Source of the DNA: Candidatus Kaistella beijingensis
GTDB lineage: Bacteria; Bacteroidota; Bacteroidia; Flavobacteriales; Weeksellaceae
Assembly (NCBI RefSeq): GCF_020084865.1
Contig: NZ_CP071953.1
Coordinates: 186,001-250,000, forward strand
Reading direction: 5' to 3'
Length of the DNA: 64,000 nt
The translations under genes and the position numbers were made by a program. This document shows, piece by piece, positions 1 through 64,000 of this stretch. Below the pieces are notes generated by a model that saw only the letters and a program-made list of their open reading frames with translations, did no database searches and was not told the DNA's origin. Each line of letters opens with the position of its first letter. Positions within the stretch are counted from its first letter, which is position 1.

Positions 1-1
1 T

Positions 2-2140
2 TTGGATTATGTGGTGACGAAATTCCCGAGATTTCCTTTCGATAAATTTGAAACCGCCGACAGACGACTTTCCACCCAAATGAAAGCAACGGGTGAAGTG
101 ATGGCAATCGGCAGAAATTTTGAGGAATCTTTACAAAAAGCCATCCGTTCTTTGGAAACCGGATTGAGACATATTGGTTTAAAATCTAAACAGGCAGAAG
201 CGTTAACCGACGAGGAAATTGAACGCAGAATTCGAGTTTGTGATGACGAAAGATTATTCATTATCGGAGACGCTTTACGACGAGGTTACGATTGGGAAAA
301 AATAGTGGAGTGGAGCAAAATTGATAAATTCTTTATTTGGAAAATCAAGAAATTGATTGATTTCGAGAAGGTGATCGCAGAAAAGAAATTCGATGTAGAA
401 ATTTTGATGAAAGCCAAAAAACTCGGATTCTCAGATTTAAGTATTGCCATTTTATGGAATTCAACCCAAAGGGAAATCTTCGAGTTCCGTAAAAACAGCG
501 GAATCATGCCGGTTTACAAAATGGTCGATACTTGCGCCGCCGAATTTGAAAGCGAAACCCCTTATTTCTACGGAACTTACGAAGAGGAAAATGAAAGCAT
601 CGTTTCCGACAAAGAAAAAATCATCGTTCTTGGTTCGGGTCCGATTCGTATCGGACAAGGTGTGGAGTTCGATTATGCCACGGTTCACTCAGTTTGGGCG
701 ATTAAACAAATGGGTTACGAAGCGATTATCATCAACAATAATCCTGAAACGGTTTCCACCGATTTTTCGATTTCCGATAAATTATATTTCGAACCTTTGA
801 CGGAAGAAGATGTAATGAACATTATCGAATTGGAAAAGCCAAAAGGCGTCGTGGTACAGTTTGGCGGACAAACCGCAATAAATTTAGCGGATAAATTGGC
901 AAGTCATGGCATACAGATTTTAGGAACTTCTCTGGAAGATTTGGACCGAGCTGAAAACCGAAATAAATTTGAAGCGGCACTTCAGGAATTGGGAATTCCA
1001 CAACCTTTGGGAAAAACTTGTTTCACGAAAGAAGAAGCGTTGAAAATCGCGCAGGAAATAGGTTTCCCTGTTTTGGTTCGTCCGAGTTATGTTTTGGGAG
1101 GTAGAGCGATGGAGATTGTTTACGACGAAAAAGAACTCAATCATTACATGGAAAATGCGGTGAAAGAAAGTTCGGAACACCCGATTTTGATCGACCGATA
1201 TTTAACCGGAAAAGAAGTGGAAGTGGATGCGATTTCCGACGGAGAAACCGTGATTATTCCTGGAATTATGGAACATATCGAAAGAGCGGGAGTTCACTCC
1301 GGAGATTCCATCGCGGTTTATCCACCACAAAATATTACGCCGAAACAGATTGAAACTTTGGTGGATTATACGCAAAGATTAGCAAAAGGTCTGAACATCA
1401 TCGGTTTAATGAATATTCAATACGTTCTTTATGAAGGCGATGTTTACGTGATAGAAGTGAATCCGCGTTCTTCCAGAACGGTTCCTTTCCTTTCAAAAAT
1501 TACCGATGTTCCGATGGCGAATTTGGCAACGAAAGCGATTCTCGGACAAAAATTGAAAGATTTAGGATATCAAAACGGATTGGTTCCTGAAAAAGAGGGA
1601 ATTTACGTGAAAGTTCCGGTTTTCTCTTTCTCCAAATTAACGAGAGTGGATGTTTCACTCGGTCCTGAAATGAAATCGACGGGCGAAGTAATGGGGAAAG
1701 ATTCAACATTGGAAAAAGCACTTTATAAAGGAATGATTGGAGCAGGAAGAAAAGTTCCGCTTCATGGCGCAATTCTTTTTACAGTCGCCGATAAACACAA
1801 AGAAGAAGCATGTGAATTGGCGCGAAGATTTCAGGAAATCGGTTTCCGAATCTGGGCGACAGAAGGAACTGCAAAATATTTTGAGGAACACGGCGTAAAA
1901 ACCAAAATCGGATACAAAATCGAGGAAAATCCTGAAATCAACCTGATCGATTTAATTCAGAAAGGAAAAGTTCAATACATTGTCAACACCATGACCAAAG
2001 GAAAACAATCCGAAAGAGACGGTTTCCAAATTCGTAGAACTTCCGTTGAAAACGGTGTTCCATGTTTGACATCGATGGACACGGTGGAAGCGATTTTGAA
2101 AGTAATCGAAAGTATGAGTTTTAAAATGGAGCAGATGTAA
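2..2140 (+). CDS. carB: Carbamoyl-phosphate synthase large subunit, 3' part
   Basis: Large subunit of carbamoyl-phosphate synthase, which makes carbamoyl phosphate for arginine and pyrimidine synthesis. The window opens inside the gene; 712 residues remain of a family that is usually about 1060-1080 long. Visible are the end of the first ATP-grasp half, the inter-half segment [18 protein letters not shown] at about residue 208, the second ATP-grasp domain with [15 protein letters not shown] at about 360 and [14 protein letters not shown] at about 490, and a C-terminal MGS-like allosteric domain from about 590 ([19 protein letters not shown]). The stop at 2138-2140 lies about 50 bp before the IS1182 end. 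Identification is secure; the true start is outside the window. Confidence 0.97.
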
Positions 2141-2188
2141 TGTAGTGACGGATCGAGATCTGTCCGAAATCAAAATTTATAAATGATA

Positions 2189-3906
2189 GAATCCGTCTCA
2201 CAACTGAGGCGGATTTTTTTTGGTTATTATTTAGGATTTTTGTATATTTATCATTGATAATCAGATAGTTGTTTATGAATTTCAAGCATTATAACCAAAA
2301 TCAGCTGGTGCTGTTTCCTTATAGTTTTGAGGAATTGATTCCCGAAAATCACCCTGTTCGGATTGTCAATGATATTTTGGAGAGAATTAATATAGATCCG
2401 CTTCTAAAAGCCTACAGCAGAGAAGGAAATCCCAGTTATCATCCCGGGATGATGCTCAAAGTGATGGTTTTTGCGTACATGAATAATATTTATTCCTCCC
2501 GGAAGATAGAAAAAGCGCTTCGGGAAAATATCAATTTTATGTGGCTTTCCAACATGAGCATTGTGGATCACAATACCGTGAACCGCTTCCGGAGCAATAA
2601 GCTGGAAGCGGCTTTCAAGGATATTTTCTCGCAAGTAGTTTTGCTTTTGGCAGATGAAGGCTTGGTGAGTTTGAAACAGGTTTTTGTGGATGGAACGAAA
2701 ATCGAAGCACAGGCAAACCGCTACACTTTTGTTTGGGCAAATGCCATTAAAACCAATAAAGAAAAAATGCTCCGCCAATTGGAAGATCTTTGGAAATACG
2801 CTCAAAACGTGGCAAGAGAGGAAGACAAAGACCCTGAACCGCCTGAGTTTAAAGAAATCAGCAAAGAAAAGATCCAGCAAACCGTAGAAAATATCAATGC
2901 CAAATTGAAAGGCAGCGACCGCAAGACCGATTCCGACAAAAAAGCTAAAGCCAAGCTGAATTACATTAAAAATAATTTTGAGAAAAACCTCGATAAATAC
3001 GAAGCTCAGGAAGCGATTTTAAAAGAAAGAAACTCTTACAGCAAGACGGATGAAGACGCCACTTTTATGAGAATGAAGGATGATCACATGCAGAACGGAC
3101 AACTTAAACCCGCCTACAATGCACAAATTTCTACGGAGAATCAAATCATCGTCAATTATACCATTCATCAGCAGACCAATGACTTCAATACCCTAGAGCA
3201 TCATCTTAAAAATTTTGAGAAACTCTATGGGGAAAAAAGATTGGCGGAATTAGAAGAACTCACTGCCGATGCAGGTTATGGGAGCGAGCAGAACTATGAA
3301 TTGCTGGAACAGAACAATATTACACCTTATGTAAAATACAACACCTTCGACAAAGAGCAGGATGCCCATTATCAGGCGAAACACAAAACATTCAGCAAAG
3401 AAAATCTGCACTACAATCAGGAAAAAGATTATTACGTCTGTGCGATGGGTCAAAAGATGGAAAAAACACACGAAAGCACTCGGAAAACCAAGACCGGTTA
3501 CCCTCAAAAACTCTCGCATTATCAGGCTAAAAACTGTGATGGATGCCCAATCAGAGGCGTTTGTCACAGTTCCAAAGAAAATCGCAGTGTAGAGCGAAAC
3601 CATCATCTGGAACAGTACAAAGAGAAAATCAGGGAACTATTAAACAGCCAAGAAGGCATTAAAAAACGCAGACAACGCTCGGTTGAAGTAGAACCTGTGT
3701 TTGCACATCTGAAACATTGCAACAATTTTAAGCGGTTTACCCTGAAAGGTCTGAAAAAAGTAGAATTGGAGTTCGGATTGCACGCATTAGCACACAATTT
3801 AAGAAAGAAAGTTGCCTAAAGAAGACAACTTTTTCTTTTTCCAAAACATTGAAGATTGGAACTGCAATAAAAAATCCGCCTCAATTTTTATTGTGAGACA
3901 GATTCT
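2189..3906 (+). mobile_element. IS1182-family insertion sequence
   Basis: About 1.72 kb containing one transposase gene. The ends are imperfect inverted repeats: the left end reads AGAATCCGTCTCACAA then TGAGGCGGATTTTTT, and the right end read inward gives AGAATCTGTCTCACAA then TTGAGGCGGATTTTTT. Each end can also fold into its own hairpin (TCCGTCTC with GAGGCGGA on the left). The left hairpin followed by T residues may double as the carB terminator. I see no clear target duplication, so the outer limits are good to a few bases. Confidence 0.85.
2275..3819 (+). CDS. IS1182-family transposase
   Basis: DDE transposase of about 514 residues, full length for the family. The N-terminal part has the typical segment NHPVRIVNDILERI, then SYHPGMMLKVMVFAYMNNIY. 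Likely catalytic acidic residues lie in QVFVDGTKIEAQ, LTADAGYGSEQNYE and the C-terminal EVEPVFAHLKHCNNFKRF. A cysteine pair, CDGCPIRGVC, lies between the second and third. I take the ATG at 2275, because the TTG six bases upstream adds only two residues. A TATATTTA box at about 2243 could be its -7 element. It is read in the same direction as carB and looks intact. Confidence 0.93.
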   Translation: MNFKHYNQNQLVLFPYSFEELIPENHPVRIVNDILERINIDPLLKAYSREGNPSYHPGMMLKVMVFAYMNNIYSSRKIEKALRENINFMWLSNMSIVDHNTVNRFRSNKLEAAFKDIFSQVVLLLADEGLVSLKQVFVDGTKIEAQANRYTFVWANAIKTNKEKMLRQLEDLWKYAQNVAREEDKDPEPPEFKEISKEKIQQTVENINAKLKGSDRKTDSDKKAKAKLNYIKNNFEKNLDKYEAQEAILKERNSYSKTDEDATFMRMKDDHMQNGQLKPAYNAQISTENQIIVNYTIHQQTNDFNTLEHHLKNFEKLYGEKRLAELEELTADAGYGSEQNYELLEQNNITPYVKYNTFDKEQDAHYQAKHKTFSKENLHYNQEKDYYVCAMGQKMEKTHESTRKTKTGYPQKLSHYQAKNCDGCPIRGVCHSSKENRSVERNHHLEQYKEKIRELLNSQEGIKKRRQRSVEVEPVFAHLKHCNNFKRFTLKGLKKVELEFGLHALAHNLRKKVA

Positions 3907-4091
3907 TTTTAGTTCCAACTTTAATTATTTCTTTAATTTAAATCAACTAAATTTCTGAAAATTAGGTTTTACGGTTTTTATTTCGTACATTATCAAAGTT
4001 TTGAAACTTCATGCAATCCGATGTTGAAATCCAAGATTAAAATAGTTTCAAAACCGACTTTAATATTTAACATTTTAAAAACAATTTGCGA

Positions 4092-4835
4092 ATGGAACCG
4101 ATGAATTTTAGGAAATTGAACATCATTAATCCGTTAATCCGTGCAGCAACGGAGGCCGGATTTGGAAGTCCGACGGAGATTCAAAGCCGAATCATCCCGA
4201 AAATTATTTTGAAGAAAGATATTTTTGGCTGCATTGAAAATGAGGGTGAAAAAACGGCTTCTTTCGTCATTCCCATTATTCAGCAACTCAAGAAAAATAC
4301 GGTGGAATATCGAAATATTCGCGTCTTAATTATCACGGCAAACACTGAAAGTGCGGAGAATATTGATGAATCTTTTAATACTTTCAGTAAATATTTACCA
4401 ATTTCCAAGCTCTCGATTTTGGATGATGAACCTCATGGTTCGCAAATTTATAAGATGCGAAAAGGGAAGGATATTTTGATTGCGACACCGGAACGACTTT
4501 TGGAACTTGTTCAGCAAGGACACGCCGATTTTTCGAAACTGGAAACGGTGATTATAAAAGACATCAGCAAACTTGAAAATGTGCATGTTTTGGAGCAGAC
4601 TTCAAAAATTATGGAAAGACTTCCGCTAAAAGTTCAAAAATTGCTTTTCACTAAAAATCTTTCCAGGAAGGTGAAAGATTTCGCAGGTCGATTCTTGTGT
4701 AATGCAACGGAAGTTAGAATTCCAGAAGAGTTTTCCATTCGGAACAAATCAAAAATTTCAATACTTTCAAATAATTTGGATGTTCATTTCGATAATATCA
4801 TTAATCCTAAAGAAGGTCGTTCATTTGCCTATTAA
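4092..4835 (+). CDS. Degenerate DEAD-box helicase-like protein, N-terminal RecA domain only
   Basis: About 248 residues that align by pattern with the first RecA-like domain of DEAD-box RNA helicases. There is a Q-motif region (GFGSPTEIQSRIIPKI), a position equivalent to motif I that reads ENEGEKTASFVIPI instead of AxTGxGKT, and a motif Ib-like DILIATPERLLELVQ. The motif II position reads IIKDISKLENV, so DEAD is lost. The second helicase domain is absent. ATP hydrolysis is therefore unlikely; it may be an RNA-binding remnant or a decaying gene. A cold-shock protein follows about 100 bp downstream, a pairing that suggests an RNA or cold-response role. The ATG at 4092 is preferred over the upstream TTG. 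Confidence 0.7.
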   Translation: MEPMNFRKLNIINPLIRAATEAGFGSPTEIQSRIIPKIILKKDIFGCIENEGEKTASFVIPIIQQLKKNTVEYRNIRVLIITANTESAENIDESFNTFSKYLPISKLSILDDEPHGSQIYKMRKGKDILIATPERLLELVQQGHADFSKLETVIIKDISKLENVHVLEQTSKIMERLPLKVQKLLFTKNLSRKVKDFAGRFLCNATEVRIPEEFSIRNKSKISILSNNLDVHFDNIINPKEGRSFAY

Positions 4836-4933
4836 AATATCGGAAATCAATTTCCGATGAGGTAATAAATGTGCAATCATTGAAATAAAATCAATTAATT
4901 ACAAACAATAAAAACATCAGACAACAGTACATT

Positions 4934-5371
4934 ATGGCAGAAAGTTATTCAAAAAAAGAATTCAACAAAAAGAAACTGGAAAAACAAAAAGAAAAAGAAA
5001 AACGACGCGAAGAGCGAAAACTCAACAATGATAAAGGAAAGGATTTGACCGAAATGTTCCTGTATGTTGATGAAAACGGACGGTTAACAGAAACAAAACC
5101 TACAGAAAATAGAACTTCCGAAGTTGAGCTTGCCGACATTCAGTTGGGCGCCGCTCCAATCGAGGCAGAAAAAACTCAAAAAACAGGGATTATCACTTTT
5201 TTAAATGAGGAAAAGGAGTTTGGTTTCATCACTTCTTCTAATGGTGGTGAGAATTTATTTTTTCACTTAAGTAATTGTGCACATCCCGTTAAAAAAGGAA
5301 ATAAGGTAACTTTTGAGGTCATAAAATCTCCAAAAGGATTTGCCGCTGTTGAAATTCAATTGGTGAAATAA
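4934..5371 (+). CDS. Cold-shock-domain protein with charged N-terminal extension
   Basis: 145 residues. The C-terminal part (from about residue 82) is a cold-shock domain: KTGIITFLNEEKEFGFI corresponds to RNP1 and NLFFHLSNC to RNP2, although the aromatic residues are partly changed. The first 45 residues are very rich in Lys, Glu and Arg (EFNKKKLEKQKEKEKRREER) and are probably helical or disordered and RNA-binding. It acts in the cytoplasm, probably as an RNA chaperone. It follows the DEAD-box-like gene and ends at a clear terminator, so it is the last gene of the chromosomal block before the recombinase. Confidence 0.88.
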   Translation: MAESYSKKEFNKKKLEKQKEKEKRREERKLNNDKGKDLTEMFLYVDENGRLTETKPTENRTSEVELADIQLGAAPIEAEKTQKTGIITFLNEEKEFGFITSSNGGENLFFHLSNCAHPVKKGNKVTFEVIKSPKGFAAVEIQLVK

Positions 5372-5393
5372 CCGAATCCACAGAAGACAAAAG

Positions 5394-5422
5394 AGAACGC
5401 CTCATCTGAAGCGTTCTTTTTT
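5394..5422 (+). terminator. Rho-independent terminator after the cold-shock gene
   Basis: AGAACGC, a nine- to ten-base loop and GCGTTCT followed by TTTTT. It separates the chromosomal operon from the convergent recombinase gene. Confidence 0.85.
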
Positions 5423-5478
5423 CATTCCTAAAAAGCAGGTTAATTTCTGTTTTTAATCACCACGTAGCCTGAAAAATT

Positions 5479-6561
5479 TCAAAGTCGGTCCAGTGGAGAT
5501 TCCACTTTTCGAAGATGCTTGTCAACAATTTTGGTGTAATTGAGCGTGGTGCTGATTTGGTTGTGGCCCAAAAGTTTTTGGATGAGCGAAATATCGGTCC
5601 CATACTCCAAAAGATGCGTCGCATAACTGTGGCGCAGCGAATGAATCCCGACTGTTTTATGGATCCCTGCTTTTTTCATGGCGTTTTTAAAAACGTTCTG
5701 GGCACTTCTGACAGAGTATTTTCCACCATCCTGACCTTCAAAAAGGAATTCTTTGGGACGGAACTCGCGGTAATAATCCCGAAGTTGCGGCAAGATACTT
5801 TCGGGAAGATTTACGTAGCGGTCTTTTTTGCCTTTGGCTTTCGAGATCAGGACACGCATGGATTTGCTGTCGATATCTTCAATTTTCAAGTTCACGATTT
5901 CACTCACCCGAAGTCCCATTCCATAGCAGAGTTTGATGATGGTTTGGTGTTTGGCGTTTTCGGTAACCGAGATAATTTTTGCGATTTCGGAGGGGTTCAA
6001 AGATTTTGGCAAGATTTCCGGTTTTTTCGGGCGAGGTATTTCGAGGAAGATTTTTTCGCGTCGCAGCACTTTTTCGAAGTAGAATTTTAGGGCGTTGATT
6101 CTGCTGTGCAGATAATTTTCAGAAACCCCCAAATCGGTGACGCAGTAGAGTAGGTAAGCCTTTATTTTTTCCGAAGTTAAATTCTCCACGGGGAAATCTT
6201 TGATGGTGGAAAGCAGCTGCGCAAATTCCGTACTGTATGATCGAAGGGTGTTTTGGCTGAGACCGCGCAAGATGATCTCGTTCTGCAATTCGGTTAGCGC
6301 GTGCAGATTTATGGGGTGAATCTGCAGTAAAGCTTGTTTTCCCAGGATTTTTTTCTCGAGGTTGAACAGGTCTCGATAATGGATTTTATCCGGAACGTAC
6401 CAACATAATTGGGACTGAGACCACCTGGGTTTTGTGAAAGATTTCAAGTGTTTCAGGACATCGAAATTTTTTGGAAAATGAATCCAAATAACGTTATTTT
6501 CTTTATGGGTACCTATCTCGAAGCGAAAAAGATTAAGGTTTAGGGTTTGCGTATTTTTCAT
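5479..6561 (-). CDS. Tyrosine recombinase of the integron-like array
   Basis: 360 residues with all the expected catalytic residues: R218 (GMGLRVSEIVNLK), a beta-hairpin lysine in KAKGKKDRYV (about 243), H307 and R310 (IHSLRHSYATHLLE), H333 (KLLGHNQISTTL) and the nucleophile Y342 (NYTKIV). The C-terminus KVESPLDRL resembles IntI ends. Only about 60 residues separate the hairpin from H307, roughly 40 fewer than in class 1 IntI, so the IntI-specific insertion is missing. An extra N-terminal domain (residues 1-75, with RWSQSQLCWYVP) precedes the core-binding domain. The gene diverges from the cassette array, with the candidate attI 130 bp in front of it, the classical integron layout. I infer that it moves the cassettes. 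A plain XerC/XerD-like role is the alternative, but the context argues against it. Confidence 0.88.
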   Translation of the reverse strand: MKNTQTLNLNLFRFEIGTHKENNVIWIHFPKNFDVLKHLKSFTKPRWSQSQLCWYVPDKIHYRDLFNLEKKILGKQALLQIHPINLHALTELQNEIILRGLSQNTLRSYSTEFAQLLSTIKDFPVENLTSEKIKAYLLYCVTDLGVSENYLHSRINALKFYFEKVLRREKIFLEIPRPKKPEILPKSLNPSEIAKIISVTENAKHQTIIKLCYGMGLRVSEIVNLKIEDIDSKSMRVLISKAKGKKDRYVNLPESILPQLRDYYREFRPKEFLFEGQDGGKYSVRSAQNVFKNAMKKAGIHKTVGIHSLRHSYATHLLEYGTDISLIQKLLGHNQISTTLNYTKIVDKHLRKVESPLDRL

Positions 6562-6659
6562 CTCGTTTGTGTTTTTGCACTTGCGTGTTTTGTGTAGATA
6601 AAATTACAAATTAAAATGAATACTGATAATCAGGGAATTAAAAATTTTATAAAAATTTT

Positions 6660-6687
6660 TTTGTAAGGGGTGAATTGCGTATATTTG
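6660..6687 (+). promoter_or_regulatory. Candidate cassette promoter (Pc-like)
   Basis: TATATTTG at 6680-6687 matches the Bacteroidota -7 box TAnnTTTG. TTTG at 6660-6663 could serve as the -33 box, but the 16-nt spacing is shorter than the usual 17-23. Transcription would start close to 6694 and read into the first cassette. The position, next to the primary recombination site, is where an integron Pc would be expected. Confidence 0.5.
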
Positions 6688-6690
6688 ATT

Positions 6691-6700
6691 GTTAGCAGAA
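6691..6700 (+). other. Candidate primary attachment site (attI-like) and start of cassette 1
   Basis: GTTAGCAGAA has the form of every cassette start in the array (GTTRNNNG) and is the exact reverse complement of TTCTGCTAAC at 8837-8846, the left arm of the site that closes cassette 1. This puts the crossover at G6691^TT. The site is between the divergent recombinase gene and the first cassette gene. Upstream of the core I see no obvious direct repeats, so the extent of the attI is unknown. Confidence 0.75.
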
Positions 6701-6780
6701 ATTTTATACAACTACACTGTTTCAAAGAGGAATATGCCGATAATCCTAAATAGTAGGCAAAAATATTTTTTTTAGATAAT

Positions 6781-7521
6781 ATGAAAAAATTAGAACAATT
6801 ACGGCAAATTCAAGAGGAAATTGAACTCTATTACAAGAAACTCTCAAAAGAAGAAAATATTTTAGATGAATATTTTAATAACTTGAATTTAAAAAGACAT
6901 GTTGAACTCTATTATAAAGTATTTTTTAGTAGAATGAGTTATGATGCGGATATTCTTTTTATCGGTATAAATCCTGGTGGTGGTGAAGAATGGTGTTCAC
7001 CTTTAGAAAAAGAAAAATTTGAATATGTTGAATATGATTATTCCTTAGCATATGAAACAAAAAAGGTTTTTGAATTAGCAAACTATAAAAACTTGTTACA
7101 AGTATTAGACGAAAATAATAGAGTTGTCAAAACCAATCTATATTATTTAGTTACAGAAAATAAAAGTCAATTAGAACATTTTATTAATCACATTCTAAAT
7201 AAAGAACAGAGAGAAGAATTTATTGAAAATCATAAAAACTGGGCTTCAAAAATCATAGATTTATCTAATCCTAAAATTATTATTTATGAAGGTAAATCTG
7301 CATTCAACGAATCACCACCATATTTTAATAATGCTATTAGATTAGTTGATTTCGAAAAAGATGGCATTTATTTAGTTAAATTGAAGGATTACAAATCTGC
7401 GTTGATAGGTTTTAGCAGATTTCAAAGTAGAATTCTAAACAAAGAAATTTTGGCGGAGGTTTTAGAAAAAGAACTTGATACCATAGAGGAAATAAAAATT
7501 TATAAACATTTAACTCATTAA
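6781..7521 (+). CDS. Possible uracil-DNA-glycosylase-fold protein (cassette 1)
   Basis: 246 residues, cytoplasmic, with no transmembrane segment. Residues about 55-65 read DADILFIGINPGGGEEW, which resembles the GxNPG water-activating motif of the UDG superfamily. A later strand, NPKIIIYEGKSAF, resembles the segment in which many UDG-like proteins have their second conserved motif. No further family residues are certain, so glycosylase activity is only a possibility. It is the first gene after the candidate attI and would be the best expressed from the cassette promoter. The next gene starts 10 bp downstream, which suggests a small operon with the following two genes. Confidence 0.5.
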   Translation: MKKLEQLRQIQEEIELYYKKLSKEENILDEYFNNLNLKRHVELYYKVFFSRMSYDADILFIGINPGGGEEWCSPLEKEKFEYVEYDYSLAYETKKVFELANYKNLLQVLDENNRVVKTNLYYLVTENKSQLEHFINHILNKEQREEFIENHKNWASKIIDLSNPKIIIYEGKSAFNESPPYFNNAIRLVDFEKDGIYLVKLKDYKSALIGFSRFQSRILNKEILAEVLEKELDTIEEIKIYKHLTH

Positions 7522-7531
7522 TATCAAACTT

Positions 7532-8107
7532 ATGAATGATTTTCAGATGGAGAAATTTAGAAAAAATTGGACAAAACGCTTGGAATCAATATTTTGGGAT
7601 AGATTTCAAAAGAAGCAAGAAGAATTAACAATGATTTATATGTTCGACTTTTGTTCATTAAACAGTGATGTGAGAAGTGATGAATTTGGTCATTTATTTT
7701 TATGTTATAATTATGAAAAGCGGAAAGAATCAGAAAACAATATTATACTAAAAAATATTTTCGTGAAATTATTTGACAAAAATACGAATGATAAATATCT
7801 TGGATATTATAAATTGAAAAGTGAAGATGATTTCCGCGAAGTATTGATGGCATTTTTTTTAATTGGAAATGAAATAGAAGATACTGAATTAAAAAATTAT
7901 CTTTTGCAAAATAATGTCAGAAAACATTATGAACAATTTCAAAAAACTGGATTAGATTCTGATGAACTTTTGGAAAAATATATTAATGATATTATAGCAG
8001 AATTTCAAATAGTTGCTTTGAGAACAAAGAATTCTATTTTTGAAAATGAAGTGCTTGCAGAAAATTCAGAAAAATTTTTGAATTTTCCGTTTATTAATCG
8101 AAGTTAA
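7532..8107 (+). CDS. Hypothetical protein (cassette 1)
   Basis: 191 residues, acidic and rich in Asn, Lys, Glu and Phe. There is no signal peptide, membrane segment or motif that I recognise. The start is the ATG 10 bp after the preceding stop; an internal ATG at codon 6 is also possible. It lies between a possible UDG-fold gene and a phosphatase gene in the same cassette, so the three may work together, but nothing in the protein shows how. Confidence 0.6.
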   Translation: MNDFQMEKFRKNWTKRLESIFWDRFQKKQEELTMIYMFDFCSLNSDVRSDEFGHLFLCYNYEKRKESENNIILKNIFVKLFDKNTNDKYLGYYKLKSEDDFREVLMAFFLIGNEIEDTELKNYLLQNNVRKHYEQFQKTGLDSDELLEKYINDIIAEFQIVALRTKNSIFENEVLAENSEKFLNFPFINRS

Positions 8108-8168
8108 AAACAGAATACTCATACAACCGCTTGAAATATAATAGTGTTTTAAGAAACGCAAATTAAGA

Positions 8169-8831
8169 ATGAATCTTTATGTTATTTCCGATATTCATGG
8201 TTTATATTATACATTCAAGGAGTTATTGAATAAGATTGGATTTAATAAAACTGATGAGTTAATTATTCTTGGAGACTATATTAATCGTGGAAAAAGAAGT
8301 AAAGAAGTAGTCGATTTTATAATGGATTTACAGAGTCAAAACTATTTCATTACTCTGTTGAAGGGAAATCATGAAGATATGATTTTTGATTCTTTAGAAT
8401 TAGAAGATTGGACAAGCGGAGATCCTGAAACTTTGAAAAGTTTCGGAATAAATCACTTGAAAAATCTTAATAATGATTATAAAAATTGGTTTTCAAAATT
8501 GAAACATTTTGAAGAAAAGCAAAATACAATTTTTGTTCATGCAGGTTTAAATTTTCGTTATGACAATCCATTTGAAGATAATAAAAGCATGATGTGGATA
8601 CAAGATTGGTATCAAACCATTAATTATAATTGGCTTTCTAAAAGAATGATTATACATGGTCATGTCCCAATTGAAAAAGATTGCATAGAAAAAATGTCTG
8701 CTGAAATAGATATTTCAAGAGTCCTAAACATTGACAATGGCAGTTTTTTAAAAAATTGCAAAGGTTTTGGAAATTTATGTTCTTTCGAATTAAACTCTAG
8801 ACGTTTACAGTTTCAGGGAAATATTGATTAA
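8169..8831 (+). CDS. PPP-family metallophosphatase (cassette 1)
   Basis: 220 residues with the complete PPP-type metallophosphatase motif set: DIHG at residues 8-11, GDYINRG at about 36, GNHED at about 63, FVHAGLN at about 124 and HGHVP at about 162. Such enzymes bind two metal ions and hydrolyse phosphate esters: phosphoproteins, diadenosine polyphosphates or nucleotides. The short length fits bacterial PrpA/ApaH-like members. Substrate is unknown. The stop is 5 bp before the left arm of cassette site 1, so the cassette is trimmed tightly to the gene. Confidence 0.85.
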   Translation: MNLYVISDIHGLYYTFKELLNKIGFNKTDELIILGDYINRGKRSKEVVDFIMDLQSQNYFITLLKGNHEDMIFDSLELEDWTSGDPETLKSFGINHLKNLNNDYKNWFSKLKHFEEKQNTIFVHAGLNFRYDNPFEDNKSMMWIQDWYQTINYNWLSKRMIIHGHVPIEKDCIEKMSAEIDISRVLNIDNGSFLKNCKGFGNLCSFELNSRRLQFQGNID

Positions 8832-8836
8832 AAAAC

Positions 8837-9035
8837 TTCTGCTAACATTGTATTGGCAAAATGCGGGGCTAAAGTCGGAATTGAAAAATCCTGCAACTTT
8901 TGTCGCCGCTATTTTTCCATTCCATATTATTTTTGTAAGTTTATTCCATGGAAAAAATATCGGCTCAGCTTGGTCGAACTTGAACCAAAGGTTCTTCATT
9001 CTCCCGCACTTCGCCAATACTTTTTCCGTTATCTG
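8837..9035 (+). repeat. attC-like site 1
   Basis: Left arm TTCTGCTAAC pairs with the start of cassette 1 (6691). The inner arms TATTGGCAAAATGCGGG and CCCGCACTTCGCCAATA are near-perfect complements. A central palindrome, TTTTTCCATTCCAT with a matching ATTCCATGGAAAAA, flanks a TTTTTGTAAGTTT loop. The right core is G9028^TTATCTG. Confidence 0.9.
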
Positions 9036-9058
9036 TAACCGATAAACAAATATGCGGT

Positions 9059-9334
9059 TTAATTAAATATTTCATCAATGCTTACGTTTCTATTAATATC
9101 ATAACATCCTATATGTTTTATTTTTTTATTATATAAATCAATTTTTAAAATAAAACTATTTCCAGTTATTGATACAACTTCTGCCACTGCTTTATTACCT
9201 TTTATTGATGATTTTATTATATTCCATCTTTTTAAAGAATTAATGAATTTTTTTGAATAATTTTTAAATAAATAATTATTTAAAACTTTTACAAAAGAAT
9301 AATACAATTCTTTGTCTGAATTAGTCTTTTCCAT
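9059..9334 (-). CDS. Small hypothetical protein, reversed within cassette 2
   Basis: 91 residues, basic and Asn/Lys/Ile-rich, with no signal peptide or recognised domain. A segment KAVAEVVSITGNSFILKIDLYN suggests a small beta-rich fold. It is on the minus strand, opposite to the array direction, and lies downstream of the other minus-strand gene of this cassette with a 25-bp gap, so the two are probably co-transcribed. A toxin/immunity or toxin-antitoxin pair is conceivable from size and orientation alone; there is no motif to support it. Confidence 0.5.
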   Translation of the reverse strand: MEKTNSDKELYYSFVKVLNNYLFKNYSKKFINSLKRWNIIKSSIKGNKAVAEVVSITGNSFILKIDLYNKKIKHIGCYDINRNVSIDEIFN

Positions 9335-9359
9335 TTATTATTATATTTTATTTTAATAT

Positions 9360-9713
9360 TTAAAATTTCATATTCCAAAAAAGGTATTTTTCTAAAAAAG
9401 AAGTATCTATTTCTTCTTTGGTAGGTTTTATTTTTTCGTTAAAATCCCATTCATAATTTTCAGCATAAAACAAATATCCATCATAAAAAGATTTCACTTT
9501 AAAATATAAATGGATTGGCATATTACCTCTTGAATTAAATTTAGTTTTAAAATCCTTATTATTTTTTAGTAATTTATGATATAGAAAATCATCACCTTTT
9601 TCGTTTATAGGCTGTTTAGTGAAAAAAATACTTTTTAATGATTTTAAAATTTCTAAAGAGAAGCAATCTAATCCTAATTGTTCTGAAAGTTCTTGGACGT
9701 AATAATTTATCAT
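9360..9713 (-). CDS. Small hypothetical protein, reversed within cassette 2
   Basis: 117 residues, soluble, with an aromatic-rich middle (IHLYFKVKSFYDGYLFYAENYEW). No family recognised. The start codon is only about 20 bp from the left arm of site 2, so its promoter must lie inside the attC-like site, read on the minus strand. It forms a two-gene unit with the 91-residue gene after it. Confidence 0.5.
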   Translation of the reverse strand: MINYYVQELSEQLGLDCFSLEILKSLKSIFFTKQPINEKGDDFLYHKLLKNNKDFKTKFNSRGNMPIHLYFKVKSFYDGYLFYAENYEWDFNEKIKPTKEEIDTSFLEKYLFWNMKF

Positions 9714-9732
9714 AATGTTTGAGTATTTTCGG

Positions 9733-9866
9733 CTACAGATAACACTGCATTTGCTAGACGTGGTGGAATGTTATCAGTAGCACTATTTGTTATATTTTCA
9801 ATTTTTGTTTTAGTAGAACTTGCGAGCAGTCAAGCCACGCCTCGCAAGATGCTTTGCCGTTAGCCG
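9733..9866 (+). repeat. attC-like site 2
   Basis: Left arm CTACAGATAAC is complementary to the start of cassette 2 (GTTATCTGTAA at 9028). GCATTTGCTAGACGTGG pairs imperfectly with CCACGCCTCGCAAGATGC. It is of shorter type, lacking the long central palindrome. The right core is G9859^TTAGCCG. Confidence 0.85.
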
Positions 9867-9910
9867 CAATGTTAGAAAAACCGTCCACAAAATCAAGAGA
9901 TTATAAAAAT

Positions 9911-10252
9911 ATGTCAATAAAAAATATTCAAAATTCTGAAAATTACAAATGGGGCAAAAATTGTGACGGATGGAAGTTAGTTGATACCAATTCTTTAAGT
10001 GTAATACAGGAAAAAATGCCTCCTAAAACCGAGGAAAATTTACATTTTCATGAAAACTGTCAACAATTTTTCTATATTTTGAGCGGAATTGCAGAATTTC
10101 AAATTGAAAATGAAATTTTTATAGTTGAGGAAAATAATGGAATTCACATTCCTAAAATGAAAAAGCATAAAATTATGAACAGAACTGAGCATGATTTGGA
10201 TTTTTTAGTCATTTCAGAACCCAAATCTCATGGAGACAGAATTAACTTATAG
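9911..10252 (+). CDS. Cupin-domain protein (cassette 3)
   Basis: 113 residues. The segment NLHFHENCQQFFYILSGIAEF, then ENNGIHIPKMKKHKIMN, gives the two cupin motifs: HxH with a following Glu/Gln region, and a later Pro-x-x-x-x-His. It probably binds a metal and could be a small isomerase, dioxygenase or sensor domain. I choose the ATG at 9911; the longer frame from 9854 would start inside the recombination site. The hydrolase gene follows after 4 bp, so they form an operon. Confidence 0.75.
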   Translation: MSIKNIQNSENYKWGKNCDGWKLVDTNSLSVIQEKMPPKTEENLHFHENCQQFFYILSGIAEFQIENEIFIVEENNGIHIPKMKKHKIMNRTEHDLDFLVISEPKSHGDRINL

Positions 10253-10256
10253 ATAA

Positions 10257-10766
10257 ATGAAAATAATATATTTTGCAGGTTTTGGAGGAAAAATAAATTC
10301 ATTTACTTTCTCAAATTTGTCAGAAAAATATCCAAGTGCAAAATTTGTTGTTTATGACAATGAAAATCCAAAAATTGCGTATGAACAAATCCAAAAACAA
10401 TTGAAAAATATTATTTCTGAACAAAGTTTAATTATTGGACAAAGTTTGGGCGGATTTTGGGCGGAAATTTTTGGAATAAAATACGGTGTGAAAACAATTT
10501 TAATAAATCCAAGTATAGAACCAAATATTTCGCTAAAAAAATACGACTTGAGTTCCGAAAATCTAGAGAATTATTTAAAATTCAAGGAAAATAAATCATT
10601 AAGTGAAAAATTTTCAATAATTTTATCAAGCAGAGATGAAGTTGTGGACAAAAAACCTGTATTGGAAAAATATAACGGAAAAACTAAATTTATTTATATA
10701 GACGAAAATCACCAAATAGAAAATTTGGAACCAATATTTGAAGAAATTAAAAAAATAATGAACTAA
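10257..10766 (+). CDS. Small alpha/beta hydrolase, YqiA/UPF0227-like (cassette 3)
   Basis: 169 residues. The opening MKIIYFAGFGG is the first strand of an alpha/beta hydrolase. LIIGQSLGGFWAEIFG carries the nucleophile elbow GxSxG (Ser at about residue 64). SSRDEVVD supplies the likely acid and DENHQIEN the catalytic His. The size and order match small esterases of the YqiA group. Substrate is unknown. It is probably translated with the upstream cupin. Confidence 0.75.
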   Translation: MKIIYFAGFGGKINSFTFSNLSEKYPSAKFVVYDNENPKIAYEQIQKQLKNIISEQSLIIGQSLGGFWAEIFGIKYGVKTILINPSIEPNISLKKYDLSSENLENYLKFKENKSLSEKFSIILSSRDEVVDKKPVLEKYNGKTKFIYIDENHQIENLEPIFEEIKKIMN

Positions 10767-10774
10767 AAAAACAC

Positions 10775-10974
10775 TGCGGCTAACATGGGTTTTGCAAGAT
10801 GCGGGGTTGAAGGAAACCTTAGAAATATTCTAGAAAATACCCGCAAAAAACTTTTCCATTTTTTAGTTTTTTCGTAATTTTAAAAAATGGAAAAAGTTTT
10901 TGCTAGCGTTTCGTCCTCCTCTCCACTTCCGGTTGCAGTAGCCCGCACCTCGCAAAGCCCTTTTCCGTTGTGCG
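10775..10974 (+). repeat. attC-like site 3
   Basis: Left arm TGCGGCTAAC is complementary to the start of cassette 3 (GTTAGCCGCA). GGGTTTTGCAAGATGCGGGG pairs with CCCGCACCTCGCAAAGCCC. The central palindrome ACTTTTTCCATTTTTT is in inverted copy around TTTTTTCGTAATTTT. The right core is G10967^TTGTGCG. Nearly identical to the right part of site 17. Confidence 0.92.
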
Positions 10975-11329
10975 CAATATTAGAAGCGCGGTATCAAAAA
11001 GAAATTTCGGTCTGAAAAATCAAAATTTTGACTTGAATTTAAACTTCTAAAACTGACTAAAATCTGAAATTCTTTGTGCTGATCTTCAGAAATCCAGAAA
11101 AAAACTTTACGAAAAACTTACGGATTTGAGTATCAAAAATTGTGCTTGACTTTTACAAATTTTGCGCTTAACTGCATGAATAAAGTCTGCGTGAATACTT
11201 TTCTAAAATTCGTGAATAAAATTCTGAAAATCTTTGCGATTTCGTGCGTGAAAAAAATTGTCGTGCTTGATTTTTAATTCTCTGACCTGAATTTAACGAG
11301 TTAAATCCAAGTCGCCGAACTAAAAATAC
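10975..11329. other. ORF-less cassette 4 (non-coding)
   Basis: A 556-bp cassette (10968-11523) of which about 355 bp lie outside the site. I see no convincing gene. The repeated word GCGTGAA occurs three times (CTGCGTGAATA, TCGTGAATA, TGCGTGAAAA), as it does in the other gene-less cassette, 8. It may encode a small RNA or be a decayed gene. Confidence 0.6.
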
Positions 11330-11530
11330 TGCGCACAACATGGGTTTGGCAAAAGCGGGGTTGAGAGTTATCATTTAGAAGATTTCAGCACTTTTAGCCG
11401 CAAAAAACCATTTCGTTTTTTTATTTTTTGTAATTTTGAAAAAACGAAAATGGTTTTTGCTCGGTTCGGGTTTAGTTGGAATTTCCGTCTTTCTTACCCC
11501 CGCCTTCGCCAAGCCCTTTCCCGTTGTGCG
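11330..11530 (+). repeat. attC-like site 4
   Basis: Left arm TGCGCACAAC is complementary to its cassette start GTTGTGCGCA. GGGTTTGGCAAAAGCGGGG pairs with CCCCGCCTTCGCCAAGCCC. The central stem AAAAACCATTTCGTTTTTT pairs with AAAAAACGAAAATGGTTTTT around TTTTTTGTAATTTTG. The right core is G11523^TTGTGCG. Confidence 0.92.
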
Positions 11531-11647
11531 TAATTATACCAAATGCATCGTACCAAAATAGGTCCATATTAATTAAAACAAAGAAGAAATATAAAAACAG
11601 GAACGCTGAAAACTGACTAGAGTAAGCAAAACAGAAAAAATAAAATT

Positions 11648-11884
11648 ATGAGCATTAACTTAATGAATGAAATCTTTACAGATGGTGAAAAAATTAACAG
11701 TCAATTCACAAAAACTTGGTTTATGGATAGACATATTGAAGCAGTTTTGTATTATACTGACGGAACTCATTACACATATCCGACTGAATATATGGATCAT
11801 ATCCCTAAAAAAGGAGATCCAAAACATTATGAATGGGTTTGGCGAAATAATCAATGGGAACAAACTGTTGGTCAAAATTATTAG
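11648..11884 (+). CDS. Small hypothetical protein (cassette 5)
   Basis: 78 residues with many Tyr, Trp and His: FMDRHIEAVLYYTDGTHYTYP then HYEWVWRNNQWEQ. The alternating aromatic pattern suggests a small beta sheet. No family recognised and no signal peptide. First gene of the five-gene cassette 5; the next gene begins about 95 bp later. Confidence 0.6.
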   Translation: MSINLMNEIFTDGEKINSQFTKTWFMDRHIEAVLYYTDGTHYTYPTEYMDHIPKKGDPKHYEWVWRNNQWEQTVGQNY

Positions 11885-11978
11885 TAAAAAAAATAAAATA
11901 TCAGGATTGATAATATCTAATATTTTATTTCATATTTAACCAATATCAATATATTATAAAGAATTACACAAAGGGGAA

Positions 11979-12527
11979 ATGGAGGACAATTTTGAACCAA
12001 TCATACTTAAAGATAAATCTAGGCTTCAAGAAATCTATGATTTAAGAGTTTCAGCCTATGAAAACTCACCAAAATCCGAGTTTGTAAACAGGCAAATTTT
12101 TCCAAATGGGCTTTCTGATTTTTTAGATAAGAGAGACAAAACCTTGCATTGGATAATTGAAGATAAAAACAAAATTATTGCTTCTGCAAGAATTGCTTTT
12201 TGCAACGACTTGGAAGATTTAAAAGTTGATGTACCCGATTCATTAGACAACTACAAAATTCCGAAATCTAGACCTTTCGCCTATTACAGTAGATTAATTG
12301 TTCATCACGAATACAGAAAATTTGGCTTTGTTAATCAACTTGACAAAGCAAGGGTAGATTTTTTACAAAATCAGAAAGAATTTTCTTTTGCTTTGGCTTG
12401 GGCAACTTCTGACCGACACAAAGCACTTGAAAATTTCAATTTCAAAAACCTTGGTAATTTCAATTATAATTGGGGAGGAAGCAAAAGTCTTATCCAATCA
12501 ATGTTTTTATTAACCCTAAATAATTAA
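11979..12527 (+). CDS. GNAT-like acetyltransferase (cassette 5)
   Basis: 182 residues. The order of elements fits the GNAT fold: DLRVSAYENSP helix, HWIIEDKNKIIASARIAF beta 2-3, AYYSRLIVHHEYRKFGFVNQL as beta 4 with the acetyl-CoA loop in degenerate form (usual Q/RxxGxG/A), and a C-terminal FNFKNLG. Acceptor unknown. The next gene starts 5 bp after the stop, so it is in an operon with the SemiSWEET gene. Confidence 0.6.
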   Translation: MEDNFEPIILKDKSRLQEIYDLRVSAYENSPKSEFVNRQIFPNGLSDFLDKRDKTLHWIIEDKNKIIASARIAFCNDLEDLKVDVPDSLDNYKIPKSRPFAYYSRLIVHHEYRKFGFVNQLDKARVDFLQNQKEFSFALAWATSDRHKALENFNFKNLGNFNYNWGGSKSLIQSMFLLTLNN

Positions 12528-12532
12528 CGAAG

Positions 12533-12817
12533 ATGACTTTTGCATACATCATAGGAATTCTTACAGTTGTAACAAGTTTAGCGGTGAAAATCATTGGCTA
12601 CCCAACACAAATTATGAAAATTCACAAAAACAAAAATGTGGACAATCTTTCGATAACTCTAGCAATTATAAGTTTTGTAACGTACATCTGTTGGACAATT
12701 CACGGAATTATTAAAAATGATGTGGTTGTTATTGCGGGACAATCATTAGGAATTGTTACTAGCGGAATATTACTTTTTCAAATTTTAAAATATCGAAATA
12801 CTAACCATAAAAATTAA
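12533..12817 (+). CDS. SemiSWEET / PQ-loop sugar transporter (cassette 5)
   Basis: 94 residues with three predicted transmembrane helices (about 4-22, 38-58, 64-84), the size of a bacterial SemiSWEET, which dimerises to make a sugar pore. GYPTQIMKIHKNKNVDNLS after helix 1 matches the PQ-loop signature (P-Q, then a K-S-x-x-G/N-L-S-like stretch). Inner-membrane location. In a mobile cassette this is an unusual metabolic cargo. Confidence 0.8.
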   Translation: MTFAYIIGILTVVTSLAVKIIGYPTQIMKIHKNKNVDNLSITLAIISFVTYICWTIHGIIKNDVVVIAGQSLGIVTSGILLFQILKYRNTNHKN

Positions 12818-12822
12818 CTATT

Positions 12823-14064
12823 ATGAGAAATTTAATTTTATGCCTATTACTCTGTACTGTGACAATACCGATGTTTAGCCAAACAAGTTGCACAGCTTGC
12901 GAAAAATTGTTACAAAATGGTTTATATAAAACATTCCATTTTGAAAATTCTTCTAATTTTGAAAATGATTTTAAAACTTATCTAGAAAGTGACCAATTCA
13001 AAAAAGATATTGAGAAAAACAAATGGGAGCTTGGTATAGATGTTGTGATTGATGGTTTGCCTTTAAATCTTACTGGCAATTCAGATAACGAACAAGTAAA
13101 CGAATTTCAAAATAAAATTCGCTCAGGTACTACACTTAAACTTAAAGAAAATTTTTACAACAACTCTTTTAGCTCAATTCCTGATGTTGAATTAGCCTCT
13201 ATTTACAGCGATTGTGTTGCAAAAAACTGTGGATATGGCTTTAATTTAACAGTTAATCCTTCAGAAAAAGATGCTTATTTTCTTATAAATTATAAGCCTT
13301 TATCAGGTAGTTATGATATGCCTAAAGTCATAAAACTAATAATAAAAGGTGCAAAAAACATAAAAGCAAGTTTTAACGAAAATGATTTTTTACAACTTCA
13401 AAATTCTGTTTCGGTAGACAGAGAAGAAGGACAAGATATTATTTTTTTATTGACCACTGACAAAGGAACGATACCGTATAGAATCCCAGCAAATCCATCT
13501 GGTTTTAATAAAGACTTTCCAGTAGGGACTATTATAACATCATATCTCTCTTGGGATGAATTTCAAAAAGTTACTCAAAACAATCTAAACAACCCCGATG
13601 GCGACAAATGGAATAGTAAATTTTCTAAATGGGCTCCTTGTGACGGAAGAGCAATTACTTCAGACGCAGGTATAGCAAGAGCAACAGAGAACTTAACAAA
13701 TATGCCTGACTTAAGAGGTGTATTTTTACGTGGGCTAAATATTTTCGATGACCGTGAATATAGAAATGGAGTTTCTCCAGTTTCTCAATCGCAAAAAGAC
13801 CCAGAAAATAGAATTAGAGGAGTTATTCAAGAGGATGCTTTCAAGAAGCATAATCATGGTGGTGGTGCTCATATACATAATATACATGGAGAAACAGGCT
13901 CTGCTGGAGGAAAAGGATCAATACACACAGGTGATAATAGATCTTCTACTCAATGGGATGGAAACCCAAATTTTGGAAATTCAGGAGAAATAATTAATTC
14001 AGAAGGAGATAAAGAAACAAGGCCCAAAAATATTGCTGTATATTATTACATAAGAATAAATTAA
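12823..14064 (+). CDS. Secreted protein with phage tail-collar-like C-terminus (cassette 5)
   Basis: 413 residues. An N-terminal signal peptide (ending near FSQTSC) is followed by a region with Cys pairs (SCTACEKLL; DCVAKNCGYG). The C-terminal 190 residues resemble tail-fibre collar modules: FPVGTIITSYLSWDEF, then KWAPCDGRAI, LPDLRGVFLRGL-like text, a HNHGGGAHIHNIHG histidine cluster and ETRPKNIAVYYYIRIN at the end. Collar modules fold as trimers in phage fibres; in secreted bacterial proteins they may act in surface display or adhesion. It follows SemiSWEET by 5 bp. Confidence 0.65.
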   Translation: MRNLILCLLLCTVTIPMFSQTSCTACEKLLQNGLYKTFHFENSSNFENDFKTYLESDQFKKDIEKNKWELGIDVVIDGLPLNLTGNSDNEQVNEFQNKIRSGTTLKLKENFYNNSFSSIPDVELASIYSDCVAKNCGYGFNLTVNPSEKDAYFLINYKPLSGSYDMPKVIKLIIKGAKNIKASFNENDFLQLQNSVSVDREEGQDIIFLLTTDKGTIPYRIPANPSGFNKDFPVGTIITSYLSWDEFQKVTQNNLNNPDGDKWNSKFSKWAPCDGRAITSDAGIARATENLTNMPDLRGVFLRGLNIFDDREYRNGVSPVSQSQKDPENRIRGVIQEDAFKKHNHGGGAHIHNIHGETGSAGGKGSIHTGDNRSSTQWDGNPNFGNSGEIINSEGDKETRPKNIAVYYYIRIN

Positions 14065-14070
14065 ATAGTT

Positions 14071-14271
14071 ATGAAAATAGAATATTGTTGTTTAAAGAGA
14101 AATGTTATGGGTTTATGCCATCATAATGTAAAAATAAACGGTAAAAAAAAGCATTTAATTGACATTGGATGCAAATATGACAAGGATGAAGTGATAAAAA
14201 TTATAGAAAGTAATACTATTGTCTTGGAAGATGGTTGGTTATACGACTGTTATGACGAAAACTATTCTTGA
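14071..14271 (+). CDS. Small Cys-rich hypothetical protein (cassette 5)
   Basis: 66 residues: EYCCLKRNVMGLCHHNV, then IGCKY and WLYDCYDENYS. Several Cys and a His pair suggest metal binding, but no known zinc-ribbon spacing is clear. Six bases after the tail-collar-like gene and about 10 bp before site 5. No family recognised. Confidence 0.55.
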   Translation: MKIEYCCLKRNVMGLCHHNVKINGKKKHLIDIGCKYDKDEVIKIIESNTIVLEDGWLYDCYDENYS

Positions 14272-14281
14272 AAAAGAATAA

Positions 14282-14418
14282 CTACGCACAACAAGGTATT
14301 GCCAAAATGGGGGCTGACGGAAGTAATTCAACATTTGTACTTCTATCAGCCTTTGTGCTATATTTGTACTGACGGATTTCTATTGCCCCCACTTCGGCAA
14401 TACCTAATCCGTTATACG
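14282..14418 (+). repeat. attC-like site 5
   Basis: Left arm CTACGCACAAC is complementary to GTTGTGCGTA at the start of cassette 5. GGTATTGCCAAAATGGGGGC pairs with GCCCCCACTTCGGCAATACC. Short type (about 137 bp) with a loop containing TTCAACATTTGT, shared in variant form with sites 12 and 13. The right core is G14411^TTATACG. Confidence 0.9.
14334..14366 (+). promoter_or_regulatory. Bacteroidota-type promoter inside attC-like site 5
   Basis: TTTG at 14334-14337 and TATATTTG at 14359-14366 are 21 nt apart, a full match to the -33/-7 pattern. Transcription would start near 14373 and run across the core into cassette 6, whose gene starts at 14454. The promoter is part of the loop of the recombination site. 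Confidence 0.6.
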
Positions 14419-14453
14419 ACATTTTATAAAAGCCGCCAATCACAATTAAAAAA

Positions 14454-15359
14454 ATGAAGAATAAAATTTTAATTTCACTTATATTTTTCTTTTTTATTCC
14501 TTTAAAAATTAAATCTCAATACACAATTACTAATGATATTGAAATAATGAAACTAAAGGGAAATGTTAAATATTTAAAAGAATATAAATTTCAACCAATT
14601 ATTGACACAAATGGAAATGTAACAATTGGTAACAAAATTAATTCGGGGAATAATGATGTATCTTTTAATGAAAATGGTCAAATAATCAAACAAAGAATAT
14701 TAAAATTCGATGACACTTACTATGGAATTCTAGAAAACAAATATGATTTAAAAAATAGAATAATTGAAAAAAATGAAACAGGAGGAAAAAAAGTTACATT
14801 TAAATACGATTCTATTAATTTAAATAAAGAAGAAATAGTTCTTCAGGATGACAAAATCTACTATAAGATTATTTTTAGATTTAATAAACAAAACAAACTA
14901 ATTGAAAAAAAAGGAATTAAATATCCTTCAAAAGAATTAAATGAACAGATATCCTACGGCTATGATAACAATGGTAATTTAGTATCACTAAATTCAATCA
15001 TTAATACAATTTTTAAAACAAAGTACTCCTATAATAATTTAAATAAATTAGTGGAAGAAATTTCATACAATAAAGACGATAGGCCAAGTATGAAAATTGA
15101 ATATTATTATGATATTAAAGACAATTTAATTTCAAAAAAGTACTTTTATGATGAAAATTTATATTTGGGTTTTATAAGTGAATTTAATGAAAATAATGAC
15201 GTAATAAAAGAAACAGGATATAAATATATTGATCAAAGCAAAGAATTTGAATATGAGTATTCATATGAATACGATAAAAACAATAACTGGATAAAACTAA
15301 TAAAGTTTAGAAATAAAGTTCCTACCGAAATATTAACTCGACAAATAGAATATTATTAA
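14454..15359 (+). CDS. Secreted YD-repeat-like protein (cassette 6)
   Basis: 301 residues with an N-terminal signal peptide (residues 1-21, ending IKSQ). The rest has repeated motifs of the type Y-D-x-N/L-N-N-L/R-I: ENKYDLKNRIIEK, SYGYDNNGNLVSLN, KYSYNNLNKLVEE, EYYYDIKDNLISKK, SYEYDKNNNWIKL. This is the pattern of RHS/YD-type beta repeats, common in secreted Bacteroidota proteins. It probably acts in the periplasm or at the surface; no enzymatic part is visible. It is the only gene in cassette 6. Confidence 0.7.
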   Translation: MKNKILISLIFFFFIPLKIKSQYTITNDIEIMKLKGNVKYLKEYKFQPIIDTNGNVTIGNKINSGNNDVSFNENGQIIKQRILKFDDTYYGILENKYDLKNRIIEKNETGGKKVTFKYDSINLNKEEIVLQDDKIYYKIIFRFNKQNKLIEKKGIKYPSKELNEQISYGYDNNGNLVSLNSIINTIFKTKYSYNNLNKLVEEISYNKDDRPSMKIEYYYDIKDNLISKKYFYDENLYLGFISEFNENNDVIKETGYKYIDQSKEFEYEYSYEYDKNNNWIKLIKFRNKVPTEILTRQIEYY

Positions 15360-15364
15360 AAAAC

Positions 15365-15561
15365 GTCGTATAACATTGTATTGGCAAAATGCGGGGGAAA
15401 GTAACAAGTTGAACTACTCTACTTTTTTATCCGCAAACACTTTTTTATTTTACAAAAAAGTGTAATTTAGTAAAAGAAAAAAGTGTTTGCTACTTTCGGT
15501 TTTTGTAGAACTTTTAGGCTTCAAAAGTCCCGCACTTCGCCAATACTTTTTCCGTTATACG
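15365..15561 (+). repeat. attC-like site 6
   Basis: Left arm GTCGTATAAC is complementary to GTTATACGAC at the start of cassette 6. TATTGGCAAAATGCGGG pairs with CCCGCACTTCGCCAATA. The central stem GCAAACACTTTTTT pairs with AAAAAAGTGTTTGC around GTGTAATTTAG. The right core is G15554^TTATACG. Confidence 0.92.
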
Positions 15562-16910
15562 CAACCGTATCAAAAATCCCGCACAAAATTCAGTGAACAA
15601 ACAAAAATTTCTATATTTACTCAAAATAACTTTATGGAAGCAGATTTAAAATTAAAATTGGAACAATTGCACAATCGCGTTGATGCATTAAAAGATCAAA
15701 TCAACACCGAAGAAGCAACTAAAAATGCTTTTGTGATGCCTTTTATACAAATTCTTGGTTACGATATTTTTAATCCCACTGAAGTAATTCCAGAATTCAT
15801 CTGTGATATCGGAACTAAAAAAGGAGAAAAAATAGATTATGTAATTAAAAAAGACAACGAACCAATTTTAATTATCGAGTGTAAACATTGGAAGGAAAAT
15901 GCAGACGCTCATAATTCTCAACTTCACAGATATTATCACGTTTCAAAATCCAGATTTGGCGTTTTGACCAATGGCCATATTTTTAATTTTTATGCAGATT
16001 TGGAAAAACCAAATATAATGGATGAAAAGCCATTTTTTACTTTAGACTTATCAAACCTAAAGGATTCAAGTCTTAAAATTCTTGCGAATTTCACCAAAAA
16101 TGGATACAATTTAGAAAGTATTTTGGATTCTGCGGAAGCGCTAAAATATATCAAAGCAATCCGCAGTGAATTTGAGAAAGAATTACAAGAACCTTCAGAT
16201 GAAATGGTAAAAATGTTGGTAAGTAGATTTTTTGATAAGCCTTTGATTGCTTCAAGACTTGCAACTTTCAAAGATTATACAAAACGTGCTTTTTCTAACT
16301 CGATAAATGAATCAATTAGTTTCAGACTAAAAAATGCCTTAAATATTAATGAAACTGTTCCTTCAAAACAATCAGATAATATTACTTCTGTTGATGAAGA
16401 GGAAAATAAAGACGCACCTAAATTCATAACCACACAAGAAGAAATTGAAGGTTCACAGATCATAAAAGCAATTTTAAGAGAGGTAATTCCTGCTTCGAGA
16501 ATTGCTTTCCGTGATACTCAATCATATTTTGGTGTTTTGTTAGATGACAATAACAGAAAACCGCTTTGTAGACTTCACTTTAATTCTTCAAACAAGTATC
16601 TCGAAGTTTTTCATCAGGGAAAAGATAACGGAGAAAAGAAATTGCTGAATTCTTTAGAAGATATTTATGAGTACAAGAATGAACTTCTTGCAACCGTGAA
16701 AAATTATGAATAAAAACGGCTGCGTATAACATAGTATTTGCAAAAGGCGGGGTTGAATATATAATAGAAAAACCCGATGCATTTAGTCGCAACTTGCTTT
16801 TCATATTGTATTTTTTTGTAATTTAACAATCTGAAAAAGCAATTTGCTTCGTTCGGTCGAAATTGAACTTTCAGTTAAATTTAGCCCGCCCTTCGCAAAT
16901 ACTTTTTCCG
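15555..16910 (+). repeat. Duplicated cassette, copy A (cassette 7)
   Basis: A 1356-bp cassette present again at 40633-41988 with a constant offset of 25078 bp, so no insertion or deletion. Encoded proteins are identical. The flanks differ on both sides, and similarity begins and ends at the GTT cores. Confidence 0.95.
15634..16713 (+). CDS. HsdR-N-type restriction endonuclease-like protein, copy A (cassette 7)
   Basis: 359 residues. The N-terminal half is the nuclease domain seen in type I restriction R subunits and in stand-alone COG4748-type proteins. A PD-(D/E)xK core is visible with D68 (KIDYVIK), E82 and K84 (LIIECKHW), and a QLHRYY motif from Q96. There is no helicase domain and no methylase or specificity gene nearby, so it acts alone or with distant partners. 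The C-terminal 100 residues (IPASRIAFRDTQSYFGVLLDD) form a second conserved domain of unknown role. The start is the ATG at 15634; an upstream frame runs through the recombination site. Identical to the protein from 40712. Confidence 0.85.
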   Translation: MEADLKLKLEQLHNRVDALKDQINTEEATKNAFVMPFIQILGYDIFNPTEVIPEFICDIGTKKGEKIDYVIKKDNEPILIIECKHWKENADAHNSQLHRYYHVSKSRFGVLTNGHIFNFYADLEKPNIMDEKPFFTLDLSNLKDSSLKILANFTKNGYNLESILDSAEALKYIKAIRSEFEKELQEPSDEMVKMLVSRFFDKPLIASRLATFKDYTKRAFSNSINESISFRLKNALNINETVPSKQSDNITSVDEEENKDAPKFITTQEEIEGSQIIKAILREVIPASRIAFRDTQSYFGVLLDDNNRKPLCRLHFNSSNKYLEVFHQGKDNGEKKLLNSLEDIYEYKNELLATVKNYE

Positions 16911-16917
16911 TTGTGCG
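16720..16917 (+). repeat. attC-like site 7
   Basis: Left arm CTGCGTATAAC is complementary to GTTATACGCA at the start of cassette 7. AGTATTTGCAAAAGGCGGGG pairs with CCCGCCCTTCGCAAATACT. The central TTGCTTTTCATATTG pairs in part with CAATCTGAAAAAGCAA around TTTTTTTGTAATTTAA. The right core is G16910^TTGTGCG. Same as site 16. Confidence 0.92.
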
Positions 16918-17330
16918 ACATGCTGCCAAAATTGCGCATAAAGTGTTTGAAAATCGAAAAATTTATCTGAAATTTTTGAACAAGCCAAACTTCAACGTTC
17001 CTAAAAATTGGGGGAAAATCTTTGGAAAAACTGCGTGAATATTTCAAGCCGCAAAATTTTAGATACTTTGGAAAAACTGCGTGAAAAACGTTGCGTTAAA
17101 AATTGCGCCGAAAAACCATCTTTGGAAAAACGCCGTAAAATCCACATCTCGACAAAATCACGTTAAAGTGCGTGAATATTTCAAAAGTGTGCATGAAGTT
17201 TGCAAAAAAATTGCGCAAAACATTTTCGGAAAATTTTTTAGGATTTAGTCGGAGATTTTCCATGCGAAAGGAAAAAATTATTAACTTTATCGAAACAAAA
17301 AAAACGAAAAATTATAGGAAAAGAAAGCAC
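16918..17330. other. ORF-less cassette 8 (non-coding)
   Basis: Most of a 549-bp cassette (16911-17459). No convincing gene. It holds three near-copies of CTTTGGAAAAACTGCGTGAA (about 17010-17030, 17065-17085 and a decayed one near 17120) and further GCGTGAA words. The same GCGTGAA word recurs in cassette 4. Confidence 0.6.
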
Positions 17331-17466
17331 GTCGCACAACATGGGTTTCGCAAGATGCGGGGTTGAAAGCCTCGCCCGGAAGATTTTCGCAGGTTGAAGA
17401 TTTTTTCCACGCCCGAAGTTCATCGTTAGTTGTCCCGCACCTCGCGAAGCCCTTTCCCGTTGGCGG
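17331..17466 (+). repeat. attC-like site 8
   Basis: Left arm GTCGCACAAC is complementary to GTTGTGCGAC at the start of cassette 8. GGGTTTCGCAAGATGCGGGG pairs with CCCGCACCTCGCGAAGCCC. Short type without the poly-T central palindrome. The right core is G17459^TTGGCGG. Confidence 0.9.
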
Positions 17467-17505
17467 TCATTGTAAAGCGACACGATATAAATACGAATTG
17501 ACATT

Positions 17506-19332
17506 ATGGAAGAAAACCAAATAAAGACATTAACGGTAACTGAACTATTAGGAAAGAACTTTTTTATTCCTGAATATCAGCGAGGTTACAGGTGGACAAA
17601 AACAAATGTTTTACAATTACTCAATGATATTTGGGAATATAGACAAGAGCCAAACAACAGAAATACTTTTTACTGTTTACAACCAGTAGTAGTTAGACAA
17701 GCAGAATGGCAAGACATTAATGGAACAACCATAAAAGGTTATGAATTGATTGATGGTCAACAACGACTGACAACGCTTCATCGCATCCTTACTTATCTGA
17801 CTTTAGAATATCTGCAAAACAATTTAAAATCCGAAGGTTATTCTGAAAACCTTTATTCCATTTACTATAAAACGAGATTAGAATCTAAGACTTTCTTAGA
17901 AACCAACAATTCCGATAATACAAAGCCTGACTTGCATTATATGAGTGAGGCATACAAAACAATTAAAGAATGGTTTGAAGACGGAAGAAGAGGAATACCA
18001 AGACAAGTAAAAGACGAAATGTTGAAAATAATTTTGCCAAGTATTATTACAAACAACAAAGGAGAAAAGCAACATCCTGAATGGAGCGTTCAGGTAATTT
18101 GGTATGAAATCAAAGATACAACACAGAAAAGCGAAGAACTTTTTACACGCTTAAACAGAGGAAAAATACCGCTTACAAGTGCAGAACTGATAAAAGCAAA
18201 ATTTGTAAACTCTGACAGTTTCAATGGGATGTCAGATGATGATAAAATAAAAAGAAGAACACAGTTAGTTCAGATTTGGGATGAAATAGAAAACCAACTT
18301 AACAACCCTAAATTTTGGGCTTTTATTTCAAACGAAAGTTTAAGCAAATACAGCAACAAAATCGAGTATTTATTTGACATTGTCGCTAACAAAAAATCAA
18401 ACGAAAAAGACCCTTTGTTTAGTTTTATACATTTCTTTGATGACAAAGAAACGGCAAAATCACTTTGGGAAAAATGGATAAAAGTTGAAGAAATATATCG
18501 CTCTTTGGCGTATTGGTTTTCTAACAAAAATCTTTATCACAAAATTGGTTTTCTTATTGCCACAGGAACACAAATTGGAACTTTGATAAGTATTAAGAAC
18601 AACAATACAAAGAAAAATTTTGAAAATGAAATTAACGAGTTAATAGCAAATACTATTGATGAAGATTGGGAAGAATTGAGTTACGACAAACCAAACGAAC
18701 ACGGAAAAATTATAAACGTATTACTATTAACGAATATAGAAATCACAAGAACCAACAATAATAACAATGAGTTTTTCCCTTTTGAAATGTATAAAAGCAT
18801 TACAAAGAGTTTAGAGCACATTCACGCTCAAAACATAGAAGGAATAAATGAAAACAGAAGAGATGAATGGTTTAAATGGTTGCATTCACATAAAAACATA
18901 TTGCTAAACGTGTCTGACGAAAAAGAAAAAGCACAAAAATTAATTGATGAAGTCAATTCTATTGATGAGAAAACATACAAATACGAAGACTTCAAAAGAT
19001 TGAGCGAAAAAATATTATCTCTTATTCCTAACGACAACAAAAACGAAAACGAGTATTTGCACAAAATTCAGAATATGGCATTACTAGGACTTGAAGAAAA
19101 TATTTCATTAAGTAATTCCGTATTTGAGGTTAAACGAAGAAAAATAATTGAAATGGATAAAACAGGAGCATTTATTCCATTAGCAACAAAACGAGTTTTC
19201 TTAAAATATTATTCATCTGAAAATAATCAACGTTATTCTGTATGGACAGAAGAAGAACGAGACGCCTATTTGAAAGAAATACGCAATCGTGTTGAATTGT
19301 ATAAACCATTAATCATAGACACAAATGCGTAG
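17506..19332 (+). CDS. DUF262 protein, first of a pair (cassette 9)
   Basis: 608 residues. DUF262 (ParB/sulfiredoxin-like fold) motifs are clear: IPEYQRGYRW at residues 21-30 and IDGQQRLTTLHRI with D83-R87, the NTP-binding/hydrolysing signature known from GmrS, SspE and BrxU-type proteins. LFTRLNRGKIPLTSAELIKAKF near 210 is the following conserved helix segment. The C-terminal half is helical with no HNH (DUF1524) motif that I can see. It overlaps the next gene by 8 bp. The family is best known from anti-phage and modified-DNA restriction, so I infer a two-protein defence cassette. Confidence 0.8.
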   Translation: MEENQIKTLTVTELLGKNFFIPEYQRGYRWTKTNVLQLLNDIWEYRQEPNNRNTFYCLQPVVVRQAEWQDINGTTIKGYELIDGQQRLTTLHRILTYLTLEYLQNNLKSEGYSENLYSIYYKTRLESKTFLETNNSDNTKPDLHYMSEAYKTIKEWFEDGRRGIPRQVKDEMLKIILPSIITNNKGEKQHPEWSVQVIWYEIKDTTQKSEELFTRLNRGKIPLTSAELIKAKFVNSDSFNGMSDDDKIKRRTQLVQIWDEIENQLNNPKFWAFISNESLSKYSNKIEYLFDIVANKKSNEKDPLFSFIHFFDDKETAKSLWEKWIKVEEIYRSLAYWFSNKNLYHKIGFLIATGTQIGTLISIKNNNTKKNFENEINELIANTIDEDWEELSYDKPNEHGKIINVLLLTNIEITRTNNNNNEFFPFEMYKSITKSLEHIHAQNIEGINENRRDEWFKWLHSHKNILLNVSDEKEKAQKLIDEVNSIDEKTYKYEDFKRLSEKILSLIPNDNKNENEYLHKIQNMALLGLEENISLSNSVFEVKRRKIIEMDKTGAFIPLATKRVFLKYYSSENNQRYSVWTEEERDAYLKEIRNRVELYKPLIIDTNA

Positions 19333-21568
19333 TAATTATATTGAAATTTTGAGCAACAAAGTTGAAATTCCAATCATTCAACGAGATTACGCTCAAGGAA
19401 GAACAGACAGTAAAACCAACAAAATCCGTAAAGATTTCTTGGACGCATTGTTTGATTTTATTTCTCAAAAACTAACCGATAAGAACGCACAAATAGAGCT
19501 TGATTTTATATATGGTTTTAGCGAAGTAGAATCTGATAGCAAAACTACGTTTGTTCCAATTGATGGACAACAGAGATTGACAACGCTTTGGCTTTTGTAT
19601 TGGTTTGTTTCTGTGAAAGAAAATATTTCAGACATCGAAACACATTTCCTTTCCAATTTTTTATACGAAACACGACATAGCACAACAGAATTTTGCAGAA
19701 ATTTAATCCAGTTCAACCCTGAATTTTCACACGAAAAAATAAGCCAAGAAATTAAAAACCAGTCTTGGTATTTTGAAACTTGGGACTACGACCCAAGCAT
19801 TCAAGCAATGCTAATCGTTCTTGACGACATAGAATTGAGATATAAAAACTTCAACACAAATAATATTTGGAGTGCTATTGGAAATTCTTCTTGTCCTTTT
19901 TATTTCTACAAATTAGATATGGACAAAGTCGGTTTAACAGACGATTTGTATATCAAAATGAATTCACGAGGTAAACCGCTTACTGAATTTGAGTATTTCA
20001 AAGCAGGTTTTGCTGAAATAATTACAGATAGCAAACAAAGAAAAAGATTTGAGGAATCTATTGACGGAAAATGGATTGATACTGTTTGGCATATTATTCT
20101 TCATTCAGGCTCTTTATCTGACGAAGACGATATTGCTTTAACGGTTGACAATTCTTTTCTCAATTTATTCAACTTCATCACTTCAGTAATTTCTTTCAAA
20201 AACGACTTGAAAGGCCAAAATGAAAATCGGTATAAAAACACAGTTGTTTCAGCAGATTTATTAAAGGTCATATACAGCGAAACAGAAAATCAAAACTTCT
20301 TATTTGACACTTTAGATGGTATTTGTAAGCAAGAAGAAGAAAACCCAGTATTTTGGAACGACTTGTTTTATTACAACAAAGAAGAATTTGAAACAAGTAA
20401 AACAAGATTGTTTTTCACTCATAGAGAAACAAATCTTCTAAAACGTTGCTTATTCAACTTTGCAGATTTCAGAGGTTTTACATTCCCTGAGCAAATATTG
20501 TTATTGGCTTGTTTGACTCATTTAAAAACACCTAGTAAGACATTTAATGACCAAATCAGAATAGTAAGAAACTTGGTTGTGAATTCAGAAAATGAATTAC
20601 GTGATACTGTTTTAGGAAACAGCTTTGCAGAAGTTGAGGACTTTATTTCCAAAGTCGACTTACAAGTTCTCAAAACTTTCAAAACTGACCAGATAGAAGA
20701 AGAGAAATCTAAAAAGGCTTATATCAATCAAGCAACTTCCGATAAGGAATCACTTCAAAAACTTGAAGACAGTGACATACTAAGAGGTAGCATTTCATTG
20801 TTGCCATTAGATAACAATGTAAAAAATCGTGCAGACAAATTTTTGGAGATTTTTGACGAAACAGATTTTATTCAAAATTTTCAGGCAAAAATTAATCTAT
20901 TGTTGAGTTTTGGTGATTATACTCAAGATGACGGCTCATTAACAAACCTGATGACAGCAAAACATCGTAACATAAGAAGTTTTCTAACAACTCCAGGTTT
21001 TAATAAAACTCAATTCAAAACTAAAACACAGCCGACAATTTGGGCTTGCTTGGATTACTTTATCACGAACAACAGTGTTGCAATTTCTAAACCAATTGAA
21101 GACATACTTGCAACTTATACAACGAATCCGAAGGATTGGAAGTATTATTTTTTAAAGTATTCTTCATTCAGAGAAAACAGTAATCAAGGTAATTTTCATT
21201 GGCACAGCAATAGCGATTATTGCATTTGGAAAATGAAAGAAAGGCAGTTTAATGGTTACCATTGGGACACGTTTTTATACGAACTTTCCAAATCAAACAA
21301 TAAGTTAGAGTTTGAAAGCAATTACGGTTCTAAACTCATTTTTACTCACAATAGAAAGAAGATTTTAATTTCTTCAATTCCAGACGGCTTCCTATTTGAA
21401 AATGGAATGTCAGACCGAACACTAAACACTTTGTTAGACGAATTGGAGAACAATGGTATAATTGACAAGGACGGAAAATTTATAGTTGCTCAAAACACAG
21501 ACGGTTTAGACACAGAAGATAGACTTGAAAAAATTAAAAAGGCATTATACGAAATTTCCAACCCATAA
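19325..21568 (+). CDS. DUF262 protein, second of a pair (cassette 9)
   Basis: 747 residues, with a second, divergent DUF262 domain: IPIIQRDYAQGR at residues 15-26, PIDGQQRLTTLWLLYWF with D80-R84, and YIKMNSRGKPLTEFEYFKA near 220. The rest (about 500 residues) is of unknown fold, with a C-terminal region FHWHSNSDYCIWKMKERQF. The start overlaps the upstream stop by 8 bp, indicating translational coupling. Both partners keep the DGQQR motif, so both may hydrolyse nucleotide, unlike GmrSD, where only one subunit has DUF262. The cassette contains only this pair. Confidence 0.8.
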   Translation: MRSNYIEILSNKVEIPIIQRDYAQGRTDSKTNKIRKDFLDALFDFISQKLTDKNAQIELDFIYGFSEVESDSKTTFVPIDGQQRLTTLWLLYWFVSVKENISDIETHFLSNFLYETRHSTTEFCRNLIQFNPEFSHEKISQEIKNQSWYFETWDYDPSIQAMLIVLDDIELRYKNFNTNNIWSAIGNSSCPFYFYKLDMDKVGLTDDLYIKMNSRGKPLTEFEYFKAGFAEIITDSKQRKRFEESIDGKWIDTVWHIILHSGSLSDEDDIALTVDNSFLNLFNFITSVISFKNDLKGQNENRYKNTVVSADLLKVIYSETENQNFLFDTLDGICKQEEENPVFWNDLFYYNKEEFETSKTRLFFTHRETNLLKRCLFNFADFRGFTFPEQILLLACLTHLKTPSKTFNDQIRIVRNLVVNSENELRDTVLGNSFAEVEDFISKVDLQVLKTFKTDQIEEEKSKKAYINQATSDKESLQKLEDSDILRGSISLLPLDNNVKNRADKFLEIFDETDFIQNFQAKINLLLSFGDYTQDDGSLTNLMTAKHRNIRSFLTTPGFNKTQFKTKTQPTIWACLDYFITNNSVAISKPIEDILATYTTNPKDWKYYFLKYSSFRENSNQGNFHWHSNSDYCIWKMKERQFNGYHWDTFLYELSKSNNKLEFESNYGSKLIFTHNRKKILISSIPDGFLFENGMSDRTLNTLLDELENNGIIDKDGKFIVAQNTDGLDTEDRLEKIKKALYEISNP

Positions 21569-21618
21569 AAATGTAACGACAAAGTGAGAGGAGACATATA
21601 TCACCGAAAAAAACAACG

Positions 21619-21754
21619 AACCGCCAACACGGGTTTTGCGTCAGGCGGGGTGACGTGCAAGCTTGGAGCTTTGTGCTTCTAATGAACTTTAGTAATAAAT
21701 TGAAACTTTGTGCTCTGAAACCCGCCCGAACGCAAAGCCCCAAAACGTTATGCG
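21619..21754 (+). repeat. attC-like site 9
   Basis: Left arm AACCGCCAAC is complementary to GTTGGCGGT at the start of cassette 9. GGGTTTTGCGTCAGGCGGG pairs with CCCGCCCGAACGCAAAGCCC. Short type. The right core is G21747^TTATGCG. Confidence 0.9.
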
Positions 21755-21814
21755 ATATTTTATCCAAACATTCGTAGAAATTGAGGATTTTCAGTTTTTT
21801 TTAACTACCAAAAA

Positions 21815-22252
21815 ATGAAAAAAAATTCTAAACTTGAACCAAACTATAAATATAAAAATCTAGAAAATCTAGAAAAAGATTTTTGGGGTGAACCTAAATA
21901 TGAAAGTTATTTGGTGAAAACTTGCCATAAATTAAGAAAAAAAATAATTAATGAATTTTCTATTGAAGATTTGAGAATTATGATTGGACAAAATATTGGT
22001 CTAAAATATCTAATTCCAAGCGCAATAGAAATATTGAATCAAAATATTATAGCCGAAGGAGATTTTTATGAAGGAGATTTACTAAAATCTGTTTTGACTA
22101 GCGAAATTGATTATTGGAAAAACAATAAAGATAATTGGAATAAAATAATTGAAATAATTACTAAAAAAGAAGAACTATTAAAAAGTTTTGAAACTACAAA
22201 AGAAATTAGAATGGAGATTTTTGAATCAATTGAAAGATTTAAAAAACTCTAA
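21815..22252 (+). CDS. CdiI-type contact-dependent inhibition immunity protein (cassette 10)
   Basis: 145 residues. The sequence has the recognisable pattern of one CdiI immunity family: LENLEKDFWGEPKYESYLV, then TCHKLRKK, LRIMIGQNIGLKYLIP and EGDFYEGDLLKSVL. Such proteins bind and neutralise the toxin tip of a CdiA effector delivered by neighbouring cells. No cdiA or toxin gene is in this cassette, so it is an orphan immunity gene, which would protect against incoming toxin. Cytoplasmic. Recognition is by pattern only. Confidence 0.72.
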   Translation: MKKNSKLEPNYKYKNLENLEKDFWGEPKYESYLVKTCHKLRKKIINEFSIEDLRIMIGQNIGLKYLIPSAIEILNQNIIAEGDFYEGDLLKSVLTSEIDYWKNNKDNWNKIIEIITKKEELLKSFETTKEIRMEIFESIERFKKL

Positions 22253-22272
22253 ATATTTAAAATGAAATTAAT

Positions 22273-22527
22273 ATGAAACAGAGATTAATTGAAAGAATGA
22301 AAGATTGGACAGATGTAGATATTGCAATGCACGAGATTGCATTATGTTTAGAATTGATACCTGAAGATAATTTTCCAAAATACAAATCGATTTATTGGTC
22401 ACATAGTGACAAAAGCGAACTATTGTCAAATTTATTAAAGGATTTATCAAAAATTAGTTTTCTTAATATGAATGAAGATGATTATACTTTCAAAATAAAT
22501 CCAAATTTTGCGTTTGATAGTGAATAA
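22273..22527 (+). CDS. Small hypothetical protein (cassette 10)
   Basis: 84 residues, acidic, soluble (MKDWTDVDIAMHEIALCLEL, then SHSDKSELLSNLLKDLSKI). It starts 20 bp after the CdiI-type gene, so it is co-transcribed. Size and neighbour suggest another immunity-like protein, but no family is recognised. Confidence 0.55.
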   Translation: MKQRLIERMKDWTDVDIAMHEIALCLELIPEDNFPKYKSIYWSHSDKSELLSNLLKDLSKISFLNMNEDDYTFKINPNFAFDSE

Positions 22528-22540
22528 CATTAGAAAAAAC

Positions 22541-22741
22541 GTCGCATAACATCGGTTTCGCAAAAGCGGGGTTGAAGTTCCCTTGCGTTGAAGGTTTTCG
22601 CTTTTTTAGTCGCAAAAAACCATTTCGTTTTTTATTTTTTTGTAATTTTGAAAAAACGAAATGGTTTTTGCTGAGGTTGGTGTTTATAGAAAGCTTCGTC
22701 TTTCTTATCCCCGCCTTCGCGAAGCCGTTTCTCGTTATATG
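22541..22741 (+). repeat. attC-like site 10
   Basis: Left arm GTCGCATAAC is complementary to GTTATGCGA at the start of cassette 10. CGGTTTCGCAAAAGCGGGG pairs with CCCCGCCTTCGCGAAGCCG. The central stem AAAACCATTTCGTTTTTT pairs with AAAAAACGAAATGGTTTT around TTTTTTTGTAATTTTG. The right core is G22734^TTATATG. Related to site 4. Confidence 0.92.
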
Positions 22742-23186
22742 CTATGCCGCCAAAACTATCGCTAAATTTTACTGCACTTTTTTTCCAACGCTCATCAGCA
22801 CATTTGCAAAAAGCCGAAACTAAACCAAACGCTTATTTTGCAAAAGAGCTGTTTTTCCATAACCACACCAAGTAATTCAAATTTTAAATGCATTTTTTGT
22901 AGTTTTATCTGATTAGGACATTATTCTCGATTTATTTTTTGGTAAAGAAAAAAAACTTTGCTTAATTTTATTTTAACATGTTATAGGATAATCTATTGTA
23001 AGTAATTTTATATTTAAACTATTACCAAAATTCGGAATTGCGATACATTATTAACTACTTTTTTGCGTAAAAATGTATTTTGGACAAAATAAATTAATAT
23101 TTTTACAAAACGATTTTATAGAAATAAATTTCTAATAAAATTCAATATTTTTATAGTAAAATTCAGTTTTTTGAAATAAATAAAAA
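22742..23186. other. Non-coding leader of the 10-kb cassette 11
   Basis: About 445 bp with no gene. Very AT-rich in its second half. It begins with the cassette start GTTATATGCTATGCC. Probably holds the promoter for the TPR-AraC gene, but I cannot place one with confidence. Confidence 0.5.
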
Positions 23187-24794
23187 ATGATTAAAAAGGG
23201 TATTGTAATTTTTATTTTTTTATTCACTGCATCAGTTTTGTATGCTCAAAATAAATTTGATTTTGAAAAAGAATACGAAAGGGCTAGTCAATTAACGAGC
23301 AAAAACATAGACAGTGCAGAAACTGTTTTTAACTTAATTATACAAAACGCAAACGAAGGAAAAGAATTGGTATACGCAGCTAGGGCAAATAACATGATGG
23401 CATATCTATATCAATTAAGGTCAGACGAACATAAATGTCAGGAATTTGCCAATAAGTCTTATGAATTATCAGAAAAAATTAATTATAGTATTGGAAAGGC
23501 GGTATCGCTCAGAACTCTTGCACTACAATCTGCAAGATTAGGAATGAAAGATGATGCATTTCAAAAATTCAATCTTGCAATTGATGAACTAAATGATGAT
23601 AAAACACAGGAAGACTATAAAGTCCGAGGCAATATTTATGCAGCTTTTATGGGGTTGTATGAAAATGATTATGAACGACAGTCATATTATATAAAAAAAA
23701 CGATTGAAAATTATGAAAAGTTAGAAGATAAAAAAGTTAGAAACTCACTTTTATCAAATTTTTATTTAAGTGTGGCTACAAAATATACTAACAATCAAAA
23801 ATTTAGTTATTCGCAAACTATAGTTAGAAAAGCTATTTCCTTACTCCCTATTGACGATATTGAAAACCAAATTAACGTCTATTTTATTTCAGCTGCGAAT
23901 TATGAAGGTTTAAATAAACAAGACAGTGCTCTCTATTATTGTAAAATATCTTTGGATTTAGCAAAAAAATATGAATTTAAAGAACATGAATTTTTAATAA
24001 TAAAAAACCTCCCCAAATTATATGCTTCTTTAAAAGATTCAACTGGTATAAGTAATGTTTATTTAAAAAGAGATTCACTTTTAAGAGAAAAAGATTCAAT
24101 AAAAAAAATCGCAATTAATAATATTTTTGTAAATAAAGAAAAGAGTTTTAATACCGAAATTGAAAAACAAAAATCTCATTTCAATTTTGTTCTTTGGTTC
24201 GGGATTGTGATATCAATTTTATTAGGAATTTTAATTATTTATCATTTCCGTCAGCGAAAAAAATACCGTAAAATTGTTCAGCAAATATATGCTGAAAATC
24301 AACAACGACAAAAGAACTTAACAAAAGCAAAAGAAACCGGAGAAATAATAAAATCCCCTTCAATTTTGATTCCGAATAGAGGTTATAAACCAGAAGAAAA
24401 TAACGATGAATTCTATCATGAAAATCTAAATATTTCACCTGAAATAGAAGAGAAAATTATGAAACTTTTAGAAAAGTTCGAGCAGAAAAAAGGATTTAAC
24501 GAGAAAGGCATTTCGCTCTACAACTTGGCTAACAGCTTCAATGTAAATACAAAGTATCTTTCAGTTATCATTCGAAAAAATAAAGGTATTCCTTTTAATA
24601 ATTATATTACTCAATTGAGAATCAATTACATTGTAGATCAACTTTTGAACGAACCAAAATTTTCAAAATATAGGATTAGCCATTTGGCTGAAATTTCTGG
24701 CTTTTCTTCTCACAGTGCATTTTCTTCAGAATTTAAAAAACAAATGGGAAGGCACCCTTCAATTTTTATAAAAGAACTTAAATCTATTAAATAA
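23187..24794 (+). CDS. TPR-containing AraC-type transmembrane regulator (cassette 11)
   Basis: 535 residues. A signal/anchor segment (1-20, ending LYAQ) is followed by helical TPR-like repeats (about 40-300). One transmembrane helix, NFVLWFGIVISILLGILIIY (about 330-350), comes next, then a linker and a C-terminal AraC-type DNA-binding domain (about 430-530) with FNVNTKYLSVIIRKNKGIPFN and ISHLAEISGFSSHSAFSSEF. The layout (periplasmic TPR, membrane, cytoplasmic HTH) is common in flavobacteria and links an outside signal to transcription. It probably controls the surface-protein genes downstream. Confidence 0.85.
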   Translation: MIKKGIVIFIFLFTASVLYAQNKFDFEKEYERASQLTSKNIDSAETVFNLIIQNANEGKELVYAARANNMMAYLYQLRSDEHKCQEFANKSYELSEKINYSIGKAVSLRTLALQSARLGMKDDAFQKFNLAIDELNDDKTQEDYKVRGNIYAAFMGLYENDYERQSYYIKKTIENYEKLEDKKVRNSLLSNFYLSVATKYTNNQKFSYSQTIVRKAISLLPIDDIENQINVYFISAANYEGLNKQDSALYYCKISLDLAKKYEFKEHEFLIIKNLPKLYASLKDSTGISNVYLKRDSLLREKDSIKKIAINNIFVNKEKSFNTEIEKQKSHFNFVLWFGIVISILLGILIIYHFRQRKKYRKIVQQIYAENQQRQKNLTKAKETGEIIKSPSILIPNRGYKPEENNDEFYHENLNISPEIEEKIMKLLEKFEQKKGFNEKGISLYNLANSFNVNTKYLSVIIRKNKGIPFNNYITQLRINYIVDQLLNEPKFSKYRISHLAEISGFSSHSAFSSEFKKQMGRHPSIFIKELKSIK

Positions 24795-25190
24795 TAAGAA
24801 ATACAGAAGTGTTTTTGCACAAAGTTCTATATTTTTTGTTGCTTTCCAATTTTTGCAGTCACTATAAAAAAACAAATTCAAAGCCGAAAATCTATAAATA
24901 CTGCACATTTTTTATACATATTATTATATACATTTCACAGAATTTTTTAAAATACGTAGATATTATTAGCAATATTATCTCAAAAATTGTTTTTATTATA
25001 CTAAAATACCGAATTTTAATAGAAATATGAGTTATATAAATAATTGATTTATTGATATTTAAAGCTATAATTAATTCTTGTACTCTCCGGAACCCTCAAA
25101 TTCACTCATTTGGTATAATAGGCAATTATATTTGTGTTCTACGGAAAAGGAAGTTCTTCAAGAGCTTTTCTTTTCTGAATTAGGAACACA
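24795..25190. other. AT-rich intergenic region in cassette 11
   Basis: About 396 bp with no convincing gene; a 73-codon frame at 24809-25030 looks like chance. TATATTTG at 25127-25134 fits a -7 box 57 bp before the next gene; the nearest TTTG (25109) is only 14 nt upstream, shorter than usual. Confidence 0.5.
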
Positions 25191-25925
25191 ATGAATGACA
25201 ATTTAAAATTTAGCGTAAAAGTCAACACATCCAATAATTATTGGATGGCTTTTGTGTTGATTTTCTTTTTATTATTCATCAGCAGTTTCAGTTTTGCAAA
25301 TTCTAATAAGTCATTATCCAATAATAAAAATGCTACATTTCATGATAAGACATGGAATAATTCAGGGCCTCATTCAAAAGGAACACTTTTTATAGAAAAT
25401 CCCAATTTAATTACAGGTTGGGGAAATATTGTTATTTCAGATAAAGTCAACAAAACTGTTAAAAAAGAAAAAACACCTCAAAAGCAGATTTCAAATGAAG
25501 TGATATTTTTTAACGATTCTATTGTAATAAGGGGGTTAGAAAAGATATATGTAATTACCGATAAGAAAAGTATTGAGAAAAGGAAATCAACATTATCTGA
25601 AGAAAACAAAACATATGCAAGAAACAAGAAAGTTGGCGCTGAGAAACAAAAGAAAAAAATAGTTGAGGATCAAAAAACATTCAAAAAACAAACTTCGGAA
25701 TCGTCAGTTTTTTATAATGAAAATCAGAAACAAAATTCTATAGTAAATACAATCTCCATTTCTTATTATGGGCTAATTCATAAATCTTCTTACAGCAACG
25801 CAAGTGCTTATATATATTCAAACAATTTCCAGGAGATTCTTTTATTCAGGGAGCTCTCTTTTTTAAAAAATAAAAAAGGTAGGGCTCCCCCTTTTTTTCA
25901 TATAGATTTTCAATACGCTGCTTGA
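25191..25925 (+). CDS. Secreted or membrane-anchored Lys-rich hypothetical protein (cassette 11)
   Basis: 244 residues. A hydrophobic segment at about 19-37 (WMAFVLIFFLLFISSFSFA) acts as signal peptide or anchor. The mature part begins with an Asn/Lys-rich stretch and has a basic central region (KVGAEKQKKKIVEDQKTFKKQ). WNNSGPHSKGTLFIENPNLI is a readable beta-type module. No family recognised. It stands between the TPR-AraC regulator and the large surface protein, with a 64-bp gap to the latter, so probably belongs to the same surface locus. Confidence 0.6.
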   Translation: MNDNLKFSVKVNTSNNYWMAFVLIFFLLFISSFSFANSNKSLSNNKNATFHDKTWNNSGPHSKGTLFIENPNLITGWGNIVISDKVNKTVKKEKTPQKQISNEVIFFNDSIVIRGLEKIYVITDKKSIEKRKSTLSEENKTYARNKKVGAEKQKKKIVEDQKTFKKQTSESSVFYNENQKQNSIVNTISISYYGLIHKSSYSNASAYIYSNNFQEILLFRELSFLKNKKGRAPPFFHIDFQYAA

Positions 25926-25989
25926 TATACAATTACAATATAGATGATATTCGCAGCATTAAATTAATATTAACATAAATGAAATTTTA

Positions 25990-28900
25990 ATGAGAAAAAA
26001 CATCTTTCTTAAAAATACTATTTGGACATTCTTTATTTTTTGCATAGGTATCAACTTTGCAAAATCGCAGGTAGTGGTTCATAAGTTCGGACCTTCGGGT
26101 GGACCTTCGGGAAACACCTATACGCAGGCAGCTCAATCGGTAACATTTACTAATACATTTACCAACAGTCTAAGCCCTTATAGTGTTACAATGGCAGTTA
26201 CTGGTGAGCAATTCACTGGTATAGAAGGCAATGCTACTTTGCCTGCTTACGGATTTGGTGGCAATATTACTGCTTCTTCCAATACAACTCCTGGAGCACT
26301 TGCAGCATATATTTCTAATGATGGATTTACCAAGGTGACCGGTACTGTTGCTAACGGATATTTTACGGCTTCTTATAATACGCCCCCAAAAACCGGGATG
26401 ACTACAGCAGATTATGGTATTACAAGTACGGTACTCGCTGATGCATTGCTCAATGCCGATGGTACTAACAAAACGGGATATCTCCCTACTGATAAAGTAC
26501 AATTTGCTGATATTACCATTACATTTAATAGACCCGTAAAAAATCCCATAATCCATATCAGCGGACTTGGGAATTATTGGTATAGTGGTGCATTAAGCCC
26601 AGCTTTTTCGCACCAACCGTCAATGCAATATCAGCTTTTAAGTCCCTATCCTGTAACAATGCTTTCAGGATCGCCTTATTTTGCATTAGATACTACCAAC
26701 AAGATTGCATATAACAATGCACAATATCCAGGTGCATATGCTGCAGGAACTTGTGTACAATACATTCCAAGATATGCTGCTGCAGGAAGTGTAATGGTAA
26801 CAGGAAATAATATCACAACGCTTACCTTTAGGATTTTTCTTAAAGGGAGTGAAACAAGATATAGTGCACTTGGTGGTGACGGATCTTATACCGGAAATGA
26901 TACAACTGGTAGTTGTGGTGCAACAAATACTAATATGATTGCGAGTGATAATCAATCCAAATGGAGTACTACTTCATGGATAATGGGAGATGTAAATAAT
27001 ATTGGGGTATCATTTGAAACAGATCGCTATACAGGTACAGTATATAATGATGAAAATCAAGGACCTGTCGATGACGGTACAGTAACACCAAACAAAATTC
27101 CGGGAGGTATATATGCTAATTTGGTTGATGCCAGCGGAAACGTACTGCAAAGTGTTCCGGTAAATACTGATGGTACCTATGTACTCTCTGAAGCTATGGA
27201 AGGATACGACTATCACGTGCAGTTAAGTAACTCGCAGTTAAGCGTGGGAAGTGTTGCACCCACAACAACTACTTTGCCACCAGGATGGATGTTTACCAAT
27301 GTTGGTTCCTCCACTTTACCAGGAAATCAAAACGGAACAGGAGCAACTTCAACAGCCGTAGTTTCTGGTGTTAATAATATTAATTTTGGAATTTGGGCAT
27401 TGGATTCCGACGGCGATGGTATTGCAGATATGGATGATTGGGATGATGACAACGACGGAATTTTAGACGCAATAGAATCTCCAGGCTGTTATTATACCGC
27501 TGCGGAAGCAGGTACTATATCCGGCGTTACATCTCAAGTATCTGGAACAACAGCGGCAAATACGGAAATTGCATCTCTTCATGACGGAGTCACAGCAAGT
27601 GGAACATACAAATACAATTCCGGACAAACCATTACACCAGGTACTAATTTATTGGCTGTAAGCTATCCTACCGCTGTACAATTAACAAGTGTTACCGTTA
27701 ATCAAGCTTCTTATGGTTTAACCGGAGGACTTGGAACGAATTGGAATCTTGCCTATGCGCAATTATATGGATCAAATGGAGGTACACCTGTTGCCATATC
27801 CAATTCAGTGACAACACTATATGGTGCAACCGTAACTTTTAATGTAACAGATACTACCAATTCTTATCAATACTATTATATTAAATATATTGGTACTGCA
27901 GCAGCAGGAGATACAACCAACCTAACAACTGATACCAATGCAGGTTTAATCTATGAGGTTTCTGGAGCGTTGAATACGACCAATTACCAACCTTCCGGTC
28001 ATCCGAAATCGAGCTGTACTGCTACGGATACGGATGGAGACACCATTCCGAATAATTTGGATTTGGATTCTGACAATGATGGTTGTTTGGATGCTATAGA
28101 AGGAGGAGCTAACATTGGTGCAGGATCATTAGTAAGTTCAGGTGGTACCGTAACCGTAGGAACCGGTTCTACCGCTTCCAATCAAAATCTTTGTGGAGGT
28201 AACACTTGTGTTGATGCTAATGGAGTTCCGGTATTATCACCTACACCAACGGGTTACACCAATGGAACCGGACAAAGTATCGGATATTCACAAAATGCTG
28301 CTAATGCAATTTCTTGTATAGACAGTGATGGAGACGGATTATCTGATGATATTGATTGGGATGATGATAATGACGGAATCTTGGATGCCGTAGAATCTCC
28401 TAATTGTTTCTATACCTTGGCAGAAGCTACGACTATTTCGACCATTAAATCAAAATTAAATGGTACAGTAGCTGCAAATACGGATATTCCTTCCCTTCAT
28501 AATGGAAGTACTACCGACGGAATCTACCACTGGAACAATCCCCAAACCATGAATCCTGGCGATGCATTGTTCACTATAGAATATCCTACTGCAATCCAAT
28601 TGCAAACCCTTGCAGTTACCAGTACTTATGGAATGACCGGTTTAAGCGGCAATTGGTTTTCAGTTACAGGAAGACTCTATGGTTCAACAGATGGTGTATC
28701 TTATACCCCAATCTCGGCAGCTGCAGGTGTAGCATTATACAGTAGCCCATCATTTACCGTGACAGATACCACCAATAAATACCGTTATTATCAAATACGA
28801 TATATTGGTGATGCTTCAGGTGGGAACGGCAATTCTTTTACTTTAACCAATTCTGATAGTTACCCGATACAGGAAATTACACCTACAATATTATCCAGCT

Positions 28901-30543
28901 TTAGCAGCAGTTATGTACCTTCAGTTAACCAAAAACCAGGGATATGTAGTGATGATGCAGATGGTGATGGTATCCCTAACTATTTGGATTTGGACAGCGA
29001 TAATGATGGTTGTTTAGATGCCATAGAAGGAGGAGCTAATATTTTATTATCTCAATTGGTAAACTCAGGAGGTACCGTAAGTGTTGGTACCGGTTCTACT
29101 GCATCCAATCAAAACTTATGTGGAGGTTCTACATGTGTAGATGCCAATGGTGTCCCTACTTATGCTACACCACCAACCGGATATACTAACGGTTCCGGAC
29201 AAAGTTTAGGACAATCTCAAAATGCAGCAGATGCCACTTCCTGTGATGACTGGGATGGTGATGGCGTACCGGATGATATTGATTTGGATGATGATAATGA
29301 TGGTATTTTGGATACGATTGAAGGTTTGAATTGTAACAGTAGTCCTTTTGTATGTGGAAATCAAACAAGTTGCTCTACAGCTTATCCAGTTGCAAATAGA
29401 GTTATTTGGACTGCCACTTCTCCTAACCAATATAATGGTCAGGTAACAATAAATGGTATTACTTATAATGTTACTGCAACAACTACCAAAACATTTGCCG
29501 GATTATTGGCAAGCTCTTGGCAATTTGGCTCTGGTACTTATTCCGGTTGTCCTAATGATAATACCACTGTAAATAACTCTGCTATAAATCATTTTTCTAA
29601 TGATTATACAGTAACACTCACTTTTGATAAGCCAGTGACCAACCCTGCACTCGTTTTTTCATCATTCAATGGCTCGGCTTGTCAATTTAGTCAAACTGTT
29701 TGTGTGGCTGGTATACAAGGAAATATAAATGGTTACCAAATAGGCGATCAAATAACAGGTTATTCTGCTACTGAAAATATAATAGGAGTAGTTTATACCG
29801 GAACGCATACTTCCATAAGTTATACAGAAGTTGGGAGTGATTTACAAGGTTCTGTAATTTTATACTTATCAAGTTTAACCAATAATGGAACAGGGAATTG
29901 TACTGCTACAGATACAGACGGTGATGGCATTCCTGATTATCATGATTTGGATTCCGACAACGACGGTTGTATCGATGCCTTAGAAGGTGGTGCAGACGTT
30001 ACCACATCTCAAATCGTAAGTGCGGGTGGTTTGGCTACCGTAGGACCTGGTTCTACTGCTTCTAACCAAAACCTTTGTGGTGGTACTACTTGTGTAGATG
30101 CCAACGGAGTTCCAGTATTAACACCTGCGCCAAACAATTATACAAACGGTTCAGGACAAAGTGCAGGAGATTCTACCAATCCGGCTATCCAAAGTGGATG
30201 TCCATTAGTTGCCTTCTGCTACAAACCCGCAGTTACTACAGGTACAGTATTAGATTCGCCAATGGGGATTACCAGTTTATCTAGAGCTGGTGCAGATGAC
30301 CAAGATAATTGGCCAATGGCAAGAAAAGGAGCTTGGATGGTTTTGGAAGCCAAAACCAAAGGATTTGTCATCAATCGTGTTGCATTTTCTGGTGCCAATC
30401 CTGTGGGAATAGCAACAACTAATTTTGTAGAAGGCATGCTGGTGTATGATACCACCAATAATTGCATGAAGATGTACACTTCTACAGATAACGGTACCAC
30501 CTTCGGATGGTTTTGTATAACTACACAAACTTGTCCTGATTAA
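25990..30543 (+). CDS. Large surface protein with thrombospondin-type-3 Ca-binding repeats (cassette 11)
   Basis: 1517 residues with a signal peptide (1-27, ending AKSQ). About residues 28-470 form the N-terminal adhesin-like part. Next come at least five Asp-rich type-3 units (for example [19 protein letters not shown] and [19 protein letters not shown]), which bind calcium in known members. A module with [28 protein letters not shown] and YTNGSGQS recurs three times between the units, visible also as long direct DNA repeats. The C-terminus ([17 protein letters not shown]) matches the end of the next protein. No standard type IX sorting domain is obvious. Probably an exported adhesin. Confidence 0.82.
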
Positions 30544-30562
30544 ATAATTATAAATTTTAATT

Positions 30563-30597
30563 CCTTGTCAGTGTTTTAAAATCACTGGCAAGGTTTT
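30563..30597 (+). terminator. Terminator after the large surface-protein gene
   Basis: CCTTGTCAGTG and CACTGGCAAGG form an 11-bp stem with one G-T pair, around a TTTTAAAAT loop, followed by TTTT. It may let part of the transcription pass to the next gene 20 bp on. Confidence 0.7.
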
Positions 30598-30615
30598 AAC
30601 TCAAAATTTTATAAA

Positions 30616-31134
30616 ATGAAAAAAATAATTTTCACCTTATTAGGTATATTCTCAATAACATCAATTGAAGCGCAAGTTGCCATCGGCAAACAAAGCGTGA
30701 CCAATACCTCCGTTTCTTTGGAGTTCAACAATGCTGAAAACAGGGGATTAATTCTTCCTTATGTAGAAGACAAATCCGGAATTACCGAAAACGGAACCAT
30801 CATCTATGATACTTCCGACCATAAAGTAAAATATCTAAAGTCTGGAAGCTGGTTTGACTTAAGTGTTGATACCACAGGTGCAGCAGATATCAGCATTCAA
30901 ACTTCCAAAACAGAAAAAACCAATGCCAAAACGGTAATTGGTGCAGATGGTGCAACCAATTCTACTACCGGTATTTTGGTATTGAGTGATAACAACAAAG
31001 CAATGATTTTACCCAAAATTGCCAGTCCACACCTTAATATTATAAAACCCTCACCGGGAATGTTGGTTTACGATACAACCAAAAGACAACTCGCTGTTTT
31101 CAACGGTACAGTTTGGTCTTTTTGGAAACCTTAA
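30616..31134 (+). CDS. Secreted protein partner of the surface protein (cassette 11)
   Basis: 172 residues with a signal peptide (1-20, ending IEAQ). Two modules share the pattern IYDTSDHKVKYLKSGSWFDL and LVYDTTKRQLAVFNGTVWSFW. The second matches the C-terminus of the preceding 1517-residue protein. Flavobacterial surface loci often have such a small partner after a large repeat protein; the role is unknown. It lies 72 bp after the large gene. Confidence 0.72.
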   Translation: MKKIIFTLLGIFSITSIEAQVAIGKQSVTNTSVSLEFNNAENRGLILPYVEDKSGITENGTIIYDTSDHKVKYLKSGSWFDLSVDTTGAADISIQTSKTEKTNAKTVIGADGATNSTTGILVLSDNNKAMILPKIASPHLNIIKPSPGMLVYDTTKRQLAVFNGTVWSFWKP

Positions 31135-31257
31135 ATATTATAATAGTTTATTTAAAAAAATGGTAATTTACTTGACAACAGAGTATCGTTCTTTTATGGT
31201 TACTAGTTTTATGTACCTTTTTATTAGTTGTCTGTAAGTTCTCATCATTTGTGTTTC

Positions 31258-31289
31258 GCTCCGATATTTTATTTTATCGGAGCTTTTAT
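31258..31289 (+). terminator. Terminator in cassette 11
   Basis: GCTCCGAT and ATCGGAGC form an 8-bp stem, followed by TTTTAT. It lies between the surface-partner gene and the next gene. Confidence 0.75.
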
Positions 31290-31362
31290 AAATCTTGAAA
31301 GTGTTTTCAAATAATATATTTTACTAAATTTTTTTTAAAAATTCTTTAAAAAACAACCTATC

Positions 31363-32085
31363 ATGCCATCAACATCCGAAGTAGGGCACGCCCGCAACGT
31401 CGCCAACCTACAAAAACTAACCGAACAAGTAACCGTTTACACGCTTTACAATCCACCGGTGGAAAGTTTATCCGTTCCCAATCTTACCGCATTGTATTCC
31501 ACAGCTTCTGTTAAACTCAATGAAGTTGAAGAAAAACGCAACGCCAACAAAAACGCTATTTCCTTGCGTCAAGATGCTTTTGCAGACCTCAAATCCAAAT
31601 CCACCAAAATCATCAACCATTTAGAAATTTTGGGACTTCCACAAGGCACGATCGACCAAGCCAAATCTTTAAACCGTCTTATTCAAGGTGGTCAAAAGAA
31701 AACCACCACTCCACCCGATGAAAACGGACAGCCTATACCAACAATCTCGACTTCCCGACAATCCTACACCCAAATGGCAGATAATTTCGGAATTTTGTTG
31801 CAATTGTTGGCGACCGTTCCAAATTATAATCCTAACGAAGATGAGTTAAAATTAGCCAATCTCACAACCTATCACGCTTCACTCATGAGTTCCACCCAAG
31901 CCGTTGACCAAACCGAAGCCGAATTGAATGTAAAACTCATTGAAAGAGACCAGATTTTATACGCAGAAAGCACCGGTTTATATTCTATCTCCCAAAATGT
32001 GAAAAAATATGTAAAAAGCCTTTATGGAGCAACCTCACCAGAATATGCAAACGTTTCGGTAATAGAATTTACCAACCGAAAATAA
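31363..32085 (+). CDS. Hypothetical helical protein (cassette 11)
   Basis: 240 residues, soluble, without a signal peptide. It starts MPSTSEVGHARNVANLQKL and is mostly helical or coiled-coil (KLNEVEEKRNANKNAISLRQDAF), with a Pro-rich loop TTTPPDENGQPIPT in the middle. I do not recognise a characterised family; proteins of this look are frequent in flavobacterial genomes. It is preceded by a terminator and followed by a tandem-repeat region, so probably forms a separate transcription unit in the 10-kb cassette. Confidence 0.7.
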   Translation: MPSTSEVGHARNVANLQKLTEQVTVYTLYNPPVESLSVPNLTALYSTASVKLNEVEEKRNANKNAISLRQDAFADLKSKSTKIINHLEILGLPQGTIDQAKSLNRLIQGGQKKTTTPPDENGQPIPTISTSRQSYTQMADNFGILLQLLATVPNYNPNEDELKLANLTTYHASLMSSTQAVDQTEAELNVKLIERDQILYAESTGLYSISQNVKKYVKSLYGATSPEYANVSVIEFTNRK

Positions 32086-32338
32086 TATTCTTTCGATATG
32101 AAATAATATTAGACCGAGAAGTTTTAATATCCTTACGATGTAAAGTTGCATTCTTGCGATGTAACTTTATTTTTTTGCTTCGTGGAATTATATTGGCAGA
32201 GTATGGAGTTATATTATTGCTTTGCAATTTTATATTCTTGTGTTATGGAATAATATTCTTTCAATGTAATTTTATATTGTTGCGTTGTAAAGTTCAATTA
32301 TTGCGATGTGGTTTCATATTCTTCCATTCTTGTCCATA
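32086..32338 (+). repeat. Degenerate 21-22-bp tandem repeats
   Basis: About eleven or twelve diverged units with a consensus close to TTGCGATGTAATTTTATATTC. Clear units include TTGCGATGTAACTTTATTTTT, TTTCAATGTAATTTTATATTG and TTGCGATGTGGTTTCATATTC. A frame on the plus strand shows the corresponding seven-residue periodicity (RCNFIFL, QCNFILL), but I doubt that it is translated. Confidence 0.7.
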
Positions 32339-32555
32339 AAACAAGTAAGAAGTCCAACACATATGGGAAAAGCACATTTGCAAACCTCTAAACCCAACAC
32401 CAAAGTCCAGTTTGCAAAAGAGCTTTTCCCATTCCCCTTTTCCCCACCGCAAAAAAAGAATAAATTTTCCGTCCCCCTCTGAATATTTTGTCATCCGTAG
32501 AACATTAAATCCCATCAATGTTTAATGAAAAGAAAGCTAACCGCAAAAAAGACAC
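32339..32555. other. Intergenic end of cassette 11
   Basis: About 217 bp between the tandem repeats and site 11, with no gene or motif that I can support. Confidence 0.5.
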
Positions 32556-32756
32556 AGCATATAACATGGGTTTCGCAAGATGCGGGATTGAACTCTTACT
32601 TTGAGAATTCAGTTAATAATATCCACAAAAACCTTTTCCGCTAACATATTTTTTATAATTTAGTCATCGGAAAAAGGTTTTTGTTCAGTGTCGTTTTTCT
32701 TTTGAAATCTCGGTTATCAGTAGCCCACACCTCGCGAAGCCCCTTCCCGTTGTGTG
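32556..32756 (+). repeat. attC-like site 11
   Basis: Left arm AGCATATAAC is complementary to GTTATATGCT at 22734, so it closes a 10-kb cassette. GGGTTTCGCAAGATGCGGG pairs with CCCACACCTCGCGAAGCCC. The central AAAAACCTTTTTCCG pairs with CGGAAAAAGGTTTTT around TTTTTTATAATTTAG. The right core is G32749^TTGTGTG. Confidence 0.92.
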
Positions 32757-32959
32757 CAACCTGTGCCGAAAATACCGCATAAAAAAATACCGTTAAAAAA
32801 CGGGTAAAAAAGGGTCTTTTAACGGTAATTTGATTTGCAAATTTGAAATACTTTTGAAAAAAAAATAAAGCAATGGGTAACAAAATATAGACACAATTGA
32901 TATGATTAAAAGCGGAACCCGAAAAGCTTTTAGAGTAGGGAAAACTAAAACTGTTTATA

Positions 32960-33670
32960 ATGAAAACAAAAATCACAATTATCGTAATGTTATTTGTAAC
33001 AACGATGAGCTTTGCTCAAAAAAAATGGGAACCCTATCATCAATTTAGTTTGGATGCAGGTTACACCTTTTCTTCTTTAAAAGAAAATCAAAATCCAAGT
33101 CGACCTTTATTTGCTGGTGATGGAGTAAATCTAGGTATAAGCCATCGTTATGGCGACCGATTTGGAGTTATAACAAGATTTGGTTTTGCAACTGGTTCTC
33201 TGGATCAATCAGAATTACAGGCTGTTGTTGATCGTTGGAGACCAGTACCACCAAAATACCGTTCAGAAGCAATCCAAACCAATTGGTCGCAAATTTCAGT
33301 AATGACTGGACCAAGCATACGATTAGGAAAAAAACATCAATTTGAATTCAATGCCATGGCAGGTATAGGGATTAATCCATCACCTAATAGTATCAGAGTA
33401 GATGCTTATGAACAAGATTTATTTATAGAAACAGTATATGAAGCTAAAGATAAAAGTGTTGTGGGAATGTGGCAGGTGAATGCGAGCTATAAATTAGCAT
33501 TACTATCTAAAACAGGTAAATGGTTACGTATTATTGGTGGATATGGAAGTAATGGTGCTACAATTGGTTTAGCGATAAATATTGCAGATCAGGATTGTCA
33601 TGGTATGCTTTGTTATAGATGTCAAGGAGCTGGGTGTGTAGGTGATATGCCAAAAAAAGATGTTAAATAA
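32960..33670 (+). CDS. Secreted outer-membrane beta-barrel-like protein (cassette 12)
   Basis: 236 residues with a signal peptide (1-19, ending SFAQ). Alternating polar/aromatic stretches (HQFSLDAGYTFSSL, LGISHRYGDRFGVITRFGF, QFEFNAMAGIGIN, LRIIGGYGSNGATIGLAI) look like strands of a small outer-membrane barrel. The C-terminus departs from this, with a Cys cluster CHGMLCYRCQGAGC that could bind metal or form disulfides. No family recognised. It is the first gene of the cassette and begins about 210 bp from its start. Confidence 0.62.
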   Translation: MKTKITIIVMLFVTTMSFAQKKWEPYHQFSLDAGYTFSSLKENQNPSRPLFAGDGVNLGISHRYGDRFGVITRFGFATGSLDQSELQAVVDRWRPVPPKYRSEAIQTNWSQISVMTGPSIRLGKKHQFEFNAMAGIGINPSPNSIRVDAYEQDLFIETVYEAKDKSVVGMWQVNASYKLALLSKTGKWLRIIGGYGSNGATIGLAINIADQDCHGMLCYRCQGAGCVGDMPKKDVK

Positions 33671-33700
33671 TAAAATAGTTAAACTTTAAAAATAGAAATT

Positions 33701-33808
33701 ATGAGTGGCACACAAAAAAGAATTGGTTGTAAAATTGGTGGAAGAAGAGTACCATGTTGGTTAATTCTAATAATTGTTATAATCATTATTATCATAATTC
33801 TAATTTAA
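33701..33808 (+). CDS. Tiny membrane peptide (cassette 12)
   Basis: 35 residues: a basic head MSGTQKRIGCKIGGRRVPC and then a run made almost wholly of Ile, Leu and Val that would span the membrane. It starts 30 bp after the preceding stop. The composition (basic head plus hydrophobic tail) recalls small membrane peptides or type I toxins, but no antitoxin RNA is evident. Confidence 0.45.
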   Translation: MSGTQKRIGCKIGGRRVPCWLILIIVIIIIIIILI

Positions 33809-33856
33809 CTTAAGAATATGGTACTTATAAATTTAATAAAATGTAAATTATAAAAT

Positions 33857-34147
33857 ATGCCAAAACAAAAAACTATATTAGAAAATTACTGGGGTACTTG
33901 TTATAAAAGAATTGGTAGAATTAATATCCCATACCTTTGTAAAAAGCAAAGAAACTCAATAGAATATTGCTATACTTTTGATTGGTATTGGCATATAAAA
34001 ATTCTATTTATTTGTTACCATACTGGATGCGAAAACAATATTAAATACAAATGGACTGGTTTTTGTAATAGTGTTTTTTGGTATTCATATAAAACAAATT
34101 ATTATTTATGTACAACCAAAAAGTTTGATGTTAATGGAAATTGTTAA
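33857..34147 (+). CDS. Cys/Tyr/Trp-rich hypothetical protein (cassette 12)
   Basis: 96 residues with many Cys, Tyr and Trp (ENYWGTCYKRIGRINIPYLC, FDWYWHIKILFICYHTGC). There is no clear signal peptide. KRIGRINIPYLC recalls KRIGCKIGGRRVPC of the tiny peptide upstream, so the two may be related by duplication. No family recognised. It lies 48 bp downstream of the peptide gene. Confidence 0.5.
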   Translation: MPKQKTILENYWGTCYKRIGRINIPYLCKKQRNSIEYCYTFDWYWHIKILFICYHTGCENNIKYKWTGFCNSVFWYSYKTNYYLCTTKKFDVNGNC

Positions 34148-34227
34148 TTTAAAACCATAAATTAGTTTAAAAATTGTATAGTATAAAAACCTATTTTAAA
34201 ATTAAAAGAGAATGGTTAATTCAGGCA

Positions 34228-34362
34228 GCACACAACAACAGTTTGGCAAAATGGCGGGTTCAGTGCTAAATTGAACATTTGGTTTTCAAATAAAGTTTAG
34301 TTCTAAATTGAAAGTAAGTGCTTCAAAAACCGCCACTTCGCCAAGCTGCAAAACGTTGGTGG
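34228..34362 (+). repeat. attC-like site 12
   Basis: Left arm GCACACAAC is complementary to GTTGTGTGC at the start of cassette 12. CAGTTTGGCAAAATGGCGG pairs with CCGCCACTTCGCCAAGCTG. Short type, with TTGAACATTTGG in the loop. The right core is G34355^TTGGTGG. Confidence 0.9.
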
Positions 34363-34469
34363 CAATTTTATCCGACCACTCGTAAAAATAACCAAAAGGG
34401 GTAATTGACAACCTTAATGAATCTTCCCTATTTGCTATAAATTTAAACTAACCATAAAAACTACGGATT

Positions 34470-35822
34470 ATGAAAAAAATATTTTTGCTTACAATTTTAT
34501 TATTTCCATTGACTTTTGCTTTTGGACAAGTGGTGTCCGCTACACCGCAATATGGAAATAATTGGACAACTTCTGCGTGTTATAGCGGTATTTCGTATAG
34601 ATTAAGCAAGGCTAACTACAATAAAACCACTGGAGATTATTTATATAGCATCCAATTTAAAAACAGTTATTCCAAAGCAATTCGTTTTGAATTCGTAGTG
34701 AGAGATAATATCAATGATTGTTATGATGCAATAAAAAACAGTTCCACTCAAAATATTATAATGCAAGCAAATAGTACATCAATTGGTGGTGGTACAGATA
34801 ATATTAATGCTAAAAATGGAGGAGGACAAGTTGTTTTGATAGGCAATTTGGTATTTGAAGGCACAAAAAACAATTTTACAGGCACAGCAGAAAAATGTGA
34901 TGGTGGAGGAATTTGTCCTATTTGTGCAACTGTTGGTACATCAAAATATAGTTGCCCCAATTACCCAAGTTCAAATAATTCAATAAATAATCAAAATACA
35001 CAACCTACAACAACGACCAGAGGTTCACAAAATCAAACTAATCAGTCACAACATAATCAAGCAAATCAAGTTACAACTACTCAGCAAAGTACAGAAATTC
35101 CGCAACAACAACCTCTTACAGATTATAATAATACAATTAAAGATTTTATGCAAAGCATTCCAAACGTACAAGAGAGTAAAGAAACGTTGGATAAAATGAA
35201 AAATTTTGAACTTGCAAAACTTGATATTGAACCTGAATTCAATACAATATCCTCACCTAATGATTATAATAAAGTATCTCTTACTACAATCAATTATCAA
35301 AATTTGGACAAAAAAGGGAATGTTGCTGTATCAATTATTACATCTGCCTTAAGTAATGTTGACAAAGCTAAAGACAAAGCTTTTAGTTCAGCAAAAATTC
35401 AGACTGTTTTTTTGGGTGCAAATACTCTTTTAGTAAAGGTTATAGAAATTGGAGGTAAAACTTTAGGCGGACCTTACACATACCCTACAACTGATGTTTT
35501 TGGGATTGCATACTCTGATAAAAAAATAAATTTTGAAATCTTTAAACAATTTATAGAAATTAATAAAAACTTCAAAATAGCCAAATGCCTTTCACATAAA
35601 GTTAATAGTAATGACATTAAAACTGAAAAGTGTGGTAAAAATATTACTATTTCTGATGTTACAAAAAAAGATGATAAAGTCAAAATAACGGCAAACGTTG
35701 ATGGCATTACTGAAACTTATACAGTTATAAACTTTAACTCAAATGGTTTTACATTAATGAATAAAGTAGAAGAAGACAGCAAAAGAGCTAAACTTTATAA
35801 TTATATGATTGAAATCCAATAA
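34470..35822 (+). CDS. Secreted protein with Q/N-rich linker (cassette 13)
   Basis: 450 residues with a signal peptide (1-20, ending AFGQ). The N-terminal domain (about 21-165) has beta-type text and Cys residues (CDGGGICPICATVG). A Gln/Asn/Thr-rich linker (about 170-215) follows. The C-terminal domain (about 220-450) contains KIQTVFLGANTLLVKVIEIGG and GKNITISDVTKKDDKVKI. No enzyme motif recognised. Probably periplasmic or at the surface. Sole gene of cassette 13. Confidence 0.65.
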   Translation: MKKIFLLTILLFPLTFAFGQVVSATPQYGNNWTTSACYSGISYRLSKANYNKTTGDYLYSIQFKNSYSKAIRFEFVVRDNINDCYDAIKNSSTQNIIMQANSTSIGGGTDNINAKNGGGQVVLIGNLVFEGTKNNFTGTAEKCDGGGICPICATVGTSKYSCPNYPSSNNSINNQNTQPTTTTRGSQNQTNQSQHNQANQVTTTQQSTEIPQQQPLTDYNNTIKDFMQSIPNVQESKETLDKMKNFELAKLDIEPEFNTISSPNDYNKVSLTTINYQNLDKKGNVAVSIITSALSNVDKAKDKAFSSAKIQTVFLGANTLLVKVIEIGGKTLGGPYTYPTTDVFGIAYSDKKINFEIFKQFIEINKNFKIAKCLSHKVNSNDIKTEKCGKNITISDVTKKDDKVKITANVDGITETYTVINFNSNGFTLMNKVEEDSKRAKLYNYMIEIQ

Positions 35823-35828
35823 AAAAAC

Positions 35829-35965
35829 TGCCACCAACAAGGGTTTTGCGATAGTGGGGCTAAAGTACAAAGTTCAACATTTGTTATTCTATTGAAATTT
35901 TGTACTTTAACTGAACGGAAGTGCTTCGATTGCCCCACCATCGCAAAGCCCCTTTCCGTTATATG
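35829..35965 (+). repeat. attC-like site 13
   Basis: Left arm TGCCACCAAC is complementary to GTTGGTGGCA at the start of cassette 13. GGGTTTTGCGATAGTGGGG pairs with CCCCACCATCGCAAAGCCC. Short type with TTCAACATTTGT in the loop. The right core is G35958^TTATATG. Confidence 0.9.
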
Positions 35966-35996
35966 CAACCGGATTTGAGATTCCGCATCAAATAAA

Positions 35997-36029
35997 TTTT
36001 GGATTGAATACCAATAATTGGTATATTTG
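35997..36029 (+). promoter_or_regulatory. Promoter of the ParDE cassette
   Basis: TTTTG ending at 36001 and TATATTTG at 36022-36029, separated by 20 nt, match the Bacteroidota consensus. It lies 17 bp before the antitoxin ATG, overlapping CCAATAATTGG (36011-36021), a palindrome that could be the operator for ParD autorepression. Confidence 0.7.
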
Positions 36030-36045
36030 AATTAAATTATTTGTG

Positions 36046-36297
36046 ATGGCAAAAAATACTTCAATTTTATTGGGCGATTACTTCGACAATTTTATTTCTC
36101 AACAAATTCAGACCGGAAAATTTTCTTCTGCTAGTGAAGTTGTGAGAGCCGCTTTGAGAATGTTCGAGCACGAGGAATCCAAAAAAACTCAATTGATAAA
36201 TGAATTAAAAAAAGGTGAAAAGTCAGGATTTGTGAAAGATTTTGACCGCAAGAATTTCTTAAACGGACTTCATAAAAAATATGCTGCTGAGAAATGA
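36046..36297 (+). CDS. ParD-like antitoxin (cassette 14)
   Basis: 83 residues. It has the ribbon-helix-helix pattern of ParD/CopG antitoxins: SILLGDYFDNFISQQIQTG then FSSASEVVRAALRMFEHEE. The C-terminal tail (KKGEKSGFVKDFDRKNFLNGLHKK) would wrap around the toxin. It normally represses its own promoter together with ParE. The ATG at 36046 is preferred to the GTG three bases earlier. The stop overlaps the toxin start by 4 bp. Confidence 0.88.
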   Translation: MAKNTSILLGDYFDNFISQQIQTGKFSSASEVVRAALRMFEHEESKKTQLINELKKGEKSGFVKDFDRKNFLNGLHKKYAAEK

Positions 36298-36593
36298 AAT
36301 GCAAAATAAGTAAAGAAGCTGAAAAAGATTTAGAAAAAATTTGGCTTTACACTTTCGAAACTTGGTCGTTAGAACAAGCGGATTATTATTACGATTTATT
36401 GATGGACGAAATCGAATATCTAGCTGAAAATCCTAAAAACGGAATGGATTTCAGTCAAATACGAAAAGGATATTTTCGTTCAAGAGTTAAATCGCACTTT
36501 ATTTTTTACCGAATAAGCACCAAGAGTGACGAAATAGAAATTATAAGAATTCTTCATCAGCAAATGGATATTGATTCGCAACTATCTGAATGA
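36294..36593 (+). CDS. ParE/RelE-superfamily toxin (cassette 14)
   Basis: 99 residues. ISKEAEKDLEKIWLYTFETW and YLAENPKNGMDFSQIRKGYFRSRVKSHFIFYRI are the typical ParE motifs, ending in EIIRILHQQMDIDSQL. Known ParE toxins poison DNA gyrase. It overlaps the antitoxin gene by 4 bp. Addiction pairs stabilise large integron arrays in other bacteria, and the same role is likely here. Confidence 0.9.
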   Translation: MKCKISKEAEKDLEKIWLYTFETWSLEQADYYYDLLMDEIEYLAENPKNGMDFSQIRKGYFRSRVKSHFIFYRISTKSDEIEIIRILHQQMDIDSQLSE

Positions 36594-36603
36594 AAAGTTC
36601 CGG

Positions 36604-36804
36604 CTGCATATAACAGTGTATTTGCAAAAGGCGGGGTTGAATATATTCTGTGAAAATTAAGTTAGCAAAAGCCGCAAAAAATTTTTCCACTTCCTGTTTT
36701 TTTTGTAATTTAGTCAGTGGAAAAATATTTTGCTCCAGGTGGTTTTTCTTTCCACTTTTTGTGCAAAGTAGCCCGCCCTTCGCAAATACTTTTTCCGTTG
36801 GCTG
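36604..36804 (+). repeat. attC-like site 14
   Basis: Left arm CTGCATATAAC is complementary to GTTATATGCA at the start of cassette 14. GTGTATTTGCAAAAGGCGGG pairs with CCCGCCCTTCGCAAATAC. The central AAAAAATTTTTCCAC pairs with GTGGAAAAATATTTT around TTTTTTTGTAATTTAG. The right core is G36797^TTGGCTG. Confidence 0.92.
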
Positions 36805-36889
36805 CAAGCGTAACCCACGACATTGCAGAACAACCAACGGGGAAGCTGAAAACCGAACAGAGTAAGCACAACATTTAAACATTAACAAA

Positions 36890-37126
36890 ATGGGAAAAAC
36901 AGGAAAAGTAATCGTTTTCGTGGTAGTGTGCTTCGTAATCGTAGTAGTTCTAACAATCATTAAAGAAGCAGGTGGAGGTGCTGTTATGTGGCTTGGTGCA
37001 ATAGCAATACCTCTAATTTACAAAAGTATGTTTGGTAAAAAAGACGACCAAACCAAAAATCAAAATGGCGACATTACTTTAAACAAGGACAAACAAAATG
37101 ATAACGACATCACCTTGAAAAAGTAA
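36890..37126 (+). CDS. Small membrane protein (cassette 15)
   Basis: 78 residues with two predicted transmembrane helices (about 5-24 and 30-46), then a hydrophilic tail (KKDDQTKNQNGDITLNKDK). Inner membrane. It overlaps the DnaJ-domain gene by one base (the A of its stop is the A of the next ATG), so the two are translationally coupled. No family recognised. Confidence 0.6.
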   Translation: MGKTGKVIVFVVVCFVIVVVLTIIKEAGGGAVMWLGAIAIPLIYKSMFGKKDDQTKNQNGDITLNKDKQNDNDITLKK

Positions 37127-37755
37127 TGATACCTAATCACTACAAGACACTTGAAATTGAGCCAACGGCAACAAAAGAAGAAATTAAAAAGGCATACAGA
37201 CGGCTTGCTTTAAAATTTCACCCTGACAAAAACAAAAACCCTGATGCTCACGAAAAATTCATTGCTATCAATGAAGCATACCTCATTTTGTTTGATGATG
37301 AGGCTAGAGTAAAGTATGACCGAGAGTATCAATATTACTTCGGACAAAAGGCAAAAGCAGAGAATACAGGAACTCATCAACAACGGCAAGACGACAAAAA
37401 ACAAGAAGAAACAAAATCTTCAAGTTCCAAACAACAAGAGCCGCAATTTGAAGATGAAGACCTAAACAAGTGGACAAGAAATGCACGACAGCAGGCTGAA
37501 AGTTTTGCTAAAATGGCATTTAATGACTTTTCAAATTTGGTTGTTGGAATGGTTAAAGAAACAGGTTTCCAACTTGGAAATGCTTTTCTTGTAATGCTTG
37601 GTGCTTTATTGTCAATGGGCGGTTGTGGTAATATTGTCGTTGGACTATCAACAAAAGGGGAAATAGGAAATCCTATACTTGGCATAATACTATTGCCTAT
37701 TGGCATTTTACTTTACAAACTTGCTCACAACAATTACGATAATCACAAAACATAG
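37126..37755 (+). CDS. J-domain (DnaJ-like) membrane protein (cassette 15)
   Basis: 209 residues. The N-terminal J domain is complete: HYKTLEIEPTATKEEIKKAY, YRRLALKFHPDKN with the essential HPD at about residues 33-35, and INEAYLILFDDEARVKYD. A charged Gln/Lys linker follows, then two C-terminal transmembrane helices (about 145-165 and 180-200). It would recruit DnaK to the membrane. Followed 4 bp later by a secreted-protein gene. Confidence 0.85.
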   Translation: MIPNHYKTLEIEPTATKEEIKKAYRRLALKFHPDKNKNPDAHEKFIAINEAYLILFDDEARVKYDREYQYYFGQKAKAENTGTHQQRQDDKKQEETKSSSSKQQEPQFEDEDLNKWTRNARQQAESFAKMAFNDFSNLVVGMVKETGFQLGNAFLVMLGALLSMGGCGNIVVGLSTKGEIGNPILGIILLPIGILLYKLAHNNYDNHKT

Positions 37756-37758
37756 ATT

Positions 37759-38421
37759 ATGAAAAAAATATTCATCATACTTATTGCCTTTCTTTGTGCA
37801 ACTCAATTTAGTATTGCACAAACACAACCTTTACCAACATTACAATCAGGTTGGCAAAGAATTTATATTAAAAATGTAGGAAGTTTTGATTTGCCCCCAA
37901 CAATGGAAGTACAAAAAGGCAAATACAAAGAGTTTGTTGATGAGATAAAAAAGATAAAAGGGTTTGATGCTTCGCAACTTGTCGCACAACAAAAAGGACT
38001 TAACGAATTTGGAAAAGAGGGATTTGAAAAATATGCTCGTATAATGGTTGAAACAACATTAGGCAGTTTTGGCGATTATGAAAAGTTGAATTTCAACATT
38101 TCAGAATACACGCAAACAGACATCAATGAACTTAATAAGATGTTTAAACAAGAAACTCAAAACAGTTTTTACGGAACAGGACTTAAACTTATAGAATGGT
38201 ATCCTTTGAAGATTGAAAAAGTAAATGGAATGTCCTGCATACATATAAGTTACAAACGGCAACTTCAAGACAAGCCATTTGTTTTAGTTCATATGTACAT
38301 CTTTCACAACAACGACAGAATGCACACATTTACCCTTTCCTACCGTTTATCAGAAGCTACTTATTGGCAAACAGATTATGCGACAATCCTAAAAAGTTTC
38401 AGAATTACGAACATTAAATAA
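37759..38421 (+). CDS. Secreted hypothetical protein (cassette 15)
   Basis: 220 residues with a signal peptide (1-20, ending SIAQ). The sequence contains GSFDLPPTMEVQKGKYKEF and a final SYRLSEATYWQTDYATILKSF, a pattern seen in small stress-type periplasmic proteins that I cannot name. It forms an operon with the J-domain gene. A dyad and a new promoter-like box follow, so the ATPase/nuclease pair downstream is probably transcribed separately. Confidence 0.62.
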   Translation: MKKIFIILIAFLCATQFSIAQTQPLPTLQSGWQRIYIKNVGSFDLPPTMEVQKGKYKEFVDEIKKIKGFDASQLVAQQKGLNEFGKEGFEKYARIMVETTLGSFGDYEKLNFNISEYTQTDINELNKMFKQETQNSFYGTGLKLIEWYPLKIEKVNGMSCIHISYKRQLQDKPFVLVHMYIFHNNDRMHTFTLSYRLSEATYWQTDYATILKSFRITNIK

Positions 38422-38461
38422 TCTAAAAACACCAAAAACAAGTAAAAATAGAGCTAAATAT

Positions 38462-38505
38462 AGCGTTATTTTAAAAATAATGACTACTTTTACAGAAGTA
38501 ACGCT
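38462..38505 (+). promoter_or_regulatory. Dyad with promoter-like box before rloA
   Basis: AGCGTTA (38462-38468) and TAACGCT (38499-38505) form a perfect 7-bp inverted repeat, and TACTTTTA (38485-38492), close to the -7 consensus, lies between them. This is the layout of an operator over a promoter, about 16 bp before the ATPase start. Confidence 0.5.
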
Positions 38506-38520
38506 AAAATAGACATTATT

Positions 38521-39849
38521 ATGCTTATTCAGTTCTCAGTTAAAAATTTTAGGACTTTCAAAGAGAAAGCCACTATCAGCCTTGTAGCGTCTAATTACGA
38601 TAAGACAACTCGTGAGTCTGATAACATTTTTGAAGACAACATTTTCAATCTGCGTGTTCTGAAAAGTGCAGTAATCTATGGTGCAAATGCGAGCGGTAAA
38701 AGTAAGTTTATGGAGGCACTGATGTTTATGAAACATTTTGTCATCACAAGTTCAAAAGACAGTCAGAAAGGCGACAAAATCAATATCGAACCTTTTAGAT
38801 TGAGTACAGAAACCGAACATTTACCAAGTGAATTTGAGGTTATTTTTACTTTTGAAAATGAAATGTACAGATATGGTTTTGAAGCCGACAATGAAACTAT
38901 TATCTCTGAATGGCTTTATCACAGACCTAAAACCAAAGAAGTAGAATTGTTTTACAGAGAGTTCCAAGATTTTGAAACACACGCAAGAAATTTTTCCAAA
39001 GGAAATACGGTAATTAAAGAAGGCTTGGTTAGAGACAATGCTTTATTGATTTCAGTTGCGGCACAATTTAACGATGCTATTGCTATCAATGTGATTGATT
39101 GGTTCAAACAGTTAAAAACTATTTCGGGACTAAATGAAGAAGGCTATCAAGGTTTCACAATGAGCAAAACCGAAAGCCCTGTTCATAAATCTAAAATTCT
39201 CAATCTTCTTAAAGCAGCAGATTTGGGTATTCAAGATATTAAACTTCAAAAGTTGGACATTGAGCAACTGCCAAAAGATATGCCCAAAGATTTGAAAGAA
39301 CGGATTATTAAAACTGTTCGTGAAGAAAATGCTGAATTTATCTCTGACGTTATCACTTTTCACAAAAAGTATGATGCCAACAAAAAGAATACAAATGAAA
39401 CTGTACGCTTTTCTTTGGACGAAGATGAATCATCGGGAACACGGAAATTTTTCGCTCTTACAGGACCTATTTTAGACGTTATTGAAAATGGCTATACGCT
39501 CGTTGTAGATGAATTAGATTCTAAACTTCATCCGAATTTGGTTTGCAAATTGGTATCGCTTTTTAACTCAAAAGAGATTAACAAAAAGAACGCTCAACTT
39601 ATTTTCAACACACACGACACTAATTTATTAAGTTCAGGATTATTCAGGCGTGACCAGATTTGGTTTGCCGAAAAAAACAAATACGGAGAAGCCCGACTTT
39701 ACTCGTTAGGCGATTTCAAATCAGAAAATGTAAGAAAAACCGAAGCCTTTGAAGATAATTATATCAGAGGAAAATACGGAGCTGTTCCATATTTGGAATA
39801 TTTTGATAGTCTGACTAAAAATTTGCCGCAATATGAAAATGAAAGATAA
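38521..39849 (+). CDS. rloA: RloA-like AAA ATPase (cassette 15)
   Basis: 442 residues, OLD/SMC-like ABC ATPase of the AAA_15/RloA group. FSVKNFRTFKEKATISLVAS is the start typical for this group. AVIYGANASGKSKFMEAL is Walker A (about residues 55-67). LDEDESSGTRKFFALTGPIL is the ABC signature, TLVVDELDSKLHPNL is Walker B with D-loop, and FNTHDTNLLSS is the H-loop. It overlaps rloB by 17 bp. The same ATPase-nuclease pairing is known from AbiL and, more remotely, PARIS, where the ATPase senses phage and releases the nuclease. Anti-phage function is inferred from the family. Confidence 0.88.
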   Translation: MLIQFSVKNFRTFKEKATISLVASNYDKTTRESDNIFEDNIFNLRVLKSAVIYGANASGKSKFMEALMFMKHFVITSSKDSQKGDKINIEPFRLSTETEHLPSEFEVIFTFENEMYRYGFEADNETIISEWLYHRPKTKEVELFYREFQDFETHARNFSKGNTVIKEGLVRDNALLISVAAQFNDAIAINVIDWFKQLKTISGLNEEGYQGFTMSKTESPVHKSKILNLLKAADLGIQDIKLQKLDIEQLPKDMPKDLKERIIKTVREENAEFISDVITFHKKYDANKKNTNETVRFSLDEDESSGTRKFFALTGPILDVIENGYTLVVDELDSKLHPNLVCKLVSLFNSKEINKKNAQLIFNTHDTNLLSSGLFRRDQIWFAEKNKYGEARLYSLGDFKSENVRKTEAFEDNYIRGKYGAVPYLEYFDSLTKNLPQYENER

Positions 39850-40537
39850 AAGAGCAGAACAAATTGAGGCAAAGAAACGGCACAGAGAACAGTTAAAATC
39901 AAAGCGTAGAAATGAACCTGTTTTTGAAAGAAGTGAACCTGTACTGCAAGAAAAGCCAACAATACTGATTGTATGCGAGGGAGAAAATACAGAACCCTCA
40001 TATTTCAGTCAGTTTAGGCTTTCTACTGCAACTATTAAACCTATCGGAGAAGGATATAACACGATTTCTCTTGTAAACAGAGCTTCCGAATTAGCGAAAG
40101 AAAAAGATTACGAACAAGTTTGGTGCGTATTTGACAAAGATGATTTTGACAACAACGACTTTAACAATGCCATTGTAACAGCAGAAGTTCAAAACTTTGG
40201 TGTTGCTTATTCAAATCAGGCATTTGAATATTGGATAATTCTGCATTTTGAAGACCATCAAGGAGGCGGAATGCATAGAAAAGACTACGATAAGAAAATC
40301 AATAATCTTCTCAAACCTTTCAAATTGGTCTATGACGGAGAAGGCAGTAAAATTATTACAGAAGAAATATTTGAAGTGTTGGACGGAATTGACGAAAAAA
40401 CGAATAGAGAAAGAAAAGTGTTAGCTATTCAAAGAGCAAAAAGGAATTACGAACAGTTTGAACACGCCAATCCTGCGACAGAAGAATCATCAACTACTGT
40501 ATTCAGACTTGTTGAAACATTATTGAAGTACACATAA
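39833..40537 (+). CDS. rloB: RloB-like Toprim-type nuclease (cassette 15)
   Basis: 234 residues. After a basic N-terminus comes PTILIVCEGENTEPSYFSQF, the Toprim glutamate motif, and then EQVWCVFDKDDFDNNDF, the DxD motif. AYSNQAFEYWIILHFEDHQ is the following conserved RloB segment. Such proteins are thought to be metal-dependent nucleases controlled by RloA. Start may be the ATG at 39833 or 39839; both overlap the rloA stop. The pair ends about 12 bp before site 15. Confidence 0.87.
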   Translation: MKMKDKRAEQIEAKKRHREQLKSKRRNEPVFERSEPVLQEKPTILIVCEGENTEPSYFSQFRLSTATIKPIGEGYNTISLVNRASELAKEKDYEQVWCVFDKDDFDNNDFNNAIVTAEVQNFGVAYSNQAFEYWIILHFEDHQGGGMHRKDYDKKINNLLKPFKLVYDGEGSKIITEEIFEVLDGIDEKTNRERKVLAIQRAKRNYEQFEHANPATEESSTTVFRLVETLLKYT

Positions 40538-40548
40538 ACAGAACGCCA

Positions 40549-40639
40549 GCAGCCAACAAGGGTTTGGCGTAATTGGCTTGCCAACGCTCAAACCCAACCG
40601 CACAAAAGCCAACTACGCCAAGCCCAGAACCGTTATACG
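40549..40639 (+). repeat. attC-like site 15 (shortest)
   Basis: 91 bp. Left arm GCAGCCAAC is complementary to GTTGGCTGC at the start of cassette 15. GGGTTTGGCGTAATTGGCTT pairs with AAGCCAACTACGCCAAGCCC with two mismatches; the loop is about 26 nt. The right core is G40632^TTATACG. Confidence 0.92.
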
Positions 40640-41988
40640 CAACCGTATCAAAAATCCCGCACAAAATTCAGTGAACAAACAAAAATTTCTATATTTACTC
40701 AAAATAACTTTATGGAAGCAGATTTAAAATTAAAATTGGAACAATTGCACAATCGCGTTGATGCATTAAAAGATCAAATCAACACCGAAGAAGCAACTAA
40801 AAATGCTTTTGTGATGCCTTTTATACAAATTCTTGGTTACGATATTTTTAATCCCACTGAAGTAATTCCAGAATTCATCTGTGATATCGGAACTAAAAAA
40901 GGAGAAAAAATAGATTATGTAATTAAAAAAGACAACGAACCAATTTTAATTATCGAGTGTAAACATTGGAAGGAAAATGCAGACGCTCATAATTCTCAAC
41001 TTCACAGATATTATCACGTTTCAAAATCCAGATTTGGCGTTTTGACCAATGGCCATATTTTTAATTTTTATGCAGATTTGGAAAAACCAAATATAATGGA
41101 TGAAAAGCCATTTTTTACTTTAGACTTATCAAACCTAAAGGATTCAAGTCTTAAAATTCTTGCGAATTTCACCAAAAATGGATACAATTTAGAAAGTATT
41201 TTGGATTCTGCGGAAGCGCTAAAATATATCAAAGCAATCCGCAGTGAATTTGAGAAAGAATTACAAGAACCTTCAGATGAAATGGTAAAAATGTTGGTAA
41301 GTAGATTTTTTGATAAGCCTTTGATTGCTTCAAGACTTGCAACTTTCAAAGATTATACAAAACGTGCTTTTTCTAACTCGATAAATGAATCAATTAGTTT
41401 CAGACTAAAAAATGCCTTAAATATTAATGAAACTGTTCCTTCAAAACAATCAGATAATATTACTTCTGTTGATGAAGAGGAAAATAAAGACGCACCTAAA
41501 TTCATAACCACACAAGAAGAAATTGAAGGTTCACAGATCATAAAAGCAATTTTAAGAGAGGTAATTCCTGCTTCGAGAATTGCTTTCCGTGATACTCAAT
41601 CATATTTTGGTGTTTTGTTAGATGACAATAACAGAAAACCGCTTTGTAGACTTCACTTTAATTCTTCAAACAAGTATCTCGAAGTTTTTCATCAGGGAAA
41701 AGATAACGGAGAAAAGAAATTGCTGAATTCTTTAGAAGATATTTATGAGTACAAGAATGAACTTCTTGCAACCGTGAAAAATTATGAATAAAAACGGCTG
41801 CGTATAACATAGTATTTGCAAAAGGCGGGGTTGAATATATAATAGAAAAACCCGATGCATTTAGTCGCAACTTGCTTTTCATATTGTATTTTTTTGTAAT
41901 TTAACAATCTGAAAAAGCAATTTGCTTCGTTCGGTCGAAATTGAACTTTCAGTTAAATTTAGCCCGCCCTTCGCAAATACTTTTTCCG
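40633..41988 (+). repeat. Duplicated cassette, copy B (cassette 16)
   Basis: Second copy of cassette 7, with constant offset and identical encoded protein. It begins in GTTATACGCAACC, like copy A, but is preceded by AGCCCAGAACC instead of ACTTTTTCC. It is followed by GTTATCTGTAATT instead of GTTGTGCGACATG. Confidence 0.95.
40712..41791 (+). CDS. HsdR-N-type restriction endonuclease-like protein, copy B (cassette 16)
   Basis: 359 residues, identical to the protein encoded at 15634-16713: PD-(D/E)xK core D68, E82, K84 and QLHRYY from Q96, plus the C-terminal domain of unknown role. Here the gene directly follows the RloAB cassette. Having two identical copies points to recent copying by the cassette system instead of ancient duplication, and may raise dosage. 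Confidence 0.85.
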   Translation: MEADLKLKLEQLHNRVDALKDQINTEEATKNAFVMPFIQILGYDIFNPTEVIPEFICDIGTKKGEKIDYVIKKDNEPILIIECKHWKENADAHNSQLHRYYHVSKSRFGVLTNGHIFNFYADLEKPNIMDEKPFFTLDLSNLKDSSLKILANFTKNGYNLESILDSAEALKYIKAIRSEFEKELQEPSDEMVKMLVSRFFDKPLIASRLATFKDYTKRAFSNSINESISFRLKNALNINETVPSKQSDNITSVDEEENKDAPKFITTQEEIEGSQIIKAILREVIPASRIAFRDTQSYFGVLLDDNNRKPLCRLHFNSSNKYLEVFHQGKDNGEKKLLNSLEDIYEYKNELLATVKNYE

Positions 41989-41995
41989 TTATCTG
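41798..41995 (+). repeat. attC-like site 16
   Basis: Same as site 7 up to the crossover (left arm CTGCGTATAAC, AGTATTTGCAAAAGGCGGGG, central TTTTTTTGTAATTTAA). The right core differs: G41988^TTATCTG. Confidence 0.92.
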
Positions 41996-42022
41996 TAATT
42001 TTAAAAATAACACCTAAATATT

Positions 42023-42622
42023 ATGAAAAAAATCCTATTTCTATCAATTATTTTGTTTTTAGCAAACAATGCACAAGCACAATTAACTGAATATAAAGTT
42101 CGAGTTGAAATTGACAACTCATTACAAAATGTTTATGATGCAGCCTATTATAAAGCATCAGCAAACTATTATAAAAAAGAAAACGCTGATATGATAAAAA
42201 ATCATGCAGACAGATATTTCACGGCATTAAATCGTATTGTAGATTTCATTAATGACAAAAAAATTAATTCAAACGAAGTTGAATTAGAAATAAATAGATT
42301 AAAAGATTACGGAGAAAATATATTAAAATTATTACCGAAACTGGAAAATGATGAAGTAACTGGAAGCAATGCTCAATATACTATTGAAAAAGCAAATGAG
42401 GAATTACAATATTCAACTGGAAATCCAAATGGAAATCTACTGAAAATTATTAAAAAAAATATTATGATTCAGCAATTTACTAATTTAACGAATGAAGAGC
42501 TTGTTTTATTTATTAGTAGGGAAACCGGTAAATCAAAGGAAAATATATTAAGTTCATGTCAATATTCTATCAGTGGTGTCCATGATTGTCTTGTTATGAC
42601 ATTGGTAAATATCAAAATGTAA
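42023..42622 (+). CDS. Secreted hypothetical protein (cassette 17)
   Basis: 199 residues with a signal peptide (1-20, ending AQAQ). The mature protein is mainly helical (YDAAYYKASANYYKKENADM, LEINRLKDYGENILKLLPKL), with two Cys near the end (SSCQYSISGVHDCLVM). No family recognised. The stop is 5 bp before the left arm of site 17. It is the only cassette gene besides the inserted IS110 element. Confidence 0.62.
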   Translation: MKKILFLSIILFLANNAQAQLTEYKVRVEIDNSLQNVYDAAYYKASANYYKKENADMIKNHADRYFTALNRIVDFINDKKINSNEVELEINRLKDYGENILKLLPKLENDEVTGSNAQYTIEKANEELQYSTGNPNGNLLKIIKKNIMIQQFTNLTNEELVLFISRETGKSKENILSSCQYSISGVHDCLVMTLVNIKM

Positions 42623-42627
42623 AAAAA

Positions 42628-42640
42628 CTACAGATAACAT
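42628..42640 (+). repeat. attC-like site 17, left fragment
   Basis: CTACAGATAAC followed by AT. It is complementary to GTTATCTGTA at the start of cassette 17 (41988). The rest of the site continues at 43885, beyond the inserted IS110 element. Confidence 0.88.
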
Positions 42641-42677
42641 ATTCTATGTCAAAAAACAAGTACTATTTTGAATTTTT

Positions 42678-43682
42678 TCATGCCGCAAATTGTTGTGTTT
42701 TCACGTAGGGAGTCCCACGCCCGATGACCGCAAAAATCCGGTTGACGAGTTTGAATTTAACGTTGTTTAGCGCCAACATTTTCGGTTTTCCTTCCGCCTG
42801 TTTTCGCTCGTAGTAGAGCTTCAGCTCGTGGTCGTACTTTATTGCCGTCAGTGAAAGCAGGTGCAGTATCGACTTCATCTTTTTGTCGGCAAAAGGGCTC
42901 ACCCTGCTTTTCCCCCGGATGCTGGTTCCCGATGTTCTCCCGAATGGCGCTATTCCGCAGTAGCACGCATATTTTCTCGCATTCCTGAACCGCAGAAATC
43001 CCTTCGTGGTGAGCAGCAGATAAAGCGTTCCGATTTCTCCGACTCCCGGTATGCTGCGCAACAGTTCCCGTTTAGCGTTAAGGTCCTCATCGCTCCTGAC
43101 GAGTTTGCTTATTGCCAGTTCCAGGGTTTTCAACTGGGATTTCAGGAACGTTACCGTCTTTCTGTTGGCGGATTTCACGCTCCTGTAGACTTCCTTTCCC
43201 AAGAATTCCTCGCCCTCCGAAGTGCGCTCGAAACTTTTTATCGCGGCGATGAGCTTTTCGCGTTCCGCATTCATGAGGTTAAGTTGCTGGTAGATGATTT
43301 CGGGAACTTCCGAGAGTTGGATCTTGTCCTCGTTGCGCATCGCGTATTTGGCGATCTCCTGCGCATCTATCGTGTCGCTCTTGCCTCTGGAAAGACCTCT
43401 GGAACGCTTGATCTCGATTGCGGGGACTTCCGCATAGTTCCAACCGTTCCCGCACAGGAACACCGCCAGAATAGTGGAGTAGATTCCGGTATGCTCGAAG
43501 ACCACGAGTGTGTCCTCCATCATCAGTCCTTCCTTTGAAAACGCTGCAAATAGCGTCTGCAGAGACTTTTTCTCATTGGCGACGCTTCCTCTCTTTACCG
43601 TGTCTCTTTGCGGAATCAGGAGGCAGTAGTCCAAGGTGTTTTTGGAGACGTCGAAACCCAGGTAGTTTTTGTAATTTTTCAT
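42678..43682 (-). CDS. IS110-family DEDD transposase
   Basis: 334 residues. The N-terminal RuvC-like DEDD domain shows D in NYLGFDVSKNTLDYCL, E in TLVVFEHTGIYS and D in GKSDTIDAQEIAKYA. The C-terminal Transposase_20 domain has LLRSIPGVGEIGTLYLL and YCGIAPFGRTSGTSIRGKSR with the probable catalytic Ser. G+C content is visibly higher than in neighbouring cassettes, a sign of separate origin. It is transcribed against the cassette direction. Confidence 0.95.
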   Translation of the reverse strand: MKNYKNYLGFDVSKNTLDYCLLIPQRDTVKRGSVANEKKSLQTLFAAFSKEGLMMEDTLVVFEHTGIYSTILAVFLCGNGWNYAEVPAIEIKRSRGLSRGKSDTIDAQEIAKYAMRNEDKIQLSEVPEIIYQQLNLMNAEREKLIAAIKSFERTSEGEEFLGKEVYRSVKSANRKTVTFLKSQLKTLELAISKLVRSDEDLNAKRELLRSIPGVGEIGTLYLLLTTKGFLRFRNARKYACYCGIAPFGRTSGTSIRGKSRVSPFADKKMKSILHLLSLTAIKYDHELKLYYERKQAEGKPKMLALNNVKFKLVNRIFAVIGRGTPYVKTQQFAA

Positions 43683-43884
43683 ATCTTTATTTTTAGAAAG
43701 GTGGTTGAATGGTTTTAAAATCTTTAGTAGTTCTTGTCTAATATTCTATTTGAAACTTCAGTTCAACCTTTATGCAAAACAGAGTACTGATATGTTAGTT
43801 AAATCTGATTTAATTTACAGGGTTTTTTAGGTCACTCTGTTTTGCTTTCTAAAGGTATTTATTTTATGGATGCAAAGTAAAGAT
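43683..43884 (-). ncRNA. Probable bridge-RNA region of the IS110 element
   Basis: About 200 bp of non-coding DNA upstream of the transposase gene inside the element. In IS110-group elements this region gives the bridge RNA that pairs with donor and target DNA. I infer it from position only and did not derive loops. Confidence 0.45.
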
Positions 43885-44071
43885 GGGTTTTGCAAGATGC
43901 GGGTTGAAGGAAATCTCAGAAATATTCTAGAAAATACCCGCAAAAAACTTTTCCATTTTTTAGTTTTTTCGTAATTTTAAAAAATGGAAAAAGTTTTTGC
44001 TAGCGTTCGGTTCTCCTCTCCACTTTCGGTTGCAGTAGCCCGCACCTCGCAAAGCCCTTTTCCGTTACCTG
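43885..44071 (+). repeat. attC-like site 17, right part
   Basis: GGGTTTTGCAAGATGCGGG, the central ACTTTTTCCATTTTTT palindrome and CCCGCACCTCGCAAAGCCC, nearly identical to site 3. The right core is G44064^TTACCTG. Together with 42628-42640 it restores a complete site. Confidence 0.9.
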
Positions 44072-44111
44072 CAAGCGTAGCAGACTACAGTGCTAACATC
44101 GACAGAGAGAA

Positions 44112-44933
44112 ATGATATTTAAAAAACATATACCAAAAACACCACTTGACAACTATGTAGACAGTATATGTTACATTGAAGGCAATAACAAAGGAACAGG
44201 ACTTCCTAAAATTGCAATGAGTTTAGTTTTCAACCTTGAAGACAATTTTAAACTATTCACAACCAAGCATTTTGACAATCATATTGATTACAAGCGACAT
44301 TGGCTTGCAGGACTTCAAACCAAACCGACTAATGTAGAAAGTTACGGAACAAGTAAAATGTTGGTTATTCAATTCAAAGCATTAGGTGCTTTTATTTTCC
44401 TTAATGACCCTTTGCACTATTACACGAACAACTATGTAACACTTGACAATATTTTTAACAATGAAGCAGACGAAATTTGGGAACAACTTCAAGAAGCAGA
44501 CTCTTTGACAGAACAATTCCTAATTATTGAAAATTTTCTGTACCGCAAATTATTGACAAATAAGTTTCCTAATCAAAAACTGATTTCAACAATAGAAATA
44601 TTGCTATCTAAATCAAATCCAATTTCTATTAATCAAATTTGTAACAAACTGAAAATTTCTCGAAAACATTTAAACCATCTATCAAAAGAGTTTGCAGGTG
44701 TTTCACCAAAAACTTTATCATCATTAAACAGACTTCAAAACACATTAAAAACCATTAGTGGTTCACCGACAGAAAAACTTACTAATGTTGCTTACGAATT
44801 AGAATATTTTGACCAAGCTCATTTCATAAACGACTTTAAAAAATTTACAGACTTGACTCCTAATGAATACGCAAATCTTGTTGAGAAAACACAATCTCTT
44901 AAAATAGCCCCTCATTTTATTCCATTTCAGTAA
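44112..44933 (+). CDS. AraC-family transcriptional regulator (cassette 18)
   Basis: 273 residues. The N-terminal part (FKKHIPKTPLDNYVDSICYI then NKGTGLPKIAMSLVFNLED) resembles the ligand-binding region of many Bacteroidota AraC proteins. The C-terminal double HTH (about 170-265) shows ISINQICNKLKISRKHLNHL and AYELEYFDQAHFINDFKKFT then TPNEY. It is probably a cytoplasmic activator, perhaps of the downstream genes in the cassette. Confidence 0.87.
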   Translation: MIFKKHIPKTPLDNYVDSICYIEGNNKGTGLPKIAMSLVFNLEDNFKLFTTKHFDNHIDYKRHWLAGLQTKPTNVESYGTSKMLVIQFKALGAFIFLNDPLHYYTNNYVTLDNIFNNEADEIWEQLQEADSLTEQFLIIENFLYRKLLTNKFPNQKLISTIEILLSKSNPISINQICNKLKISRKHLNHLSKEFAGVSPKTLSSLNRLQNTLKTISGSPTEKLTNVAYELEYFDQAHFINDFKKFTDLTPNEYANLVEKTQSLKIAPHFIPFQ

Positions 44934-44999
44934 TGGTTACATATTTACAATTTTTGCAAAACTACAACCTCTACTTTTACCCTAAAATAATTTTAAAAT

Positions 45000-45392
45000 A
45001 TGAAGCGTAACATTATTTCAGTTGTGGTAGGTTTATTTTCGGCAATTATCATTTTTGTAATTGCAGAAACAATCAATAGTGCCTTACACCCAGTTCCACA
45101 AAATTTGGACTACAATGATAGTATAGCTGTAAAGACATTTTACGAAAATCAACCATTAACGCTTTGGTTATTAGTTTTAGTAGGTTGGATAATTGGTTCT
45201 GTTTTATGTGGTTTTTTAATTAAGTTAATCAGTAAAAATGACAACGAAAAGTTGCCAATTATTGCAGGTATTATTTTGACACTTTCGGCAATTGCTAACT
45301 TCTTTTCGTTGCCCCACCCAACTTGGTTTATTATAATCAGTTTATTTGCTTTTCTTCCATTTGTATTAATAGGATATAAAATTTCAAAATAA
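45000..45392 (+). CDS. Four-helix membrane protein (cassette 18)
   Basis: 130 residues with about four transmembrane helices (about 6-25, 56-76, 86-104, 108-126). It begins MKRNIISVVVGLFSAIIIF, then AETINSALHPVP, and resembles small membrane proteins often found next to AraC regulators. Inner membrane; role unknown. The ankyrin gene starts 8 bp later. Confidence 0.7.
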   Translation: MKRNIISVVVGLFSAIIIFVIAETINSALHPVPQNLDYNDSIAVKTFYENQPLTLWLLVLVGWIIGSVLCGFLIKLISKNDNEKLPIIAGIILTLSAIANFFSLPHPTWFIIISLFAFLPFVLIGYKISK

Positions 45393-45400
45393 CTATAATT

Positions 45401-46051
45401 ATGATTGAGAAACTTAAAATATTAATTGAAAATAAAGAATTGGACAAACTCAATAAACTTTTAACAAAATCGCCTAGCATTTTAGATGATGTGGATATTA
45501 ATGGAGCATCTGGCTTACAATTGATAGCTTACAGTGGAATAGAGGAGATTTTATTATTAGCAATCAATCTCAAGAAGAATTTTACTTTCCACGAGGCAAT
45601 AATTTGCGGAAAATTGGATTTAGTAAAGATCTTGTTAGAAAAGCAAAACGATTTACTAAACTTACATTCAAATGACGGATTTACTCCTCTTTCTTTAGCC
45701 GCTTATTTCAACCAATCAGAAATTTTTATTTTTCTCCTTGAAAATGGTGCTAGTCCTAATTTACAAGCAACAAATGCTTCAAAGGTTAACGCTCTGCATT
45801 CTGTTATAGCAAAAGATAATTTGGAGCTATGTAAACTTTTATTTCAACATGGTGCAGATCCCAATATCCCACAAATTCAAAATGTTACAGCATTGCATTC
45901 AGCTACCCATAGAGGAAATATAAACTTAGTTAAACTACTAGTTTCAAATGGTGCCAACATTAATTCAAAAATGGACAATGGTGATACTGCACATTCAATT
46001 GCTGTTAAAGAGAAAAGAACTGATATTATAAAATATTTAGAAGCCATCTAA
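45401..46051 (+). CDS. Ankyrin-repeat protein (cassette 18)
   Basis: 216 residues with about five ankyrin repeats. Clear units are DGFTPLSLAAYFNQSEIFIF, KVNALHSVIAKDNLELCKLL, then GADPNIPQIQNVTALHSATH and NINLVKLLVSNGANINSKM. There is no signal peptide. Probably a cytoplasmic protein-protein interaction module. In an operon with the upstream membrane protein and the following gene. Confidence 0.88.
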   Translation: MIEKLKILIENKELDKLNKLLTKSPSILDDVDINGASGLQLIAYSGIEEILLLAINLKKNFTFHEAIICGKLDLVKILLEKQNDLLNLHSNDGFTPLSLAAYFNQSEIFIFLLENGASPNLQATNASKVNALHSVIAKDNLELCKLLFQHGADPNIPQIQNVTALHSATHRGNINLVKLLVSNGANINSKMDNGDTAHSIAVKEKRTDIIKYLEAI

Positions 46052-46064
46052 AAATAATATAATC

Positions 46065-46421
46065 ATGGAAGCAGAAAATTTATTTTTTACTTTAAAAGAA
46101 ATTTTATCAAAATATGAAAGTAGCCTTTTAGTTGTTCATAATCATAGAATAAACTACTATTTAAACACAGCAATTTCAGCCACAAATAAAAAATCAGAAT
46201 TTTTTGGTGCTGTTCAAATCAAAAAGTCTTATGTAGCTTTTCATTTAATGCCAGTTTATTATTATCCTGACTTACTTGACAATATAAGCCAAGACCTTAA
46301 AGACCGTATGCAAGGAAAATCTTGCTTCAACTTCAAAGAATTAGACGACAAACTATTCAAAGAGTTAGCTGCCTTGACAAAAAAGTCGTTTGACCATTAT
46401 AAATCAATTAAGAAAATCTAA
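46065..46421 (+). CDS. Hypothetical protein, DUF1801-like look (cassette 18)
   Basis: 118 residues, soluble. The pattern YYLNTAISATNKKSEFFGAV, SYVAFHLMPVYYYPDLLDNI, then DRMQGKSCFNFKELDDKLFKEL resembles the small proteins grouped near DUF1801. This assignment is weak. It starts 13 bp after the ankyrin gene and is the last gene of the cassette. Confidence 0.6.
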   Translation: MEAENLFFTLKEILSKYESSLLVVHNHRINYYLNTAISATNKKSEFFGAVQIKKSYVAFHLMPVYYYPDLLDNISQDLKDRMQGKSCFNFKELDDKLFKELAALTKKSFDHYKSIKKI

Positions 46422-46439
46422 CATGCAAGACAAAACGCC

Positions 46440-46640
46440 TGCAGGTAACATGGGTTTGGCAAAAGCGGGGTTGAAAGTTATCATTTAGAAGATTTCAGCA
46501 CTTTTAGCCACAAAAAACCATTTCGTTTTTTTATTTTTTGTAATTTTGAAAAATGGAAAAAGTTTTTGCTAGCGTACGGTCATCTCTTGAAATTCCGGTT
46601 GCAGTAGCCCGTACCTCGCAAAGCCCTTTTCCGTTATCTG
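46440..46640 (+). repeat. attC-like site 18 (chimeric)
   Basis: Left arm TGCAGGTAAC is complementary to GTTACCTGCA at the start of cassette 18. The left half (GGGTTTGGCAAAAGCGGGG to TTTTTTGTAATTTTGAAAAA) matches site 4. The right half (TGGAAAAAGTTTTTGCTAGC to CCTCGCAAAGCCC) matches sites 3 and 17. The arms therefore pair less well. The right core is G46633^TTATCTG. Confidence 0.9.
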
Positions 46641-46664
46641 CAATACAAAAACAGCCTACAAATA

Positions 46665-46991
46665 ATGAGTGTAGAACAAATTGACAAAGTTGATTTTATT
46701 AGCACAAAACCTGATGGAAACGTTGAGTTGACAATTTCAGACCATCTTGAATGGAACAATAGAAATGAACACTTTCAAATTTTACAAGACAAACTTAACT
46801 CCTACCTTAATTTCATTGAAAGCGGACAATTAGGTGAAGAATATCCCAATGCAATAAATAAAAAAATATCTATACGTTTAATCATGAAATTTGCTCCTGA
46901 CAAAATTGCAGTTGAATTTTTAGAGAATTGCCAAAGCATTATTGAAAGTGAAAATGTAGACTTCTCTTGGAAAATGCTAAATCAAAAATAA
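46665..46991 (+). CDS. DUF6572-like hypothetical protein (cassette 19)
   Basis: 108 residues, soluble: MSVEQIDKVDFISTKPDGNV then ELTISDHLEWNNRNEHFQIL and LQDKLNSYLNFIESGQL. The look is that of small proteins often linked to immunity or effector loci (a DUF6572-like pattern), but I am not certain. Only gene of cassette 19; the site begins 5 bp after the stop. Confidence 0.6.
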   Translation: MSVEQIDKVDFISTKPDGNVELTISDHLEWNNRNEHFQILQDKLNSYLNFIESGQLGEEYPNAINKKISIRLIMKFAPDKIAVEFLENCQSIIESENVDFSWKMLNQK

Positions 46992-46995
46992 TGTA

Positions 46996-47195
46996 CTGCA
47001 GATAACATAGTATTGGCAAAAAACGGGGTGAATATTGTCTTTGCGCATTCAGTTAACAAAATTCGCAAAAATGCTTTTCATATTTCTATTTTCCGTAATT
47101 TAGAAATCTGAAAAAGCATTTTGCTCAGGTTCGGTTTTCCTTTGAAAATGTCAGCAAAGTAGCCCGTTCTTCGCCAATACTTTTTTCGTTATCTG
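46996..47195 (+). repeat. attC-like site 19
   Basis: Left arm TGCAGATAAC is complementary to GTTATCTGCA at the start of cassette 19. AGTATTGGCAAAAAACGGGG pairs with CCCGTTCTTCGCCAATACT. Central TGCTTTTCATATTTC pairs with GAAATCTGAAAAAGCA around TTTTCCGTAATTTAG. The right core is G47188^TTATCTG. Confidence 0.92.
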
Positions 47196-47221
47196 CAATA
47201 TTACCAAAGCGGCTGCCAAAA

Positions 47222-48055
47222 ATGATTCAAGATAAATTAACTCAAATTTGGGTAAAACTTTCCGGAAGAAAAATTGACATTAACAAAGATTTTTGGATTT
47301 ATGGAATAATTGGAGACGAAGATAAAATTGATGATAAATTCTTTAAAAATCTCGCTGAAAAAGAAAATCTAAAAATAACTTCAAACCAACCAAATTCTGG
47401 ACTTATTGAAAACATAAATGTTTTAGATTTTACCGAAGTAGAAAAGAATTTATTAAATCCGAAAGTAATTGATTTCTATGAAAATACATCAAATTATGAC
47501 TTTGAAATTTGGTCTGAATGGAAAGGAATTTTCAAACCGTTTGGATTTTTATTGACGAAAATTTTCAGCAAAAGATTGCAACAATTAAATATTCCAACAA
47601 ATCCTCTTGCAATGGCAAAAGGTCTAAAAAGTGAAATTGTAAAATTAAAAAAAGATGACGAAACATTATTTACAATTTGGTACAGAAAAATAAAAAGTAC
47701 AAATGATGTGATTTACTCTGGAGTTTACACAACTACATTTATGCCTCATTTCAAAAAAAATCTCTTAAAAGTAATATTTCCACTTCCAAATGGAAATGCA
47801 ACTGTAATTATGACCAAAAAAGTTTTGGATAATGGATCTTTACTTCTAAGTAGCGACGGAAATAAATTTGGAGAAAATGGATTTTATTTTTTTCTAACCA
47901 ATCACAAAGGAAAATATTGGGCGAAATTTGTAAAGGTTTTACACGAATGGATTGAAGTATACGTCGATGAAGAAAATGTTTTAAGAACAGACCATAATTT
48001 TAAATTTTATGGAATCAATTTCCTAAATCTACATTACAAAATGACAAAAAAATAA
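47222..48055 (+). CDS. Hypothetical protein (cassette 20)
   Basis: 277 residues, basic, without a clear signal peptide or membrane segment. Readable stretches are WVKLSGRKIDINKDFWIYGI, FGFLLTKIFSKRLQQLNIPT and AMAKGLKSEIVKLKKDDETL; the C-terminal half is beta-rich (VIYSGVYTTTFMPHFKKNL). No family recognised. Sole gene of the last cassette; its stop is 3 bp before the truncated site. Confidence 0.6.
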   Translation: MIQDKLTQIWVKLSGRKIDINKDFWIYGIIGDEDKIDDKFFKNLAEKENLKITSNQPNSGLIENINVLDFTEVEKNLLNPKVIDFYENTSNYDFEIWSEWKGIFKPFGFLLTKIFSKRLQQLNIPTNPLAMAKGLKSEIVKLKKDDETLFTIWYRKIKSTNDVIYSGVYTTTFMPHFKKNLLKVIFPLPNGNATVIMTKKVLDNGSLLLSSDGNKFGENGFYFFLTNHKGKYWAKFVKVLHEWIEVYVDEENVLRTDHNFKFYGINFLNLHYKMTKK

Positions 48056-48057
48056 TA

Positions 48058-48076
48058 CTGCAGATAACAAGGTATT
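48058..48076 (+). repeat. attC-like site 20, truncated
   Basis: CTGCAGATAAC (complement of GTTATCTGCA at the start of cassette 20) then AAGGTATT, after which similarity to other sites ends. The right half of the site and its GTT core are missing in this window; a different mobile element begins here. Confidence 0.85.
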
Positions 48077-48185
48077 AACAAAAGTCTTATTATAGAACAT
48101 TGATTTTCAGCGTATTTACATACTTTTTCAAATCGCAGGTACAACATAAGTACAACTTTTAGAGGCATATTTTTTACACCATTCA

Positions 48186-48231
48186 AAGCAAGGATTTTCA
48201 CTATAAAAATCCTTGCTTTTTTTATTTGTTT
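48186..48231 (+). terminator. Strong bidirectional terminator at the island's left end
   Basis: AGCAAGGATTTT and AAAATCCTTGCT, a perfect 12-bp stem with a short loop, followed by TTTTTT. It would insulate the island from the array. Confidence 0.85.
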
Positions 48232-48418
48232 CCCTGTCAATTTTTCGTCCGTTCTACCATACCGATTGCAGTCCTGCCCTTTGCATTTTACCGTTTTCGG
48301 TGCGTTAGCACCGTATTGCATTACCTTTTACCACCTCGTGTATTGCCCACAAAATGAGTTAAATAGAACTTTGTAAATGCGTACGCAACGTATTTATTAA
48401 CTCATAAAATTTAAGACA

Positions 48419-49222
48419 ATGGCAAGACAAAAAGGACTTATGAAGTATGTCGGAACGATAGGCGATGTCCGACATTTCAAAATCAAAGGACACCAGGGAT
48501 TTTTTGCGGGTATGGTGGGCGGTCCTACCGCAGAACAGGTAAAGACCGCACCCGAATTTGAACGTACTCGTGAGAATATGAATGAATTTGGGGGCTGTGC
48601 AAGAGCTGGCAAATCCATTCGTACCGCTTTATCAGCGTTGATGTCAAAAATGGCAGACAGCCAAGTTACAGGACGTTTAACGTCCGTAATGAAAAAAATC
48701 AATCTGGAAGACGGTACAGAAGCAAGGGGTTACAGAAAGGTTGAAATCTCAACACAAAGAAACTATTTGTTAGGCTTTGAGTTTGACAAAAAACTTTCTA
48801 TCAATGGGGTTTTTAATGCTCCGTATGATGTAACCCATACCGTTGCAAGGGATAGTGCGGATTTTATCATTGCTCCGTTTAATCCTGCTGATTTGATTTC
48901 TGCACCGTCTGGGGCAACGCATTTCAGATTGATTAACGCTTTGGCGGTGGTCGCTGACTTCGTTTATAACACTACAACAGGAACTTATGAACCTGATGAC
49001 ATCGTAAACAACGAATTAAGCATTGTTGAATACTCTCCCTATATTCCGTTAAATACGGCATTTGCAGGCTCTACATTAACGGCTACGTTTCCAACTGCTC
49101 CAACATTGGGAACGAATGTAACGGTTATTCAGTGCATCGGGATTGAGTTTTTCCAAGAGGTAAACGGTAATCATTATGCGTTTTCATCAAGCAACTGCTT
49201 ACGGATTGAAGATGCGTTTTAG
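48419..49222 (+). CDS. Hypothetical island protein
   Basis: 267 residues. It starts MARQKGLMKYVGTIGDVRHF, then KGHQGFFAGMVGGPTAEQV and FGGCARAGKSIRTALSALM. A C-terminal part (IVEYSPYIPLNTAFAGSTLT) is beta-rich. No signal peptide and no enzyme motif. I know the type as an unnamed protein of Bacteroidota mobile elements, sitting before a DUF5675 gene; a structural role has been neither shown nor excluded. It ends just before a terminator. Confidence 0.65.
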   Translation: MARQKGLMKYVGTIGDVRHFKIKGHQGFFAGMVGGPTAEQVKTAPEFERTRENMNEFGGCARAGKSIRTALSALMSKMADSQVTGRLTSVMKKINLEDGTEARGYRKVEISTQRNYLLGFEFDKKLSINGVFNAPYDVTHTVARDSADFIIAPFNPADLISAPSGATHFRLINALAVVADFVYNTTTGTYEPDDIVNNELSIVEYSPYIPLNTAFAGSTLTATFPTAPTLGTNVTVIQCIGIEFFQEVNGNHYAFSSSNCLRIEDAF

Positions 49223-49237
49223 AACATCACAAACGAA

Positions 49238-49266
49238 AGCCCCAAGCATTGCGAGGGGCTTTTATT
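49238..49266 (+). terminator. Terminator after the 267-residue gene
   Basis: AGCCCC and GGGGCT around an 11-nt loop, followed by TTTATTT. Confidence 0.75.
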
Positions 49267-49290
49267 TCTAACCTTTAAAATCAATCTTCA

Positions 49291-49743
49291 ATGAGAACAA
49301 AAATTTTAAGAGTAGCCGAAGGCAAGCAAAGTACATTGAGCCAATTATATATTGATGATGTGTTTCAGTGCTACCTTTTAGAAGACAAGATAAGAGCCGT
49401 AAAAATTCCGAAGCAAACCGCAATCCCAACAGGAAACTACACGCTAAGGCTGAACACCTGGGGTGGAATGAATGCCGAGTATCGGCAGAAATTCCCAAAG
49501 CTCCATAAAGGTATGATTGAAATAAACGGCTTACCGAATTTCAGTTTTGTGTATATCCACATCGGGAACACGTACACCCATACGGCAGGTTGTCCGCTTT
49601 GTGGTTTCGGTTTCGAGCTTGTGAATGGCGATTATCAAGTGTTGCGAAGCAACGATGCTTACCAAATGATTTATCCAAAACTTTTGGCTATTGCCCAAAG
49701 TGAGCGTAAGGGTATCAGCATTGAAAACAATTTCCAATTTTAA
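49291..49743 (+). CDS. DUF5675-family protein
   Basis: 150 residues. It shows the DUF5675 pattern: LSQLYIDDVFQCYLLEDKIR, AIPTGNYTLRL, FVYIHIGNTYTHTAGCPLCG, then YPKLLAIAQS. The HIGN and TAGC segments are reminiscent of L,D-transpeptidase or endolysin-like cores. Likely cell-wall-related. In a short operon with three tiny genes. Confidence 0.75.
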   Translation: MRTKILRVAEGKQSTLSQLYIDDVFQCYLLEDKIRAVKIPKQTAIPTGNYTLRLNTWGGMNAEYRQKFPKLHKGMIEINGLPNFSFVYIHIGNTYTHTAGCPLCGFGFELVNGDYQVLRSNDAYQMIYPKLLAIAQSERKGISIENNFQF

Positions 49744-49755
49744 AAGCGTGTATCA

Positions 49756-50022
49756 ATGGAAAATGCAATCACATTAAATGTAGTGTTCGGCTCTTTGATT
49801 AGTATGCTCTTGGCTATTGTGGCTTACTTCATTAAACAACTCCATTCCGATTTTAAGAAAATGGAAAAGGATTTAACGGAAGTAAAAACAATGGCTTTGC
49901 TGATAAAAACAGAGTTCAAAAACAGTTATGATTTGCTTAATCACAAAGTGGATTATCTGGAACACCGAGTAAACAATTTAGAAAAAATCATTTTAAAACA
50001 ATTCAACAATGAAAAGCAATAG
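49756..50022 (+). CDS. Small membrane coiled-coil protein
   Basis: 88 residues: one N-terminal transmembrane helix (VVFGSLISMLLAIVAYFI) and a heptad-rich tail (DLTEVKTMALLIKTEFKNSY then VDYLEHRVNNLEKIILKQF). The order and size resemble phage holin-associated or lysis-accessory proteins; the neighbouring DUF5675 gene fits. It overlaps the next gene by 14 bp. Confidence 0.65.
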   Translation: MENAITLNVVFGSLISMLLAIVAYFIKQLHSDFKKMEKDLTEVKTMALLIKTEFKNSYDLLNHKVDYLEHRVNNLEKIILKQFNNEKQ

Positions 50023-50272
50023 TTTAAATTTAGTAGAGCGTGTAAAAGCTCCAACCCCGAAATGGTTTAAAATCATTCGGACAATCGGTATCACATTAAC
50101 AGCCGTAGGCGGTGCAATTCTGACCGCACCCATTGCATTACCTGCTACCATTGTAACCGTAGGCGGTTATCTGATATTGGGCGGAACTGTGGCAACCGCT
50201 ATATCACAAACGGCAATGCAAACGGACAACGATAATGAAGCCGAACAAAAGGAAAATTCAAAGCAACCTTAA
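50009..50272 (+). CDS. Small two-helix membrane protein
   Basis: 87 residues with two hydrophobic segments (about 22-42 and 47-65: TIGITLTAVGGAILTAPIAL, ATIVTVGGYLILGGTVATAI) and a charged end. Holin-like in size and topology, but this is a guess from layout. It overlaps the preceding gene by 14 bp, indicating translational coupling. Confidence 0.62.
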   Translation: MKSNSLNLVERVKAPTPKWFKIIRTIGITLTAVGGAILTAPIALPATIVTVGGYLILGGTVATAISQTAMQTDNDNEAEQKENSKQP

Positions 50273-50283
50273 AATCAAAAGTT

Positions 50284-50514
50284 ATGGCAGAGAAAAAAAA
50301 GAAAATCAGATTTAAGGCAGGTGCGGAACTGTCGGGTAAAGTCAATGTAGTAAGTGCAACCGTTTACAGCGAAACGCAGGGAAGCACTGAAAATTTTGAA
50401 ATCGTACTGAAAGGCATTTTGCAAGAAACGCCCGAAGATACACCCAAAGAAGTGGACACCGTAAAAATCAGATTTGCAATTATGAAAGCTGATGCACCCG
50501 AAACAATAAAATAA
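50284..50514 (+). CDS. Small hypothetical island protein
   Basis: 76 residues, soluble, beta-rich (LSGKVNVVSATVYSETQGS then VDTVKIRFAIMKA). No family recognised. The last gene before a clear terminator; 11 bp after the membrane-protein gene. Confidence 0.62.
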   Translation: MAEKKKKIRFKAGAELSGKVNVVSATVYSETQGSTENFEIVLKGILQETPEDTPKEVDTVKIRFAIMKADAPETIK

Positions 50515-50545
50515 AGGTGCATTTTGGTTTTGGTTGATGTGTGAA

Positions 50546-50573
50546 ATCCTGCCCATTGGGGCAGGATTTTTTG
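50546..50573 (+). terminator. Terminator after the DUF5675 operon
   Basis: ATCCTGCCC and GGGCAGGAT form a 9-bp stem with a tetra-base loop, followed by TTTTTTG. Confidence 0.88.
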
Positions 50574-50695
50574 TTGCACCTGTTTACACTCTATTTATAA
50601 AACGGTGCATTTATATTGCCTTTATATGTGGTTAATGGTGCAAGTATCGAGCAAGCGGTGGGAACTGTAAAGGCAAAAGAGCGTAGCCCAAAGGG

Positions 50696-51118
50696 CTACC
50701 GCTTTAAATGCCTTGCAATGTAAATGCGTTTCAATTCTGAAATTAAACGCAACTGCTCGTATAACTGCCGTTCTTTCTGCTCTAATACTTTGGAATTTTG
50801 AACGTCTTTTTTAAATGCCTTTTCTTTTCCTTTCAAATGGGTTACCTGTTCAAAAACGAAGCTTTTAAAATCCCCTATCCGAATGTAAGGAATGACCGAA
50901 CCGATTAAAAACTGATGAAATGATTTTGTTTGCCACAAACCAAATAATAGACTGCGGTAAATGTCCATTTCCTCCACATTACGGCAGGAAATAACAAAGC
51001 AATTCGGGCAAGGTATATCTAACGGCTTACCACTATTTAAGCCCTTACAAAGAGCATAAAATTCAAATTCCGATTGCGGATTTTTCGGGTTGTAAGTAAA
51101 GATTTTAACGGCTTTCAT
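50696..51118 (-). CDS. DUF6943-like protein
   Basis: 140 residues. It starts MKAVKIFTYNPKNPQSEFEF and has YALCKGLNSGKPLDIPCPNC, LLFGLWQTKSFHQFLIGSVI, then PYIRIGDFK. The pattern is that of a small family (DUF6943, from memory) common on Bacteroidota mobile elements. Function unknown. Minus strand, convergent with the preceding operon; basic C-terminal coiled-coil (KERQLYEQLRLISELKRIYI). Confidence 0.65.
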   Translation of the reverse strand: MKAVKIFTYNPKNPQSEFEFYALCKGLNSGKPLDIPCPNCFVISCRNVEEMDIYRSLLFGLWQTKSFHQFLIGSVIPYIRIGDFKSFVFEQVTHLKGKEKAFKKDVQNSKVLEQKERQLYEQLRLISELKRIYIARHLKR

Positions 51119-52370
51119 ATTGCACCACTTTTGAGATTAGCTCCGTTCCTTTCGTTGCTGTGGCTGAAAACCAAAACTTTTTTACAAAGAAAAAAACAGA
51201 AAAAAAAGAAAGCCTTTTATCAGGTGGCGGGGCAAAAAATCCAAAAGGAAACGGAATAAGTCCCGAAGGGTGGCAAGGCAATGAAAATTAACTTGCGAAG
51301 CACCTTATTTGCATTGCCATTATGCCGTAGTCTTTTGGATTTTTTTTGGTGCGGTGGGCTTGTGCGTAGCCACCTACCTTTGCTTTCCTTTTTATTCTTT
51401 TTTCTTTTGGAAAATGTCTATTGACTACCTTTTATTAAATTCCAAAATTTCATTTGAGCGTTGGCAATGGGGCAAACACTTCGCAGTAAAAAATAAAGCA
51501 TACCATTATCTGAAGCGTTGGAAAAAAGCAAGGGTATGAGGTACGAAATACTCTTGCTGTGCGGTGCTGAAATAAGGTGTGCAGGCAATGGAACGGAATA
51601 AATGCAGGTAAATTTGGGTTTCGCCTACCGAAATGCAATGAAGTGAAATGACTAAACACTTTATTCAGCACATTGGCAATACAACCAATTAATGCTTTAT
51701 TTTTTTACTGCACCGCTGAAATGGGTGGTGGGGTGCTGTGGCAAAATGGGTGGGTGCGGTTGGGAAGAAAATACGGCTTCTGAACCCCGAAAAATATTAG
51801 CATTGGCATTTGTGCGGTGGGATATTTTTTCGGGGTGAAGACTATGGCATTGGATATTTTACATAATGTTATTATAGGACAGCCTGTGCGGTTGGATGCT
51901 TGCATAAGCGAGGCAAAAGGCTGTGCGAAGCGAACCTATAATGCCACATTATGTAAACATAGCTTCCACCGATTTGCATACTGGCATAAACGAAACGGTG
52001 GTGGTGGTTGGAGTGAAGTGTCTTTTTGCTTTGTTTTTTTCGCATTGGGACAGCTCTTTGCAACCGCAGGAACGAGGATTGCAATGTGCTGTTGAGCGTT
52101 GGCAAAAAACAACGCAAAAAGTATGACAGTTGCAAACGGTGGCAATGCCATAGAAGACAGACCAAGCGTTGGCTTTGTGCGATTGGGTCTGGCTAAAGCC
52201 GTATTTTTTCTGTGCGTAGGCAGAGCGTGGGTTGTATAGATTTGGTAGCAAAAGCATTTTTGCTATTGCTTCAATATTTCGATTTTTAAAAATAATATCT
52301 CACACATACAAACTTAAATCTCGAGTTTTGTAAAATTATTACGTTTTTTAGATTTAATTTTACGATTTAT
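51119..52370. other. 1.25-kb non-coding region with reiterated short words
   Basis: No convincing gene; several 60- to 100-codon frames on both strands overlap one another and have implausible composition. The words GCAATG/GCATTG with a neighbouring GGC and the word TGTGCGGT or TGTGCG recur many times. The base composition is richer in G than the flanks. It could be a transfer origin, a non-coding RNA or a decayed region. Confidence 0.55.
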
Positions 52371-52401
52371 TTGTTTTTAATTCCAGAATATAATATCTTT
52401 G
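52371..52401 (+). promoter_or_regulatory. Promoter of the AAA+/S8 pair
   Basis: TTG at 52371-52373 and TATCTTTG at 52394-52401 are 20 nt apart, a match to the Bacteroidota promoter. Transcription would start near 52408, 26 bp before the ATG at 52434. It shows why a start at 52371 is not the true one. Confidence 0.7.
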
Positions 52402-52433
52402 TATCACAAAATGTAACTTACAATCGAAATATT

Positions 52434-53528
52434 ATGTACACGGAAATACTAAGGATAATTGAAGGCGGACTGAATAAAGACACTAAAAAGGTTTTAAATT
52501 ATTCTAAAACGCTTGCTGAAAAGCTAGATGGAGATGGTAACCAAAAGTTGGCTAAGCTTATCCTTAAGACTATAGATAAAGGTCCCGCTACAACAGTGAC
52601 TATGGATGAATTACTTACAACGCCTGTTGACCAAGAAAGTCGTCTAAGTATTGTTGATGTAGAAGTTCCGTCGAAAGAGAAGAATTTAATCGTTCTACCT
52701 CAACTTGTAGAGAACAAGATTAGCGATTTTATTAATCTCGTAAAACATCAAAACGAATTGATTAGAAGTGGTATAGAAACGTCTAATACATTATTGCTAT
52801 TTGGAAAGCCTGGAGTTGGAAAAACAAGCGTTGCAAGATATATTTCTGAAAGTACCGGATTACCTCTTGTAATAGCAAGATTTGATGCAATCGTTTCTTC
52901 ACTTTTGGGAAATACAGCTAAGAACATCAGAAAAATATTTGAGTTTGCTGAAAACAAACCTTGCATTCTATTTCTTGATGAATTTGATGCAATTGCTAAA
53001 GCAAGGGATGACCAATATGAGTTAGGAGAATTAAAAAGGGTTATTAATAGCTTGCTTCAAAACATTGATGTCTTTGCTAAAAACAATATACTTATTGCAG
53101 CAACCAATCATCCAGAAATTTTAGATAAAGCAATTTGGAGAAGATTTAATACTGTTATCGAAATTGGTGCTCCTCAAGAAAATGAAATTGAAGAGCTTAT
53201 TAAAAACTTTGTTGATGATTTCAAAACCGATTTCATAAACGATGAAAAAAAGAAAGACAGATTAGTGAAACTTTTTGAAGGGAAAACACCATCAGATATA
53301 AAAGCTGTCATTAACAATGCAAAAGCACATACAATTATTCATAACAGTGATACCTTATCTTATGAAGATGTTATTATTGAACTATACGAATTTAATAATA
53401 ATGGAAATATTACTATTGAAAAGCTTGTTGAGTTCCTAAATGAGAATGGAGTACCACAAGCAACTATTGCCGAACGTATGAAAGTATCATTAAGACAAAT
53501 AAGAAACTATTTAAACAAACAAGCCTAA
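52434..53528 (+). CDS. AAA+ ATPase of an ATPase/S8-protease pair
   Basis: 364 residues from the ATG at 52434. A helical N-terminal part (1-110) precedes an AAA+ module: Walker A GKPGVGKT at 124-131, Walker B ILFLDEFD at 178-185, sensor 1 AATNH at about 222 and arginine finger WRRF at about 235-238. The C-terminus (IAERMKVSLRQIRNYLNKQ) is an HTH-like helix pair. The fold resembles FtsH/Vps4-type ATPases. It is followed 3 bp later by a subtilisin-like protease. ATPase-S8 pairs recur in defence islands; here I infer that the ATPase senses or delivers substrates to the protease. Confidence 0.85.
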   Translation: MYTEILRIIEGGLNKDTKKVLNYSKTLAEKLDGDGNQKLAKLILKTIDKGPATTVTMDELLTTPVDQESRLSIVDVEVPSKEKNLIVLPQLVENKISDFINLVKHQNELIRSGIETSNTLLLFGKPGVGKTSVARYISESTGLPLVIARFDAIVSSLLGNTAKNIRKIFEFAENKPCILFLDEFDAIAKARDDQYELGELKRVINSLLQNIDVFAKNNILIAATNHPEILDKAIWRRFNTVIEIGAPQENEIEELIKNFVDDFKTDFINDEKKKDRLVKLFEGKTPSDIKAVINNAKAHTIIHNSDTLSYEDVIIELYEFNNNGNITIEKLVEFLNENGVPQATIAERMKVSLRQIRNYLNKQA

Positions 53529-53531
53529 ACT

Positions 53532-55895
53532 ATGGAAAATAAAAATTTGCCAATTAAATTCTTTCAGAAAAGACAGAAAGATGAAATGGGAACAGAAGCT
53601 GGCGGAGGTCAAACAATCCCTAAATGGGCTTCTCAAGGACAGTTAAGAGAGAAATCAGAGTATATTAAAACAGTCTTGGCAGAAGTTTCCACTTCATTAG
53701 CCGAAAAAGTTAAAAAGAACAACTATATACCTTCAGTAGTAAAACTAAAGGTAAATGGCGATGCTTTAGCTAAAACCTACAGAAAAGAAATTGGTAATCT
53801 TTTCAATGTTGGTAAGCTGAATATAATTGGTGTGAGCGGTGAAGATGAAGTATTGATTAAAATCGACAACGAAAATGACCTAAAAGGCATTTTAAAAAAA
53901 TTCTCAAGTGTCAATTTTGAACTTCCAAATTATACTCATCAAATAGGTATTTCAGCGATTAATAACATAGAAGAATTTAAACCTCAAATTGACATTGAGG
54001 AAGAAGATGAAGAGCAAGTATATAAAGTAAAACTATTCAATTACGGCAATGCCGATTTGAACAATATCCTTATCAGAAGTTTCGAAAAGTACTGTAGAGA
54101 CAACAATATTGAATTTGAAAAAGCTGAATATTCAGACGAATTAAACATTTTCAGAATTAGCAAGGTAACTACCGATGATTTTGACGAATTGCGTGACTTT
54201 GACGGCATTCAGCTAATTACAGAAATGCCTACTTATAGCCTGACCTTAGATGAATTGACAGAAGAAAATGTTATTGAAATAAAACAGCCAAAGGAAGGTG
54301 CGAATTATCCAGTTGTAGGAGTTCTTGATACAGGGATTTCAAACATTCCACACCTTATTCCTTGGCTGCACAATAAAAGTTTCACCAAATATCACGAAGA
54401 TTATATTAATAAAGGACACGGTACTTTTGTAGCTGGCGTTTTGTTATACGGCGATAATTTGGAAGGTAAAGACTACACTGGTTTTGAAGGGTGTAAATTG
54501 TTTGAAGCCATAGTAATGCCTGATTTGAGTAAACAAAAAATATTTGAGGACGAATTAATTGAAAACATTAGGGAAGCAATCACTGACCATAATGAAATAA
54601 AAATATGGAATTTATCTCTTGGGACGGACAGAGAAGCCGATTTATATGAATTTTCAGATTTTGCAAAGGCATTAGATGAAATTCAAGAAGAAAACAATGT
54701 TTTGATATGCAAATCTGCAGGCAATTGTAATAATTTTAGAATTAATGCACCAAAAAGCAGAATAGCCAAATCTGCCGATACAGTTAGAGGACTTGTAGTT
54801 GGTTCTATTGCTCACGACAAGTTGGCTACAGATTACGCCGAGAAAAACAATTCATCTCCTTTTTCAAGAATTGGCCCAGGACCATCAAATTTGATAAAAC
54901 CTGATGTTGTTCATTTTGGTGGAAATGCTGGTTTAGATAACACCAACAAACTTGTTATTAACCCTGTTAAATCTTTCTCTTCAGATGGAAGTTTAGCAAA
55001 ACAAGTGGGAACCAGTTTTTCTACACCTCGTATTGCGGCTATAACGGCAGGCGTTCATTCAATGTTAAGTGAAGAGTTTAACCCTCTTCTTTTGAAAGCA
55101 CTTGTAATACATTCTGCAAAGTATCCAGAAGAAATGAGAATGACCATTGCAGAAAAAATTGATGCAGCAGGATTTGGAATGCCATCAAATATCAACGATA
55201 TTTTGTTTAATCAACCCAATGAAATTACATTAATCCTCCAAGACAACATAGAGAAAGGTTCTTTCATTGATATTCTTGATTTTCCATTTCCACAAAGTAT
55301 GATAGATGACGAAGGATATTTTTATGGAGAACTTACCGTAACACTTGTAACCTCTCCTATTTTGGAAGTATCACAAGGAGCTGAATATTGCCAATCGAAT
55401 ATTGATGTCTATTTAGGAAGCTATGATGAAAAAATTGAAAAAGATATAACTCAACCAAGGGTTAAAAACCCAATTGGAGCAGATGGAAGGCAAAATGTTT
55501 TAGCAACAAGCGTTTACAGTAAAAAGGCTATGAAGGATTTTGAGACTTCGTTTGCAAGTGAAAGAATGCTGCTATCTTATGGGGATAAATTCCAACCTGT
55601 AAAAAAATGGAGTGTAAATTTTGATGATTTCACACCAACTAATAAAGATAAGTTTTTAAAAGCACCTAAGAATTGGTACTTGAAACTTGAAGGACTTTTC
55701 AGGCATTTTACGGAAAGTAAGTGTGAAATTCAAAAAACCGTTCCGAGCCAAGAATTTTGTTTGGTCATAACAATTAAGGACACAAAAAAAAGAGGAAATA
55801 TTTACAATGAAGTTACGCAGCTCTTGAACAATTTTAGTTTCGTTCATAGCAACGTAAAAATAAGAGAAGAAGTAAGAATTAGATTAAATGGATAA
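53532..55895 (+). CDS. S8 (subtilisin-like) protease of the pair
   Basis: 787 residues without a signal peptide, so cytoplasmic, unusual for subtilases. The triad is complete: D266 (GVLDTGIS), H296 (GHGTFVAG) and S495 (GTSFSTPRIAA), with oxyanion N398 (SAGN). The first 250 residues are an unfamiliar regulatory region with acidic stretches (IDIEEEDEEQVY), and a beta-rich C-terminal domain follows (about 560-787). Lack of secretion and pairing with AAA+ argue for a regulated intracellular, perhaps abortive, protease. Confidence 0.88.
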   Translation: MENKNLPIKFFQKRQKDEMGTEAGGGQTIPKWASQGQLREKSEYIKTVLAEVSTSLAEKVKKNNYIPSVVKLKVNGDALAKTYRKEIGNLFNVGKLNIIGVSGEDEVLIKIDNENDLKGILKKFSSVNFELPNYTHQIGISAINNIEEFKPQIDIEEEDEEQVYKVKLFNYGNADLNNILIRSFEKYCRDNNIEFEKAEYSDELNIFRISKVTTDDFDELRDFDGIQLITEMPTYSLTLDELTEENVIEIKQPKEGANYPVVGVLDTGISNIPHLIPWLHNKSFTKYHEDYINKGHGTFVAGVLLYGDNLEGKDYTGFEGCKLFEAIVMPDLSKQKIFEDELIENIREAITDHNEIKIWNLSLGTDREADLYEFSDFAKALDEIQEENNVLICKSAGNCNNFRINAPKSRIAKSADTVRGLVVGSIAHDKLATDYAEKNNSSPFSRIGPGPSNLIKPDVVHFGGNAGLDNTNKLVINPVKSFSSDGSLAKQVGTSFSTPRIAAITAGVHSMLSEEFNPLLLKALVIHSAKYPEEMRMTIAEKIDAAGFGMPSNINDILFNQPNEITLILQDNIEKGSFIDILDFPFPQSMIDDEGYFYGELTVTLVTSPILEVSQGAEYCQSNIDVYLGSYDEKIEKDITQPRVKNPIGADGRQNVLATSVYSKKAMKDFETSFASERMLLSYGDKFQPVKKWSVNFDDFTPTNKDKFLKAPKNWYLKLEGLFRHFTESKCEIQKTVPSQEFCLVITIKDTKKRGNIYNEVTQLLNNFSFVHSNVKIREEVRIRLNG

Positions 55896-55924
55896 AAATT
55901 ACCAACAAAAAAAGACAAAAAAAT

Positions 55925-55955
55925 GTCTTAAAAGTTCCAGCTTTTAAGACAATAA
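55925..55955 (+). terminator. Terminator-like hairpin after the protease gene
   Basis: GTCTTAAAAG and CTTTTAAGAC, a perfect 10-bp stem with a 6-nt loop; only a weak T run follows. Confidence 0.6.
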
Positions 55956-56167
55956 TTTAAACCGGAATGTAGAAAGCAGTGTGTAGCTTATCGGGGTTGG
56001 TAACCCTTTGGCATTCCAATATTGAAAAGTTTCGTTTTGCAAAAGTAACTGTTTATTTTAATAAACATAGATTTTAATTAGTTTTTCAATAAAAAGTACG
56101 CACCGGGTAAAATTCCTAACTCCGTGAATGTAGAGGATAAGTTTTTAATAATTTAAAATTACATTTT

Positions 56168-56428
56168 ATGACGTTCGAAGGAGCAGTAATAAAAGAGCAA
56201 GGTGTATCATTTGCTATTGTTGTAGTAAAAGAATACGTATTGAATAGCCCTTCAGAGTGTAACAATGCAAGAAGCGGTTTTCAAACTATTTTTCCGAGAA
56301 TGCCAATCATTTTGATGGCTCAAAACAGCCGTGGTGTTCCAAGGTATCAAGGAAGAACAGATATTGTAAACTTCTTAGCAAATGTGCATCCATCTAGAAT
56401 ACCTTGGAAAAGGTACAATTACAATTGA
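56168..56428 (+). CDS. Small hypothetical protein
   Basis: 86 residues: MTFEGAVIKEQGVSFAIVVV, VLNSPSECNNARSGFQTIF, then IILMAQNSRGVPRYQGRTDI. It has the look of a small, compact, conserved domain; this family is frequent in Bacteroidota accessory DNA but has no known role. First gene of a three-gene run. Confidence 0.68.
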   Translation: MTFEGAVIKEQGVSFAIVVVKEYVLNSPSECNNARSGFQTIFPRMPIILMAQNSRGVPRYQGRTDIVNFLANVHPSRIPWKRYNYN

Positions 56429-56451
56429 TTAACTAATTAAAATTTAAAAAA

Positions 56452-56778
56452 ATGTCAAAGTACATTATTCGTAAAACGTCCAACGGACAATATTGGTGGG
56501 TTTTAAAAGCTCCAAATGGAGAAACCCTATTAACAAGTGAAACTTATACTACAAAGCAAAACTGCCAAGGCGGTATTGCGAGCAGTAAAGTTAGTGTTGC
56601 TGATGCTAACTTTAGACGATTGACATCGGTAAGAAATGAACCTTATTTTACTCAGAACTCTAATAACTACCAAGTATTGGGAACGAGTGAAATGTATTCA
56701 TCAACCTACAATCGAGACAATGGTATAGAAGCCGTAAAGCGATATGCTCCAAACGCAGTAATTGAAGATTTATCTTAA
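56452..56778 (+). CDS. YegP-like DUF1508 protein
   Basis: 108 residues with two DUF1508 repeats: YIIRKTSNGQYWWVLKAPNG then ILTSETYTTKQNCQGGI-like text, and YFTQNSNNYQVLGTSEMYSS then RDNGIEAVKRYAPNAVIEDL. YegP-type proteins are small and cytoplasmic, with no established role. The start is 24 bp after the preceding stop. Confidence 0.85.
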   Translation: MSKYIIRKTSNGQYWWVLKAPNGETLLTSETYTTKQNCQGGIASSKVSVADANFRRLTSVRNEPYFTQNSNNYQVLGTSEMYSSTYNRDNGIEAVKRYAPNAVIEDLS

Positions 56779-56803
56779 GTATCAACTTTTAAATTTAAAG
56801 GAA

Positions 56804-56977
56804 ATGGCAACTAATCCTCCTAAAGGTGACGGGCATAGAAATGGTGCCGTAAGAGACAGAAGTCAAACATATAATCCAAAAACTGAAACTTGGGTAAAAA
56901 GAGATAGTGATACTGGACGTTTTATGGATGTCAAGAAAGACGGTACACCATTTAAAGGTGTTCGCAAAGAAAAATAA
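56804..56977 (+). CDS. Small hydrophilic hypothetical protein
   Basis: 57 residues from the ATG at 56804 (MATNPPKGDGHRNGAVRDRS). It is rich in Lys, Arg, Asp and Gly, with TETWVKRDSDTGRFMDVKKD, a motif common in small conserved proteins of Bacteroidota. I reject the upstream start at 56762, which lies inside the previous gene. It ends just before a terminator. Confidence 0.7.
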   Translation: MATNPPKGDGHRNGAVRDRSQTYNPKTETWVKRDSDTGRFMDVKKDGTPFKGVRKEK

Positions 56978-57000
56978 GATGTATCTTATTTTTTTTACAA

Positions 57001-57040
57001 AATAGGCTATTCTGTATTTCAGAATAGCCTATTTCTTTTT
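57001..57040 (+). terminator. Terminator after the DUF1508 operon
   Basis: AATAGGCTATTCTG and CAGAATAGCCTATT form a perfect 14-bp stem with a five-base loop, followed by TCTTTTT. Confidence 0.92.
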
Positions 57041-57043
57041 AAG

Positions 57044-57277
57044 TAAGTAGGATAAGTAACTTTTGCCAAAAAGATTTTTTTGTATTTCGCAGAAATATAA
57101 AAACTGATTTATTGGGCTGTATGAGGGCAAAATGGTAAACCGCAGGTTTCCATTTGCACCGAATAGTTTTGTTATGGTTTGTTTTTTATCGCAGATAAAA
57201 AATAAAAAATGTTTTTGCCCGAAAAAGGTTATCTTACTTATCCCCCTAAACTAATGTAATGAGGTGCATTCTGCACC
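57044..57277. repeat. Duplicated structured non-coding element, copy A
   Basis: Begins AGTAGGATAAGTAAC and ends with GGTTATCTTACTTATCC, an inverted repeat, then GGTGCATTCTGCACC. Inside lies the hairpin TTTTTTATC-GCA-GATAAAAAA (57182-57202). Copy B at 57372 has the same order. Confidence 0.75.
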
Positions 57278-57371
57278 GAATTAAAATCAAAAAGCGAAGC
57301 GTATTTGAATGAACAAAAATTATTCATTCTATACTATTATTATAGTAATGCAATTCAACGCAAAATAAGAA

Positions 57372-57608
57372 GATAAGTAGGATAACTACATTTCAGTAAA
57401 AGAATATTTTTTTATTCCGCAGGAATTAAAAAAAATGATTTATCGGGATTATCGGAAGTAAAATAATGAAGTGTAAAGGTTAGTTTGCTTTATATTGTAT
57501 TGTTTTGGCTTGTTTTTTAGCGAAGCTAAAAAATGAAAATTCTTTTTGTTCAAAAAAGGTTATCTTACTTATCCACTCCATATAATGAAAAAAGGTGCAT
57601 TTTGCACC
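57372..57608. repeat. Duplicated structured non-coding element, copy B
   Basis: Same order as copy A: AAGTAGGATAACTAC, hairpin TTTTTTAGC-GAA-GCTAAAAAA (57513-57533), GGTTATCTTACTTATCC, then GGTGCATTTTGCACC. The hairpin stem differs from copy A by a compensatory change. The last hairpin, read on the minus strand, is followed by TTTTTT and could terminate the primase gene. Confidence 0.75.
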
Positions 57609-57618
57609 TTTTAGAAAT

Positions 57619-59793
57619 TCAGAACGGTAATCCTGTTTGCTCTGGTGGTTTGGGCGGTTCGGGTGGTGGTTCTTTTTCCCTGTTTTGATTGTCCACTTCT
57701 TCCCAAGTCAATTCTTTTACGGCATACACATAACCGCTTTTTTTGGATAACCTTAAATAACCGTGTTTCTTCAATGCTTTGCCTAACTTCATAACTGTAC
57801 CGTCTGTGATGTTCAGCTTTGCCCGCTCTGCTAATTTGGTGGCTATCTGTGTGGTGTTCAGAAAATTGTTTGCTGTATCTCTGTCGGCTAATTCAAACCA
57901 CGTTAAAAGCAATTCTTCTTCGGGGCTTCGGATTTGGTATTGTTCGTTGTTCAGGTTGATTTCTTTTATTTCTTCCTGATTGAACCAATAACGGAAACCG
58001 TCTTTATAGAGTTGCCTTGCCTGTGCATACGCTTGGTTGATGTCAATGTTATGTGTGTACTCGATGTGTTCCACTTCAAAACACAGGAAACGCCTCGAAC
58101 CTGTTGTATCATTTAAAAATTGGGCGGTGTTTACACTGCCTGCAAACGAAGCCCTGCGGGGCAGGGTTTCGTTGTTGTGTCCGTATGCTTTACGCATACG
58201 GATATGTGTTTTAGTAATCAATTCTTTTAACGTACCGATTTCGGTACGGTTTAAGTTTTCGAGTTCGTCCAAATTGATAAGCATACATTCCGCTAAATGT
58301 ATCAAGGTGTCTTTATTGTTTGGGTTTATTGTACCTGAAAACATATAATCCTTTAAAGGCTTTGGTATCAGCTTTTCTATCCACGTTGTTTTTCCTACGC
58401 CTTGTTTGCCACTAAATACAATTACGGTCTGATTTATTGCTTTATCATTGGTTACACAAGCCACCATTGCGACAAACCATTTTTTAAAACATACCTGCCA
58501 TAAATCCTGCTTTGTCGTTGTAATAGTATTGGCAAGCTCTGTGATGTAGTCGGTTTCATCTTCATTGTTCGACAGGTTATCAAAATAATTTTTGAATGGG
58601 TCGAACTGTTCGCAATAATCGGAACGTAACAAATTGCGTAATGTGTTGATGTTACATTTTACTTTTGCTTTGAGTATTTCTCTCAATACGGAATTTTCTA
58701 CAAAATCCGTTACAGGTTTCCAAAGCGTAGCTTTGGTAGCCTTGTACTCCAACTTTCCCGAAACTACGTTATAGCGAAAGCTATAACGGTAATTCAAAAA
58801 GGTTTCCAATCGGTCTATGAAACTCGGTTTTTCTTCTTCCTCGTCTGTATCATCTTCAGATGATTTTATGCTTTTGGATTGCTCGGAAATTTCGCCATTT
58901 GGCGAAATGGATAAGGTGCTTTTGTTATGTTCGTAGGTGTTGTTATAGGCACTGTTTACCGTTGTTGCTACTTCCTTTGCATCATAATTATAATCAGAAA
59001 GAATATAGCCCATTGCCATAGGCAATGGCACTCCTTTACGATTAAGGTTGCAAGCCAATAAATGCACAAAGTTGTTTCTATTGCCATTTACATAGCTTTC
59101 TTTCTTCTCGGTAAATCTTACGCAATGTTCATACGTTGCCAAATAATCATTACTAAATTTTTCGGTAGAAAAACCATTGCTTGCAATGGTTGGCGGCTCG
59201 GGTTCTGCTCCCTGCTCTTGGTTAAAGTAGGGGCTTAAATGTTCGGTTGAAATTACAGGATATACGGTTGCATTTTCATTGAAATATAAATCCGTGTCGT
59301 AAGACACGAAGCAAAGGCGTGTAACGTCTTTGCCCGATTTGTCAATAGGCAATTCTAAAAAATCTTCATAGAATTTTTGTAGGGTTATAAAGGCTTCCTT
59401 GTGGTTTTCTTGTGATGAATTGACTTTGACAAAGATTTTTAAACCGTTTCCCGATGGACTGATAAAAGCCGAATAAGTGTAGGGCGTTTCCTGTGCCAAT
59501 GCTAAAGCATTGGTAAGCTGTTCTTTGGTAAGTTTATCAATATCCAATACTACAATTTGCGTGTACGCTGTAAGATATTCCAACTTTCTACCGCCTTTAA
59601 AAGAAGCCGAAGGTGTGAAAGCGGGCAAAGATTTCTTTGCCCTTTCGTATGCTTCCATTTTGCTCTCTGCAAGCGACTTTCTTAAATAAGTTATCACATT
59701 GATATACTTACCTGTTTTGATGTCGTTCAATACCTCAATGATTTTTTGGTTCTCTACCACTTCATTGAAGTTTTTAAAAATACTTACTACCAT
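57619..59793 (-). CDS. BT4734/VirE-type primase-helicase
   Basis: 724 residues. The N-terminal part carries the BT4734-like primase region (YLTAYTQIVVLDIDKLTKEQ, then FISPSGNGLKIFVKVN). The C-terminal part is a VirE/VapE-type SF3-like ATPase with Walker A FSGKQGVGKTTW (about 455-465), Walker B MLINLDELENL and RRASFAGSVNTAQFLNDTTG, RRFLCFEVEHI. Such proteins drive replication of mobile elements. The C-terminus is Pro-rich (EPPPEPPKPPEQ). The excisionase-like gene is 39 bp upstream. Confidence 0.88.
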   Translation of the reverse strand: MVVSIFKNFNEVVENQKIIEVLNDIKTGKYINVITYLRKSLAESKMEAYERAKKSLPAFTPSASFKGGRKLEYLTAYTQIVVLDIDKLTKEQLTNALALAQETPYTYSAFISPSGNGLKIFVKVNSSQENHKEAFITLQKFYEDFLELPIDKSGKDVTRLCFVSYDTDLYFNENATVYPVISTEHLSPYFNQEQGAEPEPPTIASNGFSTEKFSNDYLATYEHCVRFTEKKESYVNGNRNNFVHLLACNLNRKGVPLPMAMGYILSDYNYDAKEVATTVNSAYNNTYEHNKSTLSISPNGEISEQSKSIKSSEDDTDEEEEKPSFIDRLETFLNYRYSFRYNVVSGKLEYKATKATLWKPVTDFVENSVLREILKAKVKCNINTLRNLLRSDYCEQFDPFKNYFDNLSNNEDETDYITELANTITTTKQDLWQVCFKKWFVAMVACVTNDKAINQTVIVFSGKQGVGKTTWIEKLIPKPLKDYMFSGTINPNNKDTLIHLAECMLINLDELENLNRTEIGTLKELITKTHIRMRKAYGHNNETLPRRASFAGSVNTAQFLNDTTGSRRFLCFEVEHIEYTHNIDINQAYAQARQLYKDGFRYWFNQEEIKEINLNNEQYQIRSPEEELLLTWFELADRDTANNFLNTTQIATKLAERAKLNITDGTVMKLGKALKKHGYLRLSKKSGYVYAVKELTWEEVDNQNREKEPPPEPPKPPEQTGLPF

Positions 59794-59832
59794 AACTTCC
59801 GATTTTTAAGATTGATAAAACCATTGCCTACA

Positions 59833-60114
59833 TTACTTCTTAGCAAATGCTTTGTTGTAATGCTCCTGCAATAGTTTTTCTACGTCTGAAAGTTTGTAGT
59901 AAATTTTGTTGCCTACCTGTGAGAATGAAATACGCCCCTCATCACGCCACGTCTGGGCGGTTCGTTTGGAAATTTTCATCAGCATTAAAAACTCCTGATT
60001 GTCTAAAAACGTGTCCTTTTTAGGTTCGTTCTTTGCATTAAGGCGTTGGGTAATTTCGTCCAACCTTGCTACCAACTCTGTGTATTGGTCTTTTGATAAA
60101 ATAATTGCTTCCAT
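59833..60114 (-). CDS. Excisionase-type HTH protein
   Basis: 93 residues. The HTH is NQEFLMLMKISKRTAQTWRD, EGRISFSQVGNKIYYKLSDV, the MerR-like/HTH_17 pattern of excisionases and element regulators. The N-terminal part is a coiled coil (DQYTELVARLDEITQRLN). Sits directly before the primase-helicase, as often in Bacteroidota conjugative elements, where it helps control excision or replication. Confidence 0.85.
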   Translation of the reverse strand: MEAIILSKDQYTELVARLDEITQRLNAKNEPKKDTFLDNQEFLMLMKISKRTAQTWRDEGRISFSQVGNKIYYKLSDVEKLLQEHYNKAFAKK

Positions 60115-60203
60115 TTGTATAAATATTTATGATTATAGAAGCAAAGGACAGCAACATAAAAAAGTCATTATGTCCGTACTTGGTCTTTCGGGACAAGATT
60201 TAT

Positions 60204-61112
60204 TTACAGCATTTTATCAATGTCTATTCTTTTGTGGGGTTTGGGACGTTTATCGGATTTGGACGGTGTAAGCATTGTTTTTACGGTTTCGGGACTTAAT
60301 TCCCTGCCGTCTTTATCTGTGAATGAATTTACAATAACAGCAACGAAATCATTTATATTTCCGTCAATAATGGGCTTGCCGTCTGTAAACAGCTCTCTGT
60401 GCAGTTGGTAAAATATATCTACCAACTGATTGATGTTGCAATTTATTTTTAGCTTATTGAAAGGAATGCCGTTGGTATTCTTCTGCATTTGTTGTTTAGA
60501 AAATTCATCGGTTAAACGGATTAAATGCTGTATCTGGTCAATCTCTTTTTGACACTGGTCGGAATAATCGGGCAATTTTGGATTGATGAAATCTATACTT
60601 GCCTGTTCGTAATCGAACTTTTCATTGGTCAAAAACATTATTTTATCTGTATAATCGCCCATTGCATTTACTTTACTTTTTACTTCTCTGAATGAAAAAT
60701 ACCGTTCCTCACATTCCGCATTGATGTACTGCATTGGCGGTTTTATTTTTGTGTGCCTGTTTCTTAAAATGTCTAATTCTTTACGCTTACTTTCTATAAT
60801 AGTATAGCATTTTATCATTCGTCCACGCTTGGTCGTACTGACAAATATTTCTTCGTTCTCTGAAATCAGCTTTTCAAATTTGTTTAGCCATTTAATTGGG
60901 TTGGTTGTAAAATCGCAATGGTGTGAAAAGAAATCGGGCAGTTTGGAATAGGGAAGAAAGAAAATTTTATTCATTAGTTGCTGACAATAGGCTAAATTAT
61001 CGGAAATTTCTTCCTGAAAAATGTCGAGCAGTGTATTTTCGGACTGTTCTTTTGGAACTGCCGTATGTTCGGGAAATTGAACTGTATTTTTTATTTGATG
61101 TTTAATTGGCAT
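60204..61112 (-). CDS. RteC-like regulator of element excision
   Basis: 302 residues. The C-terminal half matches the RteC pattern: LKINCNINQLVDIFYQLHRE, LFTDGKPIIDGNINDFVAVI, then FTDKDGRELSPETVKTML and a basic RPKPHKRIDIDKML end. In CTnDOT, RteC activates transcription of excision genes. The N-terminal part is helical and Cys/His-poor. It lies upstream of the excisionase-type gene on the same strand. Confidence 0.85.
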   Translation of the reverse strand: MPIKHQIKNTVQFPEHTAVPKEQSENTLLDIFQEEISDNLAYCQQLMNKIFFLPYSKLPDFFSHHCDFTTNPIKWLNKFEKLISENEEIFVSTTKRGRMIKCYTIIESKRKELDILRNRHTKIKPPMQYINAECEERYFSFREVKSKVNAMGDYTDKIMFLTNEKFDYEQASIDFINPKLPDYSDQCQKEIDQIQHLIRLTDEFSKQQMQKNTNGIPFNKLKINCNINQLVDIFYQLHRELFTDGKPIIDGNINDFVAVIVNSFTDKDGRELSPETVKTMLTPSKSDKRPKPHKRIDIDKML

Positions 61113-61222
61113 AATGTAGATAATTTAAGATTGGGTCGTCTTCCGCAATCATTGACATAATAATATTTCCGTATTATTTTTTCATTTTCAACACGGTCCA
61201 TTTACTGAATGTCCAGCATCTA

Positions 61223-62983
61223 CTATGTGGAACTGATATTATTATTGCTTTGCAGGCTGTTTAATGAAAAAGTAAAAGTGCTCCCTGCTCCTAAATCACT
61301 TTTTACAGAGATTTCACCGCCCTGTGCCTGAATAAACTCTTTGCTGATGCTTAGACCTAATCCTGTACCCTCCTTTTTTGTGCCAGGTATGCGGAAATAT
61401 CGGTCAAATATTTTGTCAATATATTGTGGTGAAATTCCTTGACCTGTATCTGTGACGGAGAAGCGCACCTTATTATCTGTCGCTTTAACATCAATACTAA
61501 TAATTGAATTATCATAAGAATAACGAATGGCATTGGAAAGCAAATTAGTCAATACCCAAGCGGTTTTTTCGTTATCGGCAAGCACTTGTGGCAAATTATC
61601 GGCTATTTTTATTTTAAATTTGATTTGCTTTTGTTCGGCTGCTGCTTTGGTGGCATTTACAGCATATTCTACAATTTCTTTGGCTTCAGACGGAACAACA
61701 CTTATTTGAATAGTGCCACTCTCAACTTGTGTCATATTCAGTAATTCTCCTGTAATTTTCAGTAATCGTCCTGTATCATCGTTGATGCTGTGTAAAAGAC
61801 TTTGCTGTTCTCTATTTAATTCACCAACCTTCTTATTTTCAAGTAATTGCAAACTCATTTGTATAGATGAAATAGGGGTCTTCAGTTCGTGAGAAACAGT
61901 GGCTAAAAAATTTGTTTTAGCAAAATCCAATTCTTTATAAGGAGTGATGTTTTGTAAGAGAATTACGTTTCCTATATGTTTTTCTTCTTTCTCACCTGTG
62001 GGTGTAATCAGAATAGGTATAATCTCCTTTTCAAAATAACTTTCTTTATTGTCGGCATAAATTTTTATAGGGAATGATTTTTGTTTTTTATCGGCTGTTT
62101 CTTTTTCGGGCAAATCTTGTATCAAGTTTTTTATAAGGTCATTATGTTTTGCAATGTTTTTGATGGGTACGCCAATTACATTATCTTTCTGTAAACCTGC
62201 TATTTTTAATGCGATGTCATTCATAAATAAAATAGTGTGTTTCTCATCCAAACCAATAACCGGCTCACTCATATTGTTAATAAGGGTTTCGATACGTGTT
62301 TTTGCCATCATCAACCTTTCAATGCTACTATTACTGTATTCTTCCAGCTTTTTCGCCATAGTATTGAATGATTTAGCTAAATCACCGTATTCATTATGTT
62401 CTTCAAAATGTACTCTTCTGGAGTAGTTTTTTGCAGCAATCTCTTTGATGCTTTCCGTTAGTTCCCGGATAGGATTAGCAATGTTTGAAGGCAGATTTAT
62501 CAGAAGGGTGAACGCTATTATAAAACAAAATGTCCCTGTAACAGCAATCCATAAAATAGCCTTATCAGCCGTTTTTTCTGCTACCTCGTTTTTTCGCTGT
62601 ATTGCCTGCATATTCAGTAGCATTACATCGGTAATGTCTTTCTGTATCATCCGGAGCAAGGAACTATCATCCGGAGAATTTACTATGAGTGCAAAATCCT
62701 GTTTAATCTTGTCCGTAATTTCCTGTTCTCCAACTTCTGTGATGGTCCTCGTTTGTTTTTCCAGGCTTTGCCTGAATTTCTTTTGTTGTTCAGGGTTATG
62801 AATATCACTGTTCAGTGCATTGAGCATCTGGCGACAATAATCTACAGTATTGTAATTATCTGCCAGTATATTCTTAGCATCATTAGATAGCTTATTTATG
62901 TGGGTTGCACTTAATACAGTAAGAAATGCTATCATTGCAAACAGGAGTCCGACACCTAATGTTAGCTTCGTTTTTATTTTCAT
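61223..62983 (-). CDS. Sensor histidine kinase (HAMP-PAS-HisKA-HATPase), KdpD partner
   Basis: 586 residues. Transmembrane helices at about 8-26 and 142-163 flank a periplasmic domain. A HAMP domain (about 165-220), a PAS-like domain (about 230-345) and HisKA with FLATVSHELKTPISSIQMSL (His at about 365) follow. The ATPase domain has an N box LLSNAIRYS, G1 DTGQGI and G2 GTGLGLSI. It follows the kdpD gene with a 13-bp gap, and is likely co-expressed with it. In Bacteroidota, KdpD is often split into the N-terminal sensor part and a separate kinase. Confidence 0.92.
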   Translation of the reverse strand: MKIKTKLTLGVGLLFAMIAFLTVLSATHINKLSNDAKNILADNYNTVDYCRQMLNALNSDIHNPEQQKKFRQSLEKQTRTITEVGEQEITDKIKQDFALIVNSPDDSSLLRMIQKDITDVMLLNMQAIQRKNEVAEKTADKAILWIAVTGTFCFIIAFTLLINLPSNIANPIRELTESIKEIAAKNYSRRVHFEEHNEYGDLAKSFNTMAKKLEEYSNSSIERLMMAKTRIETLINNMSEPVIGLDEKHTILFMNDIALKIAGLQKDNVIGVPIKNIAKHNDLIKNLIQDLPEKETADKKQKSFPIKIYADNKESYFEKEIIPILITPTGEKEEKHIGNVILLQNITPYKELDFAKTNFLATVSHELKTPISSIQMSLQLLENKKVGELNREQQSLLHSINDDTGRLLKITGELLNMTQVESGTIQISVVPSEAKEIVEYAVNATKAAAEQKQIKFKIKIADNLPQVLADNEKTAWVLTNLLSNAIRYSYDNSIISIDVKATDNKVRFSVTDTGQGISPQYIDKIFDRYFRIPGTKKEGTGLGLSISKEFIQAQGGEISVKSDLGAGSTFTFSLNSLQSNNNISST

Positions 62984-62996
62984 CGCTTCAATTCTT

Positions 62997-64000
62997 TTAA
63001 CTTAATATCACAAGGTCAATATTATTTTCTGACAACTTTTTCAGAAGACCATTAAAAACATTACCTGCCAAAATAATATGCAACAGGCTTAGATGTGGTT
63101 TCCCTATGCAAATGGTTGTTATCTTCCGTTGTTCACATTGTTCTATTATGGCTCTGGAAACATTATCATTTTCAATTTTAATGATTTCCGCACCCAATTC
63201 TGTTGCTAATTTAAAGTTATTTATAAGATGTCTTTGTTTGTCAAGGGCTATTTTATCAGGGCTTTCACGGAGTGTTTGTACATAAAGTACAGACCATTTG
63301 CTGTTGTAATAATTGGCAAGCCTCGCTGTTTTTCGTATTACGTTTTTAGCTGTTTTTTCGTTTGAGCTGATACAGGCTAAAAACTTTTCCCGTTTAGCTG
63401 TACTGGTCAAGGTAACTTCGCTTTCAACTTTACGTTCTACCTGAGAGGCCACTTCTTTTAGTGCTAACTCTCTTAGCTGAAGTATATGTTCACTTTTGAA
63501 AAAATTATTGAGTGCCGTTTCTATCTTTGCGGGTTCATATATCTTCCCCTCCTTAAGACGTGTAATTAATTCATCTGCTGTTAAGTCAATATTTACTACT
63601 TCGTCTGCTTCGGCTATCACACTATCGGGAATACGTTCTTTTACCTCAATTCCTGTGATGGCTCTCACTTCTTCATTAAGACTTTCTATATGTTGTATAT
63701 TAACAGCACTGATTACGTTTATACCTGCATCTAAAATGTCTAATACATCCTGCCAGCGTTTTTCATTTTTGCTGCCTTCGATATTGCTATGTGCCAGTTC
63801 ATCTACTATTACTACTTCGGGGCGTAAATTGATAACTGCCTGAACATCTAATTCTTCTAATTCCTTGCCCTTATAAAACAGCTTTCTGCGTGGGATAACA
63901 GGTAGCCCCTCTAACAAATCGTGTGTTTCTTTTCTATTGTGCGTTTCAATGTAGCCCACCTTTATGTCGATACCATTTCGCAAGAGCGAATGTGCTTCCT
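62997..64000 (-). CDS. kdpD: KdpD-like N-terminal sensor and USP protein, 5' end outside window
   Basis: The minus-strand frame is open to the edge and reads EAHSLLRNGIDIKVGYIETH, the KdpD N-terminal domain after its Walker A. It continues VDELAHSNIEGSKNEKRWQD (KdpD signature) and GKIYEPAKIETALNNFF, then a universal-stress-protein domain (KREKFLACISSNEKTAKNVI, TTICIGKPHLSLLHI). No transmembrane segment or kinase domain, so it is the split form typical of Bacteroidota. It senses K+ limitation or ATP in the family. The ~334 visible residues are the C-terminal part. Confidence 0.9.
   Translation of the reverse strand, partial: EAHSLLRNGIDIKVGYIETHNRKETHDLLEGLPVIPRRKLFYKGKELEELDVQAVINLRPEVVIVDELAHSNIEGSKNEKRWQDVLDILDAGINVISAVNIQHIESLNEEVRAITGIEVKERIPDSVIAEADEVVNIDLTADELITRLKEGKIYEPAKIETALNNFFKSEHILQLRELALKEVASQVERKVESEVTLTSTAKREKFLACISSNEKTAKNVIRKTARLANYYNSKWSVLYVQTLRESPDKIALDKQRHLINNFKLATELGAEIIKIENDNVSRAIIEQCEQRKITTICIGKPHLSLLHIILAGNVFNGLLKKLSENNIDLVILS

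What the first reader, a model, noticed from the sequence alone, without database searches (positions are those of the whole stretch)
5479..48076. A complete integron-like system: recombinase, attI-like site and 20 cassettes in a Bacteroidota genome
A divergent tyrosine recombinase gene, a candidate primary site and 20 attC-like sites all in one direction give the geometry of a large chromosomal integron. The sites are mostly 135-200 bp and have the core GTTRNNNG in place of canonical GTTRRRY. The recombinase lacks the IntI-specific insertion. The combination suggests a separate integron-like lineage that standard attC models could miss. Geometry is read from the sequence; novelty is an inference.
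Basis: partly seen in the sequence, partly recalled or inferred. Interest (0 to 1): 0.97.

Follow-up and report, generated by a model that had tools for sequence, protein, structure and literature searches.

The report
Integron system without the integron helix
A Bacteroidota chromosome carries a row of 20 gene cassettes beside a recombinase that is likely their engine although it lacks the extra helix thought essential in integrons, and related arrays in other genomes include a pair that differs by one exact cassette and carries antibiotic-resistance genes.

Summary
The window holds a divergent tyrosine recombinase, an attI-like core (6691) and 20 cassettes to 48,083. In all 20, the bases before each site's AAC match (6-7 of 7) the start of the SAME cassette, as circular cassettes cut at G|TT require (0 of 100,000 permutations); this rule revealed a hidden site. 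Site arms covary, and the bottom strand folds better (top-strand A.C = bottom-strand G.T). One cassette occurs twice, 100% identical. The recombinase lacks the IntI-specific stretch and forms a clade apart from IntI; none of 20 site-bearing genomes examined has an IntI over cut-off. A conserved attI with a promoter-like TATATTTG lies beside 42 of 80 relatives and nowhere else in their loci. A likely mobile copy occurs in six genomes of five genera; where read, it carries tet(X), OXA-1327-family and aadS cassettes. Two copies differ, over a 5.4-kb stretch, by exactly one 1,040-bp cassette. One rAID-like Bacteroidales array obeys the same rule. Reported homology-independent gene uptake in Riemerella, with an attC-like 140-bp tail, may be this system. 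Recombination by this enzyme and its use of single strands remain untested.

The parts
5479..6561 (-). tyrosine recombinase (360 aa) without the IntI-specific insertion, divergent from the array
6678..6693 (+). attI-like site C(G/A)(T/C)ATATTTGNNN|GTT; core G at 6691; only copy of the motif in the window
   Evidence: closure 7 of 7 with the first site
8836..9038 (+). attC-like site 1
9733..9869 (+). attC-like site 2
10774..10977 (+). attC-like site 3
11329..11533 (+). attC-like site 4
14282..14421 (+). attC-like site 5
15364..15564 (+). attC-like site 6
15554..16912 (+). HSDR_N cassette, first copy; 100% identical to 40632-41990
   Evidence: 1361 bp identical; Pfam
16720..16920 (+). attC-like site 7
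17330..17469 (+). attC-like site 8
17506..21568 (+). two GmrSD-like restriction genes in one cassette
21618..21757 (+). attC-like site 9, predicted by closure and then found
21815..22252 (+). CdiI_3 immunity gene cassette
22540..22744 (+). attC-like site 10
32555..32759 (+). attC-like site 11
34226..34365 (+). attC-like site 12
35828..35968 (+). attC-like site 13
36043..36593 (+). ParD/ParE toxin-antitoxin cassette genes
36604..36807 (+). attC-like site 14
37126..40537 (+). four-gene cassette: DnaJ, unknown, AAA_21 ATPase, RloB-like
40547..40642 (+). attC-like site 15 (shortest)
40632..41990 (+). HSDR_N cassette, second copy
41798..41998 (+). attC-like site 16
42628..44074 (+). attC-like site 17, split by an IS110-family element
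42678..43682 (-). IS110-family transposase inside site 17
46439..46643 (+). attC-like site 18
46996..47198 (+). attC-like site 19
48058..48083 (+). left half of site 20, end of this array
   Evidence: closure 7 of 7

Best explanation
Window 5,479-48,083 is an integron-like array of 20 gene cassettes, each ending in a covarying hairpin site and bounded by G|TT cores, and the divergent tyrosine recombinase beside it likely excises the cassettes as circles and inserts them at the conserved attI site next to its own gene. Shown: the closure rule, the core-exact duplicate, a core-exact one-cassette difference between two related genomes, the linked attI, and no IntI over cut-off in the genomes examined. 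Inferred: the enzyme acts on the folded bottom strand, whose arms form a continuous helix with G.T wobbles where the top strand has A.C mismatches. This asymmetry would choose the strand in place of the extrahelical bases that the I2 helix reads in IntI. Also inferred: the TATATTTG inside attI is the -7 element of a promoter that reads into the newest cassette.
For: Closure: 20 of 20 cassettes at 6-7 of 7, against 3 of 19 with the next start; 0 of 100,000 permutations. Relatives: 36 of 44 consecutive pairs vs 1; 98 of 125 vs 16 in 20 family loci. Covariation: arm helices 97.2% and 94.4% paired; covariation score reached by 0 of 500 shuffles; 15 of 24 pairs with two-sided changes, reached by 2 of 500. 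Bottom strand more stable in 17 of 18 window sites and 126 of 141 family sites, top-strand A.C in 137 of 141. Twin cassette 1361 bp, 100%. Two genomes of different genera: 3000 bp left and 1400 bp right identical, one 1,040-bp cassette apart. Cassettes shared across orders at up to 99.5%. attI motif beside 42 of 80 recombinases and nowhere else in 1,122,590 bp, both strands. IntI over cut-off in 0 of 20 site-bearing genomes.
Against: No recombination was observed here. Four of 20 family loci with the recombinase show no site, and only 26 of 45 wider loci with at least 3 kb upstream do (32 of 45 counting either side). The attI motif is absent from 38 of 80 loci and from the Riemerella loci read. 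One or two site matches occur in 6 of 10 genomes without a close relative of the recombinase. Other tyrosine recombinases exist in each genome looked at. Closure shows the circular unit but not whether the substrate is single- or double-stranded; 14 of 141 family sites fold better on the top strand. The AlphaFold model is moderate (pLDDT 80.8, pTM 0.52). Some tree rows are very long.
Confidence: 0.88

Rival explanations
1. The cassettes are moved in trans by a classical IntI encoded elsewhere, and the neighbouring recombinase is a bystander.
For: Classical IntI exists in the phylum: 105 of 395 genomes over cut-off. Stray sites occur without the recombinase.
Against: 0 of 20 site-bearing genomes have an IntI over cut-off. 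Of the over-cut-off genomes in the phylum sample only G331 is labelled same class (how many of the 395 are of that class is not given). The attI motif lies 94-252 bp from this recombinase match and nowhere else in the 80 loci.
Confidence: 0.05
2. The recombinase works on double-stranded attI and site cores (Xer-like), and the hairpin serves another role such as transcription termination or replication pausing.
For: It lacks the I2 stretch that IntI needs for hairpins (PMC7790495 passages). Closest solved folds are archaeal Xer, then IntI4.
Against: Arm sequences vary widely with compensation, and the asymmetry between strands is conserved in 137 of 141 sites, which a double-stranded reaction would not need.
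Confidence: 0.15
3. It is a decayed classical integron whose integrase lost I2.
For: The IntI model is the second-best NCBIfam match, in two pieces.
Against: Separate clade from IntI, 98/97 and 100/99 support. The shorter spacing is fixed in 63 of 63 parsed relatives (17 of 80 unparsed). Arrays show recent cassette movement.
Confidence: 0.04
4. The repeats are ordinary dispersed intergenic repeats and the recombinase is a housekeeping Xer.
For: Repeats are palindromic and intergenic.
Against: Closure, core-exact cassette differences and attI linkage; the genome's own Xer proteins fall elsewhere.
Confidence: 0.01

Closest known systems
Integron (IntI, attI, attC), including large sedentary chromosomal integrons
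   Same: Divergent recombinase, single attI, one-directional cassettes ending in a folded R''-L''-L'-R' site, circle logic at G|TT, defence and toxin-antitoxin cargo, a likely mobile copy with resistance cassettes.
   Different: Recombinase outside the IntI clade and without the IntI-specific stretch (53 instead of 95 residues between two motifs); core GTTRNNNG, not GTTRRRY; a conserved A.C / G.T position in the arms.
rAID (recombinase-associated acquired interbacterial defence) of Bacteroidales
   Same: In the one rAID-like locus read (L121, Parabacteroides; the label is mine) the recombinase groups next to this clade (98/96) and lacks the stretch (54 residues); co-oriented genes with intergenic hairpins obey circle closure, 45 of 49.
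   Different: Sites near 40-50 nt with core (A)TTA, array downstream of the recombinase in the same direction, immunity-type genes. The paper seen does not use the word integron.
Homology-independent gene uptake in Riemerella anatipestifer (PMC13148043)
   Same: A gene enters the chromosome with 27 bp before it and a 140-bp tail that the authors say folds like attC; the donor island also holds tet(X5), OXA-1327 and aadS (section 11 read). Riemerella carries a relative of the recombinase (L028).
   Different: No recombinase or integron was identified there; the Riemerella loci read here have no array and no attI motif.
Archaeal XerA / XerC-D
   Same: Best NCBIfam score (below cut-off) and best fold match.
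   Different: Not the genome's housekeeping Xer pair; beside a cassette array; about 90 extra N-terminal residues.

Membership tests
integron | IntI over the curated TIGR02249 cut-off | tested here: not met
   187.7 bits against 265; 0 of 20 site-bearing genomes
integron | IntI-specific additional domain / I2 helix | tested here: not met
   profile positions 179-241 unmatched; alignment A4; 53 vs 95 residues
integron | recombinase inside the IntI clade | tested here: not met
   tree of 34 rows: IntI 100/99, this clade 98/97; deep placement unsure because of long branches
integron | attI next to the integrase gene | tested here: met
   (by motif and closure, not by recombination)
integron | attC sites with paired R and L boxes | tested here: met
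integron | core GTTRRRY | tested here: not met
   0 of 20 in the window, 0 of 141 in the family
integron | cassettes as circular units with G|TT crossover | tested here: met
   (by sequence logic)
integron | promoter reading into the array | tested here: inconclusive
   TATATTTG inside attI fits the recalled Bacteroidota -7 consensus; no transcript data
integron | recombination of the single-stranded bottom strand | not testable with these tools
   only structural asymmetry seen
rAID | array of short immunity genes behind a co-oriented recombinase | tested here: not met
   window array is divergent with mixed cargo
rAID | related recombinase and conserved intergenic motif | tested here: met
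   tree neighbour; closure in one Parabacteroides example
housekeeping Xer | groups with the genome's XerC/XerD | tested here: not met

The most novel reading that the evidence does not exclude
Bacteroidota run their own integron lineage, which captures genes through folded single-stranded sites without the I2 helix and uses a conserved A.C-to-G.T asymmetry to pick the strand; it spans chromosomal arrays, gut rAID clusters and a mobile resistance platform carrying tet(X), OXA and aadS, and it shows that the step credited to I2 in the origin of integrons was not needed.
Probability: 0.6. Interest if true: 0.96.

Novelty: new variant of a known kind. Interest (0 to 1): 0.92.

Why it matters
Integrons are explained by one innovation, the I2 helix that lets the integrase read folded single-stranded sites (PMC7790495, passages). 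A cassette system without it makes that account testable. It also offers a candidate engine for gene uptake in Riemerella that was reported without a mechanism (PMC13148043), links a rAID-like gut immunity array to integrons, and shows tet(X), OXA-1327-family and aadS genes as cassettes of a platform shared by five genera. IntegronFinder 2.0 reported one complete integron in Bacteroidetes, in Salinibacter (PMC9024848), and IntegronFinder found none in 12 Chryseobacterium indologenes isolates, all but one of which carry an island with OXA-347, tetX and aadS (PMC12382657; those genomes were not examined here), so surveillance may be missing it.

Tried and rejected
Housekeeping Xer and plain dispersed repeats: rejected by the tree, closure and attI linkage. 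A trans-acting IntI: none over cut-off in 20 site-bearing genomes.

Dead ends and controls. The class-wide R1 tally in the genome search (60 of 345 genomes) is not used, because the window's own genome scored 0 there; with 18 genomes the own genome scored 4 matches and 7 of 8 genomes with the recombinase scored 3-9, but G114, where the detector finds 23 sites, scored 0. R1 is built from joined arms and is weak on the ~200-nt sites. R1 found nothing beside the tet(X3) recombinase fragment of an Acinetobacter plasmid nor in the Parabacteroides locus. A first closure table used two core positions off by 3 and 1 and missed one site; one search misplaced one core; all corrected. Automatic searches for rAID sites chose wrong AACs; one search uses eight cores picked by eye and lets the best AAC 34-60 nt upstream count, for the true order and for the permutations alike. 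Riemerella and same-genus loci (L028, L163-L165) have the recombinase but no array by the detector; R1 gives one lone match there (L028 11544-11688). GTTRNNNG at 134 of 141 is partly by construction, since the detector asks for GTT[AG]NNN[AG]. Sets A and B overlap in organisms (for example L008 and L157), so their counts must not be added. The motif spacing could be parsed in only 7 of 24 IntI rows. One search (IntI relatives on plasmids) returned only near-copies of IntI1 and was not used. IntegronFinder could not be run. A first version of the attI count left part of one strand unsearched; one search covers both strands in full.
Full report
WHAT IS THERE. The window is bases 186,001-250,000 of a single-contig 2.82-Mb genome. 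The genome is in Weeksellaceae and probably Kaistella: a locus from a genome labelled same genus (L092 from G166) is identical over 4,062 bp to Kaistella antarctica L008. A 360-aa tyrosine recombinase (5479-6561, -) points away from about 41 kb of + strand cassettes. Pfam gives Phage_integrase and Phage_int_SAM_4. R218, H307, R310, H333 and Y342 are invariant in 19 of 19 aligned relatives. The array consists of 18 intact sites, one split by an IS110-family element, and one left half.

CIRCLE CLOSURE. In integrons a cassette travels as a circle cut at G|TT, so the left box of a cassette's site should match the first bases of that same cassette. It need not match the bases that follow its site in the array, because those belong to the next cassette. 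In the window the seven bases before AAC match the own cassette start at 7 of 7 in 16 and 6 of 7 in 4 of 20 cassettes (136 of 140 bases). Against the following cassette the match is 75 of 133 bases, and the best of 100,000 permutations reached 104. Closure said that a boundary beginning GTTATGCGAC was missing, and a site was then found at 21618-21757.

FOLDING. The site arms pair as an R box (10 bp), an L box (8 bp) and an inner 6-bp stem. Over 18 sites the L and inner helices are 97.2% and 94.4% paired, 15 of 24 pairs show changes on both sides (2 of 500 shuffles as high), and no shuffle of 500 reached the covariation score. The R box is only 75.6% paired in the array, as closure predicts. 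On the top strand the inner stem is broken by a conserved A.C. On the bottom strand that position is a G.T wobble, so the bottom strand forms a continuous helix. With DNA energies the bottom strand is more stable in 17 of 18 window sites, with one tie, and in 126 of 141 family sites (14 the other way, 1 equal). The A.C is present in 17 of 18 window sites and 137 of 141 family sites. I read this as the strand selector; that step is inferred.

THE RECOMBINASE. It scores 208.6 with the archaeal XerA/integron model (cut-off 220), 187.7 with the IntI model (cut-off 265) and about 169 with XerC and XerD. The IntI profile matches in two pieces, leaving positions 179-241 unmatched. In an alignment with five IntI proteins both P0001 and the rAID-like recombinase lack the same stretch. 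The distance between two flanking motifs is 53 residues in 63 of 63 parsed relatives (17 of the 80 loci could not be parsed), 54 in the rAID-like protein and 95 in 7 of 7 parsed IntI (7 of 24 rows). In a 34-row tree this clade (17 rows) has support 98/97, IntI (13 rows) 100/99, the rAID-like protein joins this clade at 98/96, a y4qK protein joins at 88/74, and the genome's own two Xer proteins are apart. The rAID-like, y4qK and Xer rows are long, so the deep order is unsure. Fold search gives archaeal Xer (4a8e) first and IntI4 (2a3v) second, on a moderate model.

DISTRIBUTION. A scan of named genomes found 372 relatives; the best 80 were read (set A). They come from several orders of Bacteroidota, with one record labelled Phycisphaerales. 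Of the 80, 34 have detector sites upstream on the divergent strand (26 of 45 with at least 3 kb upstream) and 8 have sites downstream in the same direction; 71 upstream sites lie on the expected strand and 3 on the other. In 19 of 80 the contig ends within 1 kb on the array side. In the family, 114 of 296 genomes have a match at 1e-50, which includes weaker relatives. I took the array side of 20 of these, chosen mostly for long contigs (set B): 16 have at least one site, 141 sites lie on the expected strand against 3 on the other, and 98 of 125 consecutive pairs close at 6-7 of 7. None of 20 site-bearing genomes (those 16, the window's and three further carriers of the shared platform; three of the 20 show a single site) has an IntI over cut-off. 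In the phylum sample 105 of 395 genomes do, all but G331 labelled as other classes. One or two site matches occur in 6 of 10 genomes without a recombinase match at 1e-50.

attI. Closure from the first detected site of an array leads, in 11 of 16 set B loci, to the motif C(G/A)(T/C)ATATTTGNNN|GTTR, in one more to a close variant, in three to an earlier undetected core, and in one nowhere. The motif starts 94-252 bp from the recombinase match in 42 of 80 set A loci and occurs nowhere else in their 1,122,590 bp on either strand. It is present in 15 of 20 set B stretches, once in the window, and once in each of the six copies of the shared platform. TATATTTG fits the Bacteroidota -7 promoter consensus TAnnTTTG (recalled), so attI probably also carries the array promoter.

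MOVEMENT. In the window the HSDR_N cassette occurs at 15554 and 40632: 1361 bp at 100%, with identity beginning two bases before one GTT core and ending with the next, and different sequence on both sides. Single cassettes are shared between Sphingobacterium lumbrici and Chryseobacterium lacus (1062 bp, 99.5%), Proteiniphilum and Parapedobacter (93.3%), and C. lacus and Parapedobacter (93.1%); their ends lie at or within about 20 bases of the cores, and in each pair one partner has the cassette directly behind attI. A fourth pair (a Chitinophagales bin and S. lumbrici, 88.9%) begins at a core but ends at the AAC of the next site, not at its core. Six genomes from five genera carry the same recombinase platform (99-100% over 2.4 kb). 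Two of them, from different genera (G004, G126), are identical over 3,000 bp on the left and 1,400 bp on the right and differ there by exactly one 1,040-bp cassette; the same cassette lies elsewhere in the array of a third genome, G032. Further along, G004 and G126 also differ by two ~2.4-kb inserted elements. Cargo was read in G126: an Lnu(H)-like gene, tet(X) (861.7 bits, cut-off 750), an OXA-1327-family beta-lactamase (621.7, cut-off 590) and aadS (518.6, cut-off 450). That this platform is mobile is inferred from its near identity across genera. The window's own cassettes carry other things: CdiI immunity, GmrSD, ParDE, AAA/RloB, HSDR_N, GNAT, ankyrin and genes without Pfam match.

RELATION TO PRINT. 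IntegronFinder 2.0 reports only In0 elements in Bacteroidetes earlier and one complete integron there, in Salinibacter (PMC9024848, passages). The eLife paper holds that I2 is needed for cassette capture and unknown in other proteins (PMC7790495, passages). The archaeal-integron paper counts the additional domain among the defining characteristics of IntI (PMC9668308, passages), and a review lists Bacteroidota among phyla with integrons (PMC8618304, passage). rAID is described with a tyrosine recombinase and conserved intergenic motifs, without the word integron (PMC12247911, passages). In the one rAID-like locus that I read (L121; Parabacteroides, genes annotated as T6SS immunity and SMI1/KNR4; the label rAID is mine) closure holds at 45 of 49 bases, with 1 of 20,000 permutations as high. 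A 2026 paper on Riemerella reports homology-independent integration of a gene with 27 bp before it and a 140-bp tail folding like attC, with no mechanism found (PMC13148043, section 11). That length matches the commonest site class here (94 of 141 sites have 120-129 nt from AAC to GTT, about 140 with the flanking boxes), and Riemerella carries a relative of the recombinase (L028), but the Riemerella loci read have no array and no attI motif. A Chryseobacterium indologenes study found no integrons with IntegronFinder although islands held OXA-347, tetX and aadS (PMC12382657, passages). My ten library searches listed no title or abstract that describes this system; only the listed papers were seen, and most subscription papers are not held.

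VERDICT. It works like an integron by the sequence tests that could be made. By the enzyme-based definition (IntI with I2, GTTRRRY core) it is not one, so I file it as a new variant, not as a member.

Noticed in passing
window 42636-44064: An IS110-family element sits in the spacer between the R'' and L'' boxes of site 17; IS1111-type elements that target attC are known in classical integrons (recalled).
   Followed up: partly
L174 12458-14874 and 15895-18311: About 2.4-kb elements with an IS91-family transposase and a tyrosine recombinase are inserted at, or within a base or two of, the AAC of two sites of the shared platform.
   Followed up: partly
window 32909-32941 and 36836-36868: Two Rfam DUF805b RNA matches, 160 and 39 bp after cassette starts; that RNA family may be a cassette-associated leader.
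   Followed up: no
window 22734-32749: A 10-kb unit with 7 of 7 closure, locally near 40% GC, encoding a 1517-aa protein without Pfam match; it may be several fused cassettes or hold an insertion.
   Followed up: no
L183 9632-18111 and L184 3036-10491 (genome 259,632-280,491): A second row of ten sites on the + strand beyond the window, about 25 kb after the end of this array.
   Followed up: partly
L118 3052-3717: A 221-aa recombinase, 47.5% identical to P0001 over the matched part, lies beside tet(X3) on an Acinetobacter plasmid; R1 found no site there.
   Followed up: partly
L045, L054, L055, L056, L068, L074, L076 (detector); L043 (R1 only): Relatives from Cytophagales, Kapaibacterium, Ignavibacteria and others have sites downstream of the recombinase in the same direction, an inverted arrangement.
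   Followed up: partly
L074 13945-17879: Pairs of two hairpin sites about 100 bp apart recur three times; the second of each pair does not follow the closure rule.
   Followed up: no
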